Virus record (IMG/VR): IMGVR_UViG_3300042895_000198
Span: 1-64,000 of that record
Reading direction: 5' to 3' (one strand)
DNA from: a virus
DNA length: 64,000 nt
In this document: positions 1-64,000 of the stretch, one piece after another
How positions within the stretch are numbered: position 1 is the stretch's first letter
Layout: every line of letters begins with the position of its first letter
Notes under the pieces: generated by a model
Databases searched by the model: none
The model's input: only the letters and a program-made list of their open reading frames with translations
Told to the model about the DNA's origin: nothing
Translations under genes and position numbers: made by a program

Positions 1-1
1 T

Positions 2-961
2 GAAGAAGGCCGTTCAACTTACAAACCACTTGAAGTCCATTGGTCACAAGTACCTGGCCGAGATGCGGCATGGAAAGAAGAAACTGTCCGTAACACCTCT
101 GAAGAACAATTCAGACAAGAGTTTGAAACAGAGTTTATTGGTTCATCTGCAACTCTCATCTCTGGTTCTAAACTCCGTTCTATGGCGTTCTTTAACCCTA
201 TTCACCAAGAAGAAGGTTTGGACATATATGTACAACCAAAACCAGGTCGAATGTACATCGGTACAGTTGACTGTTCGGAGGGTGTTGAACAAGACTATTC
301 TACCATTAATATTATTGATGTAACTGAGGTGCCTTATAAACAGGTTGCTAAATACCGCAATAACAAGTTGCCTCTGTTGTTCTTTCCAACTATCATTTAT
401 TCGCTATGTAAGAAGTATAATGAAGCATATGCTCTCATCGAAACGAATAACGTGGGCCAGCAGGTCGTGGACATTCTCCATTACGATTTGGAGTATGAGA
501 ACATATATAAGCTAGAACACCACCACATCAAAGGGCAGGCAATTTCAGGTGGATTTAAACGTTCAACCTCTTTCGGTATTAAAACAACCAAGACAGTTAA
601 GAAAATTGGTTGTGCCAACTTGAAGACTTTAATTGAAGGTGACAAACTGATTGTCAATGACTTTGATACTATTGCAGAGCTTAATACCTTTGTCAGAGTT
701 CGAGACAGTTATGAGGCAGAAGAAGGCAATAATGATGACTTGGCTATGGGGCTGGTACTATTTGCGTGGTTGGCTGCACAAAATTATTTCAAAGAAGCCA
801 CTAACATTGATATCCGTAGATACATGTTAGAGGAAAGAAATATGCTTGTGGAAGAAGATTTGGTACCAGTGGGAATTATTGATGATGGTCGCAAAGAAGA
901 ATATGTGCATGATGGTGCAGATGTTTGGTCAGAAAAAGGCTATCTATCCTCAAGATTCTAA
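2..961 (+). CDS. 17: Terminase large subunit, C-terminal part (gp17), 5' truncated by window edge
   Basis: This is the DNA-packaging motor ATPase/nuclease; the ATPase domain lies outside the window and about 319 residues remain. The open frame runs in from base 2 without a start, so the first internal ATG at 182 is not the true start. The visible part begins in the linker (VHWSQVPGRDAAWKEE) and continues into the RNase H-fold nuclease domain. Its probable metal-binding acids are the Asp in TVDCSEG, the Glu in LIETNN and the Asp pair in NNDDLAMG. The tail sheath gene follows, as in T4. The family call is secure; the catalytic residues are assigned by analogy with T4 gp17. Confidence 0.95.
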   Translation, partial: EEGRSTYKPLEVHWSQVPGRDAAWKEETVRNTSEEQFRQEFETEFIGSSATLISGSKLRSMAFFNPIHQEEGLDIYVQPKPGRMYIGTVDCSEGVEQDYSTINIIDVTEVPYKQVAKYRNNKLPLLFFPTIIYSLCKKYNEAYALIETNNVGQQVVDILHYDLEYENIYKLEHHHIKGQAISGGFKRSTSFGIKTTKTVKKIGCANLKTLIEGDKLIVNDFDTIAELNTFVRVRDSYEAEEGNNDDLAMGLVLFAWLAAQNYFKEATNIDIRRYMLEERNMLVEEDLVPVGIIDDGRKEEYVHDGADVWSEKGYLSSRF

Positions 962-984
962 AAAACTAAATACTACATTAAGTA

Positions 985-992
985 TATAAATA
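985..992 (+). promoter_or_regulatory. T4-type late promoter before gp18
   Basis: An exact TATAAATA box lies 31 nt before the sheath start codon, with AAGGAG at 1012-1017 as ribosome binding site. T4 late promoters consist of this box alone and are read by gp55-containing polymerase; a gp55 gene is present at 19226. Confidence 0.8.
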
Positions 993-1023
993 CAATTGAC
1001 CCAATAACAAAAAGGAGAAATCC

Positions 1024-2946
1024 ATGGCATTTCAGCTATCACCTGGGGTAAATGTGTCAGAAATCGACCTGACAACAGTAGTCCCATCAGTAGCCACATC
1101 AGTTGGCGCATTTGCAGGTCCGTTTTCGTGGGGTCCAGTCGGTGAAGTCGTTACCATTTCGGATGAGGTTCGCCTCGTTGAACGATTTGGTAAACCAGAC
1201 AGTACAAATTATGAAAACTGGTTCTCAGCCGCAAACTTTCTTGCATATTCTAATAATCTTAAAGTTGTCCGTGCTTCTGGCACTGGTACATTAAACGCTT
1301 CTGCTAACGGCGCTGGCGTATTGATTAAAAATGAAGACGATTATACAGACAATTATTCTACAGCAAACACATCACTTGGACCAGTAGCAGCACGTTATGC
1401 TGGTGCATTTGGTAACAGTCTTCGTGTTTCTATTTGCCCATCACCTGCGGCATTTTCTTCTAACTTGACCGTTACAGACTCTATGAGAGCTAACGCTCTT
1501 AACACTTTGGTTGATAACCAATTTGTTATTAATGTTAATGGTACTGCTAACGCAGCTGCAAACGTTCAAGCTGGTGACCAAATTTCAGTTGATGCTGGAG
1601 TATCTTATATTCGTGTTGCTTCTGTTAATGCAACTGCGATTGTTGTTGCATCTGCTTTGACTGCTAACGTTGCCGTTAATACTGCTATTCTTCGTAGATG
1701 GCAATATGCTGACCAGTTTGGTGTTGCACCAGGTACTTCTGACTACGCTACAGCAGCCGGTGGTTCTAATGACGAATTGCACGTTATTGTTGTTGATGAA
1801 GATGGTAAGTTCTCTAATGGTATTGCTAATACAGTCCTTGAGAAGTTTGGTTTTGTTTCTAAAGCATCTGATGCTAAGACAAACGATGGTTCTTCCAACT
1901 ACTATGTTAACGCATTGAATGACCGTTCACGTTATGTATGGTGGACTTCACATATTTCTGGTAACTCAAGTTGGGGTAGCGCTGCTGCAGGCACAACATT
2001 TGATGCCGCAAACGGTACAAGAAACCCAGTTTATGCTTCTCTTGCAGGTGGTGCTGATGGTACTATTACTGCTGCTAGTACAATTACTGCATACGGACTG
2101 TTTGTTAATCCAGATTCCGTTGATATTTCATTAGTTGTTTCTGGTAGTGCTGATGCTACTGTTGAGGCATACTTGATTTCAAGTCTTGCTGAAGTGCGTA
2201 AAGACTGCTTGGTGTTCTTGTCACCATCTAAAGCTTCTGTTGTAGATAACGCTGGTTCAGAATTGACTTCAGTAATTGCTTACCGTGATGCATTGACTTC
2301 AACTTCATATGCAGTTATGGACTCTGGTTACAAATACCAATTCGACAAGTACAATGACGTATACCGCTGGGTTCCATTGAATGGTGACATTGCAGGTATC
2401 TGTGCTCGTACAGACCTAGAGCGTGACCCATGGTTCTCTCCAGGTGGTGTTAACCGTGGTATCGTTAAGAACGTTATCAAATTGGCATGGAATCCAACTA
2501 AGGCTGAACGTGATAGCTTGTATGTTAAAGGCGTTAACCCAGTTGTTACATTCCCAGGTGAAGGTACTATCTTGTTTGGTGACAAGACAATGTTGGCTCG
2601 TCCATCAGTATTTGACCGAATCAATGTTCGCCGTTTGTTCGTTGTGCTTGAAAAGTCTATTGCTCGTGCAGCTCGTTCTTCAATGTTCGAATTCAACGAC
2701 CAATTCACAAGAGCTCAGTTTGTAAACTTGGTTGAACCATACCTCCGTGATATTCAGGGTCGCCGTGGTATTACTGACTTCCGTGTTGTTTGTGATGAAA
2801 CAAATAACACAGCAAACGTAATTGATTCAAACCAATTCGTTGGCGATATCTATATTAAACCTGCCCGTTCAATTAACTTTATTCAACTTAACTTTGTTGC
2901 AGTTCGCACAGGCGTTACATTTGAAGAAGTTGTTGGCCGCTTCTAA
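1024..2946 (+). CDS. 18: Tail sheath protein (gp18)
   Basis: This is the contractile tail sheath subunit, 640 residues, close to T4 gp18 (659). The N-terminus (FQLSPGVNVSEIDLT) is typical of sheath proteins, which start with a strand that links to neighbouring subunits. The C-terminal region (FVNLVEPYLRDIQGRRGITDF followed by a GDIYIKPARSINFI-type strand) is the conserved sheath core. The middle is Ala/Thr/Asn-rich and probably forms the exposed domains. The start at 1024 is supported by AAGGAG seven bases upstream and a late promoter at 985. The tail tube gene follows after 26 bases. Confidence 0.95.
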   Translation: MAFQLSPGVNVSEIDLTTVVPSVATSVGAFAGPFSWGPVGEVVTISDEVRLVERFGKPDSTNYENWFSAANFLAYSNNLKVVRASGTGTLNASANGAGVLIKNEDDYTDNYSTANTSLGPVAARYAGAFGNSLRVSICPSPAAFSSNLTVTDSMRANALNTLVDNQFVINVNGTANAAANVQAGDQISVDAGVSYIRVASVNATAIVVASALTANVAVNTAILRRWQYADQFGVAPGTSDYATAAGGSNDELHVIVVDEDGKFSNGIANTVLEKFGFVSKASDAKTNDGSSNYYVNALNDRSRYVWWTSHISGNSSWGSAAAGTTFDAANGTRNPVYASLAGGADGTITAASTITAYGLFVNPDSVDISLVVSGSADATVEAYLISSLAEVRKDCLVFLSPSKASVVDNAGSELTSVIAYRDALTSTSYAVMDSGYKYQFDKYNDVYRWVPLNGDIAGICARTDLERDPWFSPGGVNRGIVKNVIKLAWNPTKAERDSLYVKGVNPVVTFPGEGTILFGDKTMLARPSVFDRINVRRLFVVLEKSIARAARSSMFEFNDQFTRAQFVNLVEPYLRDIQGRRGITDFRVVCDETNNTANVIDSNQFVGDIYIKPARSINFIQLNFVAVRTGVTFEEVVGRF

Positions 2947-2952
2947 TAAATA
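2945..2952 (+). promoter_or_regulatory. Possible weak late promoter before gp19
   Basis: AATAAATA differs by one base from the TATAAATA late consensus and overlaps the stop of gp18. GGAG at 2961-2964 is the ribosome binding site of gp19. This may be a genuine internal late promoter or simple read-through sequence. Confidence 0.35.
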
Positions 2953-2972
2953 GAGAAACAGGAGAATATTAA

Positions 2973-3518
2973 ATGGCTTTTAATGTAAACGAATTCCGCT
3001 CACAGTTAACTGGAGACGGTGCCCGTCCAAATTTATTTGAAGTTTCGTTGCCGTTCCCTGCGTTCTCTGTTCCAGGAAACGCACAAGCAAAAACAACTTT
3101 CATGTGTAAATCAGCACAATTGCCTGGCTCAACGCTAGGTGTTGTGCCTATGAATTACTTTGGTAGAGAGTTGAAGTTTGTAGGTAACAGAACTTTCGCA
3201 GATTGGACAATCACAATTATCAATGATGAAGATTTCGTCATTCGTAATGCTTTCGAACGCTGGATGGCTGGTATCAATTCACATGGTACTAATGTCCGTA
3301 ACCCAGCTGCTTTGACACCAGGCGGTTATACTGTAGATGGTACAGTTACACAGTATGGTAAAAAAGGCGACTCTCTGAAGAAGTACAAGTTTATTGGCTT
3401 GTTCCCTTCAGACATTACTCCAATCGATGTTGATTGGGGTTCTAATGATACGATTGAGGAGTTTTCCGTGTCTCTCACCTATCAATGGTGGGAATCAGTA
3501 TCAGACAATGTGATTTAA
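2973..3518 (+). CDS. 19: Tail tube protein (gp19)
   Basis: This is the inner tail tube subunit that stacks as hexamers inside the sheath, 181 residues (T4 gp19 is 163). The protein begins MAFNVNEFRSQL and contains the family features FMCKSAQLPGSTLG, where a loop contacts the next ring, and the C-terminal strand TIEEFSVSLTYQWWE. It sits directly between sheath and portal genes as in T4. A strong UUCG-loop terminator follows. A probable distant paralogue is encoded at 10112. Confidence 0.93.
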   Translation: MAFNVNEFRSQLTGDGARPNLFEVSLPFPAFSVPGNAQAKTTFMCKSAQLPGSTLGVVPMNYFGRELKFVGNRTFADWTITIINDEDFVIRNAFERWMAGINSHGTNVRNPAALTPGGYTVDGTVTQYGKKGDSLKKYKFIGLFPSDITPIDVDWGSNDTIEEFSVSLTYQWWESVSDNVI

Positions 3519-3549
3519 GGAGAAGGACTTCGGTCCTTTTCCATTTTTT
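3519..3549 (+). terminator. Rho-independent terminator after gp19
   Basis: A 10-bp stem (3519-3528 with 3533-3542, one G-U pair) is closed by a TTCG tetraloop and followed by six T's (3544-3549). It separates the tail genes from the portal/head genes. Confidence 0.85.
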
Positions 3550-3563
3550 AGAATGGATATAAT

Positions 3564-5222
3564 ATGGCAATAAAATTATTCGGGTTTACACTCGGAGAAA
3601 AGGACATTGTTCAGGAACAAAAACCTGAACAAGCTTCCTTTACGCTTCCAACAAGTGCAATGGATGATGGTGCAGTTACCATTACCCAGAATGCTTACTA
3701 TGGAACATACGTAGATTTAGAAGGTGCAGTTCGTAATGAACTGGAACTAATTACCCGCTATCGTGAGATGGCAAACCACCCTGAGTTAGAAATGGCCATT
3801 GATGATATCGTCAATGAAGCTATCACTCATGATGTTACTGGTCGTACTGTTGACATTGTTTTAGATAAACTAAAGCAACCAGAATCAATTAAGAAAAAGA
3901 TTATTGAAGAATTCAATACTGTTCTTAAACTTTTAAACTTCAATAACCTTTCTGATGACTTGTTCAAACGTTGGTATATTGATGGTAGAATTTATTACCA
4001 TGTTGTGGTCGATGAGAGTCAACCTAAACAAGGTATCCAAGAGTTAAGATATATTGATCCACGTAAGATTCGTAAAGTACGTGAGATTAAAAAAGATAGA
4101 GACCCTAAAACAGGTACTCAAATTATTAAGTCTATTGCCGAATACTATGTCTATAATGACAAGGGTACTACGACACAACAATATAGCGCACAAGTATCTC
4201 AAGGTATTCGTATTGCGCCTGAGTCCATTCTAAATGTGACTTCTGGTTTGATGGATGCTAAGAATACATTTGTGATTTCTTATTTACATAAGGCTATTAA
4301 GCCTCTGAATCAGTTGCGTATGATTGAAGATGCGGTTGTTATTTACCGTATTTCAAGAGCACCTGAACGCCGCATTTTCTACATTGACGTTGGTAACTTA
4401 CCAAAAGGTAAGGCTGAACAATACTTGCGTGATGTTATGGTTAAGTATCGTAACAAGATGGTGTATGATGCTCAGACTGGTGAGTTGCGTGATGACCGTA
4501 AACACATGTCTATGCTTGAAGACTTCTGGTTGCCTCGCCGTGAAGGTGGTAAAGGTACAGAGATTACTACACTACCTGCTGGCCAAAACCTTGGTGAGTT
4601 GGAAGATGTTAAGTATTTCAGACAGAAACTTCTTCAGTCATTGAATGTGCCTATCAGCCGTTTAGAACCACAACAAGGTGGTATGATTGGTGTTGGTCGT
4701 ACAACAGAAGTTACCCGTGATGAAGTTAAGTTCACTAAGTTTATTATTAGATTGCGTAATAAATTCTCTCAAATCTTTGACCATGCTTTGCGAACACAGT
4801 TGGTACTGAAAGGTATCTGTACTGCTGACGAATGGGATGAATTCAGAGAAGTAATCTATTATGATTACAAGAAAGATAATAACTTTACCGAAATGCGTGA
4901 TGCAGAGTTGTTGCAAACTAGAGTACAACTGTTGCAAGTGGTTGACCCATATATTGGTCGTTACTACTCCGCTGATTGGGTTAGAAGAAACATTCTACAA
5001 ATGTCTGATGAAACCATTGATGAAATGGACAAACAGATTGCTGTAGAAGAAAAAGATGGAACTGGCGGACCGACAATGCCTATTCCTGGCCAAGAACAAC
5101 AGGCCACTAATGAAGATTATCCTCCAGAGGATAATACAATTGATGATAAATCCGCAGAATCTAAAACACCAACTTTAGATGCTGAAGTGGATAAATTTTC
5201 ATCGAGACTAAATAGAAAATAA
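3564..5222 (+). CDS. 20: Portal vertex protein (gp20)
   Basis: This is the dodecameric portal through which DNA is packaged and ejected, 552 residues (T4 gp20 is 524). Recognisable family blocks are the N-terminal TYVDLEGAVRNELELITRYREM and EMAIDDIVNEAI, the crown/wing RIFYIDVGNLPK followed by YLRDVMVKYRNKMVYDA, and the ITTLPAGQNLGELEDVKYF tunnel region followed by a VPISRLEP motif. The C-terminal 50 residues are acidic and probably flexible. The end overlaps the leader of the small core gene, as in the T4 20-67 arrangement. Confidence 0.95.
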   Translation: MAIKLFGFTLGEKDIVQEQKPEQASFTLPTSAMDDGAVTITQNAYYGTYVDLEGAVRNELELITRYREMANHPELEMAIDDIVNEAITHDVTGRTVDIVLDKLKQPESIKKKIIEEFNTVLKLLNFNNLSDDLFKRWYIDGRIYYHVVVDESQPKQGIQELRYIDPRKIRKVREIKKDRDPKTGTQIIKSIAEYYVYNDKGTTTQQYSAQVSQGIRIAPESILNVTSGLMDAKNTFVISYLHKAIKPLNQLRMIEDAVVIYRISRAPERRIFYIDVGNLPKGKAEQYLRDVMVKYRNKMVYDAQTGELRDDRKHMSMLEDFWLPRREGGKGTEITTLPAGQNLGELEDVKYFRQKLLQSLNVPISRLEPQQGGMIGVGRTTEVTRDEVKFTKFIIRLRNKFSQIFDHALRTQLVLKGICTADEWDEFREVIYYDYKKDNNFTEMRDAELLQTRVQLLQVVDPYIGRYYSADWVRRNILQMSDETIDEMDKQIAVEEKDGTGGPTMPIPGQEQQATNEDYPPEDNTIDDKSAESKTPTLDAEVDKFSSRLNRK

Positions 5223-5233
5223 TGGAGATTAAA

Positions 5234-5416
5234 ATGGAAGTTCAAGATTTTATTAATAGTGTTGCCACAGGCAATGCATCTGAAGCAAAAGACACTTTGA
5301 ATGATTTGCTATCAGCACGAGCCTTTGATGCTTTGGCAGCAAAGAAAATTGAAATTGCTCAATCTTTGTTCAATGATAAGCAAGCAGAGACACCAGAAAC
5401 TACAGAAGCAGAATGA
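5234..5416 (+). CDS. 67: Prohead core protein, gp67-like
   Basis: This 60-residue acidic protein occupies the position of T4 gene 67 between portal and protease. Its sequence (MEVQDFINSVATGNASEAKD, then LLSARAFDALAAKKIEIAQSLF) follows the gp67 pattern of a short amphipathic start, a helix and a KIxIAxxLF segment with an acidic tail. T4 gp67 is an essential scaffold-core protein cleaved by gp21. I chose the ATG at 5234 because GGAG at 5223-5226 is correctly spaced; an in-frame ATG at 5222 overlaps the gp20 stop. The next gene overlaps by four bases. Confidence 0.7.
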   Translation: MEVQDFINSVATGNASEAKDTLNDLLSARAFDALAAKKIEIAQSLFNDKQAETPETTEAE

Positions 5417-6192
5417 AATCGTTAAACGAATTTAAGTCTATTGTTGAAGAAGAAAAGTCGGACTATTCCAAGTTCGATGTTTTAGTTCGTGCTGGTCTGG
5501 CCAATAAGGCACAGATGCAACGAATTCATGCCGTGTTGGATAAAATGAAAGAAGAAAGACCTACTTTCAATAATGCAGACCGCATGATTGTCCAAAACCT
5601 TTTCAATAAAATGGTAGACTTAATTTCGAATAACAAACAGATTAACCAACAAGCTCGCCGTTCAATTAAAGAAGTTACTGACGTAATTGACACGGCAGAC
5701 TTTAAGGTTAGTCCAAGTGGTCGTAAATTAAAAGCACACAAGGTTGAATTTGATACTGAAGTTAAAGAGTCTATTCAACTTGAAGGTGTAGATACACCAC
5801 GTGACCCTCCTGCTGTTCTTGTACTAAAGCGCAAATCTATTCGTATGTATCCAGACAATACTAGAATTGCCCTTTATTATAACAATACATTGGACAAATA
5901 CTTTTCGATCCCTTATGGACCAAAAATTGATGCACCAATCCAATCTGAAGAAACTCAGATTCAAGAATCAGTTATGGATGCTTTGCATAGAATTGTAAAG
6001 ACCAAACAACACGAACCAGTTCAATTTGCCGATGGTACAAAGATGAAAGTTGACCACTATACTGCGTCAGCAATTACTCAAGTACATAAAGCTTTGAACG
6101 ATGATAATAAAAAGAAGTATGAGTCGATGGTAAATAAGTCTAAAGAACATTTAGGCCGTGCTTCTGATTTTGCATTTAGGCATATGAAATGA
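5413..6192 (+). CDS. Head-region protein of unknown function, capsid-targeting-like N-terminus
   Basis: I recognise no named family with certainty. The 259-residue protein lies where T4 has gene 68 but is longer. Its N-terminus MKSLNEFKSIVEE fits the pattern seen in T4 internal head proteins and contains IVE, a possible gp21 cleavage site of the (L/I)xE type. Residues 20-100 are predicted helical (FDVLVRAGLANKAQMQRIHAVLDKM) and such a domain recurs next to portal genes of aquatic T4-like phages. The C-terminal half contains DALHRIVKTKQ and a Lys/His-rich end. It overlaps both neighbours, indicating coupled translation with the head genes. Confidence 0.6.
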   Translation: MKSLNEFKSIVEEEKSDYSKFDVLVRAGLANKAQMQRIHAVLDKMKEERPTFNNADRMIVQNLFNKMVDLISNNKQINQQARRSIKEVTDVIDTADFKVSPSGRKLKAHKVEFDTEVKESIQLEGVDTPRDPPAVLVLKRKSIRMYPDNTRIALYYNNTLDKYFSIPYGPKIDAPIQSEETQIQESVMDALHRIVKTKQHEPVQFADGTKMKVDHYTASAITQVHKALNDDNKKKYESMVNKSKEHLGRASDFAFRHMK

Positions 6193-6623
6193 CCTTTGTG
6201 GAATCTATTATACATAGAAAGTTGGATGAAGCAAGAGAAACAATTCATGCTCGTCTTAATGAAATCGTGTCTCAACGTCTTGAAGAAGCAAAGCGTTATA
6301 TTGCAGCCGACATGTTTGAAGAAGTTATTTTAGATGAAGCAAGTTCAAACATTATTAAAATGGGTAGAATTCAAAAGATTCGCCGTAGAATTAGAAGAAA
6401 TGCTAAAGGTCGTATTGTCGTTCAAAAGAATGTTAAACGTTCAGGCATTAAAGGTTACAGAATTTCGGGCAATACACTTAAACGTATATCTGCTACATCA
6501 CGCCTTCATAAAGCGAGAATGTTAAAGCGTTCTTGGAAAACAACACGTAAAGCTAAATTGCGCCGTTCATTGTTAAAAAGAAAAATGTCAATGCGTAGGC
6601 GCTCATCCATGGGAATAAAATAA
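6189..6623 (+). CDS. Very basic head-region protein (gp68 position)
   Basis: This 144-residue protein has two different halves. Residues 1-55 are an acidic helix (RLNEIVSQRLEEAKRYIAAD). Residues 57-144 are extremely rich in Arg and Lys with almost no acidic residues (IRRRIRRNAKGRIVV; SLLKRKMSMRRR). A basic tail of this type suits DNA or acidic scaffold binding inside the head. It sits between the gp67-like gene and the protease, like T4 gene 68. The sequence includes LDE and VILDE, which could be gp21 processing sites. Function is inferred from position and composition only. Confidence 0.6.
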   Translation: MTFVESIIHRKLDEARETIHARLNEIVSQRLEEAKRYIAADMFEEVILDEASSNIIKMGRIQKIRRRIRRNAKGRIVVQKNVKRSGIKGYRISGNTLKRISATSRLHKARMLKRSWKTTRKAKLRRSLLKRKMSMRRRSSMGIK

Positions 6624-6624
6624 A

Positions 6625-6981
6625 ATGGCACTAGAAGTTACAAACTCACTAAGAGGTCCATCTGTTATCAGATGCGTTGAACCTGGAACATACACTATCA
6701 ATCTTACAGATTTGAGAAAAAATACAGTTATAGAAACAGTAACATCTGCCGATATTAAGCGTGTTACATGGTCAACGAATGGCAGTATTACTATTGTTCG
6801 TAATATTACTCCAGTCTTGTCACTACAAGGTTCTGGTGAAATGAGATTTGATGAATTTGGCCACTCGATTGCAAATAACAATACAGCTAATGTTGTTGTT
6901 ACGATTGCAACTGGCGGCACTTTGGTTATGGAATTAAGTAAGCAAGCTACATTCTCTGTAGATGTTAATACTGGAGCATAA
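6625..6981 (+). CDS. Small probable virion protein, unknown
   Basis: This 118-residue protein is predicted to be almost all beta strand, with alternating hydrophobic residues (VIRCVEPGTYTINLTDL; ANVVVTIATGGTLVMEL). It starts two bases after the previous stop and lies inside the head gene cluster, so a decoration or structural role is plausible. I recognise no family. Its end lies four bases before the protease start and carries that gene's GGAG ribosome binding site. Confidence 0.6.
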   Translation: MALEVTNSLRGPSVIRCVEPGTYTINLTDLRKNTVIETVTSADIKRVTWSTNGSITIVRNITPVLSLQGSGEMRFDEFGHSIANNNTANVVVTIATGGTLVMELSKQATFSVDVNTGA

Positions 6982-6985
6982 CCCA

Positions 6986-7636
6986 ATGAAATTAATTACC
7001 GAAACAATTGAAAGTGTTAAGTACCTATCAGAAGCTTCTGAGAATGGTAAAAAACACTTGTACATTGAAGGCACATTCCTAGTTGGCGATAAAGTAAATC
7101 GTAACAATAGAATGTATAAAATGAACACGTTACGTGAAGAAGTAAAGAGATATAATGAAGAATACATTAAAACAAACCGTGCTTTAGGTGAACTAGGCCA
7201 CCCTGACACACCATCTATTAACTTAGAACGTGTGTCACATAAGATTGTGTCCTTAGATGAAGATGGCAACACCTTCTATGGTAAAGCATTAATTCTAGAA
7301 ACTCCTTACGGTCAAATCGTAAAGAATTTTATTGAGAACAATATTCAAGTTGGAGTGTCATCGAGAGCTATGGGTTCTGTTGTGCAAACAAGAGAAGGAT
7401 ACAACCTAGTTCAAGACGACCTTAAACTTGCCACGGCAGCTGACATTGTTGCCGACCCATCAGCCCCTGGCGCTTTCGTCAATGGTATTATGGAGAATAA
7501 AGAATGGATGTTTGTTGAAGGCCGTTTCGTAGAAATGGACTTTGATGATGCTAAAAAACAAATAAGAGCGGCTTCTTCCAAACAAATAGAGGAAGTTGCG
7601 CTAAAATTATTTGAAAATTACTTACGAAAACTTTAA
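6986..7636 (+). CDS. 21: Prohead protease (gp21)
   Basis: This is the serine protease of the T4 prohead family that cleaves scaffold and capsid proteins after (L/I)xE before DNA packaging, 216 residues (T4 gp21 is 212). The catalytic His lies in GELGHPD and the Ser in VGVSSRAMG; a third conserved block is ATAADIVADPSAPGAFV. I chose ATG 6986 over the upstream in-frame ATG 6962 because GGAG lies at 6974-6977 and the protein then starts MKLITETIESV, matching family N-termini. ITE at residues 4-6 is a possible self-processing site. Confidence 0.9.
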   Translation: MKLITETIESVKYLSEASENGKKHLYIEGTFLVGDKVNRNNRMYKMNTLREEVKRYNEEYIKTNRALGELGHPDTPSINLERVSHKIVSLDEDGNTFYGKALILETPYGQIVKNFIENNIQVGVSSRAMGSVVQTREGYNLVQDDLKLATAADIVADPSAPGAFVNGIMENKEWMFVEGRFVEMDFDDAKKQIRAASSKQIEEVALKLFENYLRKL

Positions 7637-7639
7637 TTT

Positions 7640-7647
7640 TATAAATA
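7640..7647 (+). promoter_or_regulatory. T4-type late promoter before gp22
   Basis: An exact TATAAATA box is followed by AAAGGAG about 15 nt later and by the scaffold ATG at 7670. Confidence 0.8.
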
Positions 7648-7669
7648 AGAAATCAAAAGGAGATTCCTA

Positions 7670-8668
7670 ATGGCAAACAGTAAACTAATGGAAGCCGCAG
7701 CCGATATTCTTGCAGGAAGCAAGAAGACAGCCTCAAGCATGCCAGCCCAAAAACTGCCTGGTGAGGTTCAAGACCTCGGTGGCCCAACTAATACAGATGC
7801 TCATCCAATGGGTGACTCTGAGAAGATTGATGCTACCAAAGGTGCTAAGAGCGCTACACCACCAGCTACAAAACCATCAGCAGCTTCTGCTGACACTCAG
7901 AACAAGCCAGTTGGTGGCAAAAAAACTATGAGTGAAGAAGAAATAACACATGACATGAATTCGTTGTTCTCAGATGACGATACCATTTCAGAAGATTTTA
8001 AATCCAAAGCTGCAACAATTTTTGAAGCTCGTGTCTTTGACCGTGTATCTCAAATTGAAGAAGAAACAGAAGAACGATATGCCGGCATGCTTGAAGAAGC
8101 AGTTGAGACTATCAAGGCCGACTTGACCGAAAAGGTTGATGACTACCTTTCTTATGTTGTTGAGCAATGGATGGCAGACAATGAAATTGCAGTTGAATCC
8201 GGTCTTCGTGCCGAATTGACTGAAGACTTCATTGGCGGCTTGAAGAATTTGTTCACAGAACATTACATCGATGTTCCTGCTGACAAAGTGGACCTAGTTG
8301 AAGAACTTTCTACTAAAGTGGAAGAACTAGAGTCTAAACTTAATGAAGAAATTGAAACAGGTATTCAATTGAAGAAATCGCTCATTGAATCCCATAAAGC
8401 AGAAATTGCACATGAAGTCTGTGATGGACTTGCAGCTACTCAAGCTGAAAAAGTAAAAGCACTTGCAGAGAGTGTTGATTTTTCTACAGAGGAAGAATAC
8501 AAAGAAAAGCTTGAGACAATCCGTGAGAACTATTTCCCATCTGGCACTAAAAAGGCTGATGTGAGAGACCTACATGAGCAAGTAGAAGATGGTAGCGAGA
8601 AACAAGTAACCGCTGCTGATCCATACGTTGCTTCTGTCATGCAAGCAATTTCGAAAACTAAAATTTAA
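7670..8668 (+). CDS. 22: Prohead scaffold protein (gp22)
   Basis: This is the main internal scaffold around which the head assembles; it is degraded by gp21. It is 332 residues (T4 gp22 is 269). The N-terminus MANSKLMEAAADILAG with LME is typical of gp22 and marks a protease site. Residues 10-80 are Ala/Pro/Lys-rich and disordered, residues 85-240 are acidic and strongly helical (VDLVEELSTKVEELESKLNEE), and the end carries DPYVASVMQAISK as in other gp22 proteins. A late promoter and AAGGAG precede it, and the capsid gene follows after 26 bases. Confidence 0.9.
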   Translation: MANSKLMEAAADILAGSKKTASSMPAQKLPGEVQDLGGPTNTDAHPMGDSEKIDATKGAKSATPPATKPSAASADTQNKPVGGKKTMSEEEITHDMNSLFSDDDTISEDFKSKAATIFEARVFDRVSQIEEETEERYAGMLEEAVETIKADLTEKVDDYLSYVVEQWMADNEIAVESGLRAELTEDFIGGLKNLFTEHYIDVPADKVDLVEELSTKVEELESKLNEEIETGIQLKKSLIESHKAEIAHEVCDGLAATQAEKVKALAESVDFSTEEEYKEKLETIRENYFPSGTKKADVRDLHEQVEDGSEKQVTAADPYVASVMQAISKTKI

Positions 8669-8694
8669 TTAAACAAATCCACAAGGAGAATTAT

Positions 8695-10035
8695 ATGTAT
8701 TTGTCAGAAAGTCTACAAAAGAAATGGGAAGGCGTACTGGAGCACCCAGACCTCCCAGCTATTAAAGATCCATACCGTAAGGCCGTTACTGCTGTCGTGC
8801 TTGAGAACCAAGCCGTTGAAATGCAGAAATCTGCTGGTATGTTGTATGAAACAGCACCAACGAACTCTATGGGTTCTACAAACGGTGGTTTCCAAGGCGG
8901 TTCAGCTGCTGCAGGTCCTGTTGCCGGTTTCGATCCAATCCTTATCAGCTTGGTTCGCCGTTCATTGCCTAACCTGATTGCTTATGATATCTGCGGCGTT
9001 CAGCCAATGACTGGACCTACAGGTCTTATCTTCGCAATGCGTACTAAGTATGCAGGTCAATCCGGTACTGAAGCCTTCTTCAACGAAGCTAACACTGGTT
9101 TCTCTGGTTTGGGTACCTCTGGTAACCAAGCATTTGCAGAAGGCACATTGCCAACAGAAATCTTCACAGGTAATGCCGCTGCTGTTGGTGCTATGTCAAC
9201 AGCTCGTGCTGAAGCCTTGGGTGATGGCGCTGCTGCTAACGCATTCCAAGAAATGGCATTCTCTATTGAGAAAGTTACTGTTACTGCAAAGACTCGTGCT
9301 TTGAAGGCAGAATACTCAATGGAACTTGCACAAGACTTGAAAGCAGTCCACGGTTTGGACGCAGAAACAGAATTGGCAAACATCTTGTCTTCTGAAATTC
9401 TTGCTGAAATTAACCGTGAAGTGGTTCGTACAGTTTATGCATCTGCTAAAATCGGTGCACAAGTTGGTACAACTACTGCTGGTGTGTTCAACCTTGACAC
9501 AGACTCTAATGGTCGTTGGATGGTCGAAAAAGTTAAAGGTTTGGCATTCCAAATCGAGCGTGAAGCTAATACTATTGCCAAGACTACTCGTAGAGGCAAA
9601 GGTAACATCATGATTTGTTCATCTGATGTTGCTTCCGCTTTGGCAATGGCTGGTATCCTTGATTATCAATCTGCTCTCAGCTCACAAGTTAGCTTGACAG
9701 TTGATGACACAGGTAACACATTCGCTGGTACCATCTTCGGTCGTATCAAGGTCTATATTGACCCATACTTCCCAGCTAACTTCTCTAGCGAATTCGCTGT
9801 TGTTGGTTACAAAGGTACTAATGCCTATGACGCTGGTCTGTTCTACTGCCCATACGTACCGTTGCAAATGGTTCGTGCAGTTGATACGGGTACATTCCAA
9901 CCAAAAATTGGTTTCAAAACTCGTTACGGATTGGTTGCAAACCCATTCGCAGAAGGTACTAACCAAGGTTTGGGTGCATTGAACACTCAAGCTAACAACT
10001 ACTACCGTGCATTCCGCATCAGCAACTTGATGTAA
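8695..10035 (+). CDS. 23: Major capsid protein precursor (gp23)
   Basis: This is the hexamer-forming HK97-fold shell protein, 446 residues in precursor form (T4 gp23 is 521). The propeptide is probably removed after LYE at residue 52, giving a mature N-terminus TAPTNS; this site fits the gp21 (L/I)xE rule. Family blocks include PIIISLVRR-like PILISLVRRSLPNLIAYD, GPTGLIFAMR, LAQDLKAVHGLDAE and the C-terminal MVRAVDTGTFQPKIGFKTR region. A strong terminator follows, consistent with the highest-expressed gene. AAGGAG at 8680-8685 region serves as ribosome binding site. Confidence 0.95.
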   Translation: MYLSESLQKKWEGVLEHPDLPAIKDPYRKAVTAVVLENQAVEMQKSAGMLYETAPTNSMGSTNGGFQGGSAAAGPVAGFDPILISLVRRSLPNLIAYDICGVQPMTGPTGLIFAMRTKYAGQSGTEAFFNEANTGFSGLGTSGNQAFAEGTLPTEIFTGNAAAVGAMSTARAEALGDGAAANAFQEMAFSIEKVTVTAKTRALKAEYSMELAQDLKAVHGLDAETELANILSSEILAEINREVVRTVYASAKIGAQVGTTTAGVFNLDTDSNGRWMVEKVKGLAFQIEREANTIAKTTRRGKGNIMICSSDVASALAMAGILDYQSALSSQVSLTVDDTGNTFAGTIFGRIKVYIDPYFPANFSSEFAVVGYKGTNAYDAGLFYCPYVPLQMVRAVDTGTFQPKIGFKTRYGLVANPFAEGTNQGLGALNTQANNYYRAFRISNLM

Positions 10036-10062
10036 TCTAAACCTCCGTTAAGAGAGGTACTT

Positions 10063-10094
10063 AAAAGAGGGACAGAAATGTTCCTCTTTTTTTT
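10063..10094 (+). terminator. Rho-independent terminator after gp23
   Basis: A 12-bp stem (10063-10074 with 10079-10090, one G-U pair) with a GAAA tetraloop runs into a tract of eight T's. A late promoter for the next gene follows immediately. Confidence 0.9.
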
Positions 10095-10098
10095 GCTT

Positions 10099-10106
10099 TA
10101 TAAATA
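10099..10106 (+). promoter_or_regulatory. T4-type late promoter before the second tube-like gene
   Basis: An exact TATAAATA box ends only five bases before the ATG at 10112. Late transcripts start about 6-7 nt after the box, so the message would begin at the start codon and lack a ribosome binding site. Confidence 0.75.
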
Positions 10107-10111
10107 ACCAT

Positions 10112-10651
10112 ATGACAGCAATAACAAGAGCCCCAACTAATCCAAACTTTCTTCAACCGAATAAGTTTCAGTTGAACTTCTCACGCACACCTAATGTACA
10201 ATACTTTGTGCAATCACTAGGCGTACCTGGTATATCATTGTCTGAAATCCCTACGACCAATCCTTTCCTTGACATATTCTCACCGGGCGAAAAGGCCATT
10301 TATGATTTGTTAAGTGTTACCTTTTTGATTGATGAGGAAATGAAATCGTGGTTGGAGATACACGATTGGATCCGTGCAATGACCTTCCCTAAAGAGTTTG
10401 AAGAATACCAAAAGTTGCCTAGACTTAATAAGTATGCGAGTATGGCTAATCAAAAAATGCCACAATTCTCTGATGCAACTATTACCTTGTTGTCTTCAAG
10501 TAATAAACCTTATTACAGGTTTAAATTCCATGATGTTTTCCCAACATCTATTTCTACCTTTGTTATGGCGGCAACTGATGACCCATCCAACCCAATGACG
10601 GCCGATGCCACATTCAGGTATAGTTATTACGATATTGAAAAACTATACTAA
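10112..10651 (+). CDS. Tail-tube-like structural protein (gp19 paralogue)
   Basis: This 179-residue protein resembles gp19 in size and plan. NKFQLNFSRTPNVQYFVQSL is followed by VPGISLSEIPTTNP, which matches the tube motif where chain entry precedes a PG-S loop. The C-terminus ends in an aromatic strand (DATFRYSYYDIEKLY). Tube-like paralogues are known in several T4-type phages beside the main tube gene. It has its own late promoter directly after gp23. It may be a tail terminator, an initiator or a second tube protein; position alone does not decide. Confidence 0.65.
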   Translation: MTAITRAPTNPNFLQPNKFQLNFSRTPNVQYFVQSLGVPGISLSEIPTTNPFLDIFSPGEKAIYDLLSVTFLIDEEMKSWLEIHDWIRAMTFPKEFEEYQKLPRLNKYASMANQKMPQFSDATITLLSSSNKPYYRFKFHDVFPTSISTFVMAATDDPSNPMTADATFRYSYYDIEKLY

Positions 10652-10657
10652 AAACAC

Positions 10658-10686
10658 TTGACATTTAGTTACACTTAGTGTAACCT
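10658..10686 (+). promoter_or_regulatory. Sigma70-like promoter with palindrome before uvsY
   Basis: TTGACA at 10658-10663 is followed after 17 nt by TAACCT at 10681-10686. The spacer and -10 contain an odd-centred perfect inverted repeat, GTTACACT-T-AGTGTAAC (10668-10684). The -35 is perfect and the -10 weak, so an activator or repressor could act here. Confidence 0.55.
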
Positions 10687-10707
10687 TCCGATAAGAGGAA
10701 TTTTATT

Positions 10708-11145
10708 ATGAAACAGTTAGATGAGTTACTAGAAACATGGCGGCAAGATTGTGATATCGACCGCACAGAGCCTGCTAGGGCATTGTTAGATATCCCCAAA
10801 CTACACAGTAAGTATTTGAATATACTTTCAAGGCATCGTTTGCTTTCAAAAGAATCTGAGTTTAAGTATAACAAGATGAAGAAGTTGAAGTGGGAATACT
10901 ACACAGGTAAGTTAGACGATGACGACCTTGCTAAGTATGGATGGAAACCATTTCCATTTCTACTTAAATCCGACATCACTACATATATGGATAGTGATGA
11001 GGATATGAACAAACACTTGGCACACAAGGCGATGCATGATGAAATCGTTGACGTATGTACATCTATTCTCAAAGAGCTAAATAGTAGAACGTTCCAATTA
11101 AGGGACTTTATAGCATGGGAAAGATTCATACAAGGTGTCGGTTGA
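10708..11145 (+). CDS. uvsY: Recombination mediator UvsY
   Basis: UvsY loads the UvsX recombinase on gp32-coated single-stranded DNA. The protein has 145 residues (T4 UvsY is 137) and shows the family start LDELLETWRQDCDIDRTEP followed by DIPKLHSKYLNIL, then a Lys-rich DNA-binding stretch (KYNKMKKLKWEYYTGKL). The C-terminal helix is predicted to form the heptamer interface. The uvsW helicase gene overlaps the 3' end by eleven bases, as in the T4 order. A sigma70-like promoter lies at 10658. Confidence 0.88.
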   Translation: MKQLDELLETWRQDCDIDRTEPARALLDIPKLHSKYLNILSRHRLLSKESEFKYNKMKKLKWEYYTGKLDDDDLAKYGWKPFPFLLKSDITTYMDSDEDMNKHLAHKAMHDEIVDVCTSILKELNSRTFQLRDFIAWERFIQGVG

Positions 11146-12604
11146 TTTAATATTACATCATAAGGATGAGGCATTCATCCGTTTTGAGTGTGACAGAAAC
11201 ATAGCTCAAGAGTTATCAGACTATTTCACATTTCATGTTCCAGGTTACCAGTTTGTTCCTGCCTATAAGAATAGGCTTTGGGACGGGAAAATTAGGCTGG
11301 CAGACCTGAGAACATTTTTAATCTATCGTGGATTAATTCCTTACATTGAGAAGTTTTGTGAGGAACGAGAATACAAACTCGCATTAGACCCTATCATTAG
11401 TGTCACAGAAAACTTCTCCGCAATTGAGGCAGAACAATTTGCCAAGTCTTTGAATCTACCACATGAGGTTAGAGACTATCAATTGAAATCTTTTATTCAA
11501 GCAGTCCGTAATAAGAGGTTGTTATTATTATCACCAACTGCATCAGGTAAGTCTCTTATACTTTACCTTATCATTCGTTATTTGCAAATGGCGGATTACA
11601 AACGTGGCCTGTTAATCGTACCAACTACATCACTAGTTGAACAGATGTATTCTGATTTTGCATCTTATGGTTATGATTCAGACCAGTATTGCCACAGACA
11701 GTATGCAGGTAAAGACAAACACACAAATAAGTTTTTGACCATTACAACATGGCAATCAATATACAAAAACGAAAAAGATTACTTTGAACAATTTGATTTT
11801 GTTCTTGGTGATGAAGCACACCAGTTCAAAGCTAAATCTTTAACAACAATTTTATCTGGTTGTACCAACACAAAATATAGAATCGGTACAACTGGTACAC
11901 TAGATGGCACACAGACACACAGACTGGTACTAGAAGGTCTATTTGGTCCTGTTTACAAAGCAACTACAACTGCTGAGTTGATTGATAAAGGACAACTTGC
12001 CTCATTTAAAATTAAGTGTTTGATTTTAAAATATCCAGATGCAATTTGTAAAGAGGCTAGGTCTTGGGATTATAACCAAGAAATGGAATACATTGTAAAG
12101 AATAATGCACGTAATGAATTTATTAAGAACCTTGTTATGTCATTGAAAGGCAACTCTCTTGTTTTATTTCAGTTCGTAGAGAAACATGGTAAGAATTTAT
12201 ATGAGATTATCAAACAAGAAGCTGGTGATAGAAAAGTATTCTTTGTTCACGGTGGTACAGACGTAGATATTAGAGAATCAATAAGGGCGATTACAGAGAA
12301 AGAAATAGACGCAATCATTGTGGCTTCATATGGTACTTTCTCCACAGGCGTGAATATTCGCAACCTACATAATATTATATTCGCATCACCTTCAAAGTCG
12401 AGAGTTAGAAACTTACAATCGATTGGTCGTGGTCTTCGTTTAGGTGAAAATAAAGAACAAGCAGTTTTGTTCGATGTGGCTGATGACTTTAGAATAGGCA
12501 AATTTGCCAATTTTACATTGAAACATTTTGCCGAACGTGTTAAAATATATGATGAAGAAAAATTTAATTACAAATTTTACAATATAGAGTTAAAAAATGC
12601 CTAA
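11135..12604 (+). CDS. uvsW: ATP-dependent helicase UvsW
   Basis: UvsW is an SF2 helicase that unwinds branched DNA and R-loops and helps switch from origin- to recombination-dependent replication. The protein has 489 residues (T4 UvsW is 503). The N-terminal domain shows YQFVPAYKNRLWDGKIRL. Motif I is LLLSPTASGKSL, motif II GDEAHQF, motif III GTTGTL, and motifs V-VI lie in TGVNIRNLHNIIFASPS and QSIGRGLR. The start is GTG at 11135 inside uvsY, which suggests translational coupling. Confidence 0.93.
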   Translation: MSVDLILHHKDEAFIRFECDRNIAQELSDYFTFHVPGYQFVPAYKNRLWDGKIRLADLRTFLIYRGLIPYIEKFCEEREYKLALDPIISVTENFSAIEAEQFAKSLNLPHEVRDYQLKSFIQAVRNKRLLLLSPTASGKSLILYLIIRYLQMADYKRGLLIVPTTSLVEQMYSDFASYGYDSDQYCHRQYAGKDKHTNKFLTITTWQSIYKNEKDYFEQFDFVLGDEAHQFKAKSLTTILSGCTNTKYRIGTTGTLDGTQTHRLVLEGLFGPVYKATTTAELIDKGQLASFKIKCLILKYPDAICKEARSWDYNQEMEYIVKNNARNEFIKNLVMSLKGNSLVLFQFVEKHGKNLYEIIKQEAGDRKVFFVHGGTDVDIRESIRAITEKEIDAIIVASYGTFSTGVNIRNLHNIIFASPSKSRVRNLQSIGRGLRLGENKEQAVLFDVADDFRIGKFANFTLKHFAERVKIYDEEKFNYKFYNIELKNA

Positions 12605-13031
12605 CCTTTTAGAAACAAATATCAAAATCGTAAGATTACAAAGTGGTGAGGACATTATAGCTGATTGCATGGCAACAGAAGATGAAGAAATTATTTCACT
12701 AAAACAACCAATGCATATCATATTCAAAAGAATTGCATCTGGTAGAAGTGTTATGATGATGATGCCTTGGTTGCCTATTGAATTGATTAAAGAGAATGTG
12801 GCCAACGTATATGGTGCAGACATTCTAACCATGATAGACCCTAAAGATGATTTGATTGAGTATTATCATAACTCAGTTAATGATGAAGACATGACAAAAG
12901 CTACAAGTGCTTCTATTCGCCCACAACTATTTGACGAGTATGATGATGATGAAGAACCAACTGACGAAGAATTAGATGAAGAAGAACTCGAAGAATTGTT
13001 AGAAGAAAAGAAACAAAGTAAAATACATTAA
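12597..13031 (+). CDS. Small beta-domain protein with acidic tail
   Basis: The function is not known. Residues 1-95 form a mainly beta domain (KIVRLQSGEDIIADCMATED; ISLKQPMHIIF; MMMMPWLPIEL) similar in pattern to LSm-like or SH3-like folds. Residues 110-140 are an almost unbroken Asp/Glu stretch. Proteins with this domain commonly follow uvsW in aquatic T4-like phages. A shorter version without the acidic tail is encoded at 35340 directly before DNA polymerase. It overlaps the uvsW end by eight bases. The acidic tail suggests contact with a basic protein or DNA mimicry, which is only inference. Confidence 0.6.
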   Translation: MPNLLETNIKIVRLQSGEDIIADCMATEDEEIISLKQPMHIIFKRIASGRSVMMMMPWLPIELIKENVANVYGADILTMIDPKDDLIEYYHNSVNDEDMTKATSASIRPQLFDEYDDDEEPTDEELDEEELEELLEEKKQSKIH

Positions 13032-13048
13032 GTTATTGAGGACATATT

Positions 13049-14563
13049 ATGGCAAACGTGACATTCGTGGTACCAAGTAGTGCTAAAAAGGCCTATCAGG
13101 ATTTAGCAAACTACCACTCAGCAATTGAACCACCAACATGGGCGTGTTTACTTGCTCAATCAGTTAGAGCAAAAGGACATGAGCCTTGTATTCTGGACTT
13201 TGATGCAACACCAAAGACAGACGAAGATGCGGCAGAATCAATTGCCGATACAAAACCAAAGTTGGTAGTATTTGTTCTCTACGGACAAAATCCAAACTCA
13301 GGCACCACAATGATGATTGGTGCCACATCATTAGCAAAACAATTACGTATTAGTCATCCAAATCTAAAGATTGCTTTTGTTGGCTCACATGTGTCTGCAT
13401 TACCACATGAAGTAATTAAATATAACTTTGTTGACTTTGCTTTTATTAATGAAGGTGTTCATGCCCTCCACGCATTGTTACAAACAGATTTAGTTAATGA
13501 GTTGGATAAAGTTCCAGGTATTTGGTACAAACAACATTCATTACATAGACCATCAGCGCCTGCTAAAGTTGTTGAAACTAGAGACATGGACATTATGATG
13601 CCGGGTTATGCATGGGACTTATTACCTAAAAGAGAAAACCTATTAGACACATATCGTGCTCACTATTGGCATACAAACTTCTTAGATGAAGGAAGAACAC
13701 CATTTGCGGCAATTTACACATCATTAGGTTGCCAATTTGCATGTAACTTCTGTATGATTAACATTGTCAACAGAACTTCTTATGATATGGGAACAACATC
13801 GGCTGATTCTAAAGGTATGAGATTTTGGTCTCCAGAATTGGTATTAAAAGAATTCGAAGCCTTGTACAATTCAGGTGTTAGAACAATTCGTATTACAGAT
13901 GAAATGTTTTTTCTTAATAAGAAGTTCTATGTGCCGATTCTACAAGGCATTATTGACCGTGGTTTAAAATTTAATATGTGGGCATATGCTCGTGTTGATT
14001 CTATTCGTAAAGACCAACTTGCATTATTTAAAAAGGCTGGTGTAAATTGGTTAGCATTAGGCATCGAAGCAGGTAATCAAAACGTTAGACTTGAGATTGA
14101 TAAAGGTCGTTTTGAACAAGTTGATATCCGCCAAGTTGTGAGTGATATCAAAGATGCTGGCATCAATGTACTTGGTAACTATATGTTTGGTTTTCCAACA
14201 GACACATATGAAACAATGCAAGAGACATTAGACCTTGCGCTTGAGTTGAATTGTGAACATGCCAACTTCTATGCAGCTATGGCTTTGCCTGGTAGTCCAT
14301 TGTATATGCATGCTAAAAGTAATAACTGGGAATTGCCGCAATCATTTGAAGAATATGCCTTCTTATCATATGATTGTAAACCAATGCGTACTAACACATT
14401 GACAGGTGCGGAAGTATTGAAGTTTCGTGATGATGCATGGCACACATACTTCTCTAATGAAAACTTTATTAATTTGGTAGATGATAAATTTGGTGCTCAG
14501 TCTAAACAAAATGTAGAAAATATGGCCCAAATTCGTTTGAAAAGGAAAATTCTAGGTGACTAA
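13049..14563 (+). CDS. B12-binding-type radical SAM protein
   Basis: This 504-residue protein has an N-terminal cobalamin-binding-like Rossmann domain (residues 1-150, with KIAFVGSHVSALPHE) and a radical SAM core. The three iron-sulfur cysteines are C228, C232 and C235 in GCQFACNFC, the standard CX3CX2C. Later core blocks are TIRITDEMFF, WLALGIEAGNQNVR and the NYMFGFPTDTYE strand. B12 radical SAM enzymes methylate or rearrange unreactive carbons, often in sugar or secondary metabolism. It opens the accessory island; the next gene overlaps by eight bases. The substrate cannot be told from sequence. Confidence 0.85.
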   Translation: MANVTFVVPSSAKKAYQDLANYHSAIEPPTWACLLAQSVRAKGHEPCILDFDATPKTDEDAAESIADTKPKLVVFVLYGQNPNSGTTMMIGATSLAKQLRISHPNLKIAFVGSHVSALPHEVIKYNFVDFAFINEGVHALHALLQTDLVNELDKVPGIWYKQHSLHRPSAPAKVVETRDMDIMMPGYAWDLLPKRENLLDTYRAHYWHTNFLDEGRTPFAAIYTSLGCQFACNFCMINIVNRTSYDMGTTSADSKGMRFWSPELVLKEFEALYNSGVRTIRITDEMFFLNKKFYVPILQGIIDRGLKFNMWAYARVDSIRKDQLALFKKAGVNWLALGIEAGNQNVRLEIDKGRFEQVDIRQVVSDIKDAGINVLGNYMFGFPTDTYETMQETLDLALELNCEHANFYAAMALPGSPLYMHAKSNNWELPQSFEEYAFLSYDCKPMRTNTLTGAEVLKFRDDAWHTYFSNENFINLVDDKFGAQSKQNVENMAQIRLKRKILGD

Positions 14564-15155
14564 AGATGATTTAATTAATTTCGAGAACCGAATTGCCGAT
14601 AGATTCAACAATGGTGATATTAGAGCACCAGTTCATCTTTATTCTGGCAATGAGGAACAAATGATTGAGATAATGAAAGACGTTAGACCTGATGATTGGG
14701 TATTCTGTTCTTGGCGCTCACACTATCAATGCCTTCTAAAAGGTGTTCCAATGAATAAAGTGGAAGAAGAAATCGTAAAAGGCCACTCTATTACATTGTG
14801 TTTTACCGATTACAATATTTACTCCTCTGCTATTGTTGGTGGTGTTTTACCAATTGCGGTGGGTACTGCTATGTCACTTAAACGTGATAAGAAAGATGCA
14901 ATGGTATATTGTTTCTTAGGTGATATGACTTCTGAAACAGGTATTGCTCATGAGTCTATTAAGTATGCCTTGAACCATAATTTGCCAATTAAGTTTATCA
15001 TTGAAGATAATAGTAAGTCTGTATGTACCGACACAAGAGATGCTTGGGGTTTTAAAGAATTAACTTTCGAAAATGCTATTAATGATAAAATTGTTTATTA
15101 CAAATATGATAACAAGTACCCACATGCAGGTGCTGGAAAGAGAGTGCAGTTTTGA
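14556..15155 (+). CDS. Thiamine-diphosphate-dependent enzyme, E1-alpha-like subunit
   Basis: This 199-residue protein resembles the thiamine-diphosphate-binding domain of dehydrogenase E1 alpha or transketolase N-terminal halves. The cofactor motif starts with CFLGDMTSETG (GDG-like) and ends IEDNSKSV about 27 residues later, where the Asn binds magnesium and diphosphate. RSHYQCLLKGVPM and YNIYSSAIVGGVLPIAVGTA match the E1 alpha channel region. It is short compared with normal E1 alpha (about 320). The start is GTG at 14556 with AGGA upstream. The E1-beta-like partner follows with overlap, so the two probably form one active site. Confidence 0.8.
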   Translation: MTKDDLINFENRIADRFNNGDIRAPVHLYSGNEEQMIEIMKDVRPDDWVFCSWRSHYQCLLKGVPMNKVEEEIVKGHSITLCFTDYNIYSSAIVGGVLPIAVGTAMSLKRDKKDAMVYCFLGDMTSETGIAHESIKYALNHNLPIKFIIEDNSKSVCTDTRDAWGFKELTFENAINDKIVYYKYDNKYPHAGAGKRVQF

Positions 15156-15682
15156 AATACTTTGATGAATTAAAACGTAGCATGGAATGGCTTGCGACAC
15201 ATGAACGTGTGTTGTTTATGGGTCAGGCAGTAGCAGAACCAGGTACAGGCATGTCAAACACTTTGAAAGATATTGACCGCAGTAAGCTATTAGAGTTACC
15301 TGTTGCAGAAGATATGCAGATGGGTATGACTTTAGGTATGGCATTGAGTGGTCATATTCCAGTTAGCATCTATCCAAGATGGAACTTTCTATTATGTGCG
15401 ACCAATCAGTTGGTGAGTCACCTAGATAAAGTGTCAGCAATGTCTGATTATAAAGTAAAGACTATTATTCGTACAAGTATTGGTTCAGAAAGGCCATTAC
15501 ATCCACAGGCACAACACGTTGGTGATTTTACTGATGCATTTAAATTGATGTGTAAAACGGTAGATATTATTAAACTTGAAAATCCTAAGGATATATTCCC
15601 TGCTTATGAACTTGCGTTATTGAGAGATGATAACCGTTCTACAATTATTGTTGAGTACGGAGATTATTATAATGAAAAATGA
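15152..15682 (+). CDS. Thiamine-diphosphate-dependent enzyme, E1-beta-like subunit
   Basis: This 176-residue protein resembles the pyrimidine-binding domain of transketolase or E1 beta. The glutamate that activates thiamine is probably E53 in LPVAEDMQMGMTLGMALSG. The C-terminal transketolase domain is absent, unlike normal E1 beta, so the enzyme is minimal. The start is TTG at 15152, overlapping the stop of the alpha-like gene; TTG starts are rare and suggest coupled, tuned translation. Comparable separate alpha/beta pairs add two-carbon units to keto sugars in some antibiotic and O-antigen pathways. That role is inference here. Confidence 0.75.
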   Translation: MKYFDELKRSMEWLATHERVLFMGQAVAEPGTGMSNTLKDIDRSKLLELPVAEDMQMGMTLGMALSGHIPVSIYPRWNFLLCATNQLVSHLDKVSAMSDYKVKTIIRTSIGSERPLHPQAQHVGDFTDAFKLMCKTVDIIKLENPKDIFPAYELALLRDDNRSTIIVEYGDYYNEK

Positions 15683-16662
15683 TTATCACTAAAACACCAT
15701 ATCGTTTATCTCTATTTGGTGGCGGCACAGATTATCCTGCATGGTATAGTAAACATCCATGCAGGATTTTATCAGCTGCAATGGCAAACTATTGTTATAT
15801 TACTGTTAAAGAGTTACCGCCATTCTTTGAACATAAAACAAGAGTGGTTTACTCCAAAATTGAAAGCGTTAACACAGTAGATGAGATAGACCATCCTTCT
15901 GTTAGAGCATGTTTACAACACATGGGGATTACAGGAGACATTTCTATTGTGCATGATGGAGACTTACCTGCACGTTCTGGCATAGGCTCCAGTTCTTCAT
16001 TCACAGTTGGTCTATTGAATGCTCTACATGAATATAAGAATAAACCTTTTGGGTCTTTAAATTGCCTGGCAAAAGAAGCCATACACATTGAACAGAATGT
16101 TCTAGGTGAGAATGTAGGCATACAAGACCAAATCATGGCTGCATATGGCGGTATTCGTGTTATTAAAATGAATGAAAATGGTTGGTCAACAGAAGAATTA
16201 AAATTAGATTCTAATTACATTAAAAATCTAGAGTCTCATATCATGCTTGGGTTTTCTGGAGTAAGTAGATTTTCAGGAGAACATTCTTGTAAAGTTGTTA
16301 CCAAAATTAAAGAAGATAAAATTCATAGTCAACTGACAGATATGGCAGCACTTGCGGACAGCGCCATAAATAGTATTACCAGACATTGTAGTGTAGAAGA
16401 AATTGGAAAGTTACTACACGAAGGGTTTACTATCAAACAATCCATTGGTACAGAACCATGGATTGATGATATCTACCAACATTCTTTACAATGTGGCTCA
16501 TTAGGTGGCAAACTAATGGGTGCTGGCGGTGGTGGTTTTTTTATGTTTTTAGTACCACCTGAGAGACAAGGAGAATTTAAAAAACAAATGAGTTCTATTA
16601 AAGTGTGGGTGCCATTTAAATTTGATACAAATGGTAGCCAAATTATACATCAATCAAACTGA
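15679..16662 (+). CDS. GHMP-family sugar kinase (HddA-like)
   Basis: This 327-residue protein belongs to the GHMP kinase superfamily and looks most like heptose 7-phosphate kinases (HddA type). It begins MIITKTPYRLSLFGGGTDYP, the substrate-binding motif of that subfamily. The ATP loop is PARSGIGSSSSFTVG and the third motif is GGKLMGAGGGGFFMF. It would phosphorylate a sugar or sugar phosphate at C1, giving the substrate for a nucleotidyltransferase such as the one at 48198. It overlaps the thiamine enzyme gene by four bases. Confidence 0.85.
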   Translation: MIITKTPYRLSLFGGGTDYPAWYSKHPCRILSAAMANYCYITVKELPPFFEHKTRVVYSKIESVNTVDEIDHPSVRACLQHMGITGDISIVHDGDLPARSGIGSSSSFTVGLLNALHEYKNKPFGSLNCLAKEAIHIEQNVLGENVGIQDQIMAAYGGIRVIKMNENGWSTEELKLDSNYIKNLESHIMLGFSGVSRFSGEHSCKVVTKIKEDKIHSQLTDMAALADSAINSITRHCSVEEIGKLLHEGFTIKQSIGTEPWIDDIYQHSLQCGSLGGKLMGAGGGGFFMFLVPPERQGEFKKQMSSIKVWVPFKFDTNGSQIIHQSN

Positions 16663-16670
16663 GGTTTATT

Positions 16671-17840
16671 ATGAAATTTCCATTAATGCGAAATAATATT
16701 TTGAGAAGTGAGTTAGATGCCGTCATTGAGCATTTGAAACAAGATGATCCAATTCTAACCAATGGCCCTAATTGCCGAGCATTCGAAGAAGAATGGTCTA
16801 AGTGGTTAGGCGTTAAGTATTCTGTTTTTGTTAACTCAGGTGCTTCTGCCAATCTGTTGTCAATGACCTTATTGAAGATTCAACACCCATTTGGTGGTGA
16901 AATCATTGTACCACCTTTGACATGGGTATCAGATATAGCTTCTGTATTGCAATGCGGATTCACACCAGTGTTTGTTGATATTGACCCAAGAACATTGGCA
17001 ATGGATACAAAAGGTATTATTAATGCCATCACACCAAACACTAAGGCAGTTTTCTTATCACATATCCAAGGTTTTAATGGCCTTACTGATGAATTGTTGG
17101 ATGAATTAAAGAAACGAGATATTCCTTTAATTGAAGATGTGTGTGAATCACATGGTGCAACACATAAAGGTAAGAAACTAGGGTCTTTTGGTTGGACTTC
17201 TAATTTCTCATTCTACTATGCTCATCACATGACCACAATTGAAGGCGGTATGGTTTGTACCAATGATGAAGAAACTTATCAGACCTTGAGAATGTTAAGG
17301 TCACATGGTATGGTTCGTGAGCTATCTAACCAAGACTATAAAGATTGTTGGATTGAAGATAATCCCGGTTGTAATCCAGAATTCATTTTTGCTTACCCGG
17401 CTTACAATATGCGTAACAACGAAATAGGCGGCATACTTGGTCGAAAACAGTTGCCAAACTTAGATGAAAATGTTAAAATAAGGAACTTTAACAATGAAAG
17501 GTTCTTACGTAACATAGATTCAAACAAATACTTTACTGATTTTGAGCTAGAAGGTGCTAGTAACTATGCATTCAACCTAGTGTTAAAAGATAAAGATAAT
17601 GTTCGTTTGGCTAATCTTATGAAGACCTTGAAAGAATCTGGAGTTGAATTCAGAAGAGGCAGTGCTGGTGGTGGTAATCAATTAAGACAACCTTATTTGA
17701 AAAACTTAATGCCTCCTGCACACTACGAAGAATTTAAAAACACGGAACATATTCACTTCTATGGATTCTACATTGGTAATTTTCCATCAATGACAGTAAA
17801 TGAAATTGATGAGATTTGTGAAATAATTAATAAGGTATAA
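16671..17840 (+). CDS. DegT/DnrJ/EryC1-family PLP enzyme, ColD/RfbH-like sugar 3-dehydratase
   Basis: This 389-residue protein has the fold-type I PLP layout of sugar aminotransferases: FVNSGASANLL (phosphate binding), PLTWVSDI, the PLP-nitrogen Asp (D156) in LIEDVCESHGA, and the block SFYYAHHMTTIEGGM. The normal Schiff-base Lys position in that block is His (H185). The same Lys-to-His change is known in ColD and in RfbH (E1), which remove the C3 hydroxyl of nucleotide sugars instead of transferring an amino group. I therefore favour a 3-deoxysugar dehydratase over an aminotransferase. The SDR gene follows one base later. Confidence 0.82.
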   Translation: MKFPLMRNNILRSELDAVIEHLKQDDPILTNGPNCRAFEEEWSKWLGVKYSVFVNSGASANLLSMTLLKIQHPFGGEIIVPPLTWVSDIASVLQCGFTPVFVDIDPRTLAMDTKGIINAITPNTKAVFLSHIQGFNGLTDELLDELKKRDIPLIEDVCESHGATHKGKKLGSFGWTSNFSFYYAHHMTTIEGGMVCTNDEETYQTLRMLRSHGMVRELSNQDYKDCWIEDNPGCNPEFIFAYPAYNMRNNEIGGILGRKQLPNLDENVKIRNFNNERFLRNIDSNKYFTDFELEGASNYAFNLVLKDKDNVRLANLMKTLKESGVEFRRGSAGGGNQLRQPYLKNLMPPAHYEEFKNTEHIHFYGFYIGNFPSMTVNEIDEICEIINKV

Positions 17841-17841
17841 A

Positions 17842-18768
17842 ATGGCAAATATTTTAGTGACAGGCGGTGCAGGGTATATTGGTTCTACACTTGTACCAAT
17901 TCTTTTAAGTAAAGGACATAACGTAACTGTACTTGATAACTTTATGTATGGCCAAACGTCTTTGAACCAATTGGCACACTTGAAAAACTTTAATGTGTTT
18001 AGTGGTGATGTTCGTATTAAATCTGACATTGCACCAATGTTAAAACAAGCTGATGTTATTATTCCATTGGCTGCATATGTTGGTGCACCATTGTGTAACA
18101 AGGATCCAATTGGTGCATCTTCTACCAATAAAGATGCCATCTTTTTGATGCTTGATAACTTGTCACAGAATCAAGTCGTATTGATGCCTACAACTAATAG
18201 TGCCTATGGTACAGGTACATATTGTACCGAAGAATCATCATTGAATCCTATTTCACTTTATGCCAAAGATAAAGTTGAAGTCGAGAAACGTTTGATGGAT
18301 CATCCTAACTCCATTAGTTACCGATTGGCAACAGTATTTGGTATGTCACCACGTATGAGAATTGATTTGCTTGTCAACGATTTTGTACACCGAGCCGTTA
18401 ATGATGGATGTGCTGTGTTATTTGAAGGCCATTTCAAACGTAACTATGTTCATGTACGTGATGTTTCTAATGCATTTGTACATGCGCTAAATAACTTTGA
18501 AGACATGAAAGATGAAATCTACAATGTGGGTTTATCAGAGGCTAATGTTTCTAAATGGGAACTGTGTGAAGTGATTAAGAAATATATTCCTAGTTTCACA
18601 TTTTTGGAAGCTGAAGTTGGTAAAGACCCTGACCAACGAAACTATATTGTATCTAATGAAAAGATTGAGGCAACTGGTTTCAAAACTCAACACACATTAG
18701 ATTCAGGTGTTGAAGAACTCATTAAGGGTTATCGTATGATTAACAACCGTAAATATGGTAATGTTTAA
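17842..18768 (+). CDS. NAD-dependent nucleotide-sugar epimerase/dehydratase (extended SDR)
   Basis: This 308-residue protein is an extended short-chain dehydrogenase. The NAD-binding motif is VTGGAGYIGSTL at residues 6-17, the next strand ends VLDNFMYGQ, and the catalytic YxxxK is in SLYAKDKVEVEK. A Ser/Thr-rich TTNSAYGTGT precedes it as in the family. Such enzymes epimerise, dehydrate or reduce nucleotide sugars. Its place after the 3-dehydratase-like gene suggests it reduces or epimerises the keto product. It ends in an ATG overlap with the next gene. Confidence 0.88.
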   Translation: MANILVTGGAGYIGSTLVPILLSKGHNVTVLDNFMYGQTSLNQLAHLKNFNVFSGDVRIKSDIAPMLKQADVIIPLAAYVGAPLCNKDPIGASSTNKDAIFLMLDNLSQNQVVLMPTTNSAYGTGTYCTEESSLNPISLYAKDKVEVEKRLMDHPNSISYRLATVFGMSPRMRIDLLVNDFVHRAVNDGCAVLFEGHFKRNYVHVRDVSNAFVHALNNFEDMKDEIYNVGLSEANVSKWELCEVIKKYIPSFTFLEAEVGKDPDQRNYIVSNEKIEATGFKTQHTLDSGVEELIKGYRMINNRKYGNV

Positions 18769-19166
18769 TGGAATACAATAAGAAGAATTTAAAATTGGTG
18801 TCAGATATCATTATTAGAAATCTATCACCAGACTTATTACCTAAGAAATGGGTTGAACGTAATTCAAACAACCCAATGTTTGGCCATTGTCATACCGCTT
18901 CTGGTTGCCTACAGAAAGTATTTGGTACAAAGAATATTAAACTATACCGTGCTTTAGATGATGAACAAATCTGGCATTGGTGGGTAGTAGATGTTAACGG
19001 AGATTTGATTGACCTGACTGCCGAACAATACTATTCTCAAGGGAGAAACCCACCCTACAATGATGGGACCAAGGCATCGATACTAGGATTTGACTATCGT
19101 AAACGTGTCTTGAGGTTACTGGAAAAGGTAACTAAAGAATTATCTGAAAACGGAACACCGCTATGA
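18768..19166 (+). CDS. Possible papain/transglutaminase-fold protein
   Basis: This 132-residue protein contains FGHCHTASGCLQKVF and WHWWVVDVNGDLIDLTAEQY. The Cys, His and Asp in these blocks are in the order of a papain or transglutaminase-type triad, but the fold is inferred only. Similar small proteins occur in aquatic T4-like phages without known function. It starts at the last base of the SDR gene, yet may belong with gp55, which follows after 59 bases. No signal peptide or membrane segment is visible. Confidence 0.55.
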   Translation: MEYNKKNLKLVSDIIIRNLSPDLLPKKWVERNSNNPMFGHCHTASGCLQKVFGTKNIKLYRALDDEQIWHWWVVDVNGDLIDLTAEQYYSQGRNPPYNDGTKASILGFDYRKRVLRLLEKVTKELSENGTPL

Positions 19167-19225
19167 TATGCTTATTTGAAGTTGTTGTCAAGCGCTAATA
19201 CAGGCAAATGTGAAAGAATATTATT

Positions 19226-19765
19226 ATGACTGAAAAGAAACCTAAACACTATATTAACAACCCAGACTTCCTTGCCGCCTTGGTAAAGTATAGAAGTCAA
19301 TGTGATGAGGCTAAGACTTTAGGTAAAGAAGACCCCAAGATACCAAACTATATTGGTGAATGTTTCTTAAAGATTGCAGAACACCTATCACGTAAGCCAA
19401 ACTTCATCTCCTATTCCTTCCGTGATGAGATGATTGCCGATGGTATTGAAAACTGCCTGATGTACTTCAGAAACTTTGACCCGGTAAAGAGTAACAATCC
19501 ATTTGCTTATTTCACTCAAATAGTGTATTATGCTTTCTTACGCCGTATTATGAAAGAGAAAAAACAGCTCTATGTCAAATACAAGGCAACACAACAGATT
19601 GGTATACTAGACGAATTTGAAATGTTTGAAGATGCAGATGGGCATCAGAAACAGTTCCAATTATATGACAATATCTCCGAATTCATTTTCAACTTTGAAG
19701 AAAGTAAGAGAAAGAAGAAAGAGGGTAAAGCTAAAGGTCTGGAAAAGTTTATTGAAGAAATATGA
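19226..19765 (+). CDS. 55: Late transcription sigma factor (gp55)
   Basis: gp55 directs host RNA polymerase to TATAAATA late promoters, assisted by gp33 and the sliding clamp gp45. The protein has 179 residues (T4 gp55 is 185). The block ISYSFRDEMIADGIENCLMYF and NPFAYFTQIVYYAFLRRIMKEKKQ matches the sigma region 2 core that binds polymerase and opens promoter DNA. The C-terminal GLEKFIEEI resembles the short clamp-binding tail of T4 gp55. It is directly upstream of gp47 with a four-base overlap, the usual T4 order. Confidence 0.9.
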   Translation: MTEKKPKHYINNPDFLAALVKYRSQCDEAKTLGKEDPKIPNYIGECFLKIAEHLSRKPNFISYSFRDEMIADGIENCLMYFRNFDPVKSNNPFAYFTQIVYYAFLRRIMKEKKQLYVKYKATQQIGILDEFEMFEDADGHQKQFQLYDNISEFIFNFEESKRKKKEGKAKGLEKFIEEI

Positions 19766-20832
19766 AATTAGTTATTCTTGGTGACACACACTTTGGTGCT
19801 CGTGGTGATTCGTTAGATTTCCACAGATTCTTCCAAAGATTTTATGATGAGGTATTTTTCCCATACCTATTAGAGAATGATATTAAGGTAGTTGTACAGT
19901 TGGGTGATTTGTTTGATAGACGCAAGTTTATTAATTTCAATTCACTCTATCTTGCTCGCAAATACTTTTTTAATAAGCTCAAAGAACACAACATTACAAT
20001 GTACACTCTATTAGGTAACCATGATGTTGCCTATAAGAATACACTTGAAGTTAATTCATCAAGTATGTTATTGAAAGAGTATGATAATGTCACGGTGTTC
20101 GATGAGTTCGCCACAATCGATTTTGGTGGTGTTCCTATCGATGTGATACCATGGCTATGCGATGACAATGAAGATGAAATCTTTACCAAAATCAAAGAAT
20201 CGAAATCACAAATTTGTTTTGGGCATTTTGAGATTTCAGGCTTTGAGATGGATAGAGGCAATGTTAGCGATGTAGGTATTGACAAGAAGACATTAAACAA
20301 GTATGATATGGTCATTACTGGTCACTTTCATCACAAATCGGATGATGGGAATATCTTCTACACAGGCACTCCTTATGAGATGACTTGGGCAGACTATCAG
20401 GATGATAAAGGCTTTCATGTCTTTGATACTGATACTAGAAATATGGAGTTCATAGTAAATCCAAATCGTATGTTCCGAAAGGTAATGTATGATGATTCAA
20501 AACAAGACTTTGAATCTTGGAAACAATATGACTACCCATCTTTGAAAGACTGTTATGTGAAAGTTGTTGTTATCAATAAACAAAATCCATATTTGTTTGA
20601 TAATGTATTAGACAACCTATACAAAGCAGGCCTATCTGATATTTCTATCGTAGAAGATTTTACTGATACCGCATTTGATACTGACCAAGATATTATTGAC
20701 CAAGCGGAAGATACAATGACAATACTTTCAAAGTACATTGATAACCTTCAATTGCAGGTTGAACCAGAGAAATTAAAAAACATAATGCGTGAACTCTATG
20801 TTGAGGCATTGAATACAGAAGTAGCTGAATGA
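19762..20832 (+). CDS. 47: Recombination nuclease subunit (gp47, SbcD/Mre11-like)
   Basis: This is the nuclease of the gp46/gp47 complex, which resects DNA ends for recombination-dependent replication and degrades host DNA. It has 356 residues (T4 gp47 is 339). The metallophosphoesterase motifs are ILGDTHFG, QLGDLFDRR, LLGNHDVAY and VITGHFHHKS, with FYTGTPYEMTW further on. All metal ligands expected for the Mre11 family appear present. It overlaps gp55 and gp46 by four bases each. Confidence 0.94.
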   Translation: MKLVILGDTHFGARGDSLDFHRFFQRFYDEVFFPYLLENDIKVVVQLGDLFDRRKFINFNSLYLARKYFFNKLKEHNITMYTLLGNHDVAYKNTLEVNSSSMLLKEYDNVTVFDEFATIDFGGVPIDVIPWLCDDNEDEIFTKIKESKSQICFGHFEISGFEMDRGNVSDVGIDKKTLNKYDMVITGHFHHKSDDGNIFYTGTPYEMTWADYQDDKGFHVFDTDTRNMEFIVNPNRMFRKVMYDDSKQDFESWKQYDYPSLKDCYVKVVVINKQNPYLFDNVLDNLYKAGLSDISIVEDFTDTAFDTDQDIIDQAEDTMTILSKYIDNLQLQVEPEKLKNIMRELYVEALNTEVAE

Positions 20833-22541
20833 TTATTTTTCGTAAGGTTCGTTGGAAGAATTTACTTTCAACGGGCAACCACTTTACTGAGATACAACTT
20901 GATGGTAACTCCAACACATTAGTTGTTGGTGAAAATGGATCAGGTAAAAGTACAATGCTTGATGCATTGTGTTTCGGCCTGTTTGGCAAAGCATTTCGTA
21001 ATGTTAACAAGCCACAATTGTTGAATTCAATCAATCAAAAAGATTGTGTCGTTGAAGTTGAGTTTGATGCCAATAATAAATCATATAAGATTATTCGTGG
21101 TATTAAACCAAATGTGTTTGAGATTCAACAGAATGGTGACTTGTTAAACCAAGATGCGGCTGCAAGAGACTACCAAGAATTCTTAGAGAAGTTCATTCTC
21201 AAAATGAATTACAAATCTTTCACACAGATTGTTATTCTTGGTTCGGCATCATTCACGCCATTCATGCAGCTATCATCTTCTGACCGCAGAACTATTATTG
21301 AAGACTTACTTGACATTCAAATCTTCTCTACAATGAATGGGTTGGTAAAAGGTAGATTATCAGCCAATAAAGATTCAACTTCAAATAAGAAGTATGATAT
21401 TGATTTGACAAAACAAAAATATGATTTAGAAAAGAAACATATTGATGAGTTGAAACAGAACAATGATGAGAAAGTGAAACAATATGAAGGTGAGATTGAA
21501 CGTAATAATCAAACCATACAAACCTTACATGCAGAAATTGCTAATGCCTCAACATACGTTGCAGACTACTCTACCAAGGTGGCATTACAGGTTGAAACTG
21601 AGAATAAGGTTAAAAAACTTGGTAAGCTTGAATCACAAATTGAAAGCAACTTATCCAAATTTCAGAAAGATATCAGTTTCTTTTCACACAATGATGATTG
21701 TCCAACGTGTAGGCAATCCATTGCCGCCGAGTTTAAAGAAGGACAAATACAGTCCCTACAAACCAAGACTGAACAATGTGAACACGGGTTAAAAGAACTA
21801 GAAACGAAACTGTTAGAAGAACAGTCTAAGTTGAATGAGATTGCTGAAGTACAGAGAGCTATTCAGAAGTTACAAATTGATATTGCAACAAAGAACACTA
21901 CCATTGTAGAAGTTAACAAGTATATTGTTAAGATGCAAAAAGAGGTAGAGTTATTGAAAGAGACAAAAGGTTCAACACAGCTACAAGAAACACAGCTGCA
22001 AGAACTCGCAAGTCAGTTGAAACAACTAGAATCAGACTTAAAAGAATTGATAGAAGAAAAAACATATTATGAAACGGCAACGTCATTGTTAAGAGATACT
22101 GGTATTAAGACCAAGATTATCAAACAGTATTTGCCTATCATCAATAAGTTGGTCAACAAATATTTATCATCACTAGATTTCTTTGTAAACTTTAACCTAG
22201 ATGAATCATTTAAAGAAACAATCAAATCAAGGCATCGTGATGACTTTTCTTACCACAACTTTTCTGAAGGTGAGAAACAACGTATTGATATGGCCTTGAT
22301 GTTAACATGGCGTGCTGTTGCTAAGTTAAAGAACTCATCTAATACCAACTTGTTGATTTTGGATGAAACATTTGATTCTTCATTAGACACTACTGGTACG
22401 GAAGAATTGATGAAGATTCTACACATGCTTGAGGGTGTTAACCTATTTGTTATTAGCCACAAGGGTGACATTCTACAAGATAAGTTTGCTAACGTAATTA
22501 GATTCGGTAAAGAAAAGAATTTTTCAAGGATAATAAAATGA
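20829..22541 (+). CDS. 46: Recombination ATPase subunit (gp46, SbcC/Rad50-like)
   Basis: This is the SMC-like ATPase partner of gp47, 570 residues (T4 gp46 is 560). Walker A is VVGENGSGKST at residues 33-42. A long coiled coil runs from about residue 190 to 420, interrupted by a zinc hook CPTC at residues 291-294. The signature motif is NFSEGEKQRIDMAL and Walker B is LLILDETFDSSLD, followed by a FVISHKG switch. It overlaps gp47 and the deformylase gene by four bases each. Confidence 0.95.
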   Translation: MIIFRKVRWKNLLSTGNHFTEIQLDGNSNTLVVGENGSGKSTMLDALCFGLFGKAFRNVNKPQLLNSINQKDCVVEVEFDANNKSYKIIRGIKPNVFEIQQNGDLLNQDAAARDYQEFLEKFILKMNYKSFTQIVILGSASFTPFMQLSSSDRRTIIEDLLDIQIFSTMNGLVKGRLSANKDSTSNKKYDIDLTKQKYDLEKKHIDELKQNNDEKVKQYEGEIERNNQTIQTLHAEIANASTYVADYSTKVALQVETENKVKKLGKLESQIESNLSKFQKDISFFSHNDDCPTCRQSIAAEFKEGQIQSLQTKTEQCEHGLKELETKLLEEQSKLNEIAEVQRAIQKLQIDIATKNTTIVEVNKYIVKMQKEVELLKETKGSTQLQETQLQELASQLKQLESDLKELIEEKTYYETATSLLRDTGIKTKIIKQYLPIINKLVNKYLSSLDFFVNFNLDESFKETIKSRHRDDFSYHNFSEGEKQRIDMALMLTWRAVAKLKNSSNTNLLILDETFDSSLDTTGTEELMKILHMLEGVNLFVISHKGDILQDKFANVIRFGKEKNFSRIIK

Positions 22542-23113
22542 GTGAAATACTAAGAATTGATACTAGTGCTGGTGTAACAAAAGCAACAGACACTATTGAA
22601 GACCTGCCTTTATATAATGATAATCATCCTATGTTAAAGGCTGTTATTCCAGAATATAGAATACAGTTGCCTAACCCATTGATGACCAAATTGGTTAAAA
22701 GGTTGAAACAAACAAAACTAAAATATGGCGGCATTGGCCTTTCTGCAAACCAATGTGGTGTTATGGAAAGAGTATTCGTTATTGGGTATGAAGAAACTAA
22801 TATGGTTTGTATCAACCCTAAAATCATTGATGCTTCGGCAGACTTGATTAAAGACAATGAAGGTTGCCTCTCTTTCCCTGGTTTATATGTTAAGATATCA
22901 AGGCCTAGTTGGTTGGAAGTAGAGTACGTTACTGAAAATGGCGAACTAATACGACAAAGAATTGAAGGTCTGACTGCAAGATGTTTTGCACATGAATTGG
23001 ATCATATGAATGGTACTAAGTTTACCGAACATGTTGGTCCAGTTGCACTCAGACTGGCTAAAGATAAACAAGAAAAACGCATTAAGAAACATGTGCGAAA
23101 TAGAAAGAAATAA
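22538..23113 (+). CDS. def: Peptide deformylase
   Basis: This metalloenzyme removes the formyl group from new N-terminal methionines. The protein has 191 residues. All three family motifs are visible: GGIGLSANQCG (motif 1), EGCLSFPG with the metal-binding Cys (motif 2) and FAHELDHMNG with the HExxH metal ligands (motif 3). Phage deformylases usually lack the C-terminal helix of bacterial enzymes; here a basic tail (LAKDKQEKRIKKHVRNRKK) is present instead. The gene sits in the gp46 operon with four-base overlap. Confidence 0.92.
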   Translation: MSEILRIDTSAGVTKATDTIEDLPLYNDNHPMLKAVIPEYRIQLPNPLMTKLVKRLKQTKLKYGGIGLSANQCGVMERVFVIGYEETNMVCINPKIIDASADLIKDNEGCLSFPGLYVKISRPSWLEVEYVTENGELIRQRIEGLTARCFAHELDHMNGTKFTEHVGPVALRLAKDKQEKRIKKHVRNRKK

Positions 23114-24390
23114 TGGCATACGGATTTGACCCAAAAGATGATGTAGATACGCAATGGACAAAATGGCATGCAGACTTTAAAGAGCCTGCTGTTTTGACTG
23201 ATGAGACTTTACGTGAGAAAATCATTAGTGACCTTACATTTGTATCAAAGATGGATGTCAAAGAATATACATTATACCAAAAATGGTGTGAAGTGCAAGA
23301 CAGATATCCTACAATGACTGTTAATGATTTGTGGGAAGGTGAGAAGGTTGTATTACAGAGTGATGTTCAACGTGATGCTATTGATGACATTAAGAACAAC
23401 TTTTGGATTCCAGAAACACTTGAAGATTATCTGAAACTTGAACCTGAAATGATTTACACAAACAAAGGTGAGAACTTGCCTGAATTGTGGAATTGTATTC
23501 GCACCTTTTCTTCTACAATGAAGAACAACTCTAACATTGGCCGCAATCTAAACTTCATCATTCGTGATAAGGTAACAAAGAAGTATCTTGGTGTTATTTG
23601 TATTTCATCAGACTTTCTTGATTTGACACCAAGAGATAATCACATTGGTTGGCCAAGAGAACTTAAAACACAAGGCGGTATGATTAACCATACTGCAATT
23701 GGTTCTACAATTGTTCCATTGCAGCCACTTGGTTTTAATTATGTTGGTGGTAAATTACTGGCACTTCTATGTCTTGCCGATCCTGTACAAGAATTGTGGA
23801 AGAAATTATATGGCGACACATTAGTTTCTGTAACTACAACTTCATTGTATGGTAGAACTAAGGCTGATGGACTTTCTCAGTATGATGGTCTAGACCACTG
23901 GCAGAAAATGGGATTTACGGCAGGTTCGGTATCATTTGAACCAGAAAAAGAAACACGATATGATATTCGTGATTGGTTGAAAACAAAACATACACGTAAA
24001 TACTTTGAATGGTATGTTGCAAAGAAGCCAAGCGGACAACCACATAAGCGTGACCATAAGAATCGTTCACTTCAGTTTGTTTATTCTAAATTGAATATTC
24101 CTAAAGAGTTGATTCGTACAGACCATGCTCGAGGCATTTATTGGTCGCCACTATACGATAACTCTATTGATTACCTTAATAAGAAAATTGGTGATGATGA
24201 CTTGGTTAAATCATTTGATACAAGCGTTGAAGCCTTAGTTGATATTTGGAGAACTAAACATGCCAAACCACGTATCAAACAATTGGCCAAAAAAGGCCGT
24301 AACAATAACGAAACCTTGTTCTATGACGACCTCTGTTATCTAACATGGGAACAGGCAAAAGAGAAGTATCTTTGCCAAGTTGGTCGTTAA
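23113..24390 (+). CDS. DruA/DUF4338-like protein, paralogue 1
   Basis: The function is unknown. The core (YLGVICISSDFLDLTPRDNHIG, then QPLGFNYVGGKLLALLCLADPV and TTSLYGRTKADGLSQYDGL) resembles DUF4338, the family that includes the Druantia protein DruA; I propose this from the pattern, not from a search. The 425-residue protein shares this core with the product of 40894. The flanking regions differ, so the two are old duplicates. The C-terminal half is basic. It starts at the last base of the deformylase gene and ends just before a perfect consensus promoter. Confidence 0.55.
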   Translation: MAYGFDPKDDVDTQWTKWHADFKEPAVLTDETLREKIISDLTFVSKMDVKEYTLYQKWCEVQDRYPTMTVNDLWEGEKVVLQSDVQRDAIDDIKNNFWIPETLEDYLKLEPEMIYTNKGENLPELWNCIRTFSSTMKNNSNIGRNLNFIIRDKVTKKYLGVICISSDFLDLTPRDNHIGWPRELKTQGGMINHTAIGSTIVPLQPLGFNYVGGKLLALLCLADPVQELWKKLYGDTLVSVTTTSLYGRTKADGLSQYDGLDHWQKMGFTAGSVSFEPEKETRYDIRDWLKTKHTRKYFEWYVAKKPSGQPHKRDHKNRSLQFVYSKLNIPKELIRTDHARGIYWSPLYDNSIDYLNKKIGDDDLVKSFDTSVEALVDIWRTKHAKPRIKQLAKKGRNNNETLFYDDLCYLTWEQAKEKYLCQVGR

Positions 24391-24395
24391 AACGC

Positions 24396-24424
24396 TTGAC
24401 AAACAGCCTATATAATTATATAAT
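24396..24424 (+). promoter_or_regulatory. Perfect sigma70 consensus promoter for a small RNA
   Basis: TTGACA (24396-24401), 17 nt spacer, TATAAT (24419-24424). The predicted start at about 24431 lies three to four bases before a tRNA-like fold and about 170 bases before the next protein gene. Confidence 0.8.
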
Positions 24425-24430
24425 AGACAC

Positions 24431-24497
24431 AAATGCGGAGAGTCCGAGACAGCCCGTCCCAACGGGCAGACAGGTTTAACTCCTGTTATCCGCTCCA
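24431..24497 (+). ncRNA. tRNA-like small RNA without a normal anticodon arm
   Basis: The segment 24435-24497 folds like a small cloverleaf. An acceptor-like stem pairs 24435-24441 with 24487-24493 (six of seven pairs), followed by an unpaired T and an encoded CCA (24495-24497). A mini arm GTC-CGA-GAC (24442-24450) stands where the D arm would be. A six-pair hairpin with a four-base loop (24452-24467) replaces the anticodon arm. A T-arm-like hairpin has five pairs and a seven-base loop TTTAACT (24470-24486). No seven-base anticodon loop can be drawn, so it is not an ordinary tRNA. It could be a degenerate tRNA or a tRNA mimic. T4 also carries small stable RNAs of unknown function near its tRNA genes. 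Confidence 0.45.
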
Positions 24498-24523
24498 TTC
24501 CTAAGTCCCATGCGACTTCCCAA

Positions 24524-24575
24524 CTGTTGTTTTTACGCAACAGGCTCTTGACAAATCCTCCAGTTTTGATATAAT
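24524..24575 (+). promoter_or_regulatory. Stem-loop plus early promoter cassette (PeSL-like) 1
   Basis: A hairpin CTGTTG/CAACAG (24524-24529 with 24538-24543) is followed four bases later by TTGACA (24548-24553), a 16-nt spacer and TATAAT (24570-24575). It drives the VWA/zincin gene at 24603. It is similar in sequence to the cassette at 26908. T4-type phages are known to carry such promoter-early-stem-loop cassettes between genes. Confidence 0.7.
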
Positions 24576-24602
24576 GGTTAGATAAATTCAAAAAGGTTTT
24601 GC

Positions 24603-26906
24603 ATGACAGCATTTACAGTAGAACAAAAATCTCAGCTTGCCAAGTTGATGGCAACTGAGAACCTTACCATTCAACATTCAAAAATCCATACTGCCAAATT
24701 TGACCCAACTAAACGGATTCTTTATCTTCCTATGTGGAAAGATATGTCAAGTTTCATGTATGATTTGCTTGGCGGCCATGAGGTCGGTCATGCTCTTTAT
24801 ACTCCTGCGGATGGTTGGCATGATGTTGTTACCGATAAAAACAGAGGTAAGAATTATAAAGCTTTCCTTAATGTGATTGAAGATGCTCGCATTGAGAAAA
24901 AAGTTATTCGTAAATATCCAGGCCTTAAATCATCATTCCGTAAAGCATATGCTGAATTAAGTGACCGTGATTTCTTTGGCATCCAACATCGTGACATTAA
25001 CCATATGTCATTCATTGACCGATTGAATATCTATACCAAGAGCCAATACAGCGAAAACATTAGATTTTCTGTTGAAGAAATGCAAATGATTGGTGAAGTT
25101 CAAATGCTTGAAACATGGAATGATGTGCTTCGGGTAACTGAAAAGATTTATGGTTATTGTAAGAATGAACAATTTGAATTATCAATTGGTGATGATTTTG
25201 AATATGACGCTGAAGGCAATCCCTTAGATGAAGATGATACCAATTCCGATTATGATTATGATACTGAATTGGATAATGGTGAATCTGGCGACAGCGAAGA
25301 TTCGGATGAAACCTCAGATGAAACTACCGATGAAGAAACCGATGGTAACTCTGATGGTGAAGGTGACGATTCCGATTCTGATGATGACGGCAACAATGTG
25401 AATCGTGATAAAGATTCGCAAATGTCCAATTTCGATTCAGAAGATTTTGATCCAGAATGTGTAACTGACGATAACTACCGCAAAAACGAAGTGACATTGC
25501 TTGATGAAAAATGCAAGCCTTATGTGTACGCTAATATGCCTACACCTATTTTGTCTAAAATTATCACACCTGCAAAACGGGTTCAAGAGTTGTTGACATT
25601 AGATTTTGCAAATCAGGTTAAAGATGGTTATATAACAGATGAAAGAATCAATGGTTTTGTACAAGAATTTCGTAATAGAAATGAACGTTACATTGCATTG
25701 CTTGCCAAAGAGTTTGAAATGCGTAAGGCTGCCAAATCATTCAGTAAGGCAAAGCAATCGGATACTGGTGATGTTGATGTTAACAAACTGGCTTCATACC
25801 GTTTTGATGACAATATCTTCCGTAAAATCATGCAAGTGCCAAAAGGCAAATCACATGGTTTGATTCTGTTGCTTGATTATTCTGGTTCTATGTCAGATAA
25901 CATGGCAGGTTCTATTGAACAAATCTTGGTTCTTTCCATGTTCTGCCGTAAAGTAAACATTCCATTCCATGTTTATGCATTCAGTAATGATTCTTCCACA
26001 TGGTCAATTGATAATCCCAAGACTACTGCTGTACCACTTAGCGTTCTTGGAAATCCTATGGAAGTTCGTCAATGTTTTATGTACCAATCTGGTGAATTAA
26101 AATTTGAAGCTATTTCATTGCGTGAATATTTAAATTCTAAAATGACAAATGCTGAATTTACCAAGGCCTTGCGTAACATGGTATTGTTGAAAAAGTCCTA
26201 TGAAGGCGGTCGTTATGCTCGTGTTGTGCAAAGACCACATTCTGAAAGACTTTCAAATACTCCTTTGACAGAAGCTTTGGTTGCAACACAAGCAATTATG
26301 AAAAACTTTAAACGTAGCAACAATTTGGATATTACAAACTTGGTAATTATCCATGACGGTGATGCTGACTCCACTAATTGTGTGGCAAATGATGAAGGTG
26401 GTTACAATTGGTTTCATCCATTGTATGAGAATGTTATCCTTCAAGATAACAAATTAAAATACCAGAAGCTAGTTAAGTCTAACAACTTAAGCAATGAAAT
26501 GTTTGTTTCGGTTGCTGAGTGGTTTACCGCTACAACCAACTCTAAGATTTTTGGTTTCTTTATTGTTCCTCCTCATCGTTCAAAGGGCATCATTAGACAT
26601 TACTACCATAATGAAAATAGATTACCTCTATACACTAAGCGTTCTGATGCTAACATAGATGCTGAGTTGATTAAACAACTGAAGCGTAAATTGGATACTC
26701 AGAAGTTTTTACATTCATTCAATCCTGGTTATGATTCGTTCTTCCTAATTTCTGGTGGAAATGATTTAATGACCAATGATGGTGAAATTGAGGTTGATGG
26801 TAAACTTACAGCATCTAAGCTCAAGAATGCTTTTATGAAGTTCAATAAAGGCAAACAGATTAACCGAGTGTTAGTCTCCAAGTTCATTCAAGGCATTGCT
26901 GCCTGA
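24603..26906 (+). CDS. CobT-like VWA-domain protein with zinc-peptidase motif
   Basis: This 767-residue protein is probably the partner of the AAA ATPase encoded next. The N-terminal region has HEVGH at residues 59-63 (GGHEVGHALYT) and later VIEDARIEKKV, which together resemble a zincin metal site. Residues 195-275 are a very acidic Asp/Glu/Ser linker. The C-terminal VWA domain starts near residue 420 and has the metal-ion site DYSGSMS at 425-431 and a later VIIHDGDADS. This order matches CobT-like proteins that work with CobS/MoxR-type ATPases. In aquatic phages the pair is common, but cobalt chelation has not been shown. A PeSL-like promoter precedes it. Confidence 0.8.
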   Translation: MTAFTVEQKSQLAKLMATENLTIQHSKIHTAKFDPTKRILYLPMWKDMSSFMYDLLGGHEVGHALYTPADGWHDVVTDKNRGKNYKAFLNVIEDARIEKKVIRKYPGLKSSFRKAYAELSDRDFFGIQHRDINHMSFIDRLNIYTKSQYSENIRFSVEEMQMIGEVQMLETWNDVLRVTEKIYGYCKNEQFELSIGDDFEYDAEGNPLDEDDTNSDYDYDTELDNGESGDSEDSDETSDETTDEETDGNSDGEGDDSDSDDDGNNVNRDKDSQMSNFDSEDFDPECVTDDNYRKNEVTLLDEKCKPYVYANMPTPILSKIITPAKRVQELLTLDFANQVKDGYITDERINGFVQEFRNRNERYIALLAKEFEMRKAAKSFSKAKQSDTGDVDVNKLASYRFDDNIFRKIMQVPKGKSHGLILLLDYSGSMSDNMAGSIEQILVLSMFCRKVNIPFHVYAFSNDSSTWSIDNPKTTAVPLSVLGNPMEVRQCFMYQSGELKFEAISLREYLNSKMTNAEFTKALRNMVLLKKSYEGGRYARVVQRPHSERLSNTPLTEALVATQAIMKNFKRSNNLDITNLVIIHDGDADSTNCVANDEGGYNWFHPLYENVILQDNKLKYQKLVKSNNLSNEMFVSVAEWFTATTNSKIFGFFIVPPHRSKGIIRHYYHNENRLPLYTKRSDANIDAELIKQLKRKLDTQKFLHSFNPGYDSFFLISGGNDLMTNDGEIEVDGKLTASKLKNAFMKFNKGKQINRVLVSKFIQGIAA

Positions 26907-26907
26907 G

Positions 26908-26959
26908 TGTTGTATTAATACAACAGGGTGGTTGACAATACCTCCTGTTGTGTTATAAT
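26908..26959 (+). promoter_or_regulatory. Stem-loop plus early promoter cassette (PeSL-like) 2
   Basis: A perfect 18-base palindrome TGTTGTATTAATACAACA (26908-26925) is followed by TTGACA (26932-26937), a 16-nt spacer containing ACCTCC, and TATAAT (26954-26959). Hairpin arms, CAACAGG, and CCTCC in the spacer are shared with the cassette at 24524. It drives the CobS-like gene at 26986. Confidence 0.72.
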
Positions 26960-26985
26960 ATACCCTATATTATGAAAGATTTATT

Positions 26986-28152
26986 ATGACAGCTCGTACT
27001 GAAATCCGTGAAAAGTTTATGTCCACTCTGCAAGCACTTGGCAAAGCCGAAGTGACTAAAGCAGAAATCAAATCCATTTGTGCAACTCTTGGCATTTCTG
27101 GTGCTCAATGGTTTACCAAAGAAGAATCGAACCGTGTTGGTCGTGGTAAATACCTTGTACCTAATCCCGCATTAATATCAATGCAAGCCAATGTTGTGCC
27201 TATGAAAAAACCAGTTGAACAATCAAATCATAGAATTGTTAATGTAGTTACTGACCTTGATACTACAAACTTAATTCCAACACCATATCGCAATTATGTC
27301 CCATTCGGTGACTTTGACGATATTGTTTCAATCGTGAAATCAAATCGATTCTTTCCAGTATTCATTACTGGTCATTCAGGTAATGGTAAAACAATGTCTA
27401 TTGAACAGGCCTGTGCAAAGGCTCGCCGTAAATTCATTTGCGTATCAATGACACCTGAAACTGATGAAGGTGATTTGCTTGGTAACTATGTGTTGATTGA
27501 TGGTAATATGGAATGGCGTGATGGTCCTGTAACAACAGCGGCTCGTCAAGGCGCTGTGTTATGTATTGATGAAATCGATTATGGTGCTCAGAACCTTTCC
27601 TCTTTGCAACGTGTACTTGAAGGCAAACCTTTCATGTTGAAAAAGAAAGGTGAATTGATTACACCTGCTGAAGGTTTCACCGTGTTTGCTACTGCAAATA
27701 CTAAAGGTAAAGGTTCAGATGATGGTCGTTACATGTTCACCAATGTTTTGAACGAAGCGTTCCTTGAGCGTTTCCCCAATACATACGAACAACAATGGCC
27801 ACCAACTAATATTGAAAAGAAAATCATTAAGAAAGAATTGGTTTCTGTTGGTCGTGATGATGAAGACTTTGCCGACAAACTGGTAATGTGGGCAGATACC
27901 ATTCGTAAAACATTCTTGGATGGTGGTTGTGATGAAGTGATTTCCACTCGCCGTTTGGTACACATTGTGAATACATTTGGTATTCATGGTGATAAAATGA
28001 AATCTATTGGCTTGTGCTTAAACCGTTTTGATGATGACACAAAGGCAAGTTTTGTTGATTTGTATACCAAGATTGATGCAGGTATTAATCCTGATGCGCC
28101 ACCTGTTATTGTGCCTGAAACCACACAACAATCGGAAGAAATTCCATTCTAA
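26986..28152 (+). CDS. cobS: CobS/MoxR-like AAA+ ATPase
   Basis: This 388-residue AAA+ ATPase has Walker A GHSGNGKT at residues 129-136, Walker B VLCIDEIDYG, sensor I FTVFATANTKGKG and the arginine-finger region NEAFLERFPNTY. Residues 1-70 form a separate small domain with a helix-turn-helix look (TKAEIKSICATLGISGAQWFT). The annotation CobS is used in related phages because of similarity to the cobaltochelatase ATPase, but a remodelling ATPase acting with the VWA protein upstream is equally possible. It has its own strong promoter at 26932-26959. Confidence 0.82.
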   Translation: MTARTEIREKFMSTLQALGKAEVTKAEIKSICATLGISGAQWFTKEESNRVGRGKYLVPNPALISMQANVVPMKKPVEQSNHRIVNVVTDLDTTNLIPTPYRNYVPFGDFDDIVSIVKSNRFFPVFITGHSGNGKTMSIEQACAKARRKFICVSMTPETDEGDLLGNYVLIDGNMEWRDGPVTTAARQGAVLCIDEIDYGAQNLSSLQRVLEGKPFMLKKKGELITPAEGFTVFATANTKGKGSDDGRYMFTNVLNEAFLERFPNTYEQQWPPTNIEKKIIKKELVSVGRDDEDFADKLVMWADTIRKTFLDGGCDEVISTRRLVHIVNTFGIHGDKMKSIGLCLNRFDDDTKASFVDLYTKIDAGINPDAPPVIVPETTQQSEEIPF

Positions 28153-28158
28153 TAAATG

Positions 28159-28218
28159 CGGCAGAGATTATTCTTTGCCGTAAAAAGTGTTGACACACTC
28201 ACTTAAACGTGTTATAAT
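28159..28218 (+). promoter_or_regulatory. Stem-loop plus early promoter cassette (PeSL-like) 3
   Basis: An 8-bp hairpin (28159-28166 with 28173-28180, loop ATTATT) directly after the CobS-like gene is followed by TTGACA (28190-28195), a 17-nt spacer and TATAAT (28213-28218), a perfect consensus promoter. The hairpin sequence differs from cassettes 1 and 2 but the layout is the same. Confidence 0.72.
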
Positions 28219-28227
28219 ATATCATAT

Positions 28228-28284
28228 TTTGAGAGAATGAATCTCCTCTCAAATACTTCCCCTCAATTGAGATTCGTTTTTATT
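28228..28284 (+). promoter_or_regulatory. Leader RNA with pseudoknot or attenuator potential
   Basis: Stem A pairs 28228-28235 with 28246-28253 (8 bp). Its ten-base loop (28236-28245) is fully complementary, with one G-U pair, to 28269-28278, and that second stem runs into TTTTATT. The two stems can form an H-type pseudoknot, or stem B alone would act as an intrinsic terminator. The leader lies between a perfect promoter and the ATG at 28297. Confidence 0.5.
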
Positions 28285-28296
28285 ATGGAGACTACT

Positions 28297-28569
28297 ATGT
28301 CCGCTAAATCTAAAGTCCTCGCCTATCTTTCCAAGACTGGTTCTTACAACACATTGACACCTACCAAGATGCAATCTGTTTTCGGTGTTGCAAATCCTTC
28401 CGCAACCATCAATGAATTGCGTAACGAAGGCTATGCAATCTACTTGAACAGCCGTGTTACACCATCTGGTGACAAGGTTTCGTTCTATCGTTTGGGCACA
28501 CCAACTAAACGTGTAGTTGCTGCTGGCATCGCCGCAATTCGTTCACAAGGAACACGTGCTTTTGCCTAA
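28297..28569 (+). CDS. Small DNA-binding-like protein, unknown
   Basis: This 90-residue basic protein has a winged-helix-like pattern (KVLAYLSKTGSYNTLTPTKM; VANPSATINELRNEGYAIYL; KVSFYRLG). This suggests a small transcription or DNA-binding factor. I chose ATG 28297 because GGAG at 28287-28290 is well placed; an upstream in-frame ATG at 28237 lies inside the structured leader and has no ribosome binding site. It is a one-gene unit between a perfect consensus promoter and a strong terminator, so it is probably made early and in quantity. Confidence 0.6.
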   Translation: MSAKSKVLAYLSKTGSYNTLTPTKMQSVFGVANPSATINELRNEGYAIYLNSRVTPSGDKVSFYRLGTPTKRVVAAGIAAIRSQGTRAFA

Positions 28570-28590
28570 TTCTTTATAGAATAACACTCA

Positions 28591-28626
28591 GAGGAGGGAT
28601 ATATAATAGTATCCCTCCTCTTTTTT
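28591..28626 (+). terminator. Strong rho-independent terminator
   Basis: An 11-bp perfect stem (28591-28601 with 28610-28620) with an eight-base loop is followed by six T's. It ends the unit started at 28190. Confidence 0.93.
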
Positions 28627-28642
28627 ATTTTATGGATACATT

Positions 28643-29458
28643 ATGGAAATTGAAGTTAAACTTGAAGAACTAAAAAAGGCAAAGTTGTTTATTGCTACAC
28701 CAATGTATGGTGGCATGTCACACGGCCTTTATGTTAAGTCTTGCTTAGACTTACAAACTACAATGGCGAAATACGGAGTTGAAACTAAGTTTTCATTCCT
28801 GTTTAATGAATCGCTAATCACTCGAGCTAGAAATTATTTGGTTGACGAATTCTTGCGCTCTGGTTTTACACACTTATTGTTTATCGATTCTGATATTCAT
28901 TACAGTCCGCAAGATGTGTTAGCACTTCTAGCACTTGATAAGGATGTTATTGGTGGTCCTTATCCTAAGAAATCTATCAACTGGGGTAATATCGCTTCTG
29001 CGGCACGTACACATCCAGGTTTGGAACCTAGAGAGCTTGAGAACCTTGTTGGCGAATATGTCTTCAACGTTGTTAAAGGCACATCACAATTTACTGTAAC
29101 AGAACCACTTGAAGTTATGGAAATTGGTACAGGTTTCATGTTGGTTAAGAGTGAAGTGTTTGAGAAAATGGAAAAACAATATCCAACTATCAAATACAAA
29201 CCAGACCATGTTGGCCAAGCAAACTTTGATGGCTCACGATACATCCATGCTTTCTTTGATACAGTAATTGATACCAAAGATAGTATTACAGGCGGTGGTT
29301 CTGAACGTTATCTAAGTGAAGACTATATGTTCTGCCAAATGTGGCGCAAGATGGGTGGTAAAATCTTCTTGTGTCCATGGATGAGAACACAACACATTGG
29401 TACATATGCCTTTACTGGTAATATGCCTGCTGTTGCACAGTACACAGGAAAACTATGA
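28643..29458 (+). CDS. Glycosyltransferase family protein (GT-A type)
   Basis: This 271-residue protein looks like a GT-A glycosyltransferase. The N-terminal strand is KLFIATPMYGGMSHG, the helix ITRARNYLVDEFL follows, and the metal-binding DxD is in LLFIDSDIHYSPQD. A later acidic residue is in YLSEDYMFCQMWRKMGG, where a catalytic base is usual, followed by RTQHIGTYAFTG. Proteins of this type recur near the clamp genes of aquatic T4-like phages. The acceptor is unknown; phage DNA, LPS or a protein are possible. It overlaps the next gene by four bases. Confidence 0.78.
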   Translation: MEIEVKLEELKKAKLFIATPMYGGMSHGLYVKSCLDLQTTMAKYGVETKFSFLFNESLITRARNYLVDEFLRSGFTHLLFIDSDIHYSPQDVLALLALDKDVIGGPYPKKSINWGNIASAARTHPGLEPRELENLVGEYVFNVVKGTSQFTVTEPLEVMEIGTGFMLVKSEVFEKMEKQYPTIKYKPDHVGQANFDGSRYIHAFFDTVIDTKDSITGGGSERYLSEDYMFCQMWRKMGGKIFLCPWMRTQHIGTYAFTGNMPAVAQYTGKL

Positions 29459-29808
29459 CGCCAAGGTTTGATGAAGAAGATACGGATGTAGTAAAAGCTT
29501 CTCAAACCGCCACTACTGGTGGTCGCAAATTCGATGGTAACAAGCTAGAATACGGCTTGTTACCGCCGAAGGCATTAGAAGCTACTGTTGACGTTCTTAC
29601 ATTTGGTGCCCAAAAGTATGAGCGTGATAATTGGAAAAAAGTACCTGATTCAAAACGCAGGTATTTTGATGCCCTACAGAGGCATTTATGGGCTTGGAAA
29701 ACGGGTGAAATTGAAGATGTTGAATCTGGCAAACATCACCTTGCTCATGCTATGTGTTGCCTCATGTTTCTATATGAACATGATACAATCCATTCTGTGA
29801 ATGATTAA
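29455..29808 (+). CDS. DUF5664-type dATP/dGTP diphosphohydrolase-like protein
   Basis: This 117-residue protein has the DUF5664 pattern GGRKFDGNKLEYGLLPPKALE followed by VDVLTFGAQKYERDNWKKV and ALQRHLWAWKTGE. The helical layout with HHLAHAMCCLMFL is close to MazG-like all-alpha pyrophosphohydrolases. Some members have been described as dATP/dGTP diphosphohydrolases. It may adjust nucleotide pools together with the MazG-like protein at 34696 and dCMP deaminase at 34245. It lies just before the clamp gene. Confidence 0.75.
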   Translation: MTPRFDEEDTDVVKASQTATTGGRKFDGNKLEYGLLPPKALEATVDVLTFGAQKYERDNWKKVPDSKRRYFDALQRHLWAWKTGEIEDVESGKHHLAHAMCCLMFLYEHDTIHSVND

Positions 29809-29825
29809 TTTTTTTGGAGTATATT

Positions 29826-30512
29826 ATGAAACTATCGAGTGAAACCCTTTCCGTCTTAAAGAATTTTGGTACTATTAACCAAGGTCTGTTCTTTAAAACT
29901 GGTAAAACCCTAAAGACCGTATCGTCACACAAGAACATTCTTGCACAAGTGACAATCAATGAAGAAGTGCCTACAGATTTTGGTGTTTATGACCTAAACA
30001 ACTTTTTGTCGGTTGTTTCTTTACACAAAGATGACCCATCATTTGAGTTTGATGAAAAACATGTTGTAATCGTTGGCAACAAAGGCCGTTCTAAGATTAA
30101 GTACCGCTTCTGTGACCCTACAATGATTAACACGCCACCAGAAAAAGAACTGACAATGCCTGAGGCTGAAATTACTTTCAACCTAACGTCAGAAGATTTT
30201 GATTGGATTCTCCGTGCGGCATCTGTGTTGTCTTCACCACAAATTGCTATTGAATCTGATGGTACAGAAGTAAACATTGTGACATTAGACACACAAAATG
30301 ATTCTGCTCATACTGATGCATTGAAACTTGATACTGTTGGTAATGGTAGTAAGTATCGTATGATTTTCAAAACAGAAAATGTTAGCAAGATTTTGCCTGG
30401 AACATATGATGTATCCATTTCATCAAAAGGCATCTCACATTTCAAAAACAAAAATGTAACATTGCAATACTGGATTACTACAGAACAAGGTAGTAAATTC
30501 TCCAAAGAATAA
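29826..30512 (+). CDS. 45: Sliding clamp (gp45)
   Basis: This is the trimeric DNA polymerase processivity clamp, also needed as a mobile activator of late transcription. It has 228 residues, the same length as T4 gp45. It begins MKLSSETLSVLKNFGTINQG, with later GVYDLNNFLSVVSLH and the C-terminal NVTLQYWITTEQ strand, all matching the family. I chose ATG 29826 because GGAG at 29816-29819 is correctly spaced; a TTG at 29814 would extend it by four residues. The clamp loader genes follow. Confidence 0.93.
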   Translation: MKLSSETLSVLKNFGTINQGLFFKTGKTLKTVSSHKNILAQVTINEEVPTDFGVYDLNNFLSVVSLHKDDPSFEFDEKHVVIVGNKGRSKIKYRFCDPTMINTPPEKELTMPEAEITFNLTSEDFDWILRAASVLSSPQIAIESDGTEVNIVTLDTQNDSAHTDALKLDTVGNGSKYRMIFKTENVSKILPGTYDVSISSKGISHFKNKNVTLQYWITTEQGSKFSKE

Positions 30513-30526
30513 TTGTTCTTTTTTTT
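30504..30526 (+). terminator. Possible weak terminator after gp45
   Basis: A 6-bp AT-rich stem (30504-30509 with 30516-30521) spans the stop codon and runs into a T tract. It may reduce read-through into gp44, giving more clamp than loader. Confidence 0.4.
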
Positions 30527-30551
30527 ATTATGATTTATGTGAAAGGTTCCT

Positions 30552-31484
30552 ATGGAACATCTATTGTGGACAGAGAAGTATCGGCCTCAAACAATCGAGG
30601 ATTGTATTCTACCAGAAAGGTTGAAAAAACCATTCCAAGAATACGTGAATCAGAAAAACATTCCCAATCTTCTGCTGGCTGGTGGGGCAGGAGTAGGGAA
30701 GACAACAGTAGCGAAAGCCATGTGCAACGAAATCGGTTGCGACTACATGGTAATCAATGGTTCTGACGAATCAGGTATTGACACATTCAGAACCAAGATT
30801 AAGAATTATGCCTCGTCAATGAGTTTAACTGGTGGCCGCAAGGTCATCATCATTGACGAAGCTGATTATTTGAATCCTAATTCTACACAACCAGCCTTAC
30901 GTAATGCTATTGAAGAATTTGCAAGCAATTGTTCATTCATTTTCACATGTAATTACAAGAATCGTATCATTGAACCATTGCATTCACGTTGTGCAGTTAT
31001 TGAATTCTCGTTGAAGAATGGTGAGAAAGCCAAGATGGCCTCTGCGTTCTTTAAGAGAGTTCAGAATGTTTTGCAAAGTGAAAATGTTGAGTATGAAGAC
31101 AAGGTTATTGCTGAGTTAACAAAGAAACACTTTCCAGATTTTCGCCGTATTCTAAATGAGTTACAGCGTTACTCACAGTTTGGTAAAATCGATACAGGCA
31201 TTCTTGCTCAAATCGGTGATGTTTCTATTGATGAAGTTGTAAAGTTTATCCGTGATAAGGACTTTGGTGCTATTCGTAAATGGGTTGCAACCAATGAAGT
31301 GGATTCTGGTACATTATTCCGTAAGATTTACGATTCGATGTATGATGTAATGAAACCTCAATCTATTCCACAAGCAGTATTGATTCTTGCTGACTACCAG
31401 TACAAGTCTGCTTTTGTGGCCGACCATGAGATTAATACAGTTGCTTGCTTGACAGAAATCATGGTGAATTGTGAGTTTGTATGA
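30552..31484 (+). CDS. 44: Clamp loader large subunit (gp44)
   Basis: This AAA+ ATPase opens and loads the gp45 clamp, four copies with one gp62. It has 310 residues (T4 gp44 is 319). Walker A is GGAGVGKT at residues 44-51, Walker B IIIDEADYL, sensor I FIFTCNYKNRI and the SRC box HSRCAVIEF with the arginine finger. It overlaps the small membrane protein gene by four bases. Confidence 0.94.
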   Translation: MEHLLWTEKYRPQTIEDCILPERLKKPFQEYVNQKNIPNLLLAGGAGVGKTTVAKAMCNEIGCDYMVINGSDESGIDTFRTKIKNYASSMSLTGGRKVIIIDEADYLNPNSTQPALRNAIEEFASNCSFIFTCNYKNRIIEPLHSRCAVIEFSLKNGEKAKMASAFFKRVQNVLQSENVEYEDKVIAELTKKHFPDFRRILNELQRYSQFGKIDTGILAQIGDVSIDEVVKFIRDKDFGAIRKWVATNEVDSGTLFRKIYDSMYDVMKPQSIPQAVLILADYQYKSAFVADHEINTVACLTEIMVNCEFV

Positions 31485-31771
31485 TTTTAGATTTATTCAA
31501 ACCTACAGTAGAATGGATTAAAAATGACTGGTACAGTAATCGTTTTCGTTTTGGCGTTGAGCTTATTGCTTGGGGTATCAGTATTGGGTGTTCTATTACC
31601 ATGGCTCTCACAGTCCCGAATCCTCCCCTACTATATCTTTACCCTATTTGGATTGTCGGCTGTGGTCTCTACGCTTGGGCTGCTTGGACTCGCAAATCTT
31701 TTGGCATGTTGGCTAACTACATGCTTTTGGTAACAATTGATTCTGTTGGATTGATTAGGATGCTAACATGA
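31481..31771 (+). CDS. Small membrane protein, unknown
   Basis: This 96-residue protein is predicted to span the membrane two or three times: residues about 26-45, 48-70 and 74-92. The first 22 residues are probably cytoplasmic. Its pattern (YLYPIWIVGCGLYAWAAW, then RKSFGMLANYMLLVTIDSVG) recalls a fragment of PnuC-like transporters, but it is too short for one. It lies between the two clamp loader subunits with four-base overlaps on both sides, an unusual position for a membrane protein. The function is unknown. Confidence 0.65.
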   Translation: MILDLFKPTVEWIKNDWYSNRFRFGVELIAWGISIGCSITMALTVPNPPLLYLYPIWIVGCGLYAWAAWTRKSFGMLANYMLLVTIDSVGLIRMLT

Positions 31772-32151
31772 GTCCATTTGATTATGTCAATTCAATCCTA
31801 CAAAACAAGAAACAGTTAATTGTAGATGAGGCTACAGAAAAGGAATATGCACCTTTTCTAGTCAATCGCAGTCTTTCCTATCATAAAGACTGTATCATGT
31901 ATGCAAATGAGATGAACCGGAGGCACTTCCTCGATAAAAAACTACAGAATGATTTCCTTCTAAATACGGTAAGGTCACAGAAAAGACCATTTGCTAAGTG
32001 GGCTAAAGTTGAAAAAAGTGAAGATTTAGAATGTATAAAGCAAGTCTATAATTTCTCCAATTCTAAAGCTCGTGACGCCTTGCGTCTCCTTAGCAAAGAA
32101 CAAATCCAAGAATTAAAAGAAAAAACCGACACCGGTGGATTAAGGAAATGA
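31768..32151 (+). CDS. 62: Clamp loader small subunit (gp62)
   Basis: This is the small clamp loader subunit, 127 residues (T4 gp62 is 187, so this is a short version as in other aquatic T4-like phages). The N-terminal MSPFDYVNSILQNKKQLI and RSLSYHKDCIMYANEMNR blocks match the family, as does the helix RPFAKWAKVEK. It lies between gp44 and regA as in T4. RegA follows after one base. Confidence 0.85.
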   Translation: MSPFDYVNSILQNKKQLIVDEATEKEYAPFLVNRSLSYHKDCIMYANEMNRRHFLDKKLQNDFLLNTVRSQKRPFAKWAKVEKSEDLECIKQVYNFSNSKARDALRLLSKEQIQELKEKTDTGGLRK

Positions 32152-32152
32152 T

Positions 32153-32557
32153 ATGGTTGATTTATCAAAGTTCGTTGAGGTTATTCTTAACGAACAGGAT
32201 GATTTTTTAAAGGTTCGTGAAACCCTAACAAGAATTGGTGTATCCTCTCGCAAAGAGAAAGTGTTATACCAATCTTGCCATATTCTGCATAAGCAGGGTA
32301 AGTATTATATTGTACACTTTAAAGAATTGTTTGCATTAGACGGAAAACCATCTAATATTTCTGAGAATGATATTCAAAGACGTAATGCTATTGCCAATTT
32401 ATTAGAAGAATGGGGTCTGATTAAAATCTTGAATAAAGAAATTATGACTGACAACATTGCACCATTACATCAAATTAAAATTATAGCTTTCAAAGAGAAA
32501 GACCAATGGGAACTTATTGCTAAGTATAACATTGGTAAGAAAACTCAGGATTATTGA
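32153..32557 (+). CDS. regA: Translational repressor RegA
   Basis: RegA binds ribosome binding sites of early phage messages, including clamp and loader genes, and represses their translation. It has 134 residues (T4 RegA is 122). The diagnostic blocks are VRETLTRIGVSSRKEK, LYQSCHILHKQGKYYIVHFKE and the RRNAIANLLEEWGLI helix. Position after gp62 matches T4. Confidence 0.93.
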   Translation: MVDLSKFVEVILNEQDDFLKVRETLTRIGVSSRKEKVLYQSCHILHKQGKYYIVHFKELFALDGKPSNISENDIQRRNAIANLLEEWGLIKILNKEIMTDNIAPLHQIKIIAFKEKDQWELIAKYNIGKKTQDY

Positions 32558-32571
32558 TATGGTGATACATT

Positions 32572-32754
32572 ATGAAAACAGAACCAAAAAAAGTACAATT
32601 GAAAAACCTCTACACGGGTGATATTGTGTGGACGGATAATTATAATGATGTTAACAAAATAAATGAAGTTGAGTTTATACTTGTCTATAAAGAGAGTAAC
32701 CCACAACGAAAGTATTTTGTTAACCGCTTGGCATTCGAAACGCTAACTAAATAA
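32572..32754 (+). CDS. Small conserved-looking protein after regA, unknown
   Basis: This 60-residue protein begins MKTEPKKVQLKNLYTGDIV and is predicted to be a small beta domain. I recognise no family name. It is the last gene before the structured leader of hsp20. An upstream GGTGATACATT context gives only a weak ribosome binding site, so coupling to regA is likely. Confidence 0.5.
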   Translation: MKTEPKKVQLKNLYTGDIVWTDNYNDVNKINEVEFILVYKESNPQRKYFVNRLAFETLTK

Positions 32755-32760
32755 TTAAAC

Positions 32761-32949
32761 CCACTCGGGATGGGACAAGGTGGGAGGTAACCTTGTTAAA
32801 CACCTTCAACGAACCCACCTTAGGGCCGTTTGATGCTACGGTAACAAGGCGTCCGTGCAATTGAACTGCCACACGTTAGTTGGTCCAGTATAAAGTAAGC
32901 TGGATGATATGCCTTCGGGGTATCAATTTTATCAACTCGCTTAATAGGA
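32761..32949 (+). promoter_or_regulatory. Structured leader RNA of hsp20, pseudoknot-forming, possible manA-type element
   Basis: This 202-base gap without a gene has strong pairing potential. Helix 1 pairs 32777-32784 with 32814-32821 (8 bp). Helix 2 pairs 32791-32798, inside helix 1's loop, with 32842-32849 (8 bp), giving a pseudoknot. A hairpin CCGT/ACGG (32826-32829 with 32838-32841) sits between the helices. Segment 32790-32796 can instead pair with 32775-32781 (7 bp), so a switch is possible. Further hairpins lie at 32854-32875, 32884-32904 and 32905-32923 (TTCG loop). AGGAG at 32946-32950 is the ribosome binding site. The manA RNA class is reported upstream of ibpA-type chaperone genes in T4-like phages. 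Confidence 0.6.
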
Positions 32950-32956
32950 GAAAACT

Positions 32957-33427
32957 ATGACTCGCTTTACAACATTGTATCCTCAGTTTGTTGGATTTGA
33001 CCAATTGTTTAATGAGCTCGAAAGACTCGTTGAAGGTCAAGCACCGACACGCAACACTTCTTTTCCACCACATAACGTAATCAAAGTAGATGACAGTCAT
33101 TATGTCGTTGAACTGGCCGTTGCTGGTTTTGCCAAGGATGAAATCGACATTGAGTTGGACGATGGACTTCTTGTTGTCAAAGGTGAAAAGAAAGATAAGG
33201 ACACCGAAGTAACATATATCCATCGTGGTATTGGTACTCGTTCGTTCACAAAATCTTTAACAATTGCTGATACAGTTGAAGTCCGTGGTGCAGAATTCAA
33301 GGATGGAATTTTGCGAATTGGTTTGGAGAATGTAATTCCTGAACACAAGAAACCACGTAAAATTGAAATCGGTAATGGATTAAAGTTACCTAAACCACAA
33401 CTGCTTCAAGAAAAAGAAACAGTTTAA
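32957..33427 (+). CDS. hsp20: Small heat shock protein Hsp20 (IbpA-like)
   Basis: This ATP-independent chaperone holds unfolded proteins. It has 156 residues with an alpha-crystallin domain from about 35 to 135: YVVELAVAGFAKDEIDIELD, LLVVKGEKK, RSFTKSLTIAD and the GILRIGLEN signature. The C-terminal IEI is the IxI anchor used for oligomer assembly. Hsp20 is a common accessory gene of aquatic T4-like phages. A 200-base structured leader precedes it and a terminator follows. Confidence 0.93.
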   Translation: MTRFTTLYPQFVGFDQLFNELERLVEGQAPTRNTSFPPHNVIKVDDSHYVVELAVAGFAKDEIDIELDDGLLVVKGEKKDKDTEVTYIHRGIGTRSFTKSLTIADTVEVRGAEFKDGILRIGLENVIPEHKKPRKIEIGNGLKLPKPQLLQEKETV

Positions 33428-33430
33428 TTG

Positions 33431-33452
33431 ATGGAGCTTCGGCTCCATTTTA
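33431..33452 (+). terminator. Rho-independent terminator after hsp20
   Basis: A 7-bp stem (33431-33437 with 33442-33448) with a TTCG loop is followed by a short T tract. It lies eight bases before the next start codon, which has no visible ribosome binding site of its own. Confidence 0.78.
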
Positions 33453-33459
33453 ATATATT

Positions 33460-34248
33460 ATGTCATTACTTGTTCTCAGTCATTTCCATAAAGATTTTCC
33501 AATTAACCTCAATTCGTCTTGGTTGATTCCATCCTTTGCGGGTGATAAACTATCAATTAAGGCAGTTGATGCTACAGAAGAAATCAAAGACTTCCGACAC
33601 TACTATGTTGGTGTAAGTGACGAACAATTTTATCGTGCAATGGGTGCTCAAGCAACTGAGTATATGATGTTAAAGTCTTCAACAAATCTTCCTGATTATG
33701 TTGGATGTTTAACCTATCGTAGATATCTTTTGCTGAACGACCAGATACCACAAGATAAAGTCAATATGCCTCCGACACAAGAGGTTGCTGACCAATTTGG
33801 TACAAAAGAAGAAAAAGATTTGATTGAAGAACTATTCAAGTCATATGATGTAATCACCAATAAGAATGTTACCTTTAATTGTTCAATCGAGCAACAATAC
33901 TTAATGTATGAACTGCCTGAACATTGGTTCCTATTCAAAGAGGCTATTACAAAATTATGTCCTGAATATGTAAATGATATGTCGTGGTTTACAGAGAACA
34001 ACTCAATGCACGCTGAAACATCCTATATTATGAAACGTGAATGCTTTGTTAAGTATGCTACTGAGTTGTTCCAAATATTAAAGTATGTTTTCGATAATTG
34101 TAGTGAAGTTTATCCAGTACAAGATGGAAGATGTAGTGAAATATATCCTTGGAGATATCCTGGTTATTTGGGTGAAAGGTTTTTACCTTTCTTTGTTTAT
34201 GCAAATAAATTGAAAGCGAAGCAATTTCCACTTGCTATTTTAATATGA
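33460..34248 (+). CDS. DUF4422-type glycosyltransferase
   Basis: This 262-residue protein matches the DUF4422 pattern: YVGCLTYRRYLLL (family HYRRY-like block), STEYMM-type AQATEYMMLK, the MHAETSYIMKRECF middle block and the C-terminal RYPGYLGERFLPFFVY. DUF4422 proteins are capsular or O-antigen glycosyltransferases. The gene stands alone here between hsp20 and dCMP deaminase, away from both glycan islands. It overlaps the deaminase gene by four bases. Confidence 0.8.
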   Translation: MSLLVLSHFHKDFPINLNSSWLIPSFAGDKLSIKAVDATEEIKDFRHYYVGVSDEQFYRAMGAQATEYMMLKSSTNLPDYVGCLTYRRYLLLNDQIPQDKVNMPPTQEVADQFGTKEEKDLIEELFKSYDVITNKNVTFNCSIEQQYLMYELPEHWFLFKEAITKLCPEYVNDMSWFTENNSMHAETSYIMKRECFVKYATELFQILKYVFDNCSEVYPVQDGRCSEIYPWRYPGYLGERFLPFFVYANKLKAKQFPLAILI

Positions 34249-34703
34249 AACAGAAATTTATAGATGCACACATGAAAGTGGCTGAAGTATATGCAGGATT
34301 ATCTTCAGCAAAGAGACTTCAAGTTGGTGCAATTATTGTAAAAGATGACCGCATCATTTCTATTGGCTACAATGGTATGCCAAGTGGATGGGATAACAAC
34401 TGTGAATATGTTGCTGATGTTCATCCTAGTGATCCTAGATATGATTACAATAATTTTAGCAAAGAACTTAAAACCAAACCAGAGGTACTACATGCCGAAA
34501 CCAATGCAATCGCTAAATTGGCTAGGACTACTGAGAGTGGTTTAGGTGCTACTATGTTTGTAACTCATGCGCCTTGTATTGATTGTGCCAAGTTGGTTTT
34601 CCAAAGTGGTATCAATAGTGTTTATTATCGGAATAGTTATCGTGATGATGACGGAATTGAATTTTTAAAGAAGTGTAACGTAGAGGTAATTAAATATGAC
34701 TAG
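34245..34703 (+). CDS. cd: dCMP deaminase
   Basis: This zinc enzyme converts dCMP to dUMP, feeding thymidylate synthesis by ThyX (62168). It has 152 residues. The zinc site is HAETNAIAKLA (His and catalytic Glu) and APCIDCAKLVF (two Cys). A second region with VHPSDPRYDY includes possible extra zinc or regulatory residues typical of phage enzymes. It overlaps the MazG-like gene by eight bases. Confidence 0.92.
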   Translation: MKQKFIDAHMKVAEVYAGLSSAKRLQVGAIIVKDDRIISIGYNGMPSGWDNNCEYVADVHPSDPRYDYNNFSKELKTKPEVLHAETNAIAKLARTTESGLGATMFVTHAPCIDCAKLVFQSGINSVYYRNSYRDDDGIEFLKKCNVEVIKYD

Positions 34704-35061
34704 TGTTTTTAAAGATGTTGAAACGTTTATGACGGCTGCAGGCCAAACTACAGATACGGATAATGGTGAACAAGCATTGTTGTACCGAAGGCTAATCAAT
34801 GAAGAATACCACGAATTCATTGATGCTGTTAGTAAGAATGATGATGTTGAAACCATCGATGCCTGTTTTGATACTATGTGGGTAATCATTGGGTATATGA
34901 AGTCTCGTGGTTGGGACACAAAGGGTGTTTGGGATGAAGGTTCCCTTAGTAACCTAAAGAAGATTGATAGCAAAACTAAAACGGTAATCAAACGTGAAGA
35001 CGGCAAAGTTCTTAAACCTGAAGGTTGGAAGAAGCCAGATTTCACCAAGTTTGCCAAGTAA
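34696..35061 (+). CDS. MazG/PRA-PH-like nucleotide pyrophosphohydrolase
   Basis: This 121-residue all-alpha protein has the motif RLINEEYHEFIDAVSKND followed by VETIDACFDTMWVIIGYM, which matches the EExxE and ExxD metal sites of MazG-like enzymes. The C-terminal REDGKVLKPEGWKKPD is typical of the phosphoribosyl-ATP pyrophosphatase-like subfamily in phages. It probably hydrolyses unwanted (d)NTPs. It is paired with dCMP deaminase. Confidence 0.8.
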   Translation: MTSVFKDVETFMTAAGQTTDTDNGEQALLYRRLINEEYHEFIDAVSKNDDVETIDACFDTMWVIIGYMKSRGWDTKGVWDEGSLSNLKKIDSKTKTVIKREDGKVLKPEGWKKPDFTKFAK

Positions 35062-35065
35062 AAGC

Positions 35066-35094
35066 TTGCAATTTATTAAGAAGTCTGTTATAAT
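35066..35094 (+). promoter_or_regulatory. Sigma70-like promoter before 35125
   Basis: TTGCAA (35066-35071), 17-nt spacer and TATAAT (35089-35094). The start would lie near 35101, and AAGAGG precedes the ATG at 35125. The unit probably continues into the DNA polymerase gene. Confidence 0.7.
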
Positions 35095-35124
35095 ACATTA
35101 TCGTATATTTTTTAAGAGGTAAAT

Positions 35125-35343
35125 ATGAATTTACGTGAAGTGGCCAAAAGGTTGGTCAATGAGTACAAAATGCCTCATGCGGACAGATATGAACTGTTCT
35201 TGCGTGAGTTTGATAACAAGGTCGAGGTTGTTGGTTGGATGCAAGACCCAACCATTGATGCTCACAAGTTTAACGGCCGTGAGATGCTTATCCCAAAACG
35301 TTGGGTTACCATTGGTGTAGTTGATGCGGAGGTTCGTGTATGA
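35125..35343 (+). CDS. Small protein of unknown function
   Basis: This 72-residue protein begins MNLREVAKRLVNEYKMPHAD and has a short helix followed by beta strands. I recognise no family. It is first in a unit with the LSm-like small protein and DNA polymerase, with a four-base overlap to the former and a sigma70-like promoter upstream. Confidence 0.5.
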   Translation: MNLREVAKRLVNEYKMPHADRYELFLREFDNKVEVVGWMQDPTIDAHKFNGREMLIPKRWVTIGVVDAEVRV

Positions 35344-35636
35344 ATCTCCAATTAATTACTTTCAAAACAAACCACACCCTTTTGGCTGAGGTTGTGGAAG
35401 AATCAGGTTATATTCTGGTAAAGAAACCTGTTCAATGCATCATGCAACCAACTAAAGATGGCCCTATGATGGCATTCTCTCCTTTTATCCAATTCTGTGA
35501 AGAATTTGAAACTGGTATCAGAATCAATAATGAGGACATTCTTTGTACCACAACTCCTTTACGGGAATTGATGAATCAGTATAGTGAAATGTTTGGGTCT
35601 GGCATTCAAATTGCCACATCTATTCCAAAATTCTGA
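35340..35636 (+). CDS. Small beta-domain protein, paralogue of the 12597 protein
   Basis: This 98-residue protein aligns by eye over its full length with the first 95 residues of the product of 12597: LITFKTNHTLLAEVVEESG vs KIVRLQSGEDIIADC, then ILVKKPVQCIM vs ISLKQPMHIIF, MMAFSPFIQF vs MMMMPWLPIEL, and NNEDILCTTTPLRELMNQY vs YGADILTMIDPKDDLIEYY. It lacks the acidic tail. An LSm-like fold is a guess. It lies directly before DNA polymerase. Confidence 0.55.
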   Translation: MNLQLITFKTNHTLLAEVVEESGYILVKKPVQCIMQPTKDGPMMAFSPFIQFCEEFETGIRINNEDILCTTTPLRELMNQYSEMFGSGIQIATSIPKF

Positions 35637-35642
35637 TATAAT
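35634..35642 (+). promoter_or_regulatory. Extended -10 promoter directly before gp43
   Basis: TGATATAAT (35634-35642) is a perfect extended -10. A TTGCCA lies 20 bases upstream, too far for a good -35. The start of transcription would fall at about the ATG (35649), giving a leaderless message. Confidence 0.5.
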
Positions 35643-35648
35643 GTATGA

Positions 35649-38189
35649 ATGACTAATCAATATTACACTAACGTTGTCGGTGTTGGCAACAATATTTTCT
35701 ATCGTGGTGTAAAAGACGGCCGGCGTGTTAAGTATAAAATTGCTTACACGCCGACTTTGTTTTTACGCTCTAATAAAACCACTAACTTCAAAACACTTGA
35801 AGGTGAATATCTTGAGCCTATGAAGTTCGAAGGTATGCGTGAGGCTCGTGATTTCGTTAAACGTTATGATGGTGTTCAAGGCTTTGATGTATTTGGTAAT
35901 GCCAACTTTCAATATGCTTTCATTGCTGACCAACACAAAGGTATGATTGATTGGGACATTAACCATGTTTCAATTGCAGTTATCGATATTGAAGTTGGTT
36001 CTGAAAATGGTTTCCCTGACCCATATCAAGCAAATGAACCTATCACAGCTATTTGTGTCAAGTATTTGAATGGTGTTGCAACTGTATTTGGTTGTGGTGA
36101 GTTTAGAAATGACCGTGAAGATGTTATCTACACCAAGTGTGATGATGAATATGACCTGTGTAAAAAGTTTTTGGCCTTTTGGTCAGAAAATTGTCCAGAT
36201 GTAATTTCTGGTTGGAATGTTAAGTTCTTTGATATTCCATATCTTGTGAATCGTATCACTAAAATTCTCGGTGATGACGATGTTAAGAAACTATCACCAT
36301 GGAATTATATCAATAGTCGTAAGGCTGTTGTGAACAATCGTGAGCTAATTGCATATGAATTCACAGGTGTTTCCACATTAGATTATATTGAATTGTACAG
36401 ATGGTATGCGCCAGGTGGTAAATCACAAGAGTCATATCGTTTGGATAATATTTCACAAGTTGAATTGGGTGAAGGTAAGATTTCATATGATGAGTTCGAT
36501 AACTTGCATCAGTTGTATCGTTTAGATTACCAAAAGTTTATTGAGTACAACATCAAAGACGTAGAGTTGATTTTCAAACTAGAGAACAAGTTGAAGTTGA
36601 TTGAGTTGGGCTTGACTCTTGCTTATGATACCAAAACAAACTACGAAGATATCTTTGCACAAACTCGTATGTGGGATTCTTTGATTTACAATTACTTGTT
36701 GGACAAAAAGATTATTGTTCCTCCTAAAGTTGTAAAGAGTAAGACTGCGGCCTTTGAAGGTGCCTATGTTAAAGACCCACAAGTCGGTATGCATAACTAT
36801 GTGGCATCATTTGACTTGAACAGTTTGTATCCTCACCTGATGATGCAATATAACATTTCACCTGAAACATTGGTTGAGCCACATGATTATACTCCTGAGA
36901 TGAGACAAATCATTTCTTCTGGTGTAAGCGTTGATAAATTGTTGCTTAAAGAAGTTAATCTATCAAATATGAGTGGTGTAACTATTACTCCAAATGGTCA
37001 ATTCTTCTCAACAACTAAAAAAGGTTTCTTACCTCAGATGCTAGAAGAAATGTATGTGGATCGTTCAAAGTTTAAGAAAATGATGATTCAAGCTAAGAAA
37101 GATTATGAAGTTGAGACTGATCCTAATAAAAAGTATGAACTGAAAAACAAGATTGCTCGTTATGATAACCTGCAATTGGCCAAGAAAGTCTCTCTCAATA
37201 GTGCTTACGGTGCTCTAGGTTCCCAGTATTTCAGATTCTATGACCTTAGAATGGCCTTGGGTGTTACTACTGCTGGTCAATTTTCTATTCGTTGGATCGA
37301 AGCTAAAATTAACCAGTACATGAACAAGTTGCTAGATAGTGATAAAGACTATGTGATTGCTTCTGATACTGATTCGATTTACCTCCGTCTTGGTGAATTG
37401 GTTGAAAAAGTTTATGGTAAGAAAAGTGGTGTGCCTGAACAAAAGATTATTGAATTCATGGACAAAGTTTGTGAAGAAAAACTTCAACCACACATAGATA
37501 AATCTTATACAGAGTTGGCTGATTATGTTCATGCCTATGCTCAGAAGATGCAGATGAAACGTGAAGGTTTGGCTAACAAAGGTATTTGGACTGCCAAGAA
37601 ACGTTACATTCTAAATGTGTTTAATAATGAAGGTGTGCAGTACAAAGAACCTAAGATGAAAGTCATGGGCCTTGAGATGATTAAGTCATCTACACCTGCT
37701 GCCATCCGTGAGAAGATGAGAAAATCAATTGACATTATGATTAACGGCACCGAATCCGATATTCATAAATTCATTGAAGATTTCAGAAATGAATTTAAGC
37801 AGTTGCCGGCTGAAGATATTTCTTTCCCCCGTGGTCTGAATGGTCTGAAAGAATACTCTGACAATGTGACTCTATATAAGAAGGGTACACCAATCCATGT
37901 GAAGGGTGCTATTCTTTATAACACCAAACTGAAAGCAATGAAACTTGATAAAAAGTATGCATTGATTCAAGAAGGTGAGAAGATTAAATTCACATATTTG
38001 AAACAACCAAATCCCATGAAAGATACGGTTATTTCATACCCAAATAGATTGCCAGTGGAGTTTGGCTTGCAAGAGTTTATTGATTATGATATGCAATTCA
38101 ATAAGGCATTCCTTGAACCAATTAAAGTAATTTTAGATTGCATGAATTGGACAACAGAACAACAGAATTCCTTAGAGAGTTTTTTTTAA
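35649..38189 (+). CDS. 43: DNA polymerase (gp43, family B)
   Basis: This is the replicative polymerase with 3'-5' exonuclease, 846 residues (T4 gp43 is 898). Exonuclease motif I is VIDIEVGSENG with D113 and E115, almost the same position as in T4. Polymerase motif A is SFDLNSLYPHLMMQYN, motif B KKVSLNSAYGALGSQYFRF, and motif C IASDTDSIYL. The C-terminus ends QQNSLESFF, resembling the clamp-binding tail of T4 gp43. No intron or inserted endonuclease is visible. There is no clear ribosome binding site. Confidence 0.97.
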   Translation: MTNQYYTNVVGVGNNIFYRGVKDGRRVKYKIAYTPTLFLRSNKTTNFKTLEGEYLEPMKFEGMREARDFVKRYDGVQGFDVFGNANFQYAFIADQHKGMIDWDINHVSIAVIDIEVGSENGFPDPYQANEPITAICVKYLNGVATVFGCGEFRNDREDVIYTKCDDEYDLCKKFLAFWSENCPDVISGWNVKFFDIPYLVNRITKILGDDDVKKLSPWNYINSRKAVVNNRELIAYEFTGVSTLDYIELYRWYAPGGKSQESYRLDNISQVELGEGKISYDEFDNLHQLYRLDYQKFIEYNIKDVELIFKLENKLKLIELGLTLAYDTKTNYEDIFAQTRMWDSLIYNYLLDKKIIVPPKVVKSKTAAFEGAYVKDPQVGMHNYVASFDLNSLYPHLMMQYNISPETLVEPHDYTPEMRQIISSGVSVDKLLLKEVNLSNMSGVTITPNGQFFSTTKKGFLPQMLEEMYVDRSKFKKMMIQAKKDYEVETDPNKKYELKNKIARYDNLQLAKKVSLNSAYGALGSQYFRFYDLRMALGVTTAGQFSIRWIEAKINQYMNKLLDSDKDYVIASDTDSIYLRLGELVEKVYGKKSGVPEQKIIEFMDKVCEEKLQPHIDKSYTELADYVHAYAQKMQMKREGLANKGIWTAKKRYILNVFNNEGVQYKEPKMKVMGLEMIKSSTPAAIREKMRKSIDIMINGTESDIHKFIEDFRNEFKQLPAEDISFPRGLNGLKEYSDNVTLYKKGTPIHVKGAILYNTKLKAMKLDKKYALIQEGEKIKFTYLKQPNPMKDTVISYPNRLPVEFGLQEFIDYDMQFNKAFLEPIKVILDCMNWTTEQQNSLESFF

Positions 38190-38201
38190 AAAGAGGTTAA
38201 A

Positions 38202-39257
38202 ATGAGTTTACTTGAGAAATTGAAAAAGAATTCGACAATTAAAGATAGTGCAATTCTATCTAAGTCTAAATTCTTCACAGAAAAAGATATGATTCCGACT
38301 GCCGTGCCAATGATTAACGTTGCACTATCTGGTCGGTTAGATGGCGGCATTACACCAGGCCTTACAATGTGGGCAGGTCCATCTAAACACTTCAAGACAG
38401 CGTTTAGTTTGTTGATGGCTAAATCTTACATGGACAAATATCCAGAAGCAATTCTATTGTTCTATGATTCAGAGTTTGGTACACCAGTTAAATACTTTGA
38501 AACATTTGGTATTGATATGGATCGTGTGTTGCATACACCATTGACCAATATTGAACAGTTGAAGTTTGATATTATGCAACAGTTTGAAAACATTGAACGT
38601 GGTGATAAACTTATGGTTATCCTCGATTCAATTGGCAATTTGGCTTCGAAGAAAGAAGTTGAAGATGCTCTTGAAGGCAAATCAGTTGCAGATATGTCTA
38701 GAGCAAAACAAGTTAAGAGTTTGTTCCGTATGGTAACACCACACTTAACCATTAAAGATATTCCTATGGTTGTTGTGAATCACACATACAAAGAAATTGG
38801 AATGTTCCCTAAAGATATTGTTGGTGGTGGTACAGGTTCATATTACTCAGCTGACAACATTTATATTCTCGGTCGTCAACAAGACAAAGAAGGTACTGAA
38901 ATTGTTGGTTATCATTTTATTATCAATGTCGAAAAATCACGTTATGTTAAAGAAAAATCTAAAATTCCTATCTCTGTATCTTTTGACGGTGGCATCAGCC
39001 GTTACTCTGGTCTGCTTGACCTTGCTATTGAATCCGGACATGTGGTTAAACCTGCCAATGGTTGGTATGCAAAAGTAGACCAAGCAACTGGTGAAGTTGG
39101 TGACAAGAAACGAATTGCTGACACAACGTCAGCTGAATTCATGGAACCAATTTTAAAAGATCCGAAATTTAAACAATTCATTAAACACAAATATGAAATC
39201 GCTTATGGCAGCATTATGGGAGAAACTCCCGTGGTCGAAGAAACCGAAGAAAGTTGA
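38202..39257 (+). CDS. uvsX: RecA-like recombinase UvsX
   Basis: UvsX forms filaments on single-stranded DNA and catalyses strand exchange. It has 351 residues (T4 UvsX is 391). Walker A is GPSKHFKT at residues 59-66, the unusual Gly-Pro-Ser-Lys form also seen in T4. Walker B is LMVILDSIGNLASKKE, and the DNA-binding loop region is DIVGGGTGSYYSADNIYILGR. The C-terminal tail is acidic. AGAGG precedes the ATG. The next frame starts inside its 3' end. Confidence 0.95.
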   Translation: MSLLEKLKKNSTIKDSAILSKSKFFTEKDMIPTAVPMINVALSGRLDGGITPGLTMWAGPSKHFKTAFSLLMAKSYMDKYPEAILLFYDSEFGTPVKYFETFGIDMDRVLHTPLTNIEQLKFDIMQQFENIERGDKLMVILDSIGNLASKKEVEDALEGKSVADMSRAKQVKSLFRMVTPHLTIKDIPMVVVNHTYKEIGMFPKDIVGGGTGSYYSADNIYILGRQQDKEGTEIVGYHFIINVEKSRYVKEKSKIPISVSFDGGISRYSGLLDLAIESGHVVKPANGWYAKVDQATGEVGDKKRIADTTSAEFMEPILKDPKFKQFIKHKYEIAYGSIMGETPVVEETEES

Positions 39258-39543
39258 GTATCGGTTCCAACAAAGTGAGTCTGATGACTCAACTTTGGTA
39301 GAAATCACATCGGGTGAATACACCGGTGTGGTTTACTCTTATGGTATGGTTAAATTGAAGCCCGAATCGGTGATACCGATACTTCAGTTTAACTATAACA
39401 TTTATCATTCAGGTCAACATGACAAGCAGGCCTTGCAAAATAATGATAATTTTGTTACAATCATAGGTGACATACTTACAGAAATTATTATACAAAATGA
39501 ATCGACTAGAACAAACGATACTGAAGAATCTGATATACAATGA
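39193..39543 (+). CDS. Small protein between uvsX and gp41, unknown
   Basis: The 116-residue frame fills the gap between uvsX and gp41 and overlaps uvsX by 65 bases and gp41 by 47 bases. The central part (STLVEITSGEYTGVVYSYGMVKLKPESVIPILQFNYNI) looks like a real folded protein; the ends are less convincing. The true start may be 39193 or the nearby ATG 39205. It could help coordinate expression of recombinase and helicase. The function is unknown. Confidence 0.55.
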   Translation: MKSLMAALWEKLPWSKKPKKVEYRFQQSESDDSTLVEITSGEYTGVVYSYGMVKLKPESVIPILQFNYNIYHSGQHDKQALQNNDNFVTIIGDILTEIIIQNESTRTNDTEESDIQ

Positions 39544-40897
39544 GGACTTTACCCGTAAAGTTTTGCCATTCATCAAGTCGGATTACTTTGCCGACAATAC
39601 AGAGAAGGTAGTATTCAAAGAAATCTTTGAGTTTGTAAACAAATACAAAAATCTACCGACTCATGAATCTCTCATCATTAATTTCACCGAGAGTAAAAAA
39701 CTAACTGAACCTGAAGTAAGACAATCAATTGAACTTCTTAAAGAATTACATTCAAGTAAAGAAGAAAAGGTTGAGAGTAAATGGTTAATTGAGCAAACTG
39801 AGAAGTTCTGCCAAGATAAAGCCATCTACAATGCCATCATGGAATCAGTATCAATCCTTGATGACAAACACGGAGATAAACCTAAGGGTGAGATTCCAAA
39901 ACTACTGAGTGATGCTCTTGGTGTTTCTTTTGACCAACACATTGGCCATGATTACATGGCAGATTATGATTCTCGTTTTGATTTCTATCACAAGGTAGAA
40001 TCTCGTATCAAGTTTGACCTTGATATCTTCAATAAGATTACAAAAGGCGGACTGCCGACCAAGACCTTGAACATTGCACTTGCAGGTACTGGTGTTGGTA
40101 AATCATTGTTCATGTGTCACGTTGCCGCTGGTTGCTTGAATCAAGGTCATAATGTTTTGTACATTACAATGGAAATGGCCGAAGAACGTATTGCAGAACG
40201 TATCGATGCTAATTTGCTAAATATTGATTTGAATGAACTTCACACAATCAGTAAAGAAGACTATGAACGTAAATTCAAGGTGTTACAAAACAAGGCTCAT
40301 GGTAAATTGATTATCAAAGAATATCCAACTGCTAGTGCTTCATCACTACATTTCAGAGCATTGTTAAGTGAATTGCATCTGAAGAAGAACTTTGTTCCAC
40401 ATATTATCTTTATTGATTATTTGAACATTTGTGCATCTTCACGTATCAAGGCAGGTGGTTCTGTTAACTCTTATACTTACATCAAGTCTATCGCTGAAGA
40501 ACTGCGTGGTTTGGCTGTTGAACACAATGTGCCAATTGTTTCTGCAACACAAACAACTCGTAGTGGTTTCAGCAATTCGGATCCAGGCCTTGAAGATACT
40601 TCAGAATCATTTGGTTTGCCTGCAACTGCCGACTTTATGTTTGCATTGGTGACTAATGAAGAATTGCAACAATTAAACCAAATCTTGGTGAAACAATTGA
40701 AGAATCGATACTCTGACCCTAACAACTTCAAACGATTCGTTGTTGGTGTTGATAGAGCAAAGATGCGGCTGTATGATGCAGAAGATTCAGCACAGGCAGA
40801 TATTGTTGATGCAGGTCAAGTTGAAGATAAACCTTTGAATACATTTGGAAACCGTGAGAAGAAATTCAGTAAGAATTTTGGTGGACTTAAAGTATGA
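39497..40897 (+). CDS. 41: Replicative DNA helicase (gp41, DnaB-like)
   Basis: This hexameric helicase works with primase gp61. From ATG 39497 it has 466 residues (T4 gp41 is 475); a GTG at 39467 would add ten residues that do not resemble the family. The N-terminus MNRLEQTILKNLIYNEDFTRKV matches T4-like helicases. Walker A is IALAGTGVGKSLF, the next block YITMEMAEERIAERIDANLL, Walker B IIFIDYLNICASSR, and motif H4 VSATQTTRSG. It overlaps the next gene by four bases. Confidence 0.93.
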   Translation: MNRLEQTILKNLIYNEDFTRKVLPFIKSDYFADNTEKVVFKEIFEFVNKYKNLPTHESLIINFTESKKLTEPEVRQSIELLKELHSSKEEKVESKWLIEQTEKFCQDKAIYNAIMESVSILDDKHGDKPKGEIPKLLSDALGVSFDQHIGHDYMADYDSRFDFYHKVESRIKFDLDIFNKITKGGLPTKTLNIALAGTGVGKSLFMCHVAAGCLNQGHNVLYITMEMAEERIAERIDANLLNIDLNELHTISKEDYERKFKVLQNKAHGKLIIKEYPTASASSLHFRALLSELHLKKNFVPHIIFIDYLNICASSRIKAGGSVNSYTYIKSIAEELRGLAVEHNVPIVSATQTTRSGFSNSDPGLEDTSESFGLPATADFMFALVTNEELQQLNQILVKQLKNRYSDPNNFKRFVVGVDRAKMRLYDAEDSAQADIVDAGQVEDKPLNTFGNREKKFSKNFGGLKV

Positions 40898-42009
40898 CAT
40901 TAACTAAAGAACAAGCCGTACATTGTGCAAATGTATTCTCCAACTACTTTGATAAGTTTGGTCGTATTGATGAATACATGAGAGAACAGAAACTAAATTC
41001 AATGGCCGAAAGACCATTTACTTTGCCTGGCATGGGACCAGAAGAAGATTTGTTTTCTGATTTCACTATGTCACCTGCTGATATGGAATTTGAAATCATG
41101 GAGTTACCACAAGATAGGTGGGACATTTATCTCAATATGATTTCAAGTCACTCAAACATGACCAGTATTCCTGGTCGGTGTTTAAGATTGGCAATTTGGG
41201 AAAAGAAATCACAGAAGTGGGTTGGTTTTATTCGTCTTGGTTCTCCTGTTATCAATTGTAAACCACGCAACGAAATGCTTGGCCAAGTATTCACGCAACA
41301 TGAAGGTGGTGCTCAATTGTTCAATCAATGTGCCGCTATGGGTTTTGTGATTGTACCTGCACAACCATTTGGTTTCAATTATCTCGGTGGTAAATTACTT
41401 GCAGCCATTTGTACAACACATGAAGTACGTAGAATGTTGGATGAAAAGTATAAGATGACCACCTGCTTGTTTGAAACAACCAGTTTGTATGGTTCTTCAA
41501 AGGCAGTATCACAGTATGATGGTATGAAACCTCTGATTCGTTTCAAAGGTTTAACTGATAGTGATTTCTTGCCGATGTTACATGGTAAAACTTATAGTGA
41601 CCTCAAAGAATACATTGAGAATATCATTGGTGAACCACTTGCACCAGAAGGTGCTTCTTCACGCAAGTTGAAGATTTCTAATGCAATGGTGTCTATGATT
41701 AAGATTGGCCTCAAAGGCACACCAGAGGCTACTAAGTTTGCACAGACGATTGAGAATGCCAAGAATCTGAATGAACAGAAACGTTACTTCATTTCAGACT
41801 ATGGTTTTAAGAACATGGTTGATTTTGTAAATGGAAAGACTGACAAGTTAATTCCAGGTGAGAACTATGAGAAACATAATCTGGCCAATATTACAGAGTG
41901 GTGGCGTAAGAAGGCTATCAATCGATTTGAGACCTTGAAGACAGAAGGTCGTATTCGTACAGAACAAGAAGTCTGGACTGGTGATAAAGTGCTTGACATA
42001 ATTCGGTAA
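40894..42009 (+). CDS. DruA/DUF4338-like protein, paralogue 2
   Basis: This 371-residue protein shares the core of the 23113 product: WVGFIRLGSPV, then AQPFGFNYLGGKLLAAICTTHEV and ETTSLYGSSKAVSQYDGMK. Family membership (DUF4338, as in DruA) is my proposal from these blocks. The C-terminal third is basic and helical. It is translationally coupled to gp41. One copy per recombination/replication operon suggests a role near DNA, for example against host defence or in replication. This is inference. Confidence 0.55.
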   Translation: MTLTKEQAVHCANVFSNYFDKFGRIDEYMREQKLNSMAERPFTLPGMGPEEDLFSDFTMSPADMEFEIMELPQDRWDIYLNMISSHSNMTSIPGRCLRLAIWEKKSQKWVGFIRLGSPVINCKPRNEMLGQVFTQHEGGAQLFNQCAAMGFVIVPAQPFGFNYLGGKLLAAICTTHEVRRMLDEKYKMTTCLFETTSLYGSSKAVSQYDGMKPLIRFKGLTDSDFLPMLHGKTYSDLKEYIENIIGEPLAPEGASSRKLKISNAMVSMIKIGLKGTPEATKFAQTIENAKNLNEQKRYFISDYGFKNMVDFVNGKTDKLIPGENYEKHNLANITEWWRKKAINRFETLKTEGRIRTEQEVWTGDKVLDIIR

Positions 42010-42018
42010 TTCTGGTAG

Positions 42019-42043
42019 GATAAATACTCCAAAAAGGAGTATT
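42019..42043 (+). promoter_or_regulatory. Late-promoter-in-hairpin controlling the ribosome binding site
   Basis: GATAAATA (42019-42026), one mismatch from the late consensus, overlaps the left arm of a perfect 8-bp hairpin: AATACTCC (42023-42030), five A's, GGAGTATT (42036-42043). The right arm holds the Shine-Dalgarno GGAG of the ATG at 42045. Read-through transcripts would hide the site; late transcripts starting near 42033 would lack the left arm and expose it. T4 genes e, soc and 49 are known to use this device. Confidence 0.68.
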
Positions 42044-42044
42044 G

Positions 42045-43376
42045 ATGACACCAGCAGATTTAAAGAAAGAAGCCGGCAAAGGTCCATATAAAGGAATTGC
42101 ACGTAGTCAAATTATTAAATTGAAAATTGCTGACGGAAAAGAGTTTACTTTAAACAATGGAGCTAAAGTAAAAGGCACCAATTGGGATGAGAAAACCTAT
42201 ACTCTATTTGTCGGCACTCGTAAAATTTCTTTGAAAGAGGTTAAGAAAGACCCCGACTTTGGCGGTGGTGGTTCTGGTGCTGGTGCTGATGTTACTGCTA
42301 TCGTTGAATGTGGTCAAGCATTAGTTTGTTCCTTGATTTATAATGTGATAAAAAAAGAAATTAAATGGGAAGATTTGACGTATGATGGCCTACAAAAGGC
42401 AATGCAATATTGCGATTTGTCTGAAACCTTTGATACAATCATAGACCGTTCACCTCCAGAGTGGGTACAATCATATGTAAAATCAGCAAACATATTGTAT
42501 AGAAATTATAAAATGTCTGGAACACCTGTGTATTTTCATAGAGGTTCTAAATTTATGAACGAAGTATATTCTGGAAAAAAGATTGTATTTGATGCTGATA
42601 AAAAATCAGATAACCCACAAGCACCAGGTTCTTTTTCTGATGACAAATGGAATCCAGGAGATATTTGGATGACCACTTTAAAAACTGTGCCAAAAATTAG
42701 TACCGATTCTTGGGCTTCATTGAACAAAGACATTTATGACTTAGCTAGAGCCAAAAAATTAGTTGGTGTGTCTTTAAAAAAGGTTGGCGCTTCAGCACAC
42801 ATTGAAGAATATAACGCATTATCGGCTAAACAAACAAAAGAATATCGATATGCCAGTTTCAGAGTAACATCTGCTTCAGAACGTGGCCCATTACCTCCAT
42901 TCTTCAATTCTATTGACTTGTACATGTCCATTGGCGATAGAGAAGTACAGTTTCGAGCTACATCTGGTGAAGCCAGCTGGCAAGGAGAAATTAAAGGAGC
43001 AACAGCTGCCGGTGGTAAAATTGGTGGTGGTAATGTCAACTTCTATTTGAAAAAATATGTTGGTAAAGGTTTATTTGATAAGAGTGAAGATGAAGTTTTA
43101 AAATTCGTTAAGACAAAAGACTTTTTTCCAGAATTTTATGCACTATATAAAAAACACTTTGATGGCAAAATATTACCATATGAAGAATTTGTTATGAATG
43201 CTAATAATAAACAAAAAGATTCAAAAGGATATCTGTTCTCTAAATATATGAACATGAAATTTATTGATATATTCCTAAGTGCAAACACGGCTACTCGTAA
43301 TAAAATTGCTACCGACTTTGTGAGATATGCTGCTTCGAATACAGACCAAAGTTCCTTTTTCGTAAAAATATCCTAA
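42045..43376 (+). CDS. Large late protein of unknown function
   Basis: I do not recognise this 443-residue protein. Residues 70-95 include a glycine-rich turn (DFGGGGSGAGAD). The middle contains TPVYFHRGSKFMNEVY and DKWNPGDIWMTTLKTVPK; the second half has RYASFRVTSASERGPLPPFF and a GGGNVNFYLKKYVGKGLF block, all suggestive of a beta-rich domain. Similar genes accompany replication genes in aquatic T4-like phages. The start is ATG 42045 with AAGGAG at 42034-42039, under hairpin and late-promoter control, so it is expected late and may be a virion protein. Confidence 0.6.
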   Translation: MTPADLKKEAGKGPYKGIARSQIIKLKIADGKEFTLNNGAKVKGTNWDEKTYTLFVGTRKISLKEVKKDPDFGGGGSGAGADVTAIVECGQALVCSLIYNVIKKEIKWEDLTYDGLQKAMQYCDLSETFDTIIDRSPPEWVQSYVKSANILYRNYKMSGTPVYFHRGSKFMNEVYSGKKIVFDADKKSDNPQAPGSFSDDKWNPGDIWMTTLKTVPKISTDSWASLNKDIYDLARAKKLVGVSLKKVGASAHIEEYNALSAKQTKEYRYASFRVTSASERGPLPPFFNSIDLYMSIGDREVQFRATSGEASWQGEIKGATAAGGKIGGGNVNFYLKKYVGKGLFDKSEDEVLKFVKTKDFFPEFYALYKKHFDGKILPYEEFVMNANNKQKDSKGYLFSKYMNMKFIDIFLSANTATRNKIATDFVRYAASNTDQSSFFVKIS

Positions 43377-43377
43377 A

Positions 43378-44610
43378 ATGAAATTCACACAATTTTTAAC
43401 CGAATCAAAAAAAGAAGGTGCTAACCTTCACCTAGAACACATTGAAGATGAAGTTCTGAATCGTGGTGTATCTGGTGTTAGAGATGCAATCAACTTCTTG
43501 CAATCTCTCCGTGACATGCTCGCAGGCCATTCTAATTCTAAAGTGAACCTAACTACAAAATGGGATGGTGCACCTGCTATTTTCTGTGGTATTAATCCAG
43601 ACAATGGCAAATTCTTTGTTGGTACTAAAGGTGTATTCAATGCCAATCCTAAGTTAAACTACACCGATGCAGACATTGATGCAAACCATGCTTCAGAAGG
43701 ATTAAACTCCAAACTTAAAGTTGCATTACGTTATTTGCCAAAATTAGGCATTAAGGGTGTATTACAAGGCGACATGATGTTTGCTAAAGGTGATATACAG
43801 AACAAAACAATTGATGGTGAAGACTACATCACATTTCAACCAAATACAATTGTCTATGCTGTGCCTGCTGATTCTAAGTTAGCACAAATGATGTTGGCTG
43901 CTCAGATGGGTGTGGTGTTTCATACTTCATATACAGGTAAAACATTCTCTGATATGAAAGCCTCATTCAACATTGATATTAAGAATCTTACAACAACCAA
44001 AGATGTTTGGTTCCGTGATGCTTACTTTGTTGATGCTTCAGGCACTGCCTCATTTACCGAAGAAGAAACAAGAACTGTCACATCTATTCTGTCTCAAGCA
44101 GGCAGAACTTTTCAAACAATCAATTCATTAAACTTGAATCGTATTTCAACAAGTGATGTTATTCTTACATACATTAAAACATTCAATAACACCAAAGTGC
44201 GTGAAGGTCTGAAGATTAAAGACACAAGAGCTCACACACTAGAGTTGATTCGTTGGGTTGAGGCTAAATTGAACAAAGACATTATTGATGCCAAGAAGGA
44301 AGAAACCAGACAGAAACGTATCAAAGAGAAAACAGAGATTATGCGTTTCTTCCGTAATGCGTCAACAGACTTGAAAAACATTTTTGATTTGATGAATCAG
44401 TTGGTTGATGTTAAGAATATGATTGTTAAGAAGTTGCAACAAATGAAACAAGTAACCAATACATTCTTACGTACTGATGATGGTTTCAAAGTTACCAATC
44501 CAGAAGGTTTTGTGGCAGTTGATAGGTTAAAAGGTAATGCTGTTAAGTTGATTGATAGACTGGAATTTGCTCATGCTAACTTTAATGCCGCTAAGAATTG
44601 GAGCAAGTAA
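43378..44610 (+). CDS. DUF6267-like protein with a ligase-type KxDG motif and capsid-targeting-like N-terminus
   Basis: The 410-residue protein begins MKFTQFLTESKKE, with LTE matching the gp21 cleavage rule. Residues 58-66 are LTTKWDGAPA: K61-x-D-G is the signature of the nucleotidyl-lysine in polynucleotide ligases and capping enzymes. FFVGTKGVFN follows where motif Ia/III strands are expected, and EGFVAVDRLKGNAVKL near residues 382-397 resembles motifs IV-V. The C-terminal third is helical and basic. The domain number DUF6267 is from memory. A ligase-fold enzyme is my inference; catalytic activity is not shown. Confidence 0.6.
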   Translation: MKFTQFLTESKKEGANLHLEHIEDEVLNRGVSGVRDAINFLQSLRDMLAGHSNSKVNLTTKWDGAPAIFCGINPDNGKFFVGTKGVFNANPKLNYTDADIDANHASEGLNSKLKVALRYLPKLGIKGVLQGDMMFAKGDIQNKTIDGEDYITFQPNTIVYAVPADSKLAQMMLAAQMGVVFHTSYTGKTFSDMKASFNIDIKNLTTTKDVWFRDAYFVDASGTASFTEEETRTVTSILSQAGRTFQTINSLNLNRISTSDVILTYIKTFNNTKVREGLKIKDTRAHTLELIRWVEAKLNKDIIDAKKEETRQKRIKEKTEIMRFFRNASTDLKNIFDLMNQLVDVKNMIVKKLQQMKQVTNTFLRTDDGFKVTNPEGFVAVDRLKGNAVKLIDRLEFAHANFNAAKNWSK

Positions 44611-44888
44611 TGGATAAGAAATTTGATTTAACCGAAATCTTAGCCGAGTATGGTGAAGACGACTTTGGATTTACGGCAACTGACGAAGAAGAATACAATG
44701 CGGTTATTGCGGAAAAAGATGAAACAGTTGAAGAATACAAAGCAAGATTAGAAGCAGTTGAAAAGTTGATTCTGCCTTTCTTAACTAGGTTGTTAAAGAC
44801 TGCTGACCAACCGATTATTAAGTGGCCTAACCGCAAGCCGGCATTAGAGGCACAAATTCAAAAGATATTAAACCTAACACGAGGTTGA
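44610..44888 (+). CDS. Small protein of unknown function
   Basis: This 92-residue protein begins MDKKFDLTEILAEYGEDDFGF, is acidic in its first half and helical in the second (VEKLILPFLTRLLKTADQPIIKWPNRKPALE). The start codon overlaps the stop of the previous gene and GGAG at 44600-44603 serves as ribosome binding site. The WPNRKPALEAQIQKIL end is common in small phage proteins of unknown role. Confidence 0.6.
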   Translation: MDKKFDLTEILAEYGEDDFGFTATDEEEYNAVIAEKDETVEEYKARLEAVEKLILPFLTRLLKTADQPIIKWPNRKPALEAQIQKILNLTRG

Positions 44889-44889
44889 A

Positions 44890-45225
44890 ATGAAATTTAC
44901 CGAATTCGATGAACTAATGGAAGCAGCCTATGCAGGCAATATCGGTATCATGGAACTGATTAAGTTTAAAAGTAATGCTAGTCCAGAACAGAAAAAACAG
45001 TTTGATGACCATGTGAAGAACAAGCGCCACAAAGACGCATGGAAGATGGTCCAAGACGTTACAGGAGTCAAACTACATAAGAGTGTGCATGAAGAAATTA
45101 AACCTGATATCCTGCCTAAATCTGGCGCAGGTGCATGGGGAACAGATACTCTGGCAAACAACTATAAAAAAGGCACGCCAGGCCAAAACATTACCTCATT
45201 TAAAGACTACAAGACAACTAAGTAA
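44890..45225 (+). CDS. Small protein with capsid-targeting-like N-terminus
   Basis: This 111-residue protein starts MKFTEFDELMEAAYAG, with LME followed by Ala as a possible gp21 cleavage site. The middle is helical and charged (ASPEQKKQFDDHVKNKRHKDAWKM) and the end is Lys/Gly-rich. I recognise no family. It starts one base after the previous stop. It closes the group that begins at 42045 and is followed by the second glycan island. Confidence 0.6.
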   Translation: MKFTEFDELMEAAYAGNIGIMELIKFKSNASPEQKKQFDDHVKNKRHKDAWKMVQDVTGVKLHKSVHEEIKPDILPKSGAGAWGTDTLANNYKKGTPGQNITSFKDYKTTK

Positions 45226-45242
45226 ACCAACTGGAGTATATT

Positions 45243-46079
45243 ATGAAAGATTTGATAATCGGTGCAAGTACCAACTATGATTGGGACAAATTAAAATATT
45301 GGATTAATTCCATTAATAAATCGGGATTTGAAGGTGATAAAGTCCTGATTCTAATGAACTGTGATGCCGCCACAGTTAAAAAAGTTAACGCAGCAGGTTT
45401 TAAAGTTATTGGATTCAATCAAGATTCCGATGGTAACTTGACCTACAAATCAGAAATGCCAATCCACGTTGAGCGATTTGGCCATATCTACGAATATCTC
45501 CGCAAAAATGAATATCGTTACGTCATTACGACAGACGTAAAGGATGTTATTTTCCAATCCAACCCTATTGACTTCTTAGAAGCAAATTGCCTTAGACATA
45601 ATCTGGTGTTTTCTTCTGAGAGCATGTTATACAAAGACGAACCTTGGGGCAACCAAAACCTGTTGGAGACTTTTGGCCCTTATGTACACGGAATTTACAA
45701 AGAAAATGAAATCTATAATGTTGGTGTTCTTGCTGGTACTGGCTCTGCGGTGCGTGATTTGGCAATTAACATCTTCACCATGGCAGCAAACTGTCCGATA
45801 CCAATTTGCGACCAATCAACATTTAACTTCATGGTCTCTATGAGTCCTTATAAAGAAACTTCTCTTTATACTCAATCAGAAACAGGTTGGGCTTGCCAGT
45901 TGGGCACAACAGCAGACCCTAGTAAGATTAATCAATTTAAACCACATCTGTTAGAACCATCTCCTTCTATGTACCGAGGTATTGTGACCACATCAAAAGG
46001 AATTCCATACCATATTGTTCATCAATATGATAGAGTGCCTGAAATGCGCCGGATGATTGAGGAGAAATACGGTGAGTAA
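45243..46079 (+). CDS. Putative glycosyltransferase
   Basis: This 278-residue protein looks like a GT-A-like transferase. It begins KDLIIGASTNYDWDKLKYW, has a VLILMNCDAATVKKV strand-turn and an acidic metal-site candidate YVITTDVKDVIFQSNP. CDQSTFNFMVSM resembles the conserved Asp-Gln block of nucleotide-diphospho-sugar transferases. It opens the second glycan island. GGAG lies seven bases before the ATG. The acceptor and donor are unknown. Confidence 0.68.
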   Translation: MKDLIIGASTNYDWDKLKYWINSINKSGFEGDKVLILMNCDAATVKKVNAAGFKVIGFNQDSDGNLTYKSEMPIHVERFGHIYEYLRKNEYRYVITTDVKDVIFQSNPIDFLEANCLRHNLVFSSESMLYKDEPWGNQNLLETFGPYVHGIYKENEIYNVGVLAGTGSAVRDLAINIFTMAANCPIPICDQSTFNFMVSMSPYKETSLYTQSETGWACQLGTTADPSKINQFKPHLLEPSPSMYRGIVTTSKGIPYHIVHQYDRVPEMRRMIEEKYGE

Positions 46080-46782
46080 CGCATTAGTAATGGCAGGTCA
46101 TGTAAGAACCTTTAAAAGTATCGCAGAAGAACTAACACATTTTATTCGCTTCAATGAATTGGATGTGTATCTGTATATTTGGGATGAAGGCAACCAAGAT
46201 GAAATTGATTTTGTTGTTAAGACTTTGAAGCCAATTAAATGGAAGGCAGAGAAGAATGAAATTTATCTGCCAGAATTCCTTGAGGCTGAACAAAGAATCG
46301 TAACAAAAAATCCAAAAGAACTTATTACACCAGATAAAAACTTTGCAACACTATCGATGCACTTTGCACGTAGAAAAGCATTTGAGTTGATTGAAAAAGA
46401 ATATGATAATGTTGTATTCTCCAGATTTGATACACATATGAATGCCTTCAGAATCAAAGCAATTGTTTCTGAATTTCCTGATGCAGTTGTTACACCAACC
46501 AATGAGCAGTATGGTATGGTGTCTGATATCTTTGCTATTGTTCCATGGAAATATGCAGACAACTACTTCTTCTACCCACGAGCAGAAGATATCTTGTCAC
46601 GTAGATTCAATAAGAAAATGAAAGAATGGTTATCAGTTAAATTCTATTGGGAAAATGCTCAAAGAGATATCCGTTTACATGATGAGAATAGATATTGCCC
46701 ACACATGTTGTGTATGAGAAACTTTTTTGAAACAAACACACCATATACTGTTGTTGATTTGCCTGTATTTTTAAGAAGATGA
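46072..46782 (+). CDS. Putative glycan-synthesis protein, SGxxR(S/T)F family, copy 1
   Basis: This 236-residue protein starts with GTG at 46072, chosen because GAGGAG-type sequence lies at 46059-46064 and the N-terminus SNALVMAGHVRTFKSIAEEL then aligns with the next gene's product. Other blocks are VYLYIWDEGNQ and VVFSRFDTHMNAF, resembling the metal-binding acidic motif of sugar transferases. The neighbour is probably a tandem paralogue. Similar pairs occur in phage and bacterial polysaccharide loci. Confidence 0.62.
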   Translation: MSNALVMAGHVRTFKSIAEELTHFIRFNELDVYLYIWDEGNQDEIDFVVKTLKPIKWKAEKNEIYLPEFLEAEQRIVTKNPKELITPDKNFATLSMHFARRKAFELIEKEYDNVVFSRFDTHMNAFRIKAIVSEFPDAVVTPTNEQYGMVSDIFAIVPWKYADNYFFYPRAEDILSRRFNKKMKEWLSVKFYWENAQRDIRLHDENRYCPHMLCMRNFFETNTPYTVVDLPVFLRR

Positions 46783-46783
46783 T

Positions 46784-47482
46784 ATGAAAATTGCTTTATG
46801 TTTATCTGGCCAAGCCAGAAGTTTCAAACAAGGTTATGAATACTATAAAAGAAACCTATTAGACAAACACGATGTGGATATATTCATTCACACATGGGAA
46901 GCTGAAGGCCTTGAAGAACTCCGTCAGTTGTATAAACCTGTAAAGATGGTGGTTGAGAAACCATTGGTTGGTGATTTTGATAAGAAGTACACAAACACAC
47001 CAAATGCACAGGCACACCCATCACGCTTCACGGTGGCTATGTTGTATTCTATTTTCCAAACTATGTTGTATAAGACAGAACAGGAAATGGATAAAAAGTT
47101 TCTGTATGATTGGGTTATCAAGTCACGTACAGATTATGCCTTGAATGTGGAGATTCCATTTGCAGATTTGGATCCAACTAAGTTGTATATTCCAAATTGC
47201 AGAATGGTGCCTGAACGTGATTTTGGTAATGACCAATTTGCATTTGGTAATTCAAATGTGATGAATCGTAGAATGTCAATTTACTTGAATATGGAACACT
47301 ACTATGACCAAGGTGTTCAGATGATTGGTGAAGATATGATGAGAGCTCATCTACACCACCACAGTCTTATTGGTGAGAATCTAGTTTATGTGAACATGAA
47401 CAACCCATTTCCACCTGGCCAATTTAACGGCACTTGGCATAGTTTAATTAGGGATGATGCTGCCGAATGGAAGAAAAAGTAA
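46784..47482 (+). CDS. Putative glycan-synthesis protein, SGxxR(S/T)F family, copy 2
   Basis: This 232-residue protein begins MKIALCLSGQARSFKQGYEYY and has VDIFIHTWEAEG, the classic SGxxRSF...D-IHTW pattern of phage and capsule-locus transferase-like proteins. WVIKSRTDYALN probably holds the acidic metal site. NDQFAFGNSNVMNRRM matches the family's donor-binding block. It follows copy 1 after one base, and its 3' end overlaps the kinase gene by 16 bases. Confidence 0.7.
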   Translation: MKIALCLSGQARSFKQGYEYYKRNLLDKHDVDIFIHTWEAEGLEELRQLYKPVKMVVEKPLVGDFDKKYTNTPNAQAHPSRFTVAMLYSIFQTMLYKTEQEMDKKFLYDWVIKSRTDYALNVEIPFADLDPTKLYIPNCRMVPERDFGNDQFAFGNSNVMNRRMSIYLNMEHYYDQGVQMIGEDMMRAHLHHHSLIGENLVYVNMNNPFPPGQFNGTWHSLIRDDAAEWKKK

Positions 47483-48207
47483 TTAAAGAACTTAAAGGAC
47501 ATTCTGGTAGTAAAATCTATCTAATGTCTGATAAGTATAAAAAATTCATTAGAAAAGTTGGTAACACAGAAAGAAACTACGAGAGGTTAATTTCTCTCGC
47601 TGGTTATTATCCTGTACCTAACATCTTTGAATACAAAGACCCCGTGTTGGATATGGAATATATTCATGGCCTAGACATGAAGAACTATTTGTTATCTGGT
47701 TCAACACAGAATTTAACCAATTTTCTATTAGATATATTAAGTAGTTTTGCGGATAGTGTGGTTGACAAAGACTACACAGAAGTGTATAATAAGAAGTTGG
47801 AATGGGTTGATAAAGAAGATTTGCCTTTTACCAAAGATGAATTGATTGCTAAGTTGCCTAAAATTCTACCACAGTCACAGTATCATGGTGATTTGACTTT
47901 GGAGAATATACTGCATACAAGCAACGAATTCTATATGATTGACGCAGTTACTATTGAATATGATTCATACATATTTGATATTGCTAAACTCAGACAGGAT
48001 TTAGAATGCAAATGGTTTCTACGTGATACAAACCTGATGTTAGATGTTAAGTTGTCAAGCATTCAGAAAAGAATTCTAAAAGAGTTTCCATTAGCCAACA
48101 ATGATTATATTCTAATATTGATGTTGTTGCGAGTATACCTACACACAAAACCAGGCGACATGGAAAGACAATTTATAGTGAAAGAGATTAATAGATTATG
48201 GAAGTAA
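47467..48207 (+). CDS. APH-type sugar/choline kinase-like protein
   Basis: This 246-residue protein has the eukaryotic-kinase-like fold of aminoglycoside/choline kinases. The catalytic loop is YHGDLTLENIL (HxDxxxxN) and the metal Asp follows in MIDAVTIEYDSYIFDIAKL. The N-terminal ATP Lys is probably in KFIRKVGNTERNYERL, and DMEYIHGLDM forms the hinge. In glycan clusters such kinases phosphorylate sugars or alcohols such as choline. With the nucleotidyltransferase next door it may form an activated building block. Confidence 0.75.
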   Translation: MEEKVIKELKGHSGSKIYLMSDKYKKFIRKVGNTERNYERLISLAGYYPVPNIFEYKDPVLDMEYIHGLDMKNYLLSGSTQNLTNFLLDILSSFADSVVDKDYTEVYNKKLEWVDKEDLPFTKDELIAKLPKILPQSQYHGDLTLENILHTSNEFYMIDAVTIEYDSYIFDIAKLRQDLECKWFLRDTNLMLDVKLSSIQKRILKEFPLANNDYILILMLLRVYLHTKPGDMERQFIVKEINRLWK

Positions 48208-48896
48208 TTGTACCGGCCGCAGGCCTATCAACTAGGTTTCCAAATATGAAACCAAAATATCTTCTGTTAGATAAAAATGACAGAATGATGTTAGCTAAAT
48301 CCATCAACCCATATTTGTCTGAGGGTCACAATGTTACTGTTGGTATTCTTCAGGCACACATTGACAAATACGATTCTTACAACCTTTTAAAGGCTCAGTT
48401 TGGTGATAAGATTAACATTATTGTTATTCCAAAAGTAACAAGTGGTCCTGCTGATACTGTTTATCAGATTATTAAGGCTGCAAATATACCTGAAGACTCT
48501 GAGTTTTTGATTAAAGACTGTGATAGTTACTTCACACATACCAATACACCTGGCAACTATGTCTGTATTAGTAGAATTGCAAACCATTTCATGTTAAGTA
48601 ATTTGGCTGCCAAGAGTTTCGTGGTTTCAAATGAACAAGGCATTATTACTGATATCATTGAGAAGAAAGTGGTATCTGATAAGTTTTGTGTTGGTGGTTA
48701 TAAGTTTGAATCCATCAAACTCTATGTTGATACATATGAGAAATTAAATAGTAATGTACATAATGAAATTTTTGTTTCACACATCATACAAGAATGCCTA
48801 ATGAACGATTGTATCTTCTTTGAGAAGGATGTACAAGGTTATAATGATGTTGGAACAATAGAAGATTGGCGAAAATATAATGAGTCTCTTACCTGA
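48198..48896 (+). CDS. Sugar-phosphate nucleotidyltransferase
   Basis: This 232-residue protein is a nucleotidyltransferase of the RmlA/GalU type. The signature is IVPAAGLSTRFPNMKPKYLL (GxGxRxxxxxxxxPK). The metal Asp lies in FLIKDCDSYF, followed by GVISKI-like NYVCISRI and a C-terminal DVGTIEDW typical of the group. It makes NDP-sugar or CDP-alcohol from the product of a kinase such as 47467 or the GHMP kinase at 15679. It overlaps both neighbours. Confidence 0.85.
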   Translation: MEVIVPAAGLSTRFPNMKPKYLLLDKNDRMMLAKSINPYLSEGHNVTVGILQAHIDKYDSYNLLKAQFGDKINIIVIPKVTSGPADTVYQIIKAANIPEDSEFLIKDCDSYFTHTNTPGNYVCISRIANHFMLSNLAAKSFVVSNEQGIITDIIEKKVVSDKFCVGGYKFESIKLYVDTYEKLNSNVHNEIFVSHIIQECLMNDCIFFEKDVQGYNDVGTIEDWRKYNESLT

Positions 48897-49590
48897 TAAA
48901 AACCTAATCATTGTCACATCGGCATTGGCACCAAACATAGGTGTTATTCCAAATGAAGACAGATATAAACAAACGATTGATTCGTTGGTGTCTCTACGTA
49001 AACACTTTCCAAATGATATCATTTTATTTACTGATGGTTCACCAAATGAAGTTGACCAAAAATGGTTAGAAAACATTTCAAACCATGCCGACATTATGGC
49101 AGTGTGGCACCAAGACAAAGATGTGAACCACTATGCAAGCGGTGGTATGAAAAGTCAGGCTGAACTTGTGTTGTTAATGAAAACAATTAATGTGTTGTAC
49201 AACAATCCAGACTTGATGAGTATGATGCATAGTGTTAAACGTATCTTTAAATACTCGGCACGTACAGTATTGCTTGATGAGTTTGATTTAAAAGAGTATG
49301 ATGGTCTATTTGGAAAGTATGTGTTTAAGAAGGCCATTCCATCTTGGATGCCTGATGAAGCTAAGTTGATGTTAACAGACCACTTGTACATCACTAGGAT
49401 GTATTCATTGTGCCCATCATTGGTGAAGGATTACATGGCAACTTTGATGGCTTGTTTAGAAAATACTAATCAAGGAATGGATACAGAACACGCACACCAC
49501 ATGAACATAGATAAACGATACGTGATTGAATTTGATAAACTGCATTGTTCTGGCATAATGGCCAGTACAGGCGCAACTGAGGTATATTAA
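48880..49590 (+). CDS. Putative glycan-synthesis protein, unknown
   Basis: This 236-residue protein begins with a strand NLIIVTSALAPNIGV and has DIILFTDGSPNEVD and YDGLFGKYVFKKAIPSWM blocks. The layout is like a sugar-transferase Rossmann domain, but I see no certain DxD motif. WLENISNHADIMAVWHQDKD and the TTEHAHHMN-like DTEHAHHMNIDKRY block are family-specific. It lies in the glycan island between nucleotidyltransferase and methyltransferase genes and overlaps the former by 17 bases. Confidence 0.55.
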   Translation: MSLLPDKNLIIVTSALAPNIGVIPNEDRYKQTIDSLVSLRKHFPNDIILFTDGSPNEVDQKWLENISNHADIMAVWHQDKDVNHYASGGMKSQAELVLLMKTINVLYNNPDLMSMMHSVKRIFKYSARTVLLDEFDLKEYDGLFGKYVFKKAIPSWMPDEAKLMLTDHLYITRMYSLCPSLVKDYMATLMACLENTNQGMDTEHAHHMNIDKRYVIEFDKLHCSGIMASTGATEVY

Positions 49591-49591
49591 T

Positions 49592-50275
49592 ATGGATTTA
49601 AAAGAATACTGGCTAAACAACAACGGCAAAAAGATTACAAAGTGGACTCATTACTTTTGGGTATATGACCGACACTTTGCGGCACTACGAGATAAACCAA
49701 TTAAGATGTTGGAGATTGGTGTATTGAATGGTGGTTCATTGGAAATGTGGAAGAAATACTTCCATCCTGATAGTACAATCGTAGGTATTGATATTACACC
49801 TAGTTGTAAAGACTTTGAAGATGCTGAGAATAATGTTCATGTCCGCATCGGTGACCAATCTGATCCAGAATTCTTACAAAGCCTTGTAGATGAATTTGGT
49901 GAGTTTGATTTGGTTTTGGATGATGGCAGTCACCATGTTGACCATGTGAACAAAACATTCCAGTCCTTGTATCCAAAGATTGCTAAAGATGGTGTTTACT
50001 TCATTGAAGATACACATGCGGCATATTGGAATTCTCATGGAGGTTCTATTGACCATCCAGATTCAATCAACAATGTGGCCAAGACCATGATTGATAAGTT
50101 GAATGCAGACCACACCAAAGGTCAAATTGCACCAGATTTCTTCACACATGAAACAAAGTGCATGTCGTGTTATGATAGTATTGTGGTGTTTGAGCGTGGT
50201 AATGTGGGTGCTAAAATTCCACAAGAGTATGGTGGACCAAAATCTGATGAGGTTTTGATTATCAGAACTCACTAA
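49592..50275 (+). CDS. Class I SAM-dependent methyltransferase
   Basis: This 227-residue protein has the SAM-binding glycine motif KMLEIGVLNGGSLEMW, the acidic ribose ligand in TIVGIDITPSCKD, and LVLDDGSHHVDHVNKTF, the metal/catalytic block of CmcI- and macrocin-type O-methyltransferases. GVYFIEDTHAAYW follows as in that group. It would methylate a sugar hydroxyl. It closes the glycan island; a pair of CTAAATA boxes at its end leads into the next late group. Confidence 0.85.
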   Translation: MDLKEYWLNNNGKKITKWTHYFWVYDRHFAALRDKPIKMLEIGVLNGGSLEMWKKYFHPDSTIVGIDITPSCKDFEDAENNVHVRIGDQSDPEFLQSLVDEFGEFDLVLDDGSHHVDHVNKTFQSLYPKIAKDGVYFIEDTHAAYWNSHGGSIDHPDSINNVAKTMIDKLNADHTKGQIAPDFFTHETKCMSCYDSIVVFERGNVGAKIPQEYGGPKSDEVLIIRTH

Positions 50276-50285
50276 ATACTAAATA
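50272..50285 (+). promoter_or_regulatory. Tandem late-promoter-like boxes
   Basis: CTAAATA occurs twice back to back (50272-50278 and 50279-50285), close to the TATAAATA late consensus, about 31 nt before the ATG at 50316. The same box occurs once at 966-972, upstream of the exact box for gp18. Confidence 0.4.
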
Positions 50286-50315
50286 AGACATTAACAACTG
50301 CTGCAGAGGCGGGAC

Positions 50316-52502
50316 ATGAAATTTAGAGAATTTATTACTGAGAATAAAGAGAAACATGCGGTCATGGCGTTTGGCCGTATGAATCCACCTACAACCGGAC
50401 ATGAAGTCTTGGTCAATAAGGTTAAATCGGTTGCAAAACAAGTTGGTGGTTCCCATCACATCATTCTGTCTCATTCACAAGATGCCGCTAAGAATCCTCT
50501 TACTGCGGCACAAAAAGTAAAACATGCCAAAAGGTTCTTTCCAGATACAAACATATCTGTTGCAACCAAAGAAGAACCAAACTTCCTAACACAAGCAGCC
50601 AAGTTACACAAACAAGGTGTAACACATCTACACATGGTCGCAGGCGCTGACCGTACCGCAGAGTACCACAAACTGTTGCACAAATACAACGGGACACATG
50701 AAGGTGCTCTTTTCAACTTCAAAAAGATAACTGTACATAACGCAGGTGAACGTGACCCTGATGCTGAAGGTACAGAAGGCATGTCCGCTTCAAAGATGCG
50801 TAAACATGCAGGCTCTGGTAATTTTGATGACTTTAAACAAGGCATTCCAAAACATGTGCCAGAACACCATGCGAAAGAATTATTCCGTGATGTTCGTAAA
50901 GGCATGAGCATTAAAGAGTCTATTGACCTTAACGAAGAATTTGAAATTCTTTTGGAAGGCGTACACGACCAATCCATCTTCAAAGCTATCTTCTTAGCAG
51001 GTGGTCCTGGTTCTGGTAAAGATTATGTGTTAGACAATACACTTGATGGTCAAGGTTTAACAGAAATTAATTCAGACAAGGCACTTGAGTTCTTAATGGA
51101 CAAAGAAGGTCTTGATAAGATGATGCCTGTTGGCGAAACAGAGAAACGTGACTTTGTTCGTGGTCGTGCAAAGAACATTACAGAGTTGCGTCAACAACTT
51201 GCACTATTAGGTCGCAATGGTTTGATTATCAATGGTACAGGTGATGATGTAGCTAAAACAAAACGCATCAAAGACCAATTAGAAAAACTTGGTTACGATA
51301 CTGCCATGTTGTTGGTGAATACAAGAGATGATATCTCCGCTCAAAGAAATATTGAACGTGGCCAACGTGGTGGTCGTGCGGTACCAGAACCAATTCGTAA
51401 AGAAAAGTGGGATAGTGTACAGTTAGCACGTACTGAATATGCTCAAATGTTTGGTGATAAGTATAAAGAATTTGATAACTCTGAAGACTTGAGGCAAGCT
51501 GATCCTGAAACAGTTAAGGCAAAGAAGTCTGAGCTGTTACAATTATATACAGGTTTTAAAGAATTCGTTTCTACACCACCACAGTCAGAAGAATCTAAAT
51601 TTTGGGTTGCTAATGAGTTGGATAAGAAAGACACTTTACCAGTTCAAACTGATGGTGCTGAACAACTGCCTGCGTCTGATGATGCAACTGGTGAAGAAGC
51701 TAGAAAACTCGGTCTACAATACTATGGTTTTGGTAGATATGGCAGAAATGGTAAAGTTACACATCGTTCTGTACATGGTCAATTGGTTTTGGTCAATAAA
51801 GAAGAACCAAAACAACCAAAGATTCCTGTGAGTAGTTCATCACAGAAACCTGTTAAACCGGTTGTTAAAGAATCATCTGATTTGATATATGAAGATGGTT
51901 TGTTACGAGACAAGGCCGGTAAATTGCGTGTCTTCATGCTTAGAAATACTGCAGCAAAAGAAGCACACACTAAAAATGGAACCATTATTAAACACAATAA
52001 TGGTTATGTTGTTAAACTTAATGGAGAAAATAAAAATGCTAAATTATCTGAAGAAATTATTTCAAACCAAACCAAAAGAACAAGCTCCTTTGGTGAGTCC
52101 AGTTCTGGAAGAAATCGTAGTACCGGTGCCAGTGATAGAACCAACACCGGAACCAGTGCCAGTTCCAGTACAGGAAGTTGTTGTGGAACCAGCACCTGCA
52201 CCTGTGACACCAAGCCAACCACCGAAGAAACAACCCGTAGCAAAATCACACTTGCAGAAATCCGCACCCGCCAAAAAGAAAAAGTAATTGAGTCTATCAA
52301 TAATGGTGAATCTGGTCTTTCGATGGCTGCATCTGGTGAGAACCTTGGCCGTGATACAACAAGAATTAAGACACTAAAGAAACCATTAGAAGAACTGACT
52401 GGCGATGAAACAACCATGAGTATCGGTGACCAAAAAGAAGGCGAACTGAAACGAATTGGTATTAATCTTAAAACATTTAAATCTAAAAAGGTTATAGGAT
52501 GA
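50316..52502 (+). CDS. Nucleotidyltransferase / P-loop fusion with capsid-targeting-like N-terminus
   Basis: The 728-residue protein starts MKFREFITENKEK, with ITE as a possible gp21 site. Residues 17-165 form a cytidylyltransferase-like domain: FGRMNPPTTGHE (TxGH motif) and GMSASKMRK (SxSxxR-like second motif), as in NMN/FAD-type adenylyltransferases. Residues 220-400 form a P-loop domain with LAGGPGSGKDY at 227-237 and a later NGTGDDVAKTKR block, like zeta-toxin or polynucleotide kinases. Residues 540-640 are low complexity, unusually Ser/Thr/Cys-rich, and overlap a second open frame. The C-terminal 90 residues look folded again. The substrate is unknown. Confidence 0.72.
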   Translation: MKFREFITENKEKHAVMAFGRMNPPTTGHEVLVNKVKSVAKQVGGSHHIILSHSQDAAKNPLTAAQKVKHAKRFFPDTNISVATKEEPNFLTQAAKLHKQGVTHLHMVAGADRTAEYHKLLHKYNGTHEGALFNFKKITVHNAGERDPDAEGTEGMSASKMRKHAGSGNFDDFKQGIPKHVPEHHAKELFRDVRKGMSIKESIDLNEEFEILLEGVHDQSIFKAIFLAGGPGSGKDYVLDNTLDGQGLTEINSDKALEFLMDKEGLDKMMPVGETEKRDFVRGRAKNITELRQQLALLGRNGLIINGTGDDVAKTKRIKDQLEKLGYDTAMLLVNTRDDISAQRNIERGQRGGRAVPEPIRKEKWDSVQLARTEYAQMFGDKYKEFDNSEDLRQADPETVKAKKSELLQLYTGFKEFVSTPPQSEESKFWVANELDKKDTLPVQTDGAEQLPASDDATGEEARKLGLQYYGFGRYGRNGKVTHRSVHGQLVLVNKEEPKQPKIPVSSSSQKPVKPVVKESSDLIYEDGLLRDKAGKLRVFMLRNTAAKEAHTKNGTIIKHNNGYVVKLNGENKNAKLSEEIISNQTKRTSSFGESSSGRNRSTGASDRTNTGTSASSSTGSCCGTSTCTCDTKPTTEETTRSKITLAEIRTRQKEKVIESINNGESGLSMAASGENLGRDTTRIKTLKKPLEELTGDETTMSIGDQKEGELKRIGINLKTFKSKKVIG
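52036..52287 (+). CDS. Possible nested gene: Pro/Val-rich small protein in an alternative frame
   Basis: An 83-codon frame lies wholly inside the nucleotidyltransferase/P-loop gene in the +1 frame. It starts MLNYLKKLFQTKPKEQ, with GGAG at 52023-52026 nine bases upstream, has a PVPVIEPTPEPVPVPVQE repeat region and ends in a Lys-rich tail. Its codons are those usual in this genome (cca, gta, gaa), whereas the main frame here needs many acc, agt and tgc codons. This favours real coding in this frame, either as a nested gene or because the main reading frame is shifted twice. Confidence 0.45.
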   Translation: MLNYLKKLFQTKPKEQAPLVSPVLEEIVVPVPVIEPTPEPVPVPVQEVVVEPAPAPVTPSQPPKKQPVAKSHLQKSAPAKKKK

Positions 52503-52792
52503 AATCATTTAAAGCATTCATAACAGAAACGCCTGCTTGGACACGTAAAGAGGGCAAGAACCCTGAAGGTGGTTTAAACCGCAAGGGTATTGAATCTTAT
52601 CGCCGTGAAAATCCAGGTTCTAAACTATCGATGGCAGTTACAACTAAGCCATCAAAATTGAAGCCTGGTTCTAAGGCCGCAAATCGTAGAAAATCATTCT
52701 GTGCTCGTATGGGCGGCATGGAAGGCCCAATGAAAAAACCTAATGGTGAACCAACTCGCAAAGCCCTTGCACTCAAAAAATGGAATTGCTAA
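52499..52792 (+). CDS. DUF6321-like small basic protein with capsid-targeting-like N-terminus
   Basis: This 97-residue basic protein begins MKSFKAFITETPAW, with ITE as a possible gp21 site. The rest (WTRKEGKNPEGGLNRKGIES, then GSKAANRRKSFCARMGGMEG and GEPTRKALALKKWNC) is a compact Gly/Lys/Arg-rich domain of the kind named DUF6321 in phages. Two Cys (SFCARM and the final NC) could bind metal. It overlaps the upstream gene by four bases. A head-internal, DNA-binding role is plausible from its charge and N-terminus. Confidence 0.65.
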   Translation: MKSFKAFITETPAWTRKEGKNPEGGLNRKGIESYRRENPGSKLSMAVTTKPSKLKPGSKAANRRKSFCARMGGMEGPMKKPNGEPTRKALALKKWNC

Positions 52793-53395
52793 ATGTCAAC
52801 TAACACAACATTCAAAATCTTTACCGACAAAATGGGCGGTACAAGAGCCAACACATATATTGGTACAACTGGTGAAGTATTTTATGATGTAGACGGCACA
52901 TCAGCAATGAGGCTATCTAATGGCGTAACACCTGGTGGTATACCATTTGGCGTTTCTTCTGTTAGTGCATCATATGCTCCTGAATTTAAAACTGTTTCTG
53001 GTAATACGTTACCTGGTACCGTAACAACTGGCGCTTATGTTAAACAAGGTGCAATTGTTCATTTTAGAGTCAATGTTAATTTTGCAAATACATCAGATTT
53101 TGGAAGTGCTAGTCAATATAAACTAACATTGCCTTTTCCTGCGGCAGCAACAGTAACAATTCGTGGTGGATCATTGCACAGTAAACCTGCTAATCCAGCA
53201 AACAATGCAATATATCACATTGCTGGAATTACTGACATTGAAGAACCTGCTTCTTCAAATACGGAGATGTTACTTTATTATTCTGGTAGTACAACAGACT
53301 TAGCATGGAAATCAACTACGCCAGTTAATGCAACATCAAATGTTAGCCATTTTGATATTAGTGGTGCTTATGAAACGTCATCACTAACCGTATAA
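52793..53395 (+). CDS. Probable virion protein with fibre-like N-terminal motif
   Basis: This 200-residue protein starts directly at the previous stop. Residues 12-50 (GGTRANTYIGTTGEVFYDVD, then SAMRLSNGVTPGGIPFG) match a repeat found in tail fibre and baseplate proteins of aquatic phages, where it usually reads GEIxxDxxTxxLRxxDGxTPGG. The rest is beta-rich (VHFRVNVNFANTSDFG; YKLTLPFPAAATVTIRGG) and looks like a jelly-roll or fibre tip domain. It may bind host glycans. Confidence 0.65.
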   Translation: MSTNTTFKIFTDKMGGTRANTYIGTTGEVFYDVDGTSAMRLSNGVTPGGIPFGVSSVSASYAPEFKTVSGNTLPGTVTTGAYVKQGAIVHFRVNVNFANTSDFGSASQYKLTLPFPAAATVTIRGGSLHSKPANPANNAIYHIAGITDIEEPASSNTEMLLYYSGSTTDLAWKSTTPVNATSNVSHFDISGAYETSSLTV

Positions 53396-53424
53396 TTTAA
53401 TAAAAACAAAAACAGGAGAAACTC

Positions 53425-54966
53425 ATGTATTCAGATAACAAACAAATTCGTGATGTAGCAGATGTTGCTGCACGAATCATGGCTGGTTTACCACCACTTG
53501 AAGAAAAATTGCATCCAAATCAACAAAAGATTGATGTGGTTGACGATGAAAAGATTGATGGTAAAGATTTTGCCAAACTTCGTAAGATGAAGAAGGAAGA
53601 AATCGAGATTGAAGAAGAAAGTCATCAATCTAAGACTACAATGAAACACATTCCAAATCCAACACCTGCACAAAAACAAGCAGCTAAAGATATTAAACCC
53701 GGCGTTGGCGGTTATCGTGACCGTATTGATATGCTTAAAAGTGCCGGCGTTAAAGAGGAAGTTGAAGCAATCGATGAAGTTAAGATGGCTGATTTGCCAT
53801 CAACTAAAGTTCAAGGTCGTGCATATGGTTCATCTAAACCAGAAGCAAGTGCATTTGATGTACTAAAAGGACCAAAAGATAAAGAATTGAAATCTATTGA
53901 GTCTGAGAAGAAGAAAAAGAAAATGTCTGAAATGGTTGCCACATATAAAGATGGCGGCATGAAGGCATTCTTTGAGTCTATTGAGAAAGAGGAAATGATT
54001 TCTGAAGAACCTGATTCTGCTCAATTTGCAAAAGAATTGGAAGACCAAAAGAAACGTGCAGCTGGTACTAAACCACAAGCTGAAGTTGCTAAACCATCCG
54101 TTCAAGCAGTTCAACAAGAAAGAATTGAAATTACCGATGAAATGATTTTTGAAGTTCTTGAAAATGCTGGTATTGATTTTGAATCATTGAGTGATGATGA
54201 ATTGCAAATAGCTGCAAATGAGGCATATGAAGTTCTTCATGAAATTTCAACAAAGACTTTAGCTAAAGCCGCTAGTGCTGCTTCTGACCCTGATGCAGAC
54301 TATCATTATGGTAAGTCACACGACCCGCAAAAGTTTGCAGACCATGCTAAAAAGACTAAAGATGCAAAATCAGCAGCTGCTGTTCAAGGTGCCGCTGATG
54401 CGAAAGGCCACTATACAAGACCAGGGCATAGTCTTGGGTCCTATGATAAACTTGCACACAGAACTCCTGCTCGTGTGACTGGTGTTGGAAAAGCAAATAA
54501 ACAAGATGTTAACAAATTAAAAAAGAGTATAAGTCTAAATGCTGAAGCAACTGAACAAGACATTTACGTTATCGATGCAGATTTGGCTAATGGTGTAGAT
54601 GCTGTTAACATTGAAGAACGTACATTGACTGCCGGTGAGACAAAGAAGAAAGAAGAAATTGTTAAATCTATGAAAAAAGGTTTGGCAGGTTTCAAAGAGC
54701 GTTATGGTGACCGTGCTAAGAATGTCATGTATGCAACCGCCACTAAAAATGCCATGAAAGAAGAAAAAGAAGACCATCATCAAAAAGGTTACGACCATGT
54801 GCGTGAGCCTATTTCTGATGAACCATATCTCGATAATGCTCGTGTAAGATTTAACGAATTAAAAAAACAAAATCCTCATAAAAAAGGATCTCAAGAGCAC
54901 AAAGATTGGCATTCTGGAGCATCAGCTGCATATGAAGAACATAAAGACATATTAAGAGGCAAATAA
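53425..54966 (+). CDS. Lys/Glu-rich probable head-internal or virion protein
   Basis: This 513-residue protein is highly charged and mostly disordered or helical. Recognisable pieces are IPNPTPAQKQAAKDIKPGVGG, an acidic helix EITDEMIFEVLENAGIDFESL, the repeat-like EISTKTLAKAASAASDPDAD, and ERTLTAGETKKKEEIVKSMKKGLAGFKERYG followed by RAKNVMYATATKNAMKE. The last block recurs in many phage proteins of this kind. AGGAG precedes the ATG at 53425. It shares the (L)xE(L/I)S..TL repeat with the next protein, so the two probably interact or work in the same place. Confidence 0.6.
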   Translation: MYSDNKQIRDVADVAARIMAGLPPLEEKLHPNQQKIDVVDDEKIDGKDFAKLRKMKKEEIEIEEESHQSKTTMKHIPNPTPAQKQAAKDIKPGVGGYRDRIDMLKSAGVKEEVEAIDEVKMADLPSTKVQGRAYGSSKPEASAFDVLKGPKDKELKSIESEKKKKKMSEMVATYKDGGMKAFFESIEKEEMISEEPDSAQFAKELEDQKKRAAGTKPQAEVAKPSVQAVQQERIEITDEMIFEVLENAGIDFESLSDDELQIAANEAYEVLHEISTKTLAKAASAASDPDADYHYGKSHDPQKFADHAKKTKDAKSAAAVQGAADAKGHYTRPGHSLGSYDKLAHRTPARVTGVGKANKQDVNKLKKSISLNAEATEQDIYVIDADLANGVDAVNIEERTLTAGETKKKEEIVKSMKKGLAGFKERYGDRAKNVMYATATKNAMKEEKEDHHQKGYDHVREPISDEPYLDNARVRFNELKKQNPHKKGSQEHKDWHSGASAAYEEHKDILRGK

Positions 54967-56964
54967 ATGAAAACGTGGTCTGAGTTTCTTACTTTACGTG
55001 AAAGGTGTTGGCCTGGTTACAAATCTGTGCCAGGTAAAAAAGCATATTCACCTGGTTCTTGCGTAAAAGAATCTCCTACTATTGAAGAAGATTTGCGTAA
55101 ATGGTTTAGTAAAACGGATCCAAAAGGTGGTTGGAAAAGGATCAATAGTAAGGGTGAAGCAATTGGCCCTTGTGCAAGAGAACCTGGTGAACCTAAGCCT
55201 AAGTGTATGTCTAACGAAAAGAGAGCTTCTTTAAGTAAAAAAGAAAGAGCATCTGCCGTTGCGTCTAAAAGAAAACATGACCCTAATCCTGAAAGAAAGG
55301 GTCCACCAATAAATGTGTCTAACTTTGGAAAAGGAAAGATAAGCGAAGATATGGAAAACTTAAACGAAAAAAATGTACCAACAAGTCCAGAAAAATGGGC
55401 TCAGGCAAAAGCACAGGCTAAATCTAAGTTTGATGTTTACCCTTCTGCTTATGCCAATGGTTGGGCTGCAAAGAAATATAAAGCAATGGGTGGCGGTTGG
55501 AAATCAGTCAATGAAGTTAAAGAAGTTGGAGATGATCCAACTGGTGATATCCCACCTGATAATCTTGTAAGAAAAGGCACTAAGGTTGTTGCTAAGCAGA
55601 CGCAATTTGAAGAAACAGAGATGCTTGATGAACTATCTAACAATTTGTTATCTCGTTACAAATCTGCTGCTACTAAACAATCTTCAAGTCTTGGTAAAGA
55701 AATGCAATCTGATTCCAGTAAGACCAAAAAGAATACAGAACTACAGAACAAGAGGTTTTCAGGTACTATGAAAGCAACCACTAAACAATTTGCTAACGAT
55801 ATGAAAAACGAAGCTAAGGATCCTGGTGAATATGACCAAGAAGGTGACATGGCCATGACACAATTGCGTAGTATTATTTACCACGCACAAGAGTTGCATG
55901 ACCAATTAGATAAGGATGACAATCTTCCAGAGTGGGTTCAGTCTAAGATTACTTTAGCGCAAGATTATATGCAAACTGCCCATGATTACATGTACTCACA
56001 GAAGAATGTAACAGAAGAAGTTGAATTGACTGAAGGTCGTCCATCACAACGCCATCCATTGGAAGGCCATGAGTATCACAAAAAATCTGATGAGGCTTTG
56101 GTTCACATTGCTAAAGATGCACATGCAGCCGCTGAAGCAATGAAGTCACACAATCCAACTGCTGAGAACAAGTATCGTGACCAAGCCAATGATTCTGCAA
56201 CAGTAAGACACTATCGTAAGACACATGGTATGGCTGATTGGTACAAAAAGAAGTATGGTCACATAAATGAAAGTGATGCATACGATAAAGATGTTAAACC
56301 TTCTGATAAACCACATGATAAAGAAGCCGCTGCAAAGCGTGCTAAAATTGCCGCAGTAATGGCAAGAAAGAAAATGGCTAAAGAAGAAGTTGAACAATTG
56401 GATGAGTTGTCACCTAGTACCTTACAGAGTTACAAAGTTGCTGGCCACAAGAAGTATGATAGTATTAGAAATAATACTGATGCTGATTCGATGGCTAAGA
56501 AATCTAAATTGGAAAAAGGTATTAAAACTGCTCATGCCAAGCAATTTCCATCTAAACCTGCAGCACCTGCACCAAAGAAAGACCCTAATAGTCGTGGTTA
56601 CGAACAAGGTCGTTATATGGGCGACAGCGTTGAACATGATGAATCATTAATAGAGGGTGAAAGTTGGAAGGTAGATACAGGTTGGAAAAAATCTAAGTCG
56701 GATGAAGTTACAGATAAGTCTGGTGCAAAACATACAGCAATGTCTAGAGCAAAACATTTGGCCAAAATGGCTGCAAAGAAAAATGCCAATCCAACTAAGT
56801 CAATGCGTGAAGATGCAGAACCTGTTGAGAAAGAACCTGAAGAAGCACCAAAGAAAAGTCGTAAGGCTCAAATTGTTAAAGATGCTAAGAAATCTAAAAC
56901 CGCATCAGCTGATAAGTTTCAATCGGAACCAGAATTAGGTTCCACTATCACTAAAAATTATTGA
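54967..56964 (+). CDS. DUF5872-like probable virion protein with repeats and capsid-targeting-like N-terminus
   Basis: This 665-residue basic protein begins MKTWSEFLTLRERCWPGY, with LRE near the start as a possible gp21 site. Residues 14-32 and 58-80 have paired Cys (CWPGY...SPGSC and GPCAREPGEPKPKC) followed by KRASLSKKERASAVASKRK. SPEKWAQAKAQAKSKFDVYP followed by SAYANGWAAKKYKAMGGGW fits DUF5872. Two later repeats read LDELSNNLLSRYKSAATKQ (from 55624) and LDELSPSTLQSYKVAGHKK (from 56398). The rest is Lys-rich and helical. A head-internal DNA-associated role is likely. Confidence 0.62.
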   Translation: MKTWSEFLTLRERCWPGYKSVPGKKAYSPGSCVKESPTIEEDLRKWFSKTDPKGGWKRINSKGEAIGPCAREPGEPKPKCMSNEKRASLSKKERASAVASKRKHDPNPERKGPPINVSNFGKGKISEDMENLNEKNVPTSPEKWAQAKAQAKSKFDVYPSAYANGWAAKKYKAMGGGWKSVNEVKEVGDDPTGDIPPDNLVRKGTKVVAKQTQFEETEMLDELSNNLLSRYKSAATKQSSSLGKEMQSDSSKTKKNTELQNKRFSGTMKATTKQFANDMKNEAKDPGEYDQEGDMAMTQLRSIIYHAQELHDQLDKDDNLPEWVQSKITLAQDYMQTAHDYMYSQKNVTEEVELTEGRPSQRHPLEGHEYHKKSDEALVHIAKDAHAAAEAMKSHNPTAENKYRDQANDSATVRHYRKTHGMADWYKKKYGHINESDAYDKDVKPSDKPHDKEAAAKRAKIAAVMARKKMAKEEVEQLDELSPSTLQSYKVAGHKKYDSIRNNTDADSMAKKSKLEKGIKTAHAKQFPSKPAAPAPKKDPNSRGYEQGRYMGDSVEHDESLIEGESWKVDTGWKKSKSDEVTDKSGAKHTAMSRAKHLAKMAAKKNANPTKSMREDAEPVEKEPEEAPKKSRKAQIVKDAKKSKTASADKFQSEPELGSTITKNY

Positions 56965-56976
56965 GTGGTTGACAGG

Positions 56977-56984
56977 TATAAATA
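56977..56984 (+). promoter_or_regulatory. T4-type late promoter before 57016
   Basis: An exact TATAAATA box stands 31 nt before the ATG at 57016, with AGGAG at 57006-57010. Spacing is the same as at gp18. Confidence 0.8.
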
Positions 56985-57015
56985 AACAATCAAATCAGAC
57001 AAATAGGAGAACAAT

Positions 57016-57369
57016 ATGTCTTTATGGGGAAATTTAGATGCCGCTAACAATGCGCCAAAGTTTGCTGGCACTGGCGGTATCGGCTTAACAGCCAACACAC
57101 AACAATTATTTTCAAACACAACATTTGCTACAACAAGCACTTCTTTAGGTATAGCAGGCCAAGCAACTGGTGTCTTTGGCATTAGTGTTACAGAAACAGC
57201 CAACACAGGCGGCGGCAGAGCCAACACAGCTGGCGCTCATGCTGGTTGGGTAATGCGTAAAGAAGGCACTGGCGGTCGTGCTGGTCGTATTCAAACAGAA
57301 ACATTGGTTGCTATGGGCTCAATGACTGGTGACTTTGCAACTGCAAACACCACTTATCCAGGTATCTAA
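57016..57369 (+). CDS. Small Gly/Ala/Thr-rich virion protein
   Basis: This 117-residue protein begins MSLWGNLDAANNAPKFAGTG and carries SVTETANTGGGRANTAGAHA followed by GWVMRKEGTGGRAGRIQTET, a pattern common to small late proteins in aquatic T4-like phages that are found in virions. It has its own exact late promoter, consistent with a structural role in quantity. The precise location (head decoration or neck) is unknown. Its last base is the first base of the next start codon. Confidence 0.7.
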   Translation: MSLWGNLDAANNAPKFAGTGGIGLTANTQQLFSNTTFATTSTSLGIAGQATGVFGISVTETANTGGGRANTAGAHAGWVMRKEGTGGRAGRIQTETLVAMGSMTGDFATANTTYPGI

Positions 57370-57746
57370 TGCGATTCTCTGAATATATCCGTGAGATGGA
57401 AATTGGTGCGGTCTCAGGGCCTGCACCAACACCAGCACTCATGGATACAAATTTAGATAGTCTGAATAAGCGTTTGGATTATGATACTGATGAAAAGTTT
57501 TTATCTCCTGAGTCTGGTATACAAAGGATTCGTAGAGTGTTGCACTTGTATGGTTATGACATGCCAGCACTTTACGATGCCGATCCAGAAGGAGATGAGG
57601 TGGTACTCGACCTAGATACGGATTTAGGCGTGTACATTTTATATACTCTCACCGATGATAATGATTATGAGTTTTATGCTGAGATTGGCCATGAAAGTCG
57701 TATGCAAGAGCTTTTATCGGATGAGGGAGAACCAGAAGAAGAATAA
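57369..57746 (+). CDS. Acidic protein with capsid-targeting-like N-terminus, unknown
   Basis: This 125-residue acidic protein starts MRFSEYIREMEIGAV, with IRE fitting the gp21 cleavage rule. The rest is Asp/Glu-rich with a VVLDLDTDLGVYILYTL beta region. I recognise no family. It is coupled to the small virion protein by a one-base overlap and is followed directly by the 57747 gene. Confidence 0.6.
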   Translation: MRFSEYIREMEIGAVSGPAPTPALMDTNLDSLNKRLDYDTDEKFLSPESGIQRIRRVLHLYGYDMPALYDADPEGDEVVLDLDTDLGVYILYTLTDDNDYEFYAEIGHESRMQELLSDEGEPEEE

Positions 57747-58139
57747 ATGTCCTTTGATGATTTGACAAATGAAAATATAATGATGTATGCAATGAAAGCT
57801 TATGATAGGCCTAATTGTATAATGAGTGAGTTTAAAGACGATTTAAAACGATTTAATTACCTAAAGAGATTATTCCTTAGGTACCGTAAATATGATGAAA
57901 TGAGAGAACAACTGGTAATAAACCATCTAGTCGTTCTCTATAACGTTTTTGGACCAGAAGTTGCAACAAGAATGTTGTTTTTCAAAATGTCAAAAGAAGA
58001 CTATTCGGCACTTAAAACATACTTGATATTTTTAAGTATTATGCCAGATAGAGTGAAAGGTATTAAAGGACATGATATCATATCTTCGGAGATTCCTGTA
58101 GACCAAAAAGTTGTGGATGTATTAAGGGATATCAAATGA
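57747..58139 (+). CDS. Conserved-looking helical protein, unknown
   Basis: This 130-residue protein is predicted to be all helix: NIMMYAMKAYDRPNCIMSEF, YLKRLFLRYRKYDEMREQ, VINHLVVLYNVFGPEVATRM and ALKTYLIFLSIMPDRVKG. Such proteins recur beside late genes in aquatic T4-like phages without assigned role. It starts at the base after the previous stop, and its stop overlaps the next ATG. Confidence 0.6.
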   Translation: MSFDDLTNENIMMYAMKAYDRPNCIMSEFKDDLKRFNYLKRLFLRYRKYDEMREQLVINHLVVLYNVFGPEVATRMLFFKMSKEDYSALKTYLIFLSIMPDRVKGIKGHDIISSEIPVDQKVVDVLRDIK

Positions 58140-58309
58140 AACCGGTTAAAGAAGATGTTGGTGCCGGTGTACCAACAAATAATGTAAGTGGCGGCCAAGT
58201 AGCCGCTCTTGGCGTTGGCCCACAAGGTGAACCTGGCGTTAAGAAGAAAAAGAAGGGTGTTCCTTCTTTCACAACATTCATTAAGAGAAAAGCGAATGTG
58301 GCTTCTTAA
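58136..58309 (+). CDS. Short 57-residue protein, unknown
   Basis: A 57-codon frame starts at the ATG overlapping the stop of the previous gene. It begins MKPVKEDVGAGVPTNNVSGG, has a GVGPQGEPGVKKKKKG low-complexity centre and a basic end (FIKRKANVAS). Short proteins with the same (G)xxPTNNVxGGxVAxLGVGPxGEPG pattern occur in related phage late clusters. It overlaps the spanin gene by 14 bases. The function is unknown. Confidence 0.6.
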   Translation: MKPVKEDVGAGVPTNNVSGGQVAALGVGPQGEPGVKKKKKGVPSFTTFIKRKANVAS

Positions 58310-58751
58310 TTGGTTACCAAATTGGATATTCTATGCGATGGGGTTAATCGGTGTATTAACCTTGGTGGTTACATATTTCATTAAGTTCTTACCAATTCCA
58401 TTCGTTTACATGTACAAAACTCCATTGCAGTTGTTATCGATTGCAATGATTGTTATTGGCACATTCATGGCTGGTGCAATATATGATAATGAAGCATGGC
58501 TTGCCCGTGTCAAAGAATTAGAAGCTCAGGTAGCTGAATCTGAAAAGAAATCTGTCGAGAAAAATGTAGAGATAGTAGAGAAGATTGTACATAAAGAAAA
58601 AGTCATCAAAGAAAAAGGTGACGATATCATTAAGTATATTGACCGAGAAATAGTTAAAAAAGAAGAAGTTATTAAGTACATTGAAAACTGTCCAGTACCA
58701 AAGGACATTATTGATGCACATAACGCAGCAGCTGCAATGGGTAAAAAATGA
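58296..58751 (+). CDS. Inner-membrane spanin-like protein (i-spanin candidate)
   Basis: This 151-residue protein has two predicted membrane segments (about residues 8-28 and 37-60) followed by a periplasmic coiled coil rich in Lys/Glu (VKELEAQVAESEKKSVEKNV; EKIVHKEKVIKEKG). The layout and position before the lipoprotein gene fit an i-spanin, which links inner and outer membranes for the last lysis step. Classical Rz has a single membrane segment, so two segments are unusual. I chose ATG 58296; an upstream alternative at 58209 would overlap most of the 58136 gene. Confidence 0.65.
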   Translation: MWLLNWLPNWIFYAMGLIGVLTLVVTYFIKFLPIPFVYMYKTPLQLLSIAMIVIGTFMAGAIYDNEAWLARVKELEAQVAESEKKSVEKNVEIVEKIVHKEKVIKEKGDDIIKYIDREIVKKEEVIKYIENCPVPKDIIDAHNAAAAMGKK

Positions 58752-59014
58752 AAGCTGTTATATTAACTATTACTTTTTTGTTGTCTGGTTGCACTATGTT
58801 TGTTCCTGTCAAAAGGAATTTCCCCGAAGCACCTGTTACTTTAATGGTTAAATGTCCTCAGTTAGAAACTGTACAAGGTGATAAAGTTGCTATAACGGAT
58901 ATGTTGAAGACTATTGTTAACAACTACCGTTTATATTACGAATGCTCTAATCGTGTTGAAGGTTGGGGTGATTGGTACGTAGAACAAAAGAAAATATTCG
59001 ATAGTGTTAAATAA
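58748..59014 (+). CDS. Outer-membrane spanin lipoprotein (o-spanin, Rz1-like)
   Basis: This 88-residue protein has a lipoprotein signal ending FLLSGC, so the mature protein starts at Cys15. The mature part (VPVKRNFPEAPVTLMVKCPQ, then NYRLYYECSNRVEGWGDWY) is a pattern seen in many phage Rz1-like proteins of this lineage, with conserved Cys and aromatic residues. It overlaps the i-spanin candidate by four bases. Together they would fuse the membranes after cell wall breakdown. Confidence 0.78.
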   Translation: MKAVILTITFLLSGCTMFVPVKRNFPEAPVTLMVKCPQLETVQGDKVAITDMLKTIVNNYRLYYECSNRVEGWGDWYVEQKKIFDSVK

Positions 59015-59024
59015 AGGATAAGAT

Positions 59025-59288
59025 ATGAAACTAATAATTATTCCATTGAGCCTTCTATTGTTAGTTGGCTGCGCTAGTAAAGATTATGCAGTATATGTTG
59101 ATGCTCAAAAGTCTATGTCTAAAGACCTAACAATCAGCGAGACCGCAAGACTTGCCGCTTTGACAGATATGGCAAAGAATTCCGATCCAGCAGTTCGTGC
59201 TACTGGTATCATGTTACTGCAACAACTACAACAAGGTAGTAAAACTGTCACAGTTGAACCACCTAAGAAGAATTGGTTAGGCCTTTAA
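59025..59288 (+). CDS. Small lipoprotein in the lysis cluster
   Basis: This 87-residue protein has a signal ending LLLVGC with the lipid-carrying Cys at residue 16. The mature part is helical (YVDAQKSMSKDLTISETARL; MAKNSDPAVRATGIMLLQQL) and ends in a Lys/Pro-rich segment. It may be an accessory spanin component or a surface lipoprotein that blocks superinfection. It lies between the spanin pair and the endolysin. Confidence 0.68.
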   Translation: MKLIIIPLSLLLLVGCASKDYAVYVDAQKSMSKDLTISETARLAALTDMAKNSDPAVRATGIMLLQQLQQGSKTVTVEPPKKNWLGL

Positions 59289-59297
59289 GGATACAAA

Positions 59298-59921
59298 ATG
59301 GAATTAACAGTACAACAATTAAAACAACTATTACCAAAGAATCCATATGTGGATCATTGGCACCATGCATTAGAACAGTTATTGCCTGACTATGAAATCA
59401 ATACACCAGAACGTATTGCAGCCTTCATTGCTCAATGTGCTCATGAATCTGGTGGTTTCACGGCACTCAAAGAGAATTTGAATTACAAAGCCGCATCTTT
59501 ACGTAAACTATTTCCAAAGTATTTCCCTGATGATGCAACAGCAAGCCACTATGCATCACTACCAAACAAACAAGAAGCAATTGCGAACCGCATCTATGCC
59601 AGTCGCATGGGTAATGGTGATGAGGCCTCTGGTGATGGTTATCGGTTCTGTGGTCGTGGTCTGATTCAATTGACCGGCCGTGATAACTATACATTTTTTG
59701 CAGGCAGCTTAGAAATTTCTGTAGAAGAAGCAACTGAGTATTTGGCCACATTTGAAGGTGCCGCTCAATCAGCATGCTGGTTCTGGGAAACAAACAAACT
59801 TAATCAATGGGCAGACAAAGGTGATATTGTTACATTGACTAAGAGAATCAATGGCGGTACTATTGGACTTGAAGACCGTATCAAACATTATGAACACGCA
59901 TTACATGTCTTAGGAGTTTAA
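59298..59921 (+). CDS. Endolysin, glycoside hydrolase family 19 type
   Basis: This 207-residue enzyme cleaves peptidoglycan. The GH19 features are FIAQCAHESGGFTALKENLN with the catalytic Glu, YRFCGRGLIQLTGRDNYTFF and the C-terminal TKRINGGTIGLEDRIKHYEHA substrate block. It lacks a signal peptide, so release depends on the holin encoded next. The start has AAGGA nearby. The lysis order endolysin-holin is inverted relative to lambda but common in this group. Confidence 0.92.
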   Translation: MELTVQQLKQLLPKNPYVDHWHHALEQLLPDYEINTPERIAAFIAQCAHESGGFTALKENLNYKAASLRKLFPKYFPDDATASHYASLPNKQEAIANRIYASRMGNGDEASGDGYRFCGRGLIQLTGRDNYTFFAGSLEISVEEATEYLATFEGAAQSACWFWETNKLNQWADKGDIVTLTKRINGGTIGLEDRIKHYEHALHVLGV

Positions 59922-59922
59922 G

Positions 59923-60447
59923 ATGGCCAAAGAAGTTAAAGAAGTAAAGAAAAAAGACGAAGATTGGATGACCAAAAAGTGGCGTCCAATGATGGCGATG
60001 ATGTACATGGTATGCTGTCTTTTCGACTTTGCTTTATTTCCAATCATGTTCACAGTTGTTCAGTTCTGGGAAGTTCAGGCTGCTAATGATGCATTCAGAC
60101 AATGGGTTCCAATTACATTGCAAGGCGGTGGATTGTTTCACGTTGCAATGGGTGCCGTATTAGGTGTTTCAGCATATGGTCGTACACAAGAAAAGGTTGC
60201 AGGTGCAGCAAATGTTTCAACCGGTTTACCAACAGGCGGAGTTTCAACACCTACACTATCTTCAGCAGTACCAATGCAAACCAGTTTTAACGCACCAATG
60301 CAGTCAAATGCTTACGCACCATCATTTGGCACACCAACAGGTTTCAACGGAACTTCACAACAAGATTTCAATCAACAACCAATCTCAGTAACAGTAGGCT
60401 TTGGCGGTAAAATGGCGCCACCAGCTGCACCTCAACCATTACTCTAA
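59923..60447 (+). CDS. Holin-like membrane protein
   Basis: This 174-residue protein has a charged N-terminus, then membrane segments at about residues 22-46 (MMAMMYMVCCLFDFALFPIM) and 65-85 (LQGGGLFHVAMGAVLGVSAY), and a long Pro/Thr/Gln-rich tail. The two-block pattern matches the phage holin family described as three-membrane-segment holins. It lies directly after the endolysin. Holins form lesions that release the endolysin. Confidence 0.75.
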   Translation: MAKEVKEVKKKDEDWMTKKWRPMMAMMYMVCCLFDFALFPIMFTVVQFWEVQAANDAFRQWVPITLQGGGLFHVAMGAVLGVSAYGRTQEKVAGAANVSTGLPTGGVSTPTLSSAVPMQTSFNAPMQSNAYAPSFGTPTGFNGTSQQDFNQQPISVTVGFGGKMAPPAAPQPLL

Positions 60448-60456
60448 GGAACTATT

Positions 60457-60666
60457 ATGAAAAAAATTATATTTGTAGCAGGTTTATGTTTGGCATTATC
60501 AGGTCAGGCAATGGCTGAAGGTGAGACAAAGAAAGTTTGCGTTGACGTTAAAGACAAAGCAGGTAAGGTTGTCAATGACGCCAAAACAGGTAAACCAAAA
60601 CAGTCTTGCAAAGAAATGAAAGTCCATAAGAAGTTGGAAGGTACTAAAGTGCCTGAGAAGAAGTAA
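60457..60666 (+). CDS. Small exported protein, unknown
   Basis: This 69-residue protein has a clear signal peptide ending GQAMA, with cleavage before EGETKK. The mature 48 residues are Lys-rich and have two Cys (KVCVDV and QSCKEM) that could form a disulfide in the periplasm. Its place in the lysis cluster suggests a role in lysis timing or in the periplasm, but the function is unknown. Confidence 0.65.
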   Translation: MKKIIFVAGLCLALSGQAMAEGETKKVCVDVKDKAGKVVNDAKTGKPKQSCKEMKVHKKLEGTKVPEKK

Positions 60667-61100
60667 TGTCTGACCAAGAGCTTGTTGACTTAAAGGTAGA
60701 TGCTGGTGTTTTAAAGACCCAAGTATCGACAATAATCATCCTTTGTGATAAGATGGACAAAGTTATTGAAAAGTTAGCTAACGCTCAAGAAAAGATTGTC
60801 GAACAAATTTATACCGATATGAGAAAACGAGAAGATGAAAAGGACGCTGATGTGAAAGAATTACATTCACGAATTACCACAATCAGCCGTGAGTTATCTG
60901 ATAAGGTAGAATTAACTGAGCGTAGGATTATGGATGAAATCAAATGCCTACGCAACGACATTGCCGAACACAACAAGAAAGAAGATTCTGAACTGAAGAA
61001 GATTCTCGAATGGAAATGGATGGCTGCAGGTGGTATAGTGGCACTTGCGTGGTTGTTCTCACATGTTAACCTAGATATGCTCGGCAAATTAGTTAATTAA
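60666..61100 (+). CDS. Coiled-coil protein with C-terminal membrane anchor
   Basis: This 144-residue protein is a long coiled coil (residues 10-115; MDKVIEKLANAQEKIVEQIY, then ELSDKVELTERRIMDEIKCL) followed by a single membrane segment WMAAGGIVALAWLFSHV near the C-terminus. It is the last gene of the late block and overlaps the stop of the exported protein by one base. It could be a lysis regulator or a second holin component. Confidence 0.62.
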   Translation: MSDQELVDLKVDAGVLKTQVSTIIILCDKMDKVIEKLANAQEKIVEQIYTDMRKREDEKDADVKELHSRITTISRELSDKVELTERRIMDEIKCLRNDIAEHNKKEDSELKKILEWKWMAAGGIVALAWLFSHVNLDMLGKLVN

Positions 61101-61102
61101 AC

Positions 61103-61131
61103 TTGACAAACACCTTCGAGTGTGTTATATT
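61103..61131 (+). promoter_or_regulatory. Sigma70-type promoter before primase
   Basis: TTGACA (61103-61108), 17-nt spacer and TATATT (61126-61131). The expected start lies at 61138-61140, at the primase ATG (61140), so the message would be leaderless. ACAC and GTGT arms (61109-61124 region) form a small inverted repeat in the spacer. Confidence 0.72.
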
Positions 61132-61139
61132 ATGAGTCT

Positions 61140-62171
61140 ATGTCAATATCTACAGATTCAAAATATATCAAACTGGTGTCTTCCCGCTTGCGTAACTTCA
61201 AGCAGAAAGATGCCTATCTATGGAACTTCTCTTGCCCTATTTGTGGTGACAGCCAAAAGAACAAATTAAAGGCAAGAGGGTATGTGTTCAAAAAAGGCAA
61301 TGATTTATTCTATCGTTGCCACAACTGTGGTTCTGGAGTAAATCTTGCCAACCTTCTCAAGCATGTCGATTCAGCCTTGCACAAAGAGTACGTTCTTGAA
61401 AGATACAAATCAGGAGAATCGGGAGCGACACGCCTTCTACCAGAAGCGATTTCAGTCCCATCTCCAAGATTTGGAAAAGTCGAGAGAGTTCGTACCTACG
61501 AAAAGGCAGAATATTGTGACCGCCTTCAAAGTGGACATTTTTGTTTAGAGTATCTCCAACGCAGGCAGATACCTGAGAAGTATTACAAATCGTTACTATT
61601 TACTAATAAGTACAGACAATTTGTAATTGAGGCATTTCCTACGAATGATAAAGATATTGTAGATGATGCTCGTCTGGTCATTCCCTTCTATGACCAATAC
61701 AATGAACTGATTGCTCTATCTGGTCGTGCATTAGAAAATTCTAGTGACAAACTACGATATGTGACAGTTAGAACCAATGATAGTACAGACAAACTTATCT
61801 ATGGTTTGGATAGAGTCGACCTAACCAAACCAGTTAAGATTGTAGAAGGTCCTATCGATTCCCTTTTCCTTAATAACTGTGTTGCCTCTGGTGATTCAAG
61901 TCTAGCTATTGCTGCTAAATTTGTTGATGCAGAACAAAAAATATTATTATTTGATAATGAACCTCGAAATAAAGAGATTGTGAAGTTAATGCAAGATGCA
62001 ATCAAATTAGGTCACAATGTTGTCATTTGGCCTAATACTATGAATGGCAAGGATATTAATGAGATGGTGATGAATGGCATTTCGGTGGATGAAATAGAAA
62101 GTATTATAAGTAGTAACACCTTCACAGGTCTTGAGGCGCAAGCCAAATTTACATTTTGGAAGAAAATATGA
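61140..62171 (+). CDS. 61: DNA primase (gp61)
   Basis: This primase makes RNA primers with helicase gp41. It has 343 residues (T4 gp61 is 342). The zinc-binding domain is CPICGDSQKNK followed by YRCHNCGSG. The TOPRIM-like core is VKIVEGPIDSLFL (conserved Glu) and KILLFDNEPRNKE, with WPNTMNGKDINEMVMNG further on. I chose ATG 61140; a GTG at 61122 lies inside the promoter. ThyX overlaps by four bases. Confidence 0.93.
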   Translation: MSISTDSKYIKLVSSRLRNFKQKDAYLWNFSCPICGDSQKNKLKARGYVFKKGNDLFYRCHNCGSGVNLANLLKHVDSALHKEYVLERYKSGESGATRLLPEAISVPSPRFGKVERVRTYEKAEYCDRLQSGHFCLEYLQRRQIPEKYYKSLLFTNKYRQFVIEAFPTNDKDIVDDARLVIPFYDQYNELIALSGRALENSSDKLRYVTVRTNDSTDKLIYGLDRVDLTKPVKIVEGPIDSLFLNNCVASGDSSLAIAAKFVDAEQKILLFDNEPRNKEIVKLMQDAIKLGHNVVIWPNTMNGKDINEMVMNGISVDEIESIISSNTFTGLEAQAKFTFWKKI

Positions 62172-62848
62172 AGATAGAATTGATTAGTTATTCTCAACGT
62201 CCAGCTGGAGTTGACCACGATGATACGTTAACAGATTTGGTAGCATACTGTGCAAGGGTCTCAAACCCAAGTAATCAGAACAATAAAGATACCGCTGAGA
62301 AGTTGATTCGCTATTTGGTCAATAACCAACATTGGTCGCCACTTGAGATGGTGAGTATGTGTTTAGAAATCGAAACTACACGGGATATTGCAAGGCAAAT
62401 GCTGAGACACAGGTCATTTTCATTCCAAGAATATAGTCAACGATATGCTGACCCTACAAAGGACTTGGAATTTGTAACAAGAGATGCTCGCAAACAAGAT
62501 AATAAAAATAGACAAAACAGCATAGACTTAGACATTCAAAATAACGATTCGGATAGGTTCCTACAATATCAATGGGAACGTATGCAAGAAAATGTTATTA
62601 AACAATCTCAAAATGCTTACGAATGGGCAATAGTAAAAGGTATTGCCAAAGAGCAGGCTCGTGCAGTATTACCAGAAGGCCTGACTGTTTCACGTTTGTA
62701 TATGAACGGAACTTTGCGTTCTTGGATTCACTATATACAACTCCGTTCCGCTAACGGCACACAAAAAGAACACATGGACATAGCACTCAAATGTGCAGAA
62801 GTAATTGCCAAAGTATTTCCGATGGCAAATGAGTATATCACAAAATAA
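62168..62848 (+). CDS. thyX: Flavin-dependent thymidylate synthase ThyX
   Basis: ThyX methylates dUMP to dTMP using FAD and methylenetetrahydrofolate. It has 226 residues. The diagnostic ThyX motif is MLRHRSFSFQEYSQRY (RHRxxSxxExSxRY). The substrate-binding end has ARAVLPEGLTVSRLYMNGTL followed by SWIHYIQLR. ATG 62168 overlaps the primase stop; GGAAG lies upstream. It replaces the T4 td-type synthase and pairs with dCMP deaminase and NrdA. Confidence 0.95.
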   Translation: MKIELISYSQRPAGVDHDDTLTDLVAYCARVSNPSNQNNKDTAEKLIRYLVNNQHWSPLEMVSMCLEIETTRDIARQMLRHRSFSFQEYSQRYADPTKDLEFVTRDARKQDNKNRQNSIDLDIQNNDSDRFLQYQWERMQENVIKQSQNAYEWAIVKGIAKEQARAVLPEGLTVSRLYMNGTLRSWIHYIQLRSANGTQKEHMDIALKCAEVIAKVFPMANEYITK

Positions 62849-62865
62849 TAATAATTGGAGTAATA

Positions 62866-64000
62866 ATGAATATCATTCATGGTATTAAGGTAGACTATTC
62901 TCGGGACAATTTGTTCGATGAATTGGGTCATAAAAGATTAAAAGAAAGCTACATGAAGGAGGATGAGGTATCACCACAAGAAAGGTTTGCTTATGTTTCA
63001 AAATCGTTTGGGTCTAACGAAGCACATGCACAACGTTTGTATGAGTATTCTAGTAAGCATTGGCTTTCCTATTCTACACCTGTGCTCAGTTTTGGGCGTT
63101 CTAAGCGTGGCTTGCCTATATCATGTTTCTTACCTTATCTACACGATAGTGCAGAAGGCCTTGTCGATTGTTTGGCGGAAGTAAATTGGCTCAGTATGCT
63201 GGGCGGAGGAGTTGGAATTGGAATTGGAATCAGGTCTACAGATGATAAAAGCGTTGGCGTTATGCCTCATCTTCGCACTTATGACGCTAGTAGTTTGGCA
63301 TACAGACAGGGGAGGACGAGGAGGGGGTCTTATGCTGCTTATCTTGATGTTTCTCATCCCGATATTCTTATCTTTTTAGAGATGCGTAAGCCGACTGGTG
63401 ATCCCAATATGCGATGTATGAACCTACATCATGGTATCAATATTACTGATGACTTCATGCAAATCGTTGAGAGGTGTATGCTAGATAAAGATGCTGATGA
63501 TTCATGGGAACTAAAAGACCCTAACAACAATGAGGTGCGTGAAGTTGTATCAGCCAAAGACCTTTGGCAACGTATCTTAGAAATGCGTATGCATACTGGT
63601 GAACCTTACTTACACTTCATTGATGCAAGTAATCGTGCCATGCCTGAGTTTCAAAAGAAACTAGGCCTAAGTATTAAACAATCGAATTTGTGTAGTGAAA
63701 TTATATTACCGACTGATAAAGACCGTACTGCTGTATGTTGCTTATCGTCACTAAATTTGGAGTATTATGATGATTGGAAATCTGACAAACTTTTTCTTCG
63801 GGACGTTGCTGAGATGCTTGATAACGTTCTCCAGTATTTCATTGATAATGCTCCTGACAGCATATCAAGAGCAAAATATTCAGCTAGCCGTGAACGCTCT
63901 ATTGGTATTGGCGCCCTCGGCTATCATGCTTATCTACAGAAGAATTCAATCCCGTGGGAATCAGCATTGGCAACAGGCCGAAACATTCAAATCTTCAAAT
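62866..64000 (+). CDS. nrdA: Ribonucleotide reductase large subunit NrdA, 3' truncated by window edge
   Basis: This enzyme makes deoxyribonucleotides. The frame is open to the end of the window with 378 complete codons visible. It begins MNIIHGIKVDYSRDNLFDEL. The first active-site Cys is in LPISCFLPYL; the substrate loop follows in SMLGGGVGIGIGIRS. The radical-site motif is SNLCSEIILP (NxCxE) and CCLSSLNLEY comes next. The form is the short class I version known from aquatic T4-like phages. GGAG precedes the ATG by seven bases. The second half, including the C-terminal Cys pair, lies outside. Confidence 0.93.
   Translation, partial: MNIIHGIKVDYSRDNLFDELGHKRLKESYMKEDEVSPQERFAYVSKSFGSNEAHAQRLYEYSSKHWLSYSTPVLSFGRSKRGLPISCFLPYLHDSAEGLVDCLAEVNWLSMLGGGVGIGIGIRSTDDKSVGVMPHLRTYDASSLAYRQGRTRRGSYAAYLDVSHPDILIFLEMRKPTGDPNMRCMNLHHGINITDDFMQIVERCMLDKDADDSWELKDPNNNEVREVVSAKDLWQRILEMRMHTGEPYLHFIDASNRAMPEFQKKLGLSIKQSNLCSEIILPTDKDRTAVCCLSSLNLEYYDDWKSDKLFLRDVAEMLDNVLQYFIDNAPDSISRAKYSASRERSIGIGALGYHAYLQKNSIPWESALATGRNIQIFK

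Follow-up and report, generated by a model that had tools for sequence, protein, structure and literature searches.

The closest described counterparts of the proteins considered here are the internal head proteins of T4 (IPI, IPII, IPIII and Alt), whose capsid-targeting sequence comprises about ten N-terminal residues with an L/I-x-E cut site for gp21; according to a review, residues 4 and 7 matter for targeting and residues 8 and 10 for processing (PMC9026906). The giant phages phiKZ and SPN3US likewise process head proteins with a gp21-like protease (PMC9026906, PMC5694885). phiKZ cleaves after S/A-x-E, in contrast to the L/I-x-E seen here (PMC9026906), and several SPN3US propeptides exceed 100 residues, only that of gp45 (20 residues) being comparable to the 9-12 residues described below (PMC5694885). 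A cytidylyltransferase/NMNAT is reported in the virion proteomes of the T4-like cyanophages S-SM1, S-SCSM1, S-SZBM1 and S-CREM2, and NMNAT was also reported from virions of S-CBWM1, a non-T4 cyanomyovirus. Among the matches listed in our literature searches (titles and abstract openings), none linked cyanophage virion enzymes with capsid-targeting sequences, and the above review was the only one to join capsid targeting sequence, T4-like and cyanophage (PMC9026906). The accessible text on S-CREM2 has no wording on targeting, propeptides, gp21, N-termini or cleavage (PMC10665884), and a search for DUF6267 or DUF6321 by name returned no paper.

The window, a stretch of 64 000 nucleotides of viral DNA (IMG/VR record IMGVR_UViG_3300042895_000198), encodes gp20, gp21, gp22 and gp23 (Table 1; genes are named by their start positions). 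A sequence-only reading had proposed that seven of its proteins share a capsid-targeting-like N-terminus, and all seven ORF starts, with the N-terminal letters quoted for them, agreed with the window. Among the 77 plus-strand genes listed from the window ORFs, the strict T4-like pattern M[KR]x(0-1)[FYWLIM]xx[FYWLIM][LIVMF]xE occurred in four (43378, 50316, 52499 and 57369), whereas shuffled sequences gave 0.05 on average and 2 at most; this pattern was set after viewing S-CREM2 gp136 and gp154 and S-SZBM1_140, _191 and _192, with the remaining S-CREM2 proteins still unread. A looser pattern matched 7/77 genes, exactly the proposed seven, whereas 2000 shuffles averaged 0.18 matches and never exceeded 2; this figure is descriptive, since the pattern was derived post hoc from the seven N-termini themselves. 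Compared with T4-type capsid-targeting sequences (9-12 residues, hydrophobic positions, L/I-x-E), four of the seven agree strictly and all seven loosely.

Table 1. Head genes, tag-like N-termini, tagged or multi-module proteins and candidate cleavage sites in the window.
Feature	Position	Strand	Basis
Weak tag-like N-terminus MKSLNEFKSIVE	5413..5448	+	loose motif only; gene between prohead-core-like 5222 and gp21
gp21 prohead protease	6962..7636	+	PF03420 E=4.8e-37; phrog_207 E=8.5e-76
gp22 scaffold	7670..8668	+	phrog_237 E=3.3e-81; 13 [L/I]xE sites vs 5.2 shuffled
LYE ahead of TAPT, probable maturation site of gp23	8842..8850	+	alignment with relatives
N-terminal tag MKFTQFLTE of DUF6267 protein	43378..43404	+	strict motif
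DUF6267 protein, ligase-like nucleotidyltransferase (KxDG)	43378..44610	+	PF19782 E=2.3e-113
Tag-like N-terminus MKFTEFDELME	44890..44922	+	loose motif
N-terminal tag MKFREFITE of NMNAT-like/kinase protein	50316..50342	+	strict motif
Cytidylyltransferase/NMNAT-like domain fused to zeta-toxin-like P-loop kinase	50316..52502	+	phrog_3041, PF06414
Internal LLE site directly before kinase module GVHD	50949..50957	+	junction conservation
N-terminal tag MKSFKAFITE of DUF6321 protein	52499..52528	+	strict motif
DUF6321 protein, small, basic	52499..52792	+	PF19846 E=3.6e-22
Multi-module protein without N-terminal tag, 7 [L/I]xE sites	53425..54966	+	site count
Tag-like N-terminus MKTWSEFLTLRE ahead of CWPGYK module	54967..55002	+	loose motif
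Multi-module protein (CWPGYK, DLRKWF, YPSAYANGW, others), 10 [L/I]xE sites	54967..56964	+	
Internal IEE site before DLRKWF	55081..55089	+	E precedes module in relatives
Internal LNE site before KNVPTSP...YPSAYANGW	55360..55368	+	junction conservation
N-terminal tag MRFSEYIRE	57369..57395	+	strict motif

The tag is restricted to particular families. Across 102 related loci, its strict form was carried by 44 of 127 homologues belonging to six of the seven families, including 12/17 homologues of 50316, 5/8 of 57369 and 1/12 of 44890, whose relatives start MRFKEYEELLE or MQFKEYEELLE and retain LxE before A. The sequence-only reading had named an equal frequency in early genes as refuting it, and this check came out in its favour: the strict tag was found on 0/211 homologues of other window genes, among them gp41 helicase, gp61 primase, thyX and uvsX. 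Support for packaging is strong for 50316, 52499 and 54967, and strong on sequence grounds for 43378, which would also enter the head. For 44890 and 57369 it is moderate. The case of 5413, a possible candidate by its loose motif and its position, is weak. The gene upstream of 57369 is preceded by a late-promoter-like TATAAATA at 56977; this sequence is not enriched in the window (4 occurrences versus 4.6 expected), and its four copies all lie immediately upstream of genes (gp18, gp22, 10112 and 57016).

Two of the tagged proteins had been read as enzymes, 43378 from a KxDG motif and 50316 from TxGH plus a P-loop, and the motifs are indeed there. In 52 aligned DUF6267 sequences, K61, D63 and G64 of 43378 are invariant and W62 nearly so, as are, without exception, E376, G377 and K390, which we take to be the downstream EG and K motifs of covalent nucleotidyltransferases. 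An AlphaFold model of 43378 (mean pLDDT 81.6) gave no Foldseek match at E<=0.001; in VIA-align, RNA/DNA ligases led with Z <=7.9 and made up 48 of the 50 matches listed, many of them repeat entries of one enzyme, and as modelled the product looks ligase-like. The nucleotidyltransferase domain of 50316 matched phrog_3041 cytidyltransferase (E=5.5e-67) and phrog_395 (E=1.8e-46), its PF01467 score of 17.9 lying under the Pfam cut-off of 21, and the kinase matched Zeta_toxin PF06414 (E=1.3e-9, 38.2 bits versus a cut-off of 22.3), which does not imply toxin activity. This protein resembles the virion enzymes of S-SM1, S-SCSM1, S-SZBM1 and S-CREM2 in its homologous domain and tagged N-terminus; unlike them, it carries a fused zeta-toxin-like kinase, with LLE at the junction. 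More broadly, the cargo here (the NMNAT-like/kinase fusion, ligase-like DUF6267, DUF6321 and multi-module proteins) differs from that of T4.

The tag columns of the 52 DUF6267 sequences have E at position 9 in 50/52, L/I at position 7 in 50/52 and F/Y/L at position 3 in 47/52, and [LIVMF]xE occurs no more than 10 aa before HLEH in 69 of 71 untruncated relatives. A proper tag is missing on the DUF6267 proteins of S-SZBM1, S-CRM01, S-SM1, P-HM1 and S-CAM1, and on that of S-PM2, which is fused to an untagged cytidylyltransferase through a junction without LxE. Cytidylyltransferases are untagged despite gp21 in the genome in P-HM1, S-CAM1, HTVC008M and S-PM2. Identity of DUF6267 with the virion protein T4-GC15 was considered and rejected, the P-HM1, S-SM1 and S-PM2 records giving T4-GC 71. 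DUF6321 proteins of seven small-genome phages lack the tag, and PF03420 protease had no match in the same seven, whereas 10/10 T4-like records searched alongside did match. Six of these phages were hand-picked from 60 matches listed, and the alignments of most of the six start downstream of the tag region; the seventh, Pag-Yong1, is a fairer check, with a DUF6321 match from residue 7, and is likewise untagged. The DUF6321 module has no E nearby in 17/63 distinct contexts (K-, GGS- or Met-start). Comparing gp21 presence with tag context over 80 DUF6321 contigs was uninformative because the contigs are fragments, gp21 being on only 5/80.

In contrast to the T4 internal proteins, some proteins of the window have further copies of the motif at the boundaries of their modules; these internal copies, and the multi-module protein 53425, lie beyond what the sequence-only reading had covered. 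The kinase module is immediately preceded by [L/I]xE in 24/24 distinct contexts, fused or free (second anchor), which suggests head-packaged polyproteins cut by gp21. It likewise stands before the kinases of Melnitz and HTVC008M, which are unfused. With the first anchor, which uses post-site residues only, P1 is E in 23/23 and P3 is L/I in 23/23, while nine residues occur at P2. Among the modules of 54967, CWPGYK is preceded in relatives by MKTFKQHLDE, MKNFKSFFAE or MKTFKSFFAE; KNVPTSP...YPSAYANGW follows [L/I]xE in 25 of 26 distinct contexts and [VMF]xE in the other; and DLRKWF follows E in 14/14 distinct contexts (14/15 with a looser anchor), with an N-terminal tag in locus L027 standing where the internal site precedes it elsewhere. 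The SLHDWF copy in S-CREM2 gp160 has no E in front, and the anchors miss diverged copies such as the cyanophage WPSAYASG, which escapes the YPSAYA anchor. The number of [L/I]xE sites is raised over shuffled sequence in 54967 (10 versus 3.9, P=0.003), but not in 53425 (P=0.24) or 50316, and it is also raised in gp46 (16 versus 9.3, P=0.009) and 40894 (9 versus 4.3, P=0.020); the polyprotein argument is therefore drawn from junction position, not density.

We consider it likely that these N-termini act as T4-type propeptides that direct proteins to the capsid and are processed by gp21, with the cargo staying with the DNA. The aromatic or hydrophobic pair would dock the protein on the prohead core, gp21 would cleave after (L/I)xE, and the mature proteins would remain with the DNA and probably reach the host together with it. 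As the motif lies between the modules of the NMNAT-kinase and 54967 fusions, gp21 probably splits these within the head, into enzymes and small basic peptides; the proteins might then act after entry.

Alternatively, the N-terminal peptide could be an uncleaved core- or scaffold-binding address, with LxE as part of the binding helix. Relatives do conserve the aromatic positions along with LxE, and no report of a cut N-terminus was found in the accessible literature on them, but the kinase junction keeps P3 and P1 constant and admits nine residues at P2, as in the logo of a gp21 site and not the face of a helix. The gp23 region also obeys the same LxE rule, its LYE, where gp23 would be cut to judge from the alignment, corresponding to LTE in S-SZBM1, LLTE in S-CREM2 and LSE in Melnitz. 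We regard an uncleaved address as unlikely.

Packaging of such tagged proteins is supported by published virion mass spectrometry of the relatives S-CREM2, S-SZBM1, S-SCSM1 and S-SM1. Some orthologues are untagged. In S-CREM2, the strict tag was on 4/52 proteins detected in the virion versus 0/167 undetected ones (Fisher p=0.0029); with any second residue allowed, the numbers were 5/52 and 3/167 (p=0.020), the undetected matches being gp30, gp37 and gp175. S-SZBM1 alone (1/30 versus 2/158, p=0.41) and S-SCSM1 alone (1/48 versus 1/234) showed no enrichment, and the three pooled gave 6/130 versus 3/559 (p=0.0021, or 0.0024 by stratified permutation). The cytidylyltransferase/NMNAT reported in the four virion proteomes was tagged in 4/4. 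The S-PM2 cytidylyltransferase is cited as undetected in the virion (PMC3037559, PMC10665884). The untagged DUF6267 of S-SZBM1, the only DUF6267 compared with a proteome, was not detected, and the two S-CREM2 endolysins, also classed as non-structural by the authors of that proteome, are untagged.

Such recoveries might instead reflect abundant cytoplasmic phage proteins adhering to particles, with the motif serving translation, stability or host interaction. The S-CREM2 authors themselves warn that abundant proteins may co-purify (PMC10665884), the DUF6267 and cytidylyltransferase genes adjoin replication genes, and two of the proteomes are individually unenriched. Adhesion is nonetheless decidedly improbable, given that the strict tag falls on four detected and none of the undetected S-CREM2 proteins, that the cytidylyltransferase recurs in four independent proteomes while the untagged one of S-PM2 is reported undetected, that homologues of other window genes lack the motif, and that DUF6321 homologues are untagged in seven phages without gp21. 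Chance is the least credible alternative: the motif is short, the genome AT-rich and the pattern loosely defined, and three undetected S-CREM2 proteins match by its relaxed form, but 4 to 7 occurrences against 0.05 to 0.18 by shuffling, conserved over diverged relatives, refute chance for the set, though not for 5413 by itself.

Whether aquatic T4-like phages load gp21-processed polyproteins, their modules shuffling with their own motif and NMNAT-like, kinase and ligase-like enzymes being delivered at infection, is to our minds evenly balanced. If they do, one packaged precursor would yield several enzymes and small basic peptides in the capsid. The delivered enzymes would perhaps counter host defences that deplete NAD or cut RNA. 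The capsid-targeting reading itself would offer a possible reason for the recurrent cytidylyltransferases and kinases in virion proteomes, and the purpose of cyanophage virion enzymes would become directly testable. The tags would also provide a natural set for cargo-loading studies in T4-like capsids, and their motif a rule for recognising, from sequence, those hypothetical proteins that T4-like phages of aquatic habitats may carry in the head and inject.

All seven N-termini that the sequence-only reading proposed as capsid-targeting tags ending in (L/I)xE, the presumed gp21 site, read as quoted in the window ORFs. A loose pattern, fitted to the seven after the fact, picks out exactly these among 77 window genes (0.18 expected with residues 2-16 shuffled), and the stricter T4-type pattern, beginning M[KR], matches 43378, 50316, 52499 and 57369 (genes are named by start position), against 0.05 expected from the same shuffling of the 77 genes. 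How firmly each is read as a packaging tag is given in the table; 5413 is graded weak because it is supported only by a loose-motif match and by lying among head genes. Relatives of 44890 retain LME or LLE before A.

Locations of features, with strict-tag counts among homologues and strength of the packaging-tag reading (window positions unless a related locus, L, is named)
Feature	Location	Tagged homologues	Packaging-tag reading
Tagged gene	5413		weak
DUF6267	43378	21/76	strong
Tagged gene	44890	1/12	moderate
NMNAT-like/kinase fusion	50316	12/17	strong
DUF6321	52499	2/5	strong
Multi-module gene	54967	3/9	strong
Tagged gene	57369	5/8	moderate
gp21 ORF	6962-7636
Exact TATAAATA, just upstream of gp18, gp22, 10112 and 57016 respectively	985, 7640, 10099, 56977
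Seven untagged genes in a run between 44890 and 50316	45243-50275
S-PM2d138	L212:3989-5764
S-SZBM1_194	L002:13252-15375
S-CREM2 gp12	L004:7704-10313
S-CRM01_128	L124:6422-6973
Tagged ORFs whose starts (DIDDTL, DIDETLF) resemble HAD phosphatases	L155 from 2801; L025:2089-2859

The window comes from a 73.6 kb viral contig of a T4-like phage, whose near DNA matches among named phages are only Methylophilales phage Melnitz and cyanomyoviruses, over 4% of the tested stretch (gp41). The window encodes portal gp20, gp21, scaffold gp22, major capsid protein gp23 and a prohead-core-like protein (phrog_1064, E=9.6e-5). Its gp21 protease (PF03420, E=4.8e-37) probably starts at the ATG at 6986 (MKLITETIE), not 6962, as in three aligned relatives. 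In T4, gp21 cleaves after L/I-x-E and a ten-residue stretch of IPIII is enough for targeting (PMC9026906). At the sequence level the gp23 maturation region obeys the same L-x-E rule as the tags, reading LYE-TAPT in the window and LTE-AAPT, LLTE-APT and LSE-AAPT in three other clade members. The late-promoter-like TATAAATA occurs four times in the window, no more than expected by chance. The untagged run looks like an inserted cassette; one of its genes begins MEVIVPAAGLSTRF, resembling a sugar nucleotidyltransferase.

Taken together, three published virion proteomes associate the tag with virion-detected proteins. For S-CREM2 (Table 3 of PMC10665884), the strict motif is carried by 4/52 detected vs 0/167 undetected proteins (Fisher p=0.0029): gp6 (SAM lyase, PF23780), gp13, gp14 (APH/ChoK kinase) and gp154 (cytidylyltransferase), all among the 28 detected outside that paper's 'structural' class (0/24 structural). 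The N-termini of gp154 and gp136 were known when the pattern was set; those of gp6, gp13 and gp14 were not. With any second residue permitted, the counts are 5/52 vs 3/167 (p=0.020). The two endolysins listed as detected lack the motif. Detected, Cas9-annotated gp12 (no Pfam match at E<=0.01) carries LRFASFMAE-AAV 18 residues in, and S-CRM01_128 begins similarly (LSLDSFIKE-AAP). The tag was not enriched in S-SZBM1 (Table 1 of PMC9146016; 188/218 genes examined), with 1/30 detected, the cytidylyltransferase, vs 2/158 others (p=0.41). In S-SCSM1 it is on 1/48 virion-labelled vs 1/234 other proteins, 48 being our count from the record and 45 that of its paper. Pooled, the three phages give 6/130 detected vs 3/559 (p=0.0021; stratified permutation 0.0024), the three tagged but undetected proteins measuring 105-165 residues.

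The tag is also restricted to certain families. Two of these families served as bait for 102 related loci; among their 1092 distinct ORFs the strict tag occurs on 44/127 homologues of six of the seven tagged genes (the loci do not sample 5413), 0/211 homologues of other window genes and 8/754 ORFs matching no window gene. The HAD-phosphatase-like tagged ORFs are perhaps, by sequence, another packaged enzyme.

For 50316, the cytidylyltransferase/NMNAT is reported in virions of S-SM1 (PMC3037559; MKKFSAFLNE), S-SCSM1 (MKSFLQFLKE), S-CREM2 (PMC10665884; MKNFSSFLTE) and S-SZBM1 (PMC9146016; MRFRQFIIE). That of S-PM2 went undetected in an earlier virion study, as cited in PMC3037559; S-PM2d138, from the record of a spontaneous deletion mutant, joins DUF6267 and cytidylyltransferase in one 591-residue protein with neither an N-terminal tag nor LxE at the fusion junction. 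In S-CRM01 the cytidylyltransferase begins MKLFNQFFKE and the kinase, counted as a virion protein as cited in PMC10665884, MISFDQFLSE. The cytidylyltransferase orthologues of P-HM1, S-CAM1 and HTVC008M have no tag.

The DUF6267 anchor HLEH was found in 72 of the best 80 loci, with [LIVMF]xE no more than 10 residues ahead in 69 (two without, one truncated). Of 52 sequences in an alignment, 50 have E where the tag has it, 50 have L or I at the tag's L, 47 have F/Y/L at one aromatic position and 44 have F/Y/L/I/M at the other. The tag is an add-on, since it is missing from the orthologues of S-CRM01, P-HM1, S-CAM1 and S-SZBM1, and the S-SM1 orthologue reads IETE. The predicted 43378 structure (mean pLDDT 81.6, residues 1-14 low-confidence) gave no significant Foldseek match in PDB; in a second comparison (VIA-align), RNA/DNA ligases filled 48 of 50 rows at middling scores (Z <=7.9). 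These matches and the KxDG, EG and K residues invariant in the alignment suggest that DUF6267 is likely a ligase-like nucleotidyltransferase.

Similar sites recur between modules, named here by anchor residues. LLE directly precedes the window kinase module, and across the related loci [L/I]xE lies immediately N-terminal to that module in 24/24 distinct contexts, with nine different residues at the middle position among 23 contexts under an earlier anchor; NMNAT-fused and own-frame kinases (Melnitz MKTFAELQE-GVYD, HTVC008M MIPFILKE-GLYD) follow the same rule. [L/I]xE and [VMF]xE account for 25 and 1 of 26 contexts for YPSAYA, 7 and 6 of 14 for DLRKWF (1 another E), 17 and 11 of 33 for CWxGY (5 without E), and 32 and 11 of 63 for DUF6321 (3 another E, 17 none). 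In L027 an N-terminal tag precedes DLRKWF (MKTFNSFVSE-DLRKWF); in the window the preceding site is internal (TIEE-DLRKWF). The tag is absent from DUF6321 proteins in seven phages with small genomes and from the DSL-LC04 YPSAYA module; PF03420 was unmatched in those seven genomes and matched in 10/10 T4-like records searched alongside. Module-bearing S-CREM2 gp137 and gp160 (PMC10665884) and S-SZBM1_139 (PMC9146016) are reported in virions, and S-SCSM1_29 is labelled virion in its record. Multi-module S-SZBM1_194 has a complete tag internally, EGFITYREFIAE-GNR. Site density fails as sole proof of junction cutting, since [L/I]xE is enriched in 54967 (10 vs 3.9 shuffled) and not in 50316 or 53425. 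From the position of the junction sites we infer that gp21 would split packaged proteins at [L/I]xE between modules inside the head.

By analogy with T4 IPI, the tagged proteins may be active during the first minutes after infection; speculatively, a set of NMNAT-like, kinase and ligase-like enzymes could restore NAD or repair RNA against host defence.
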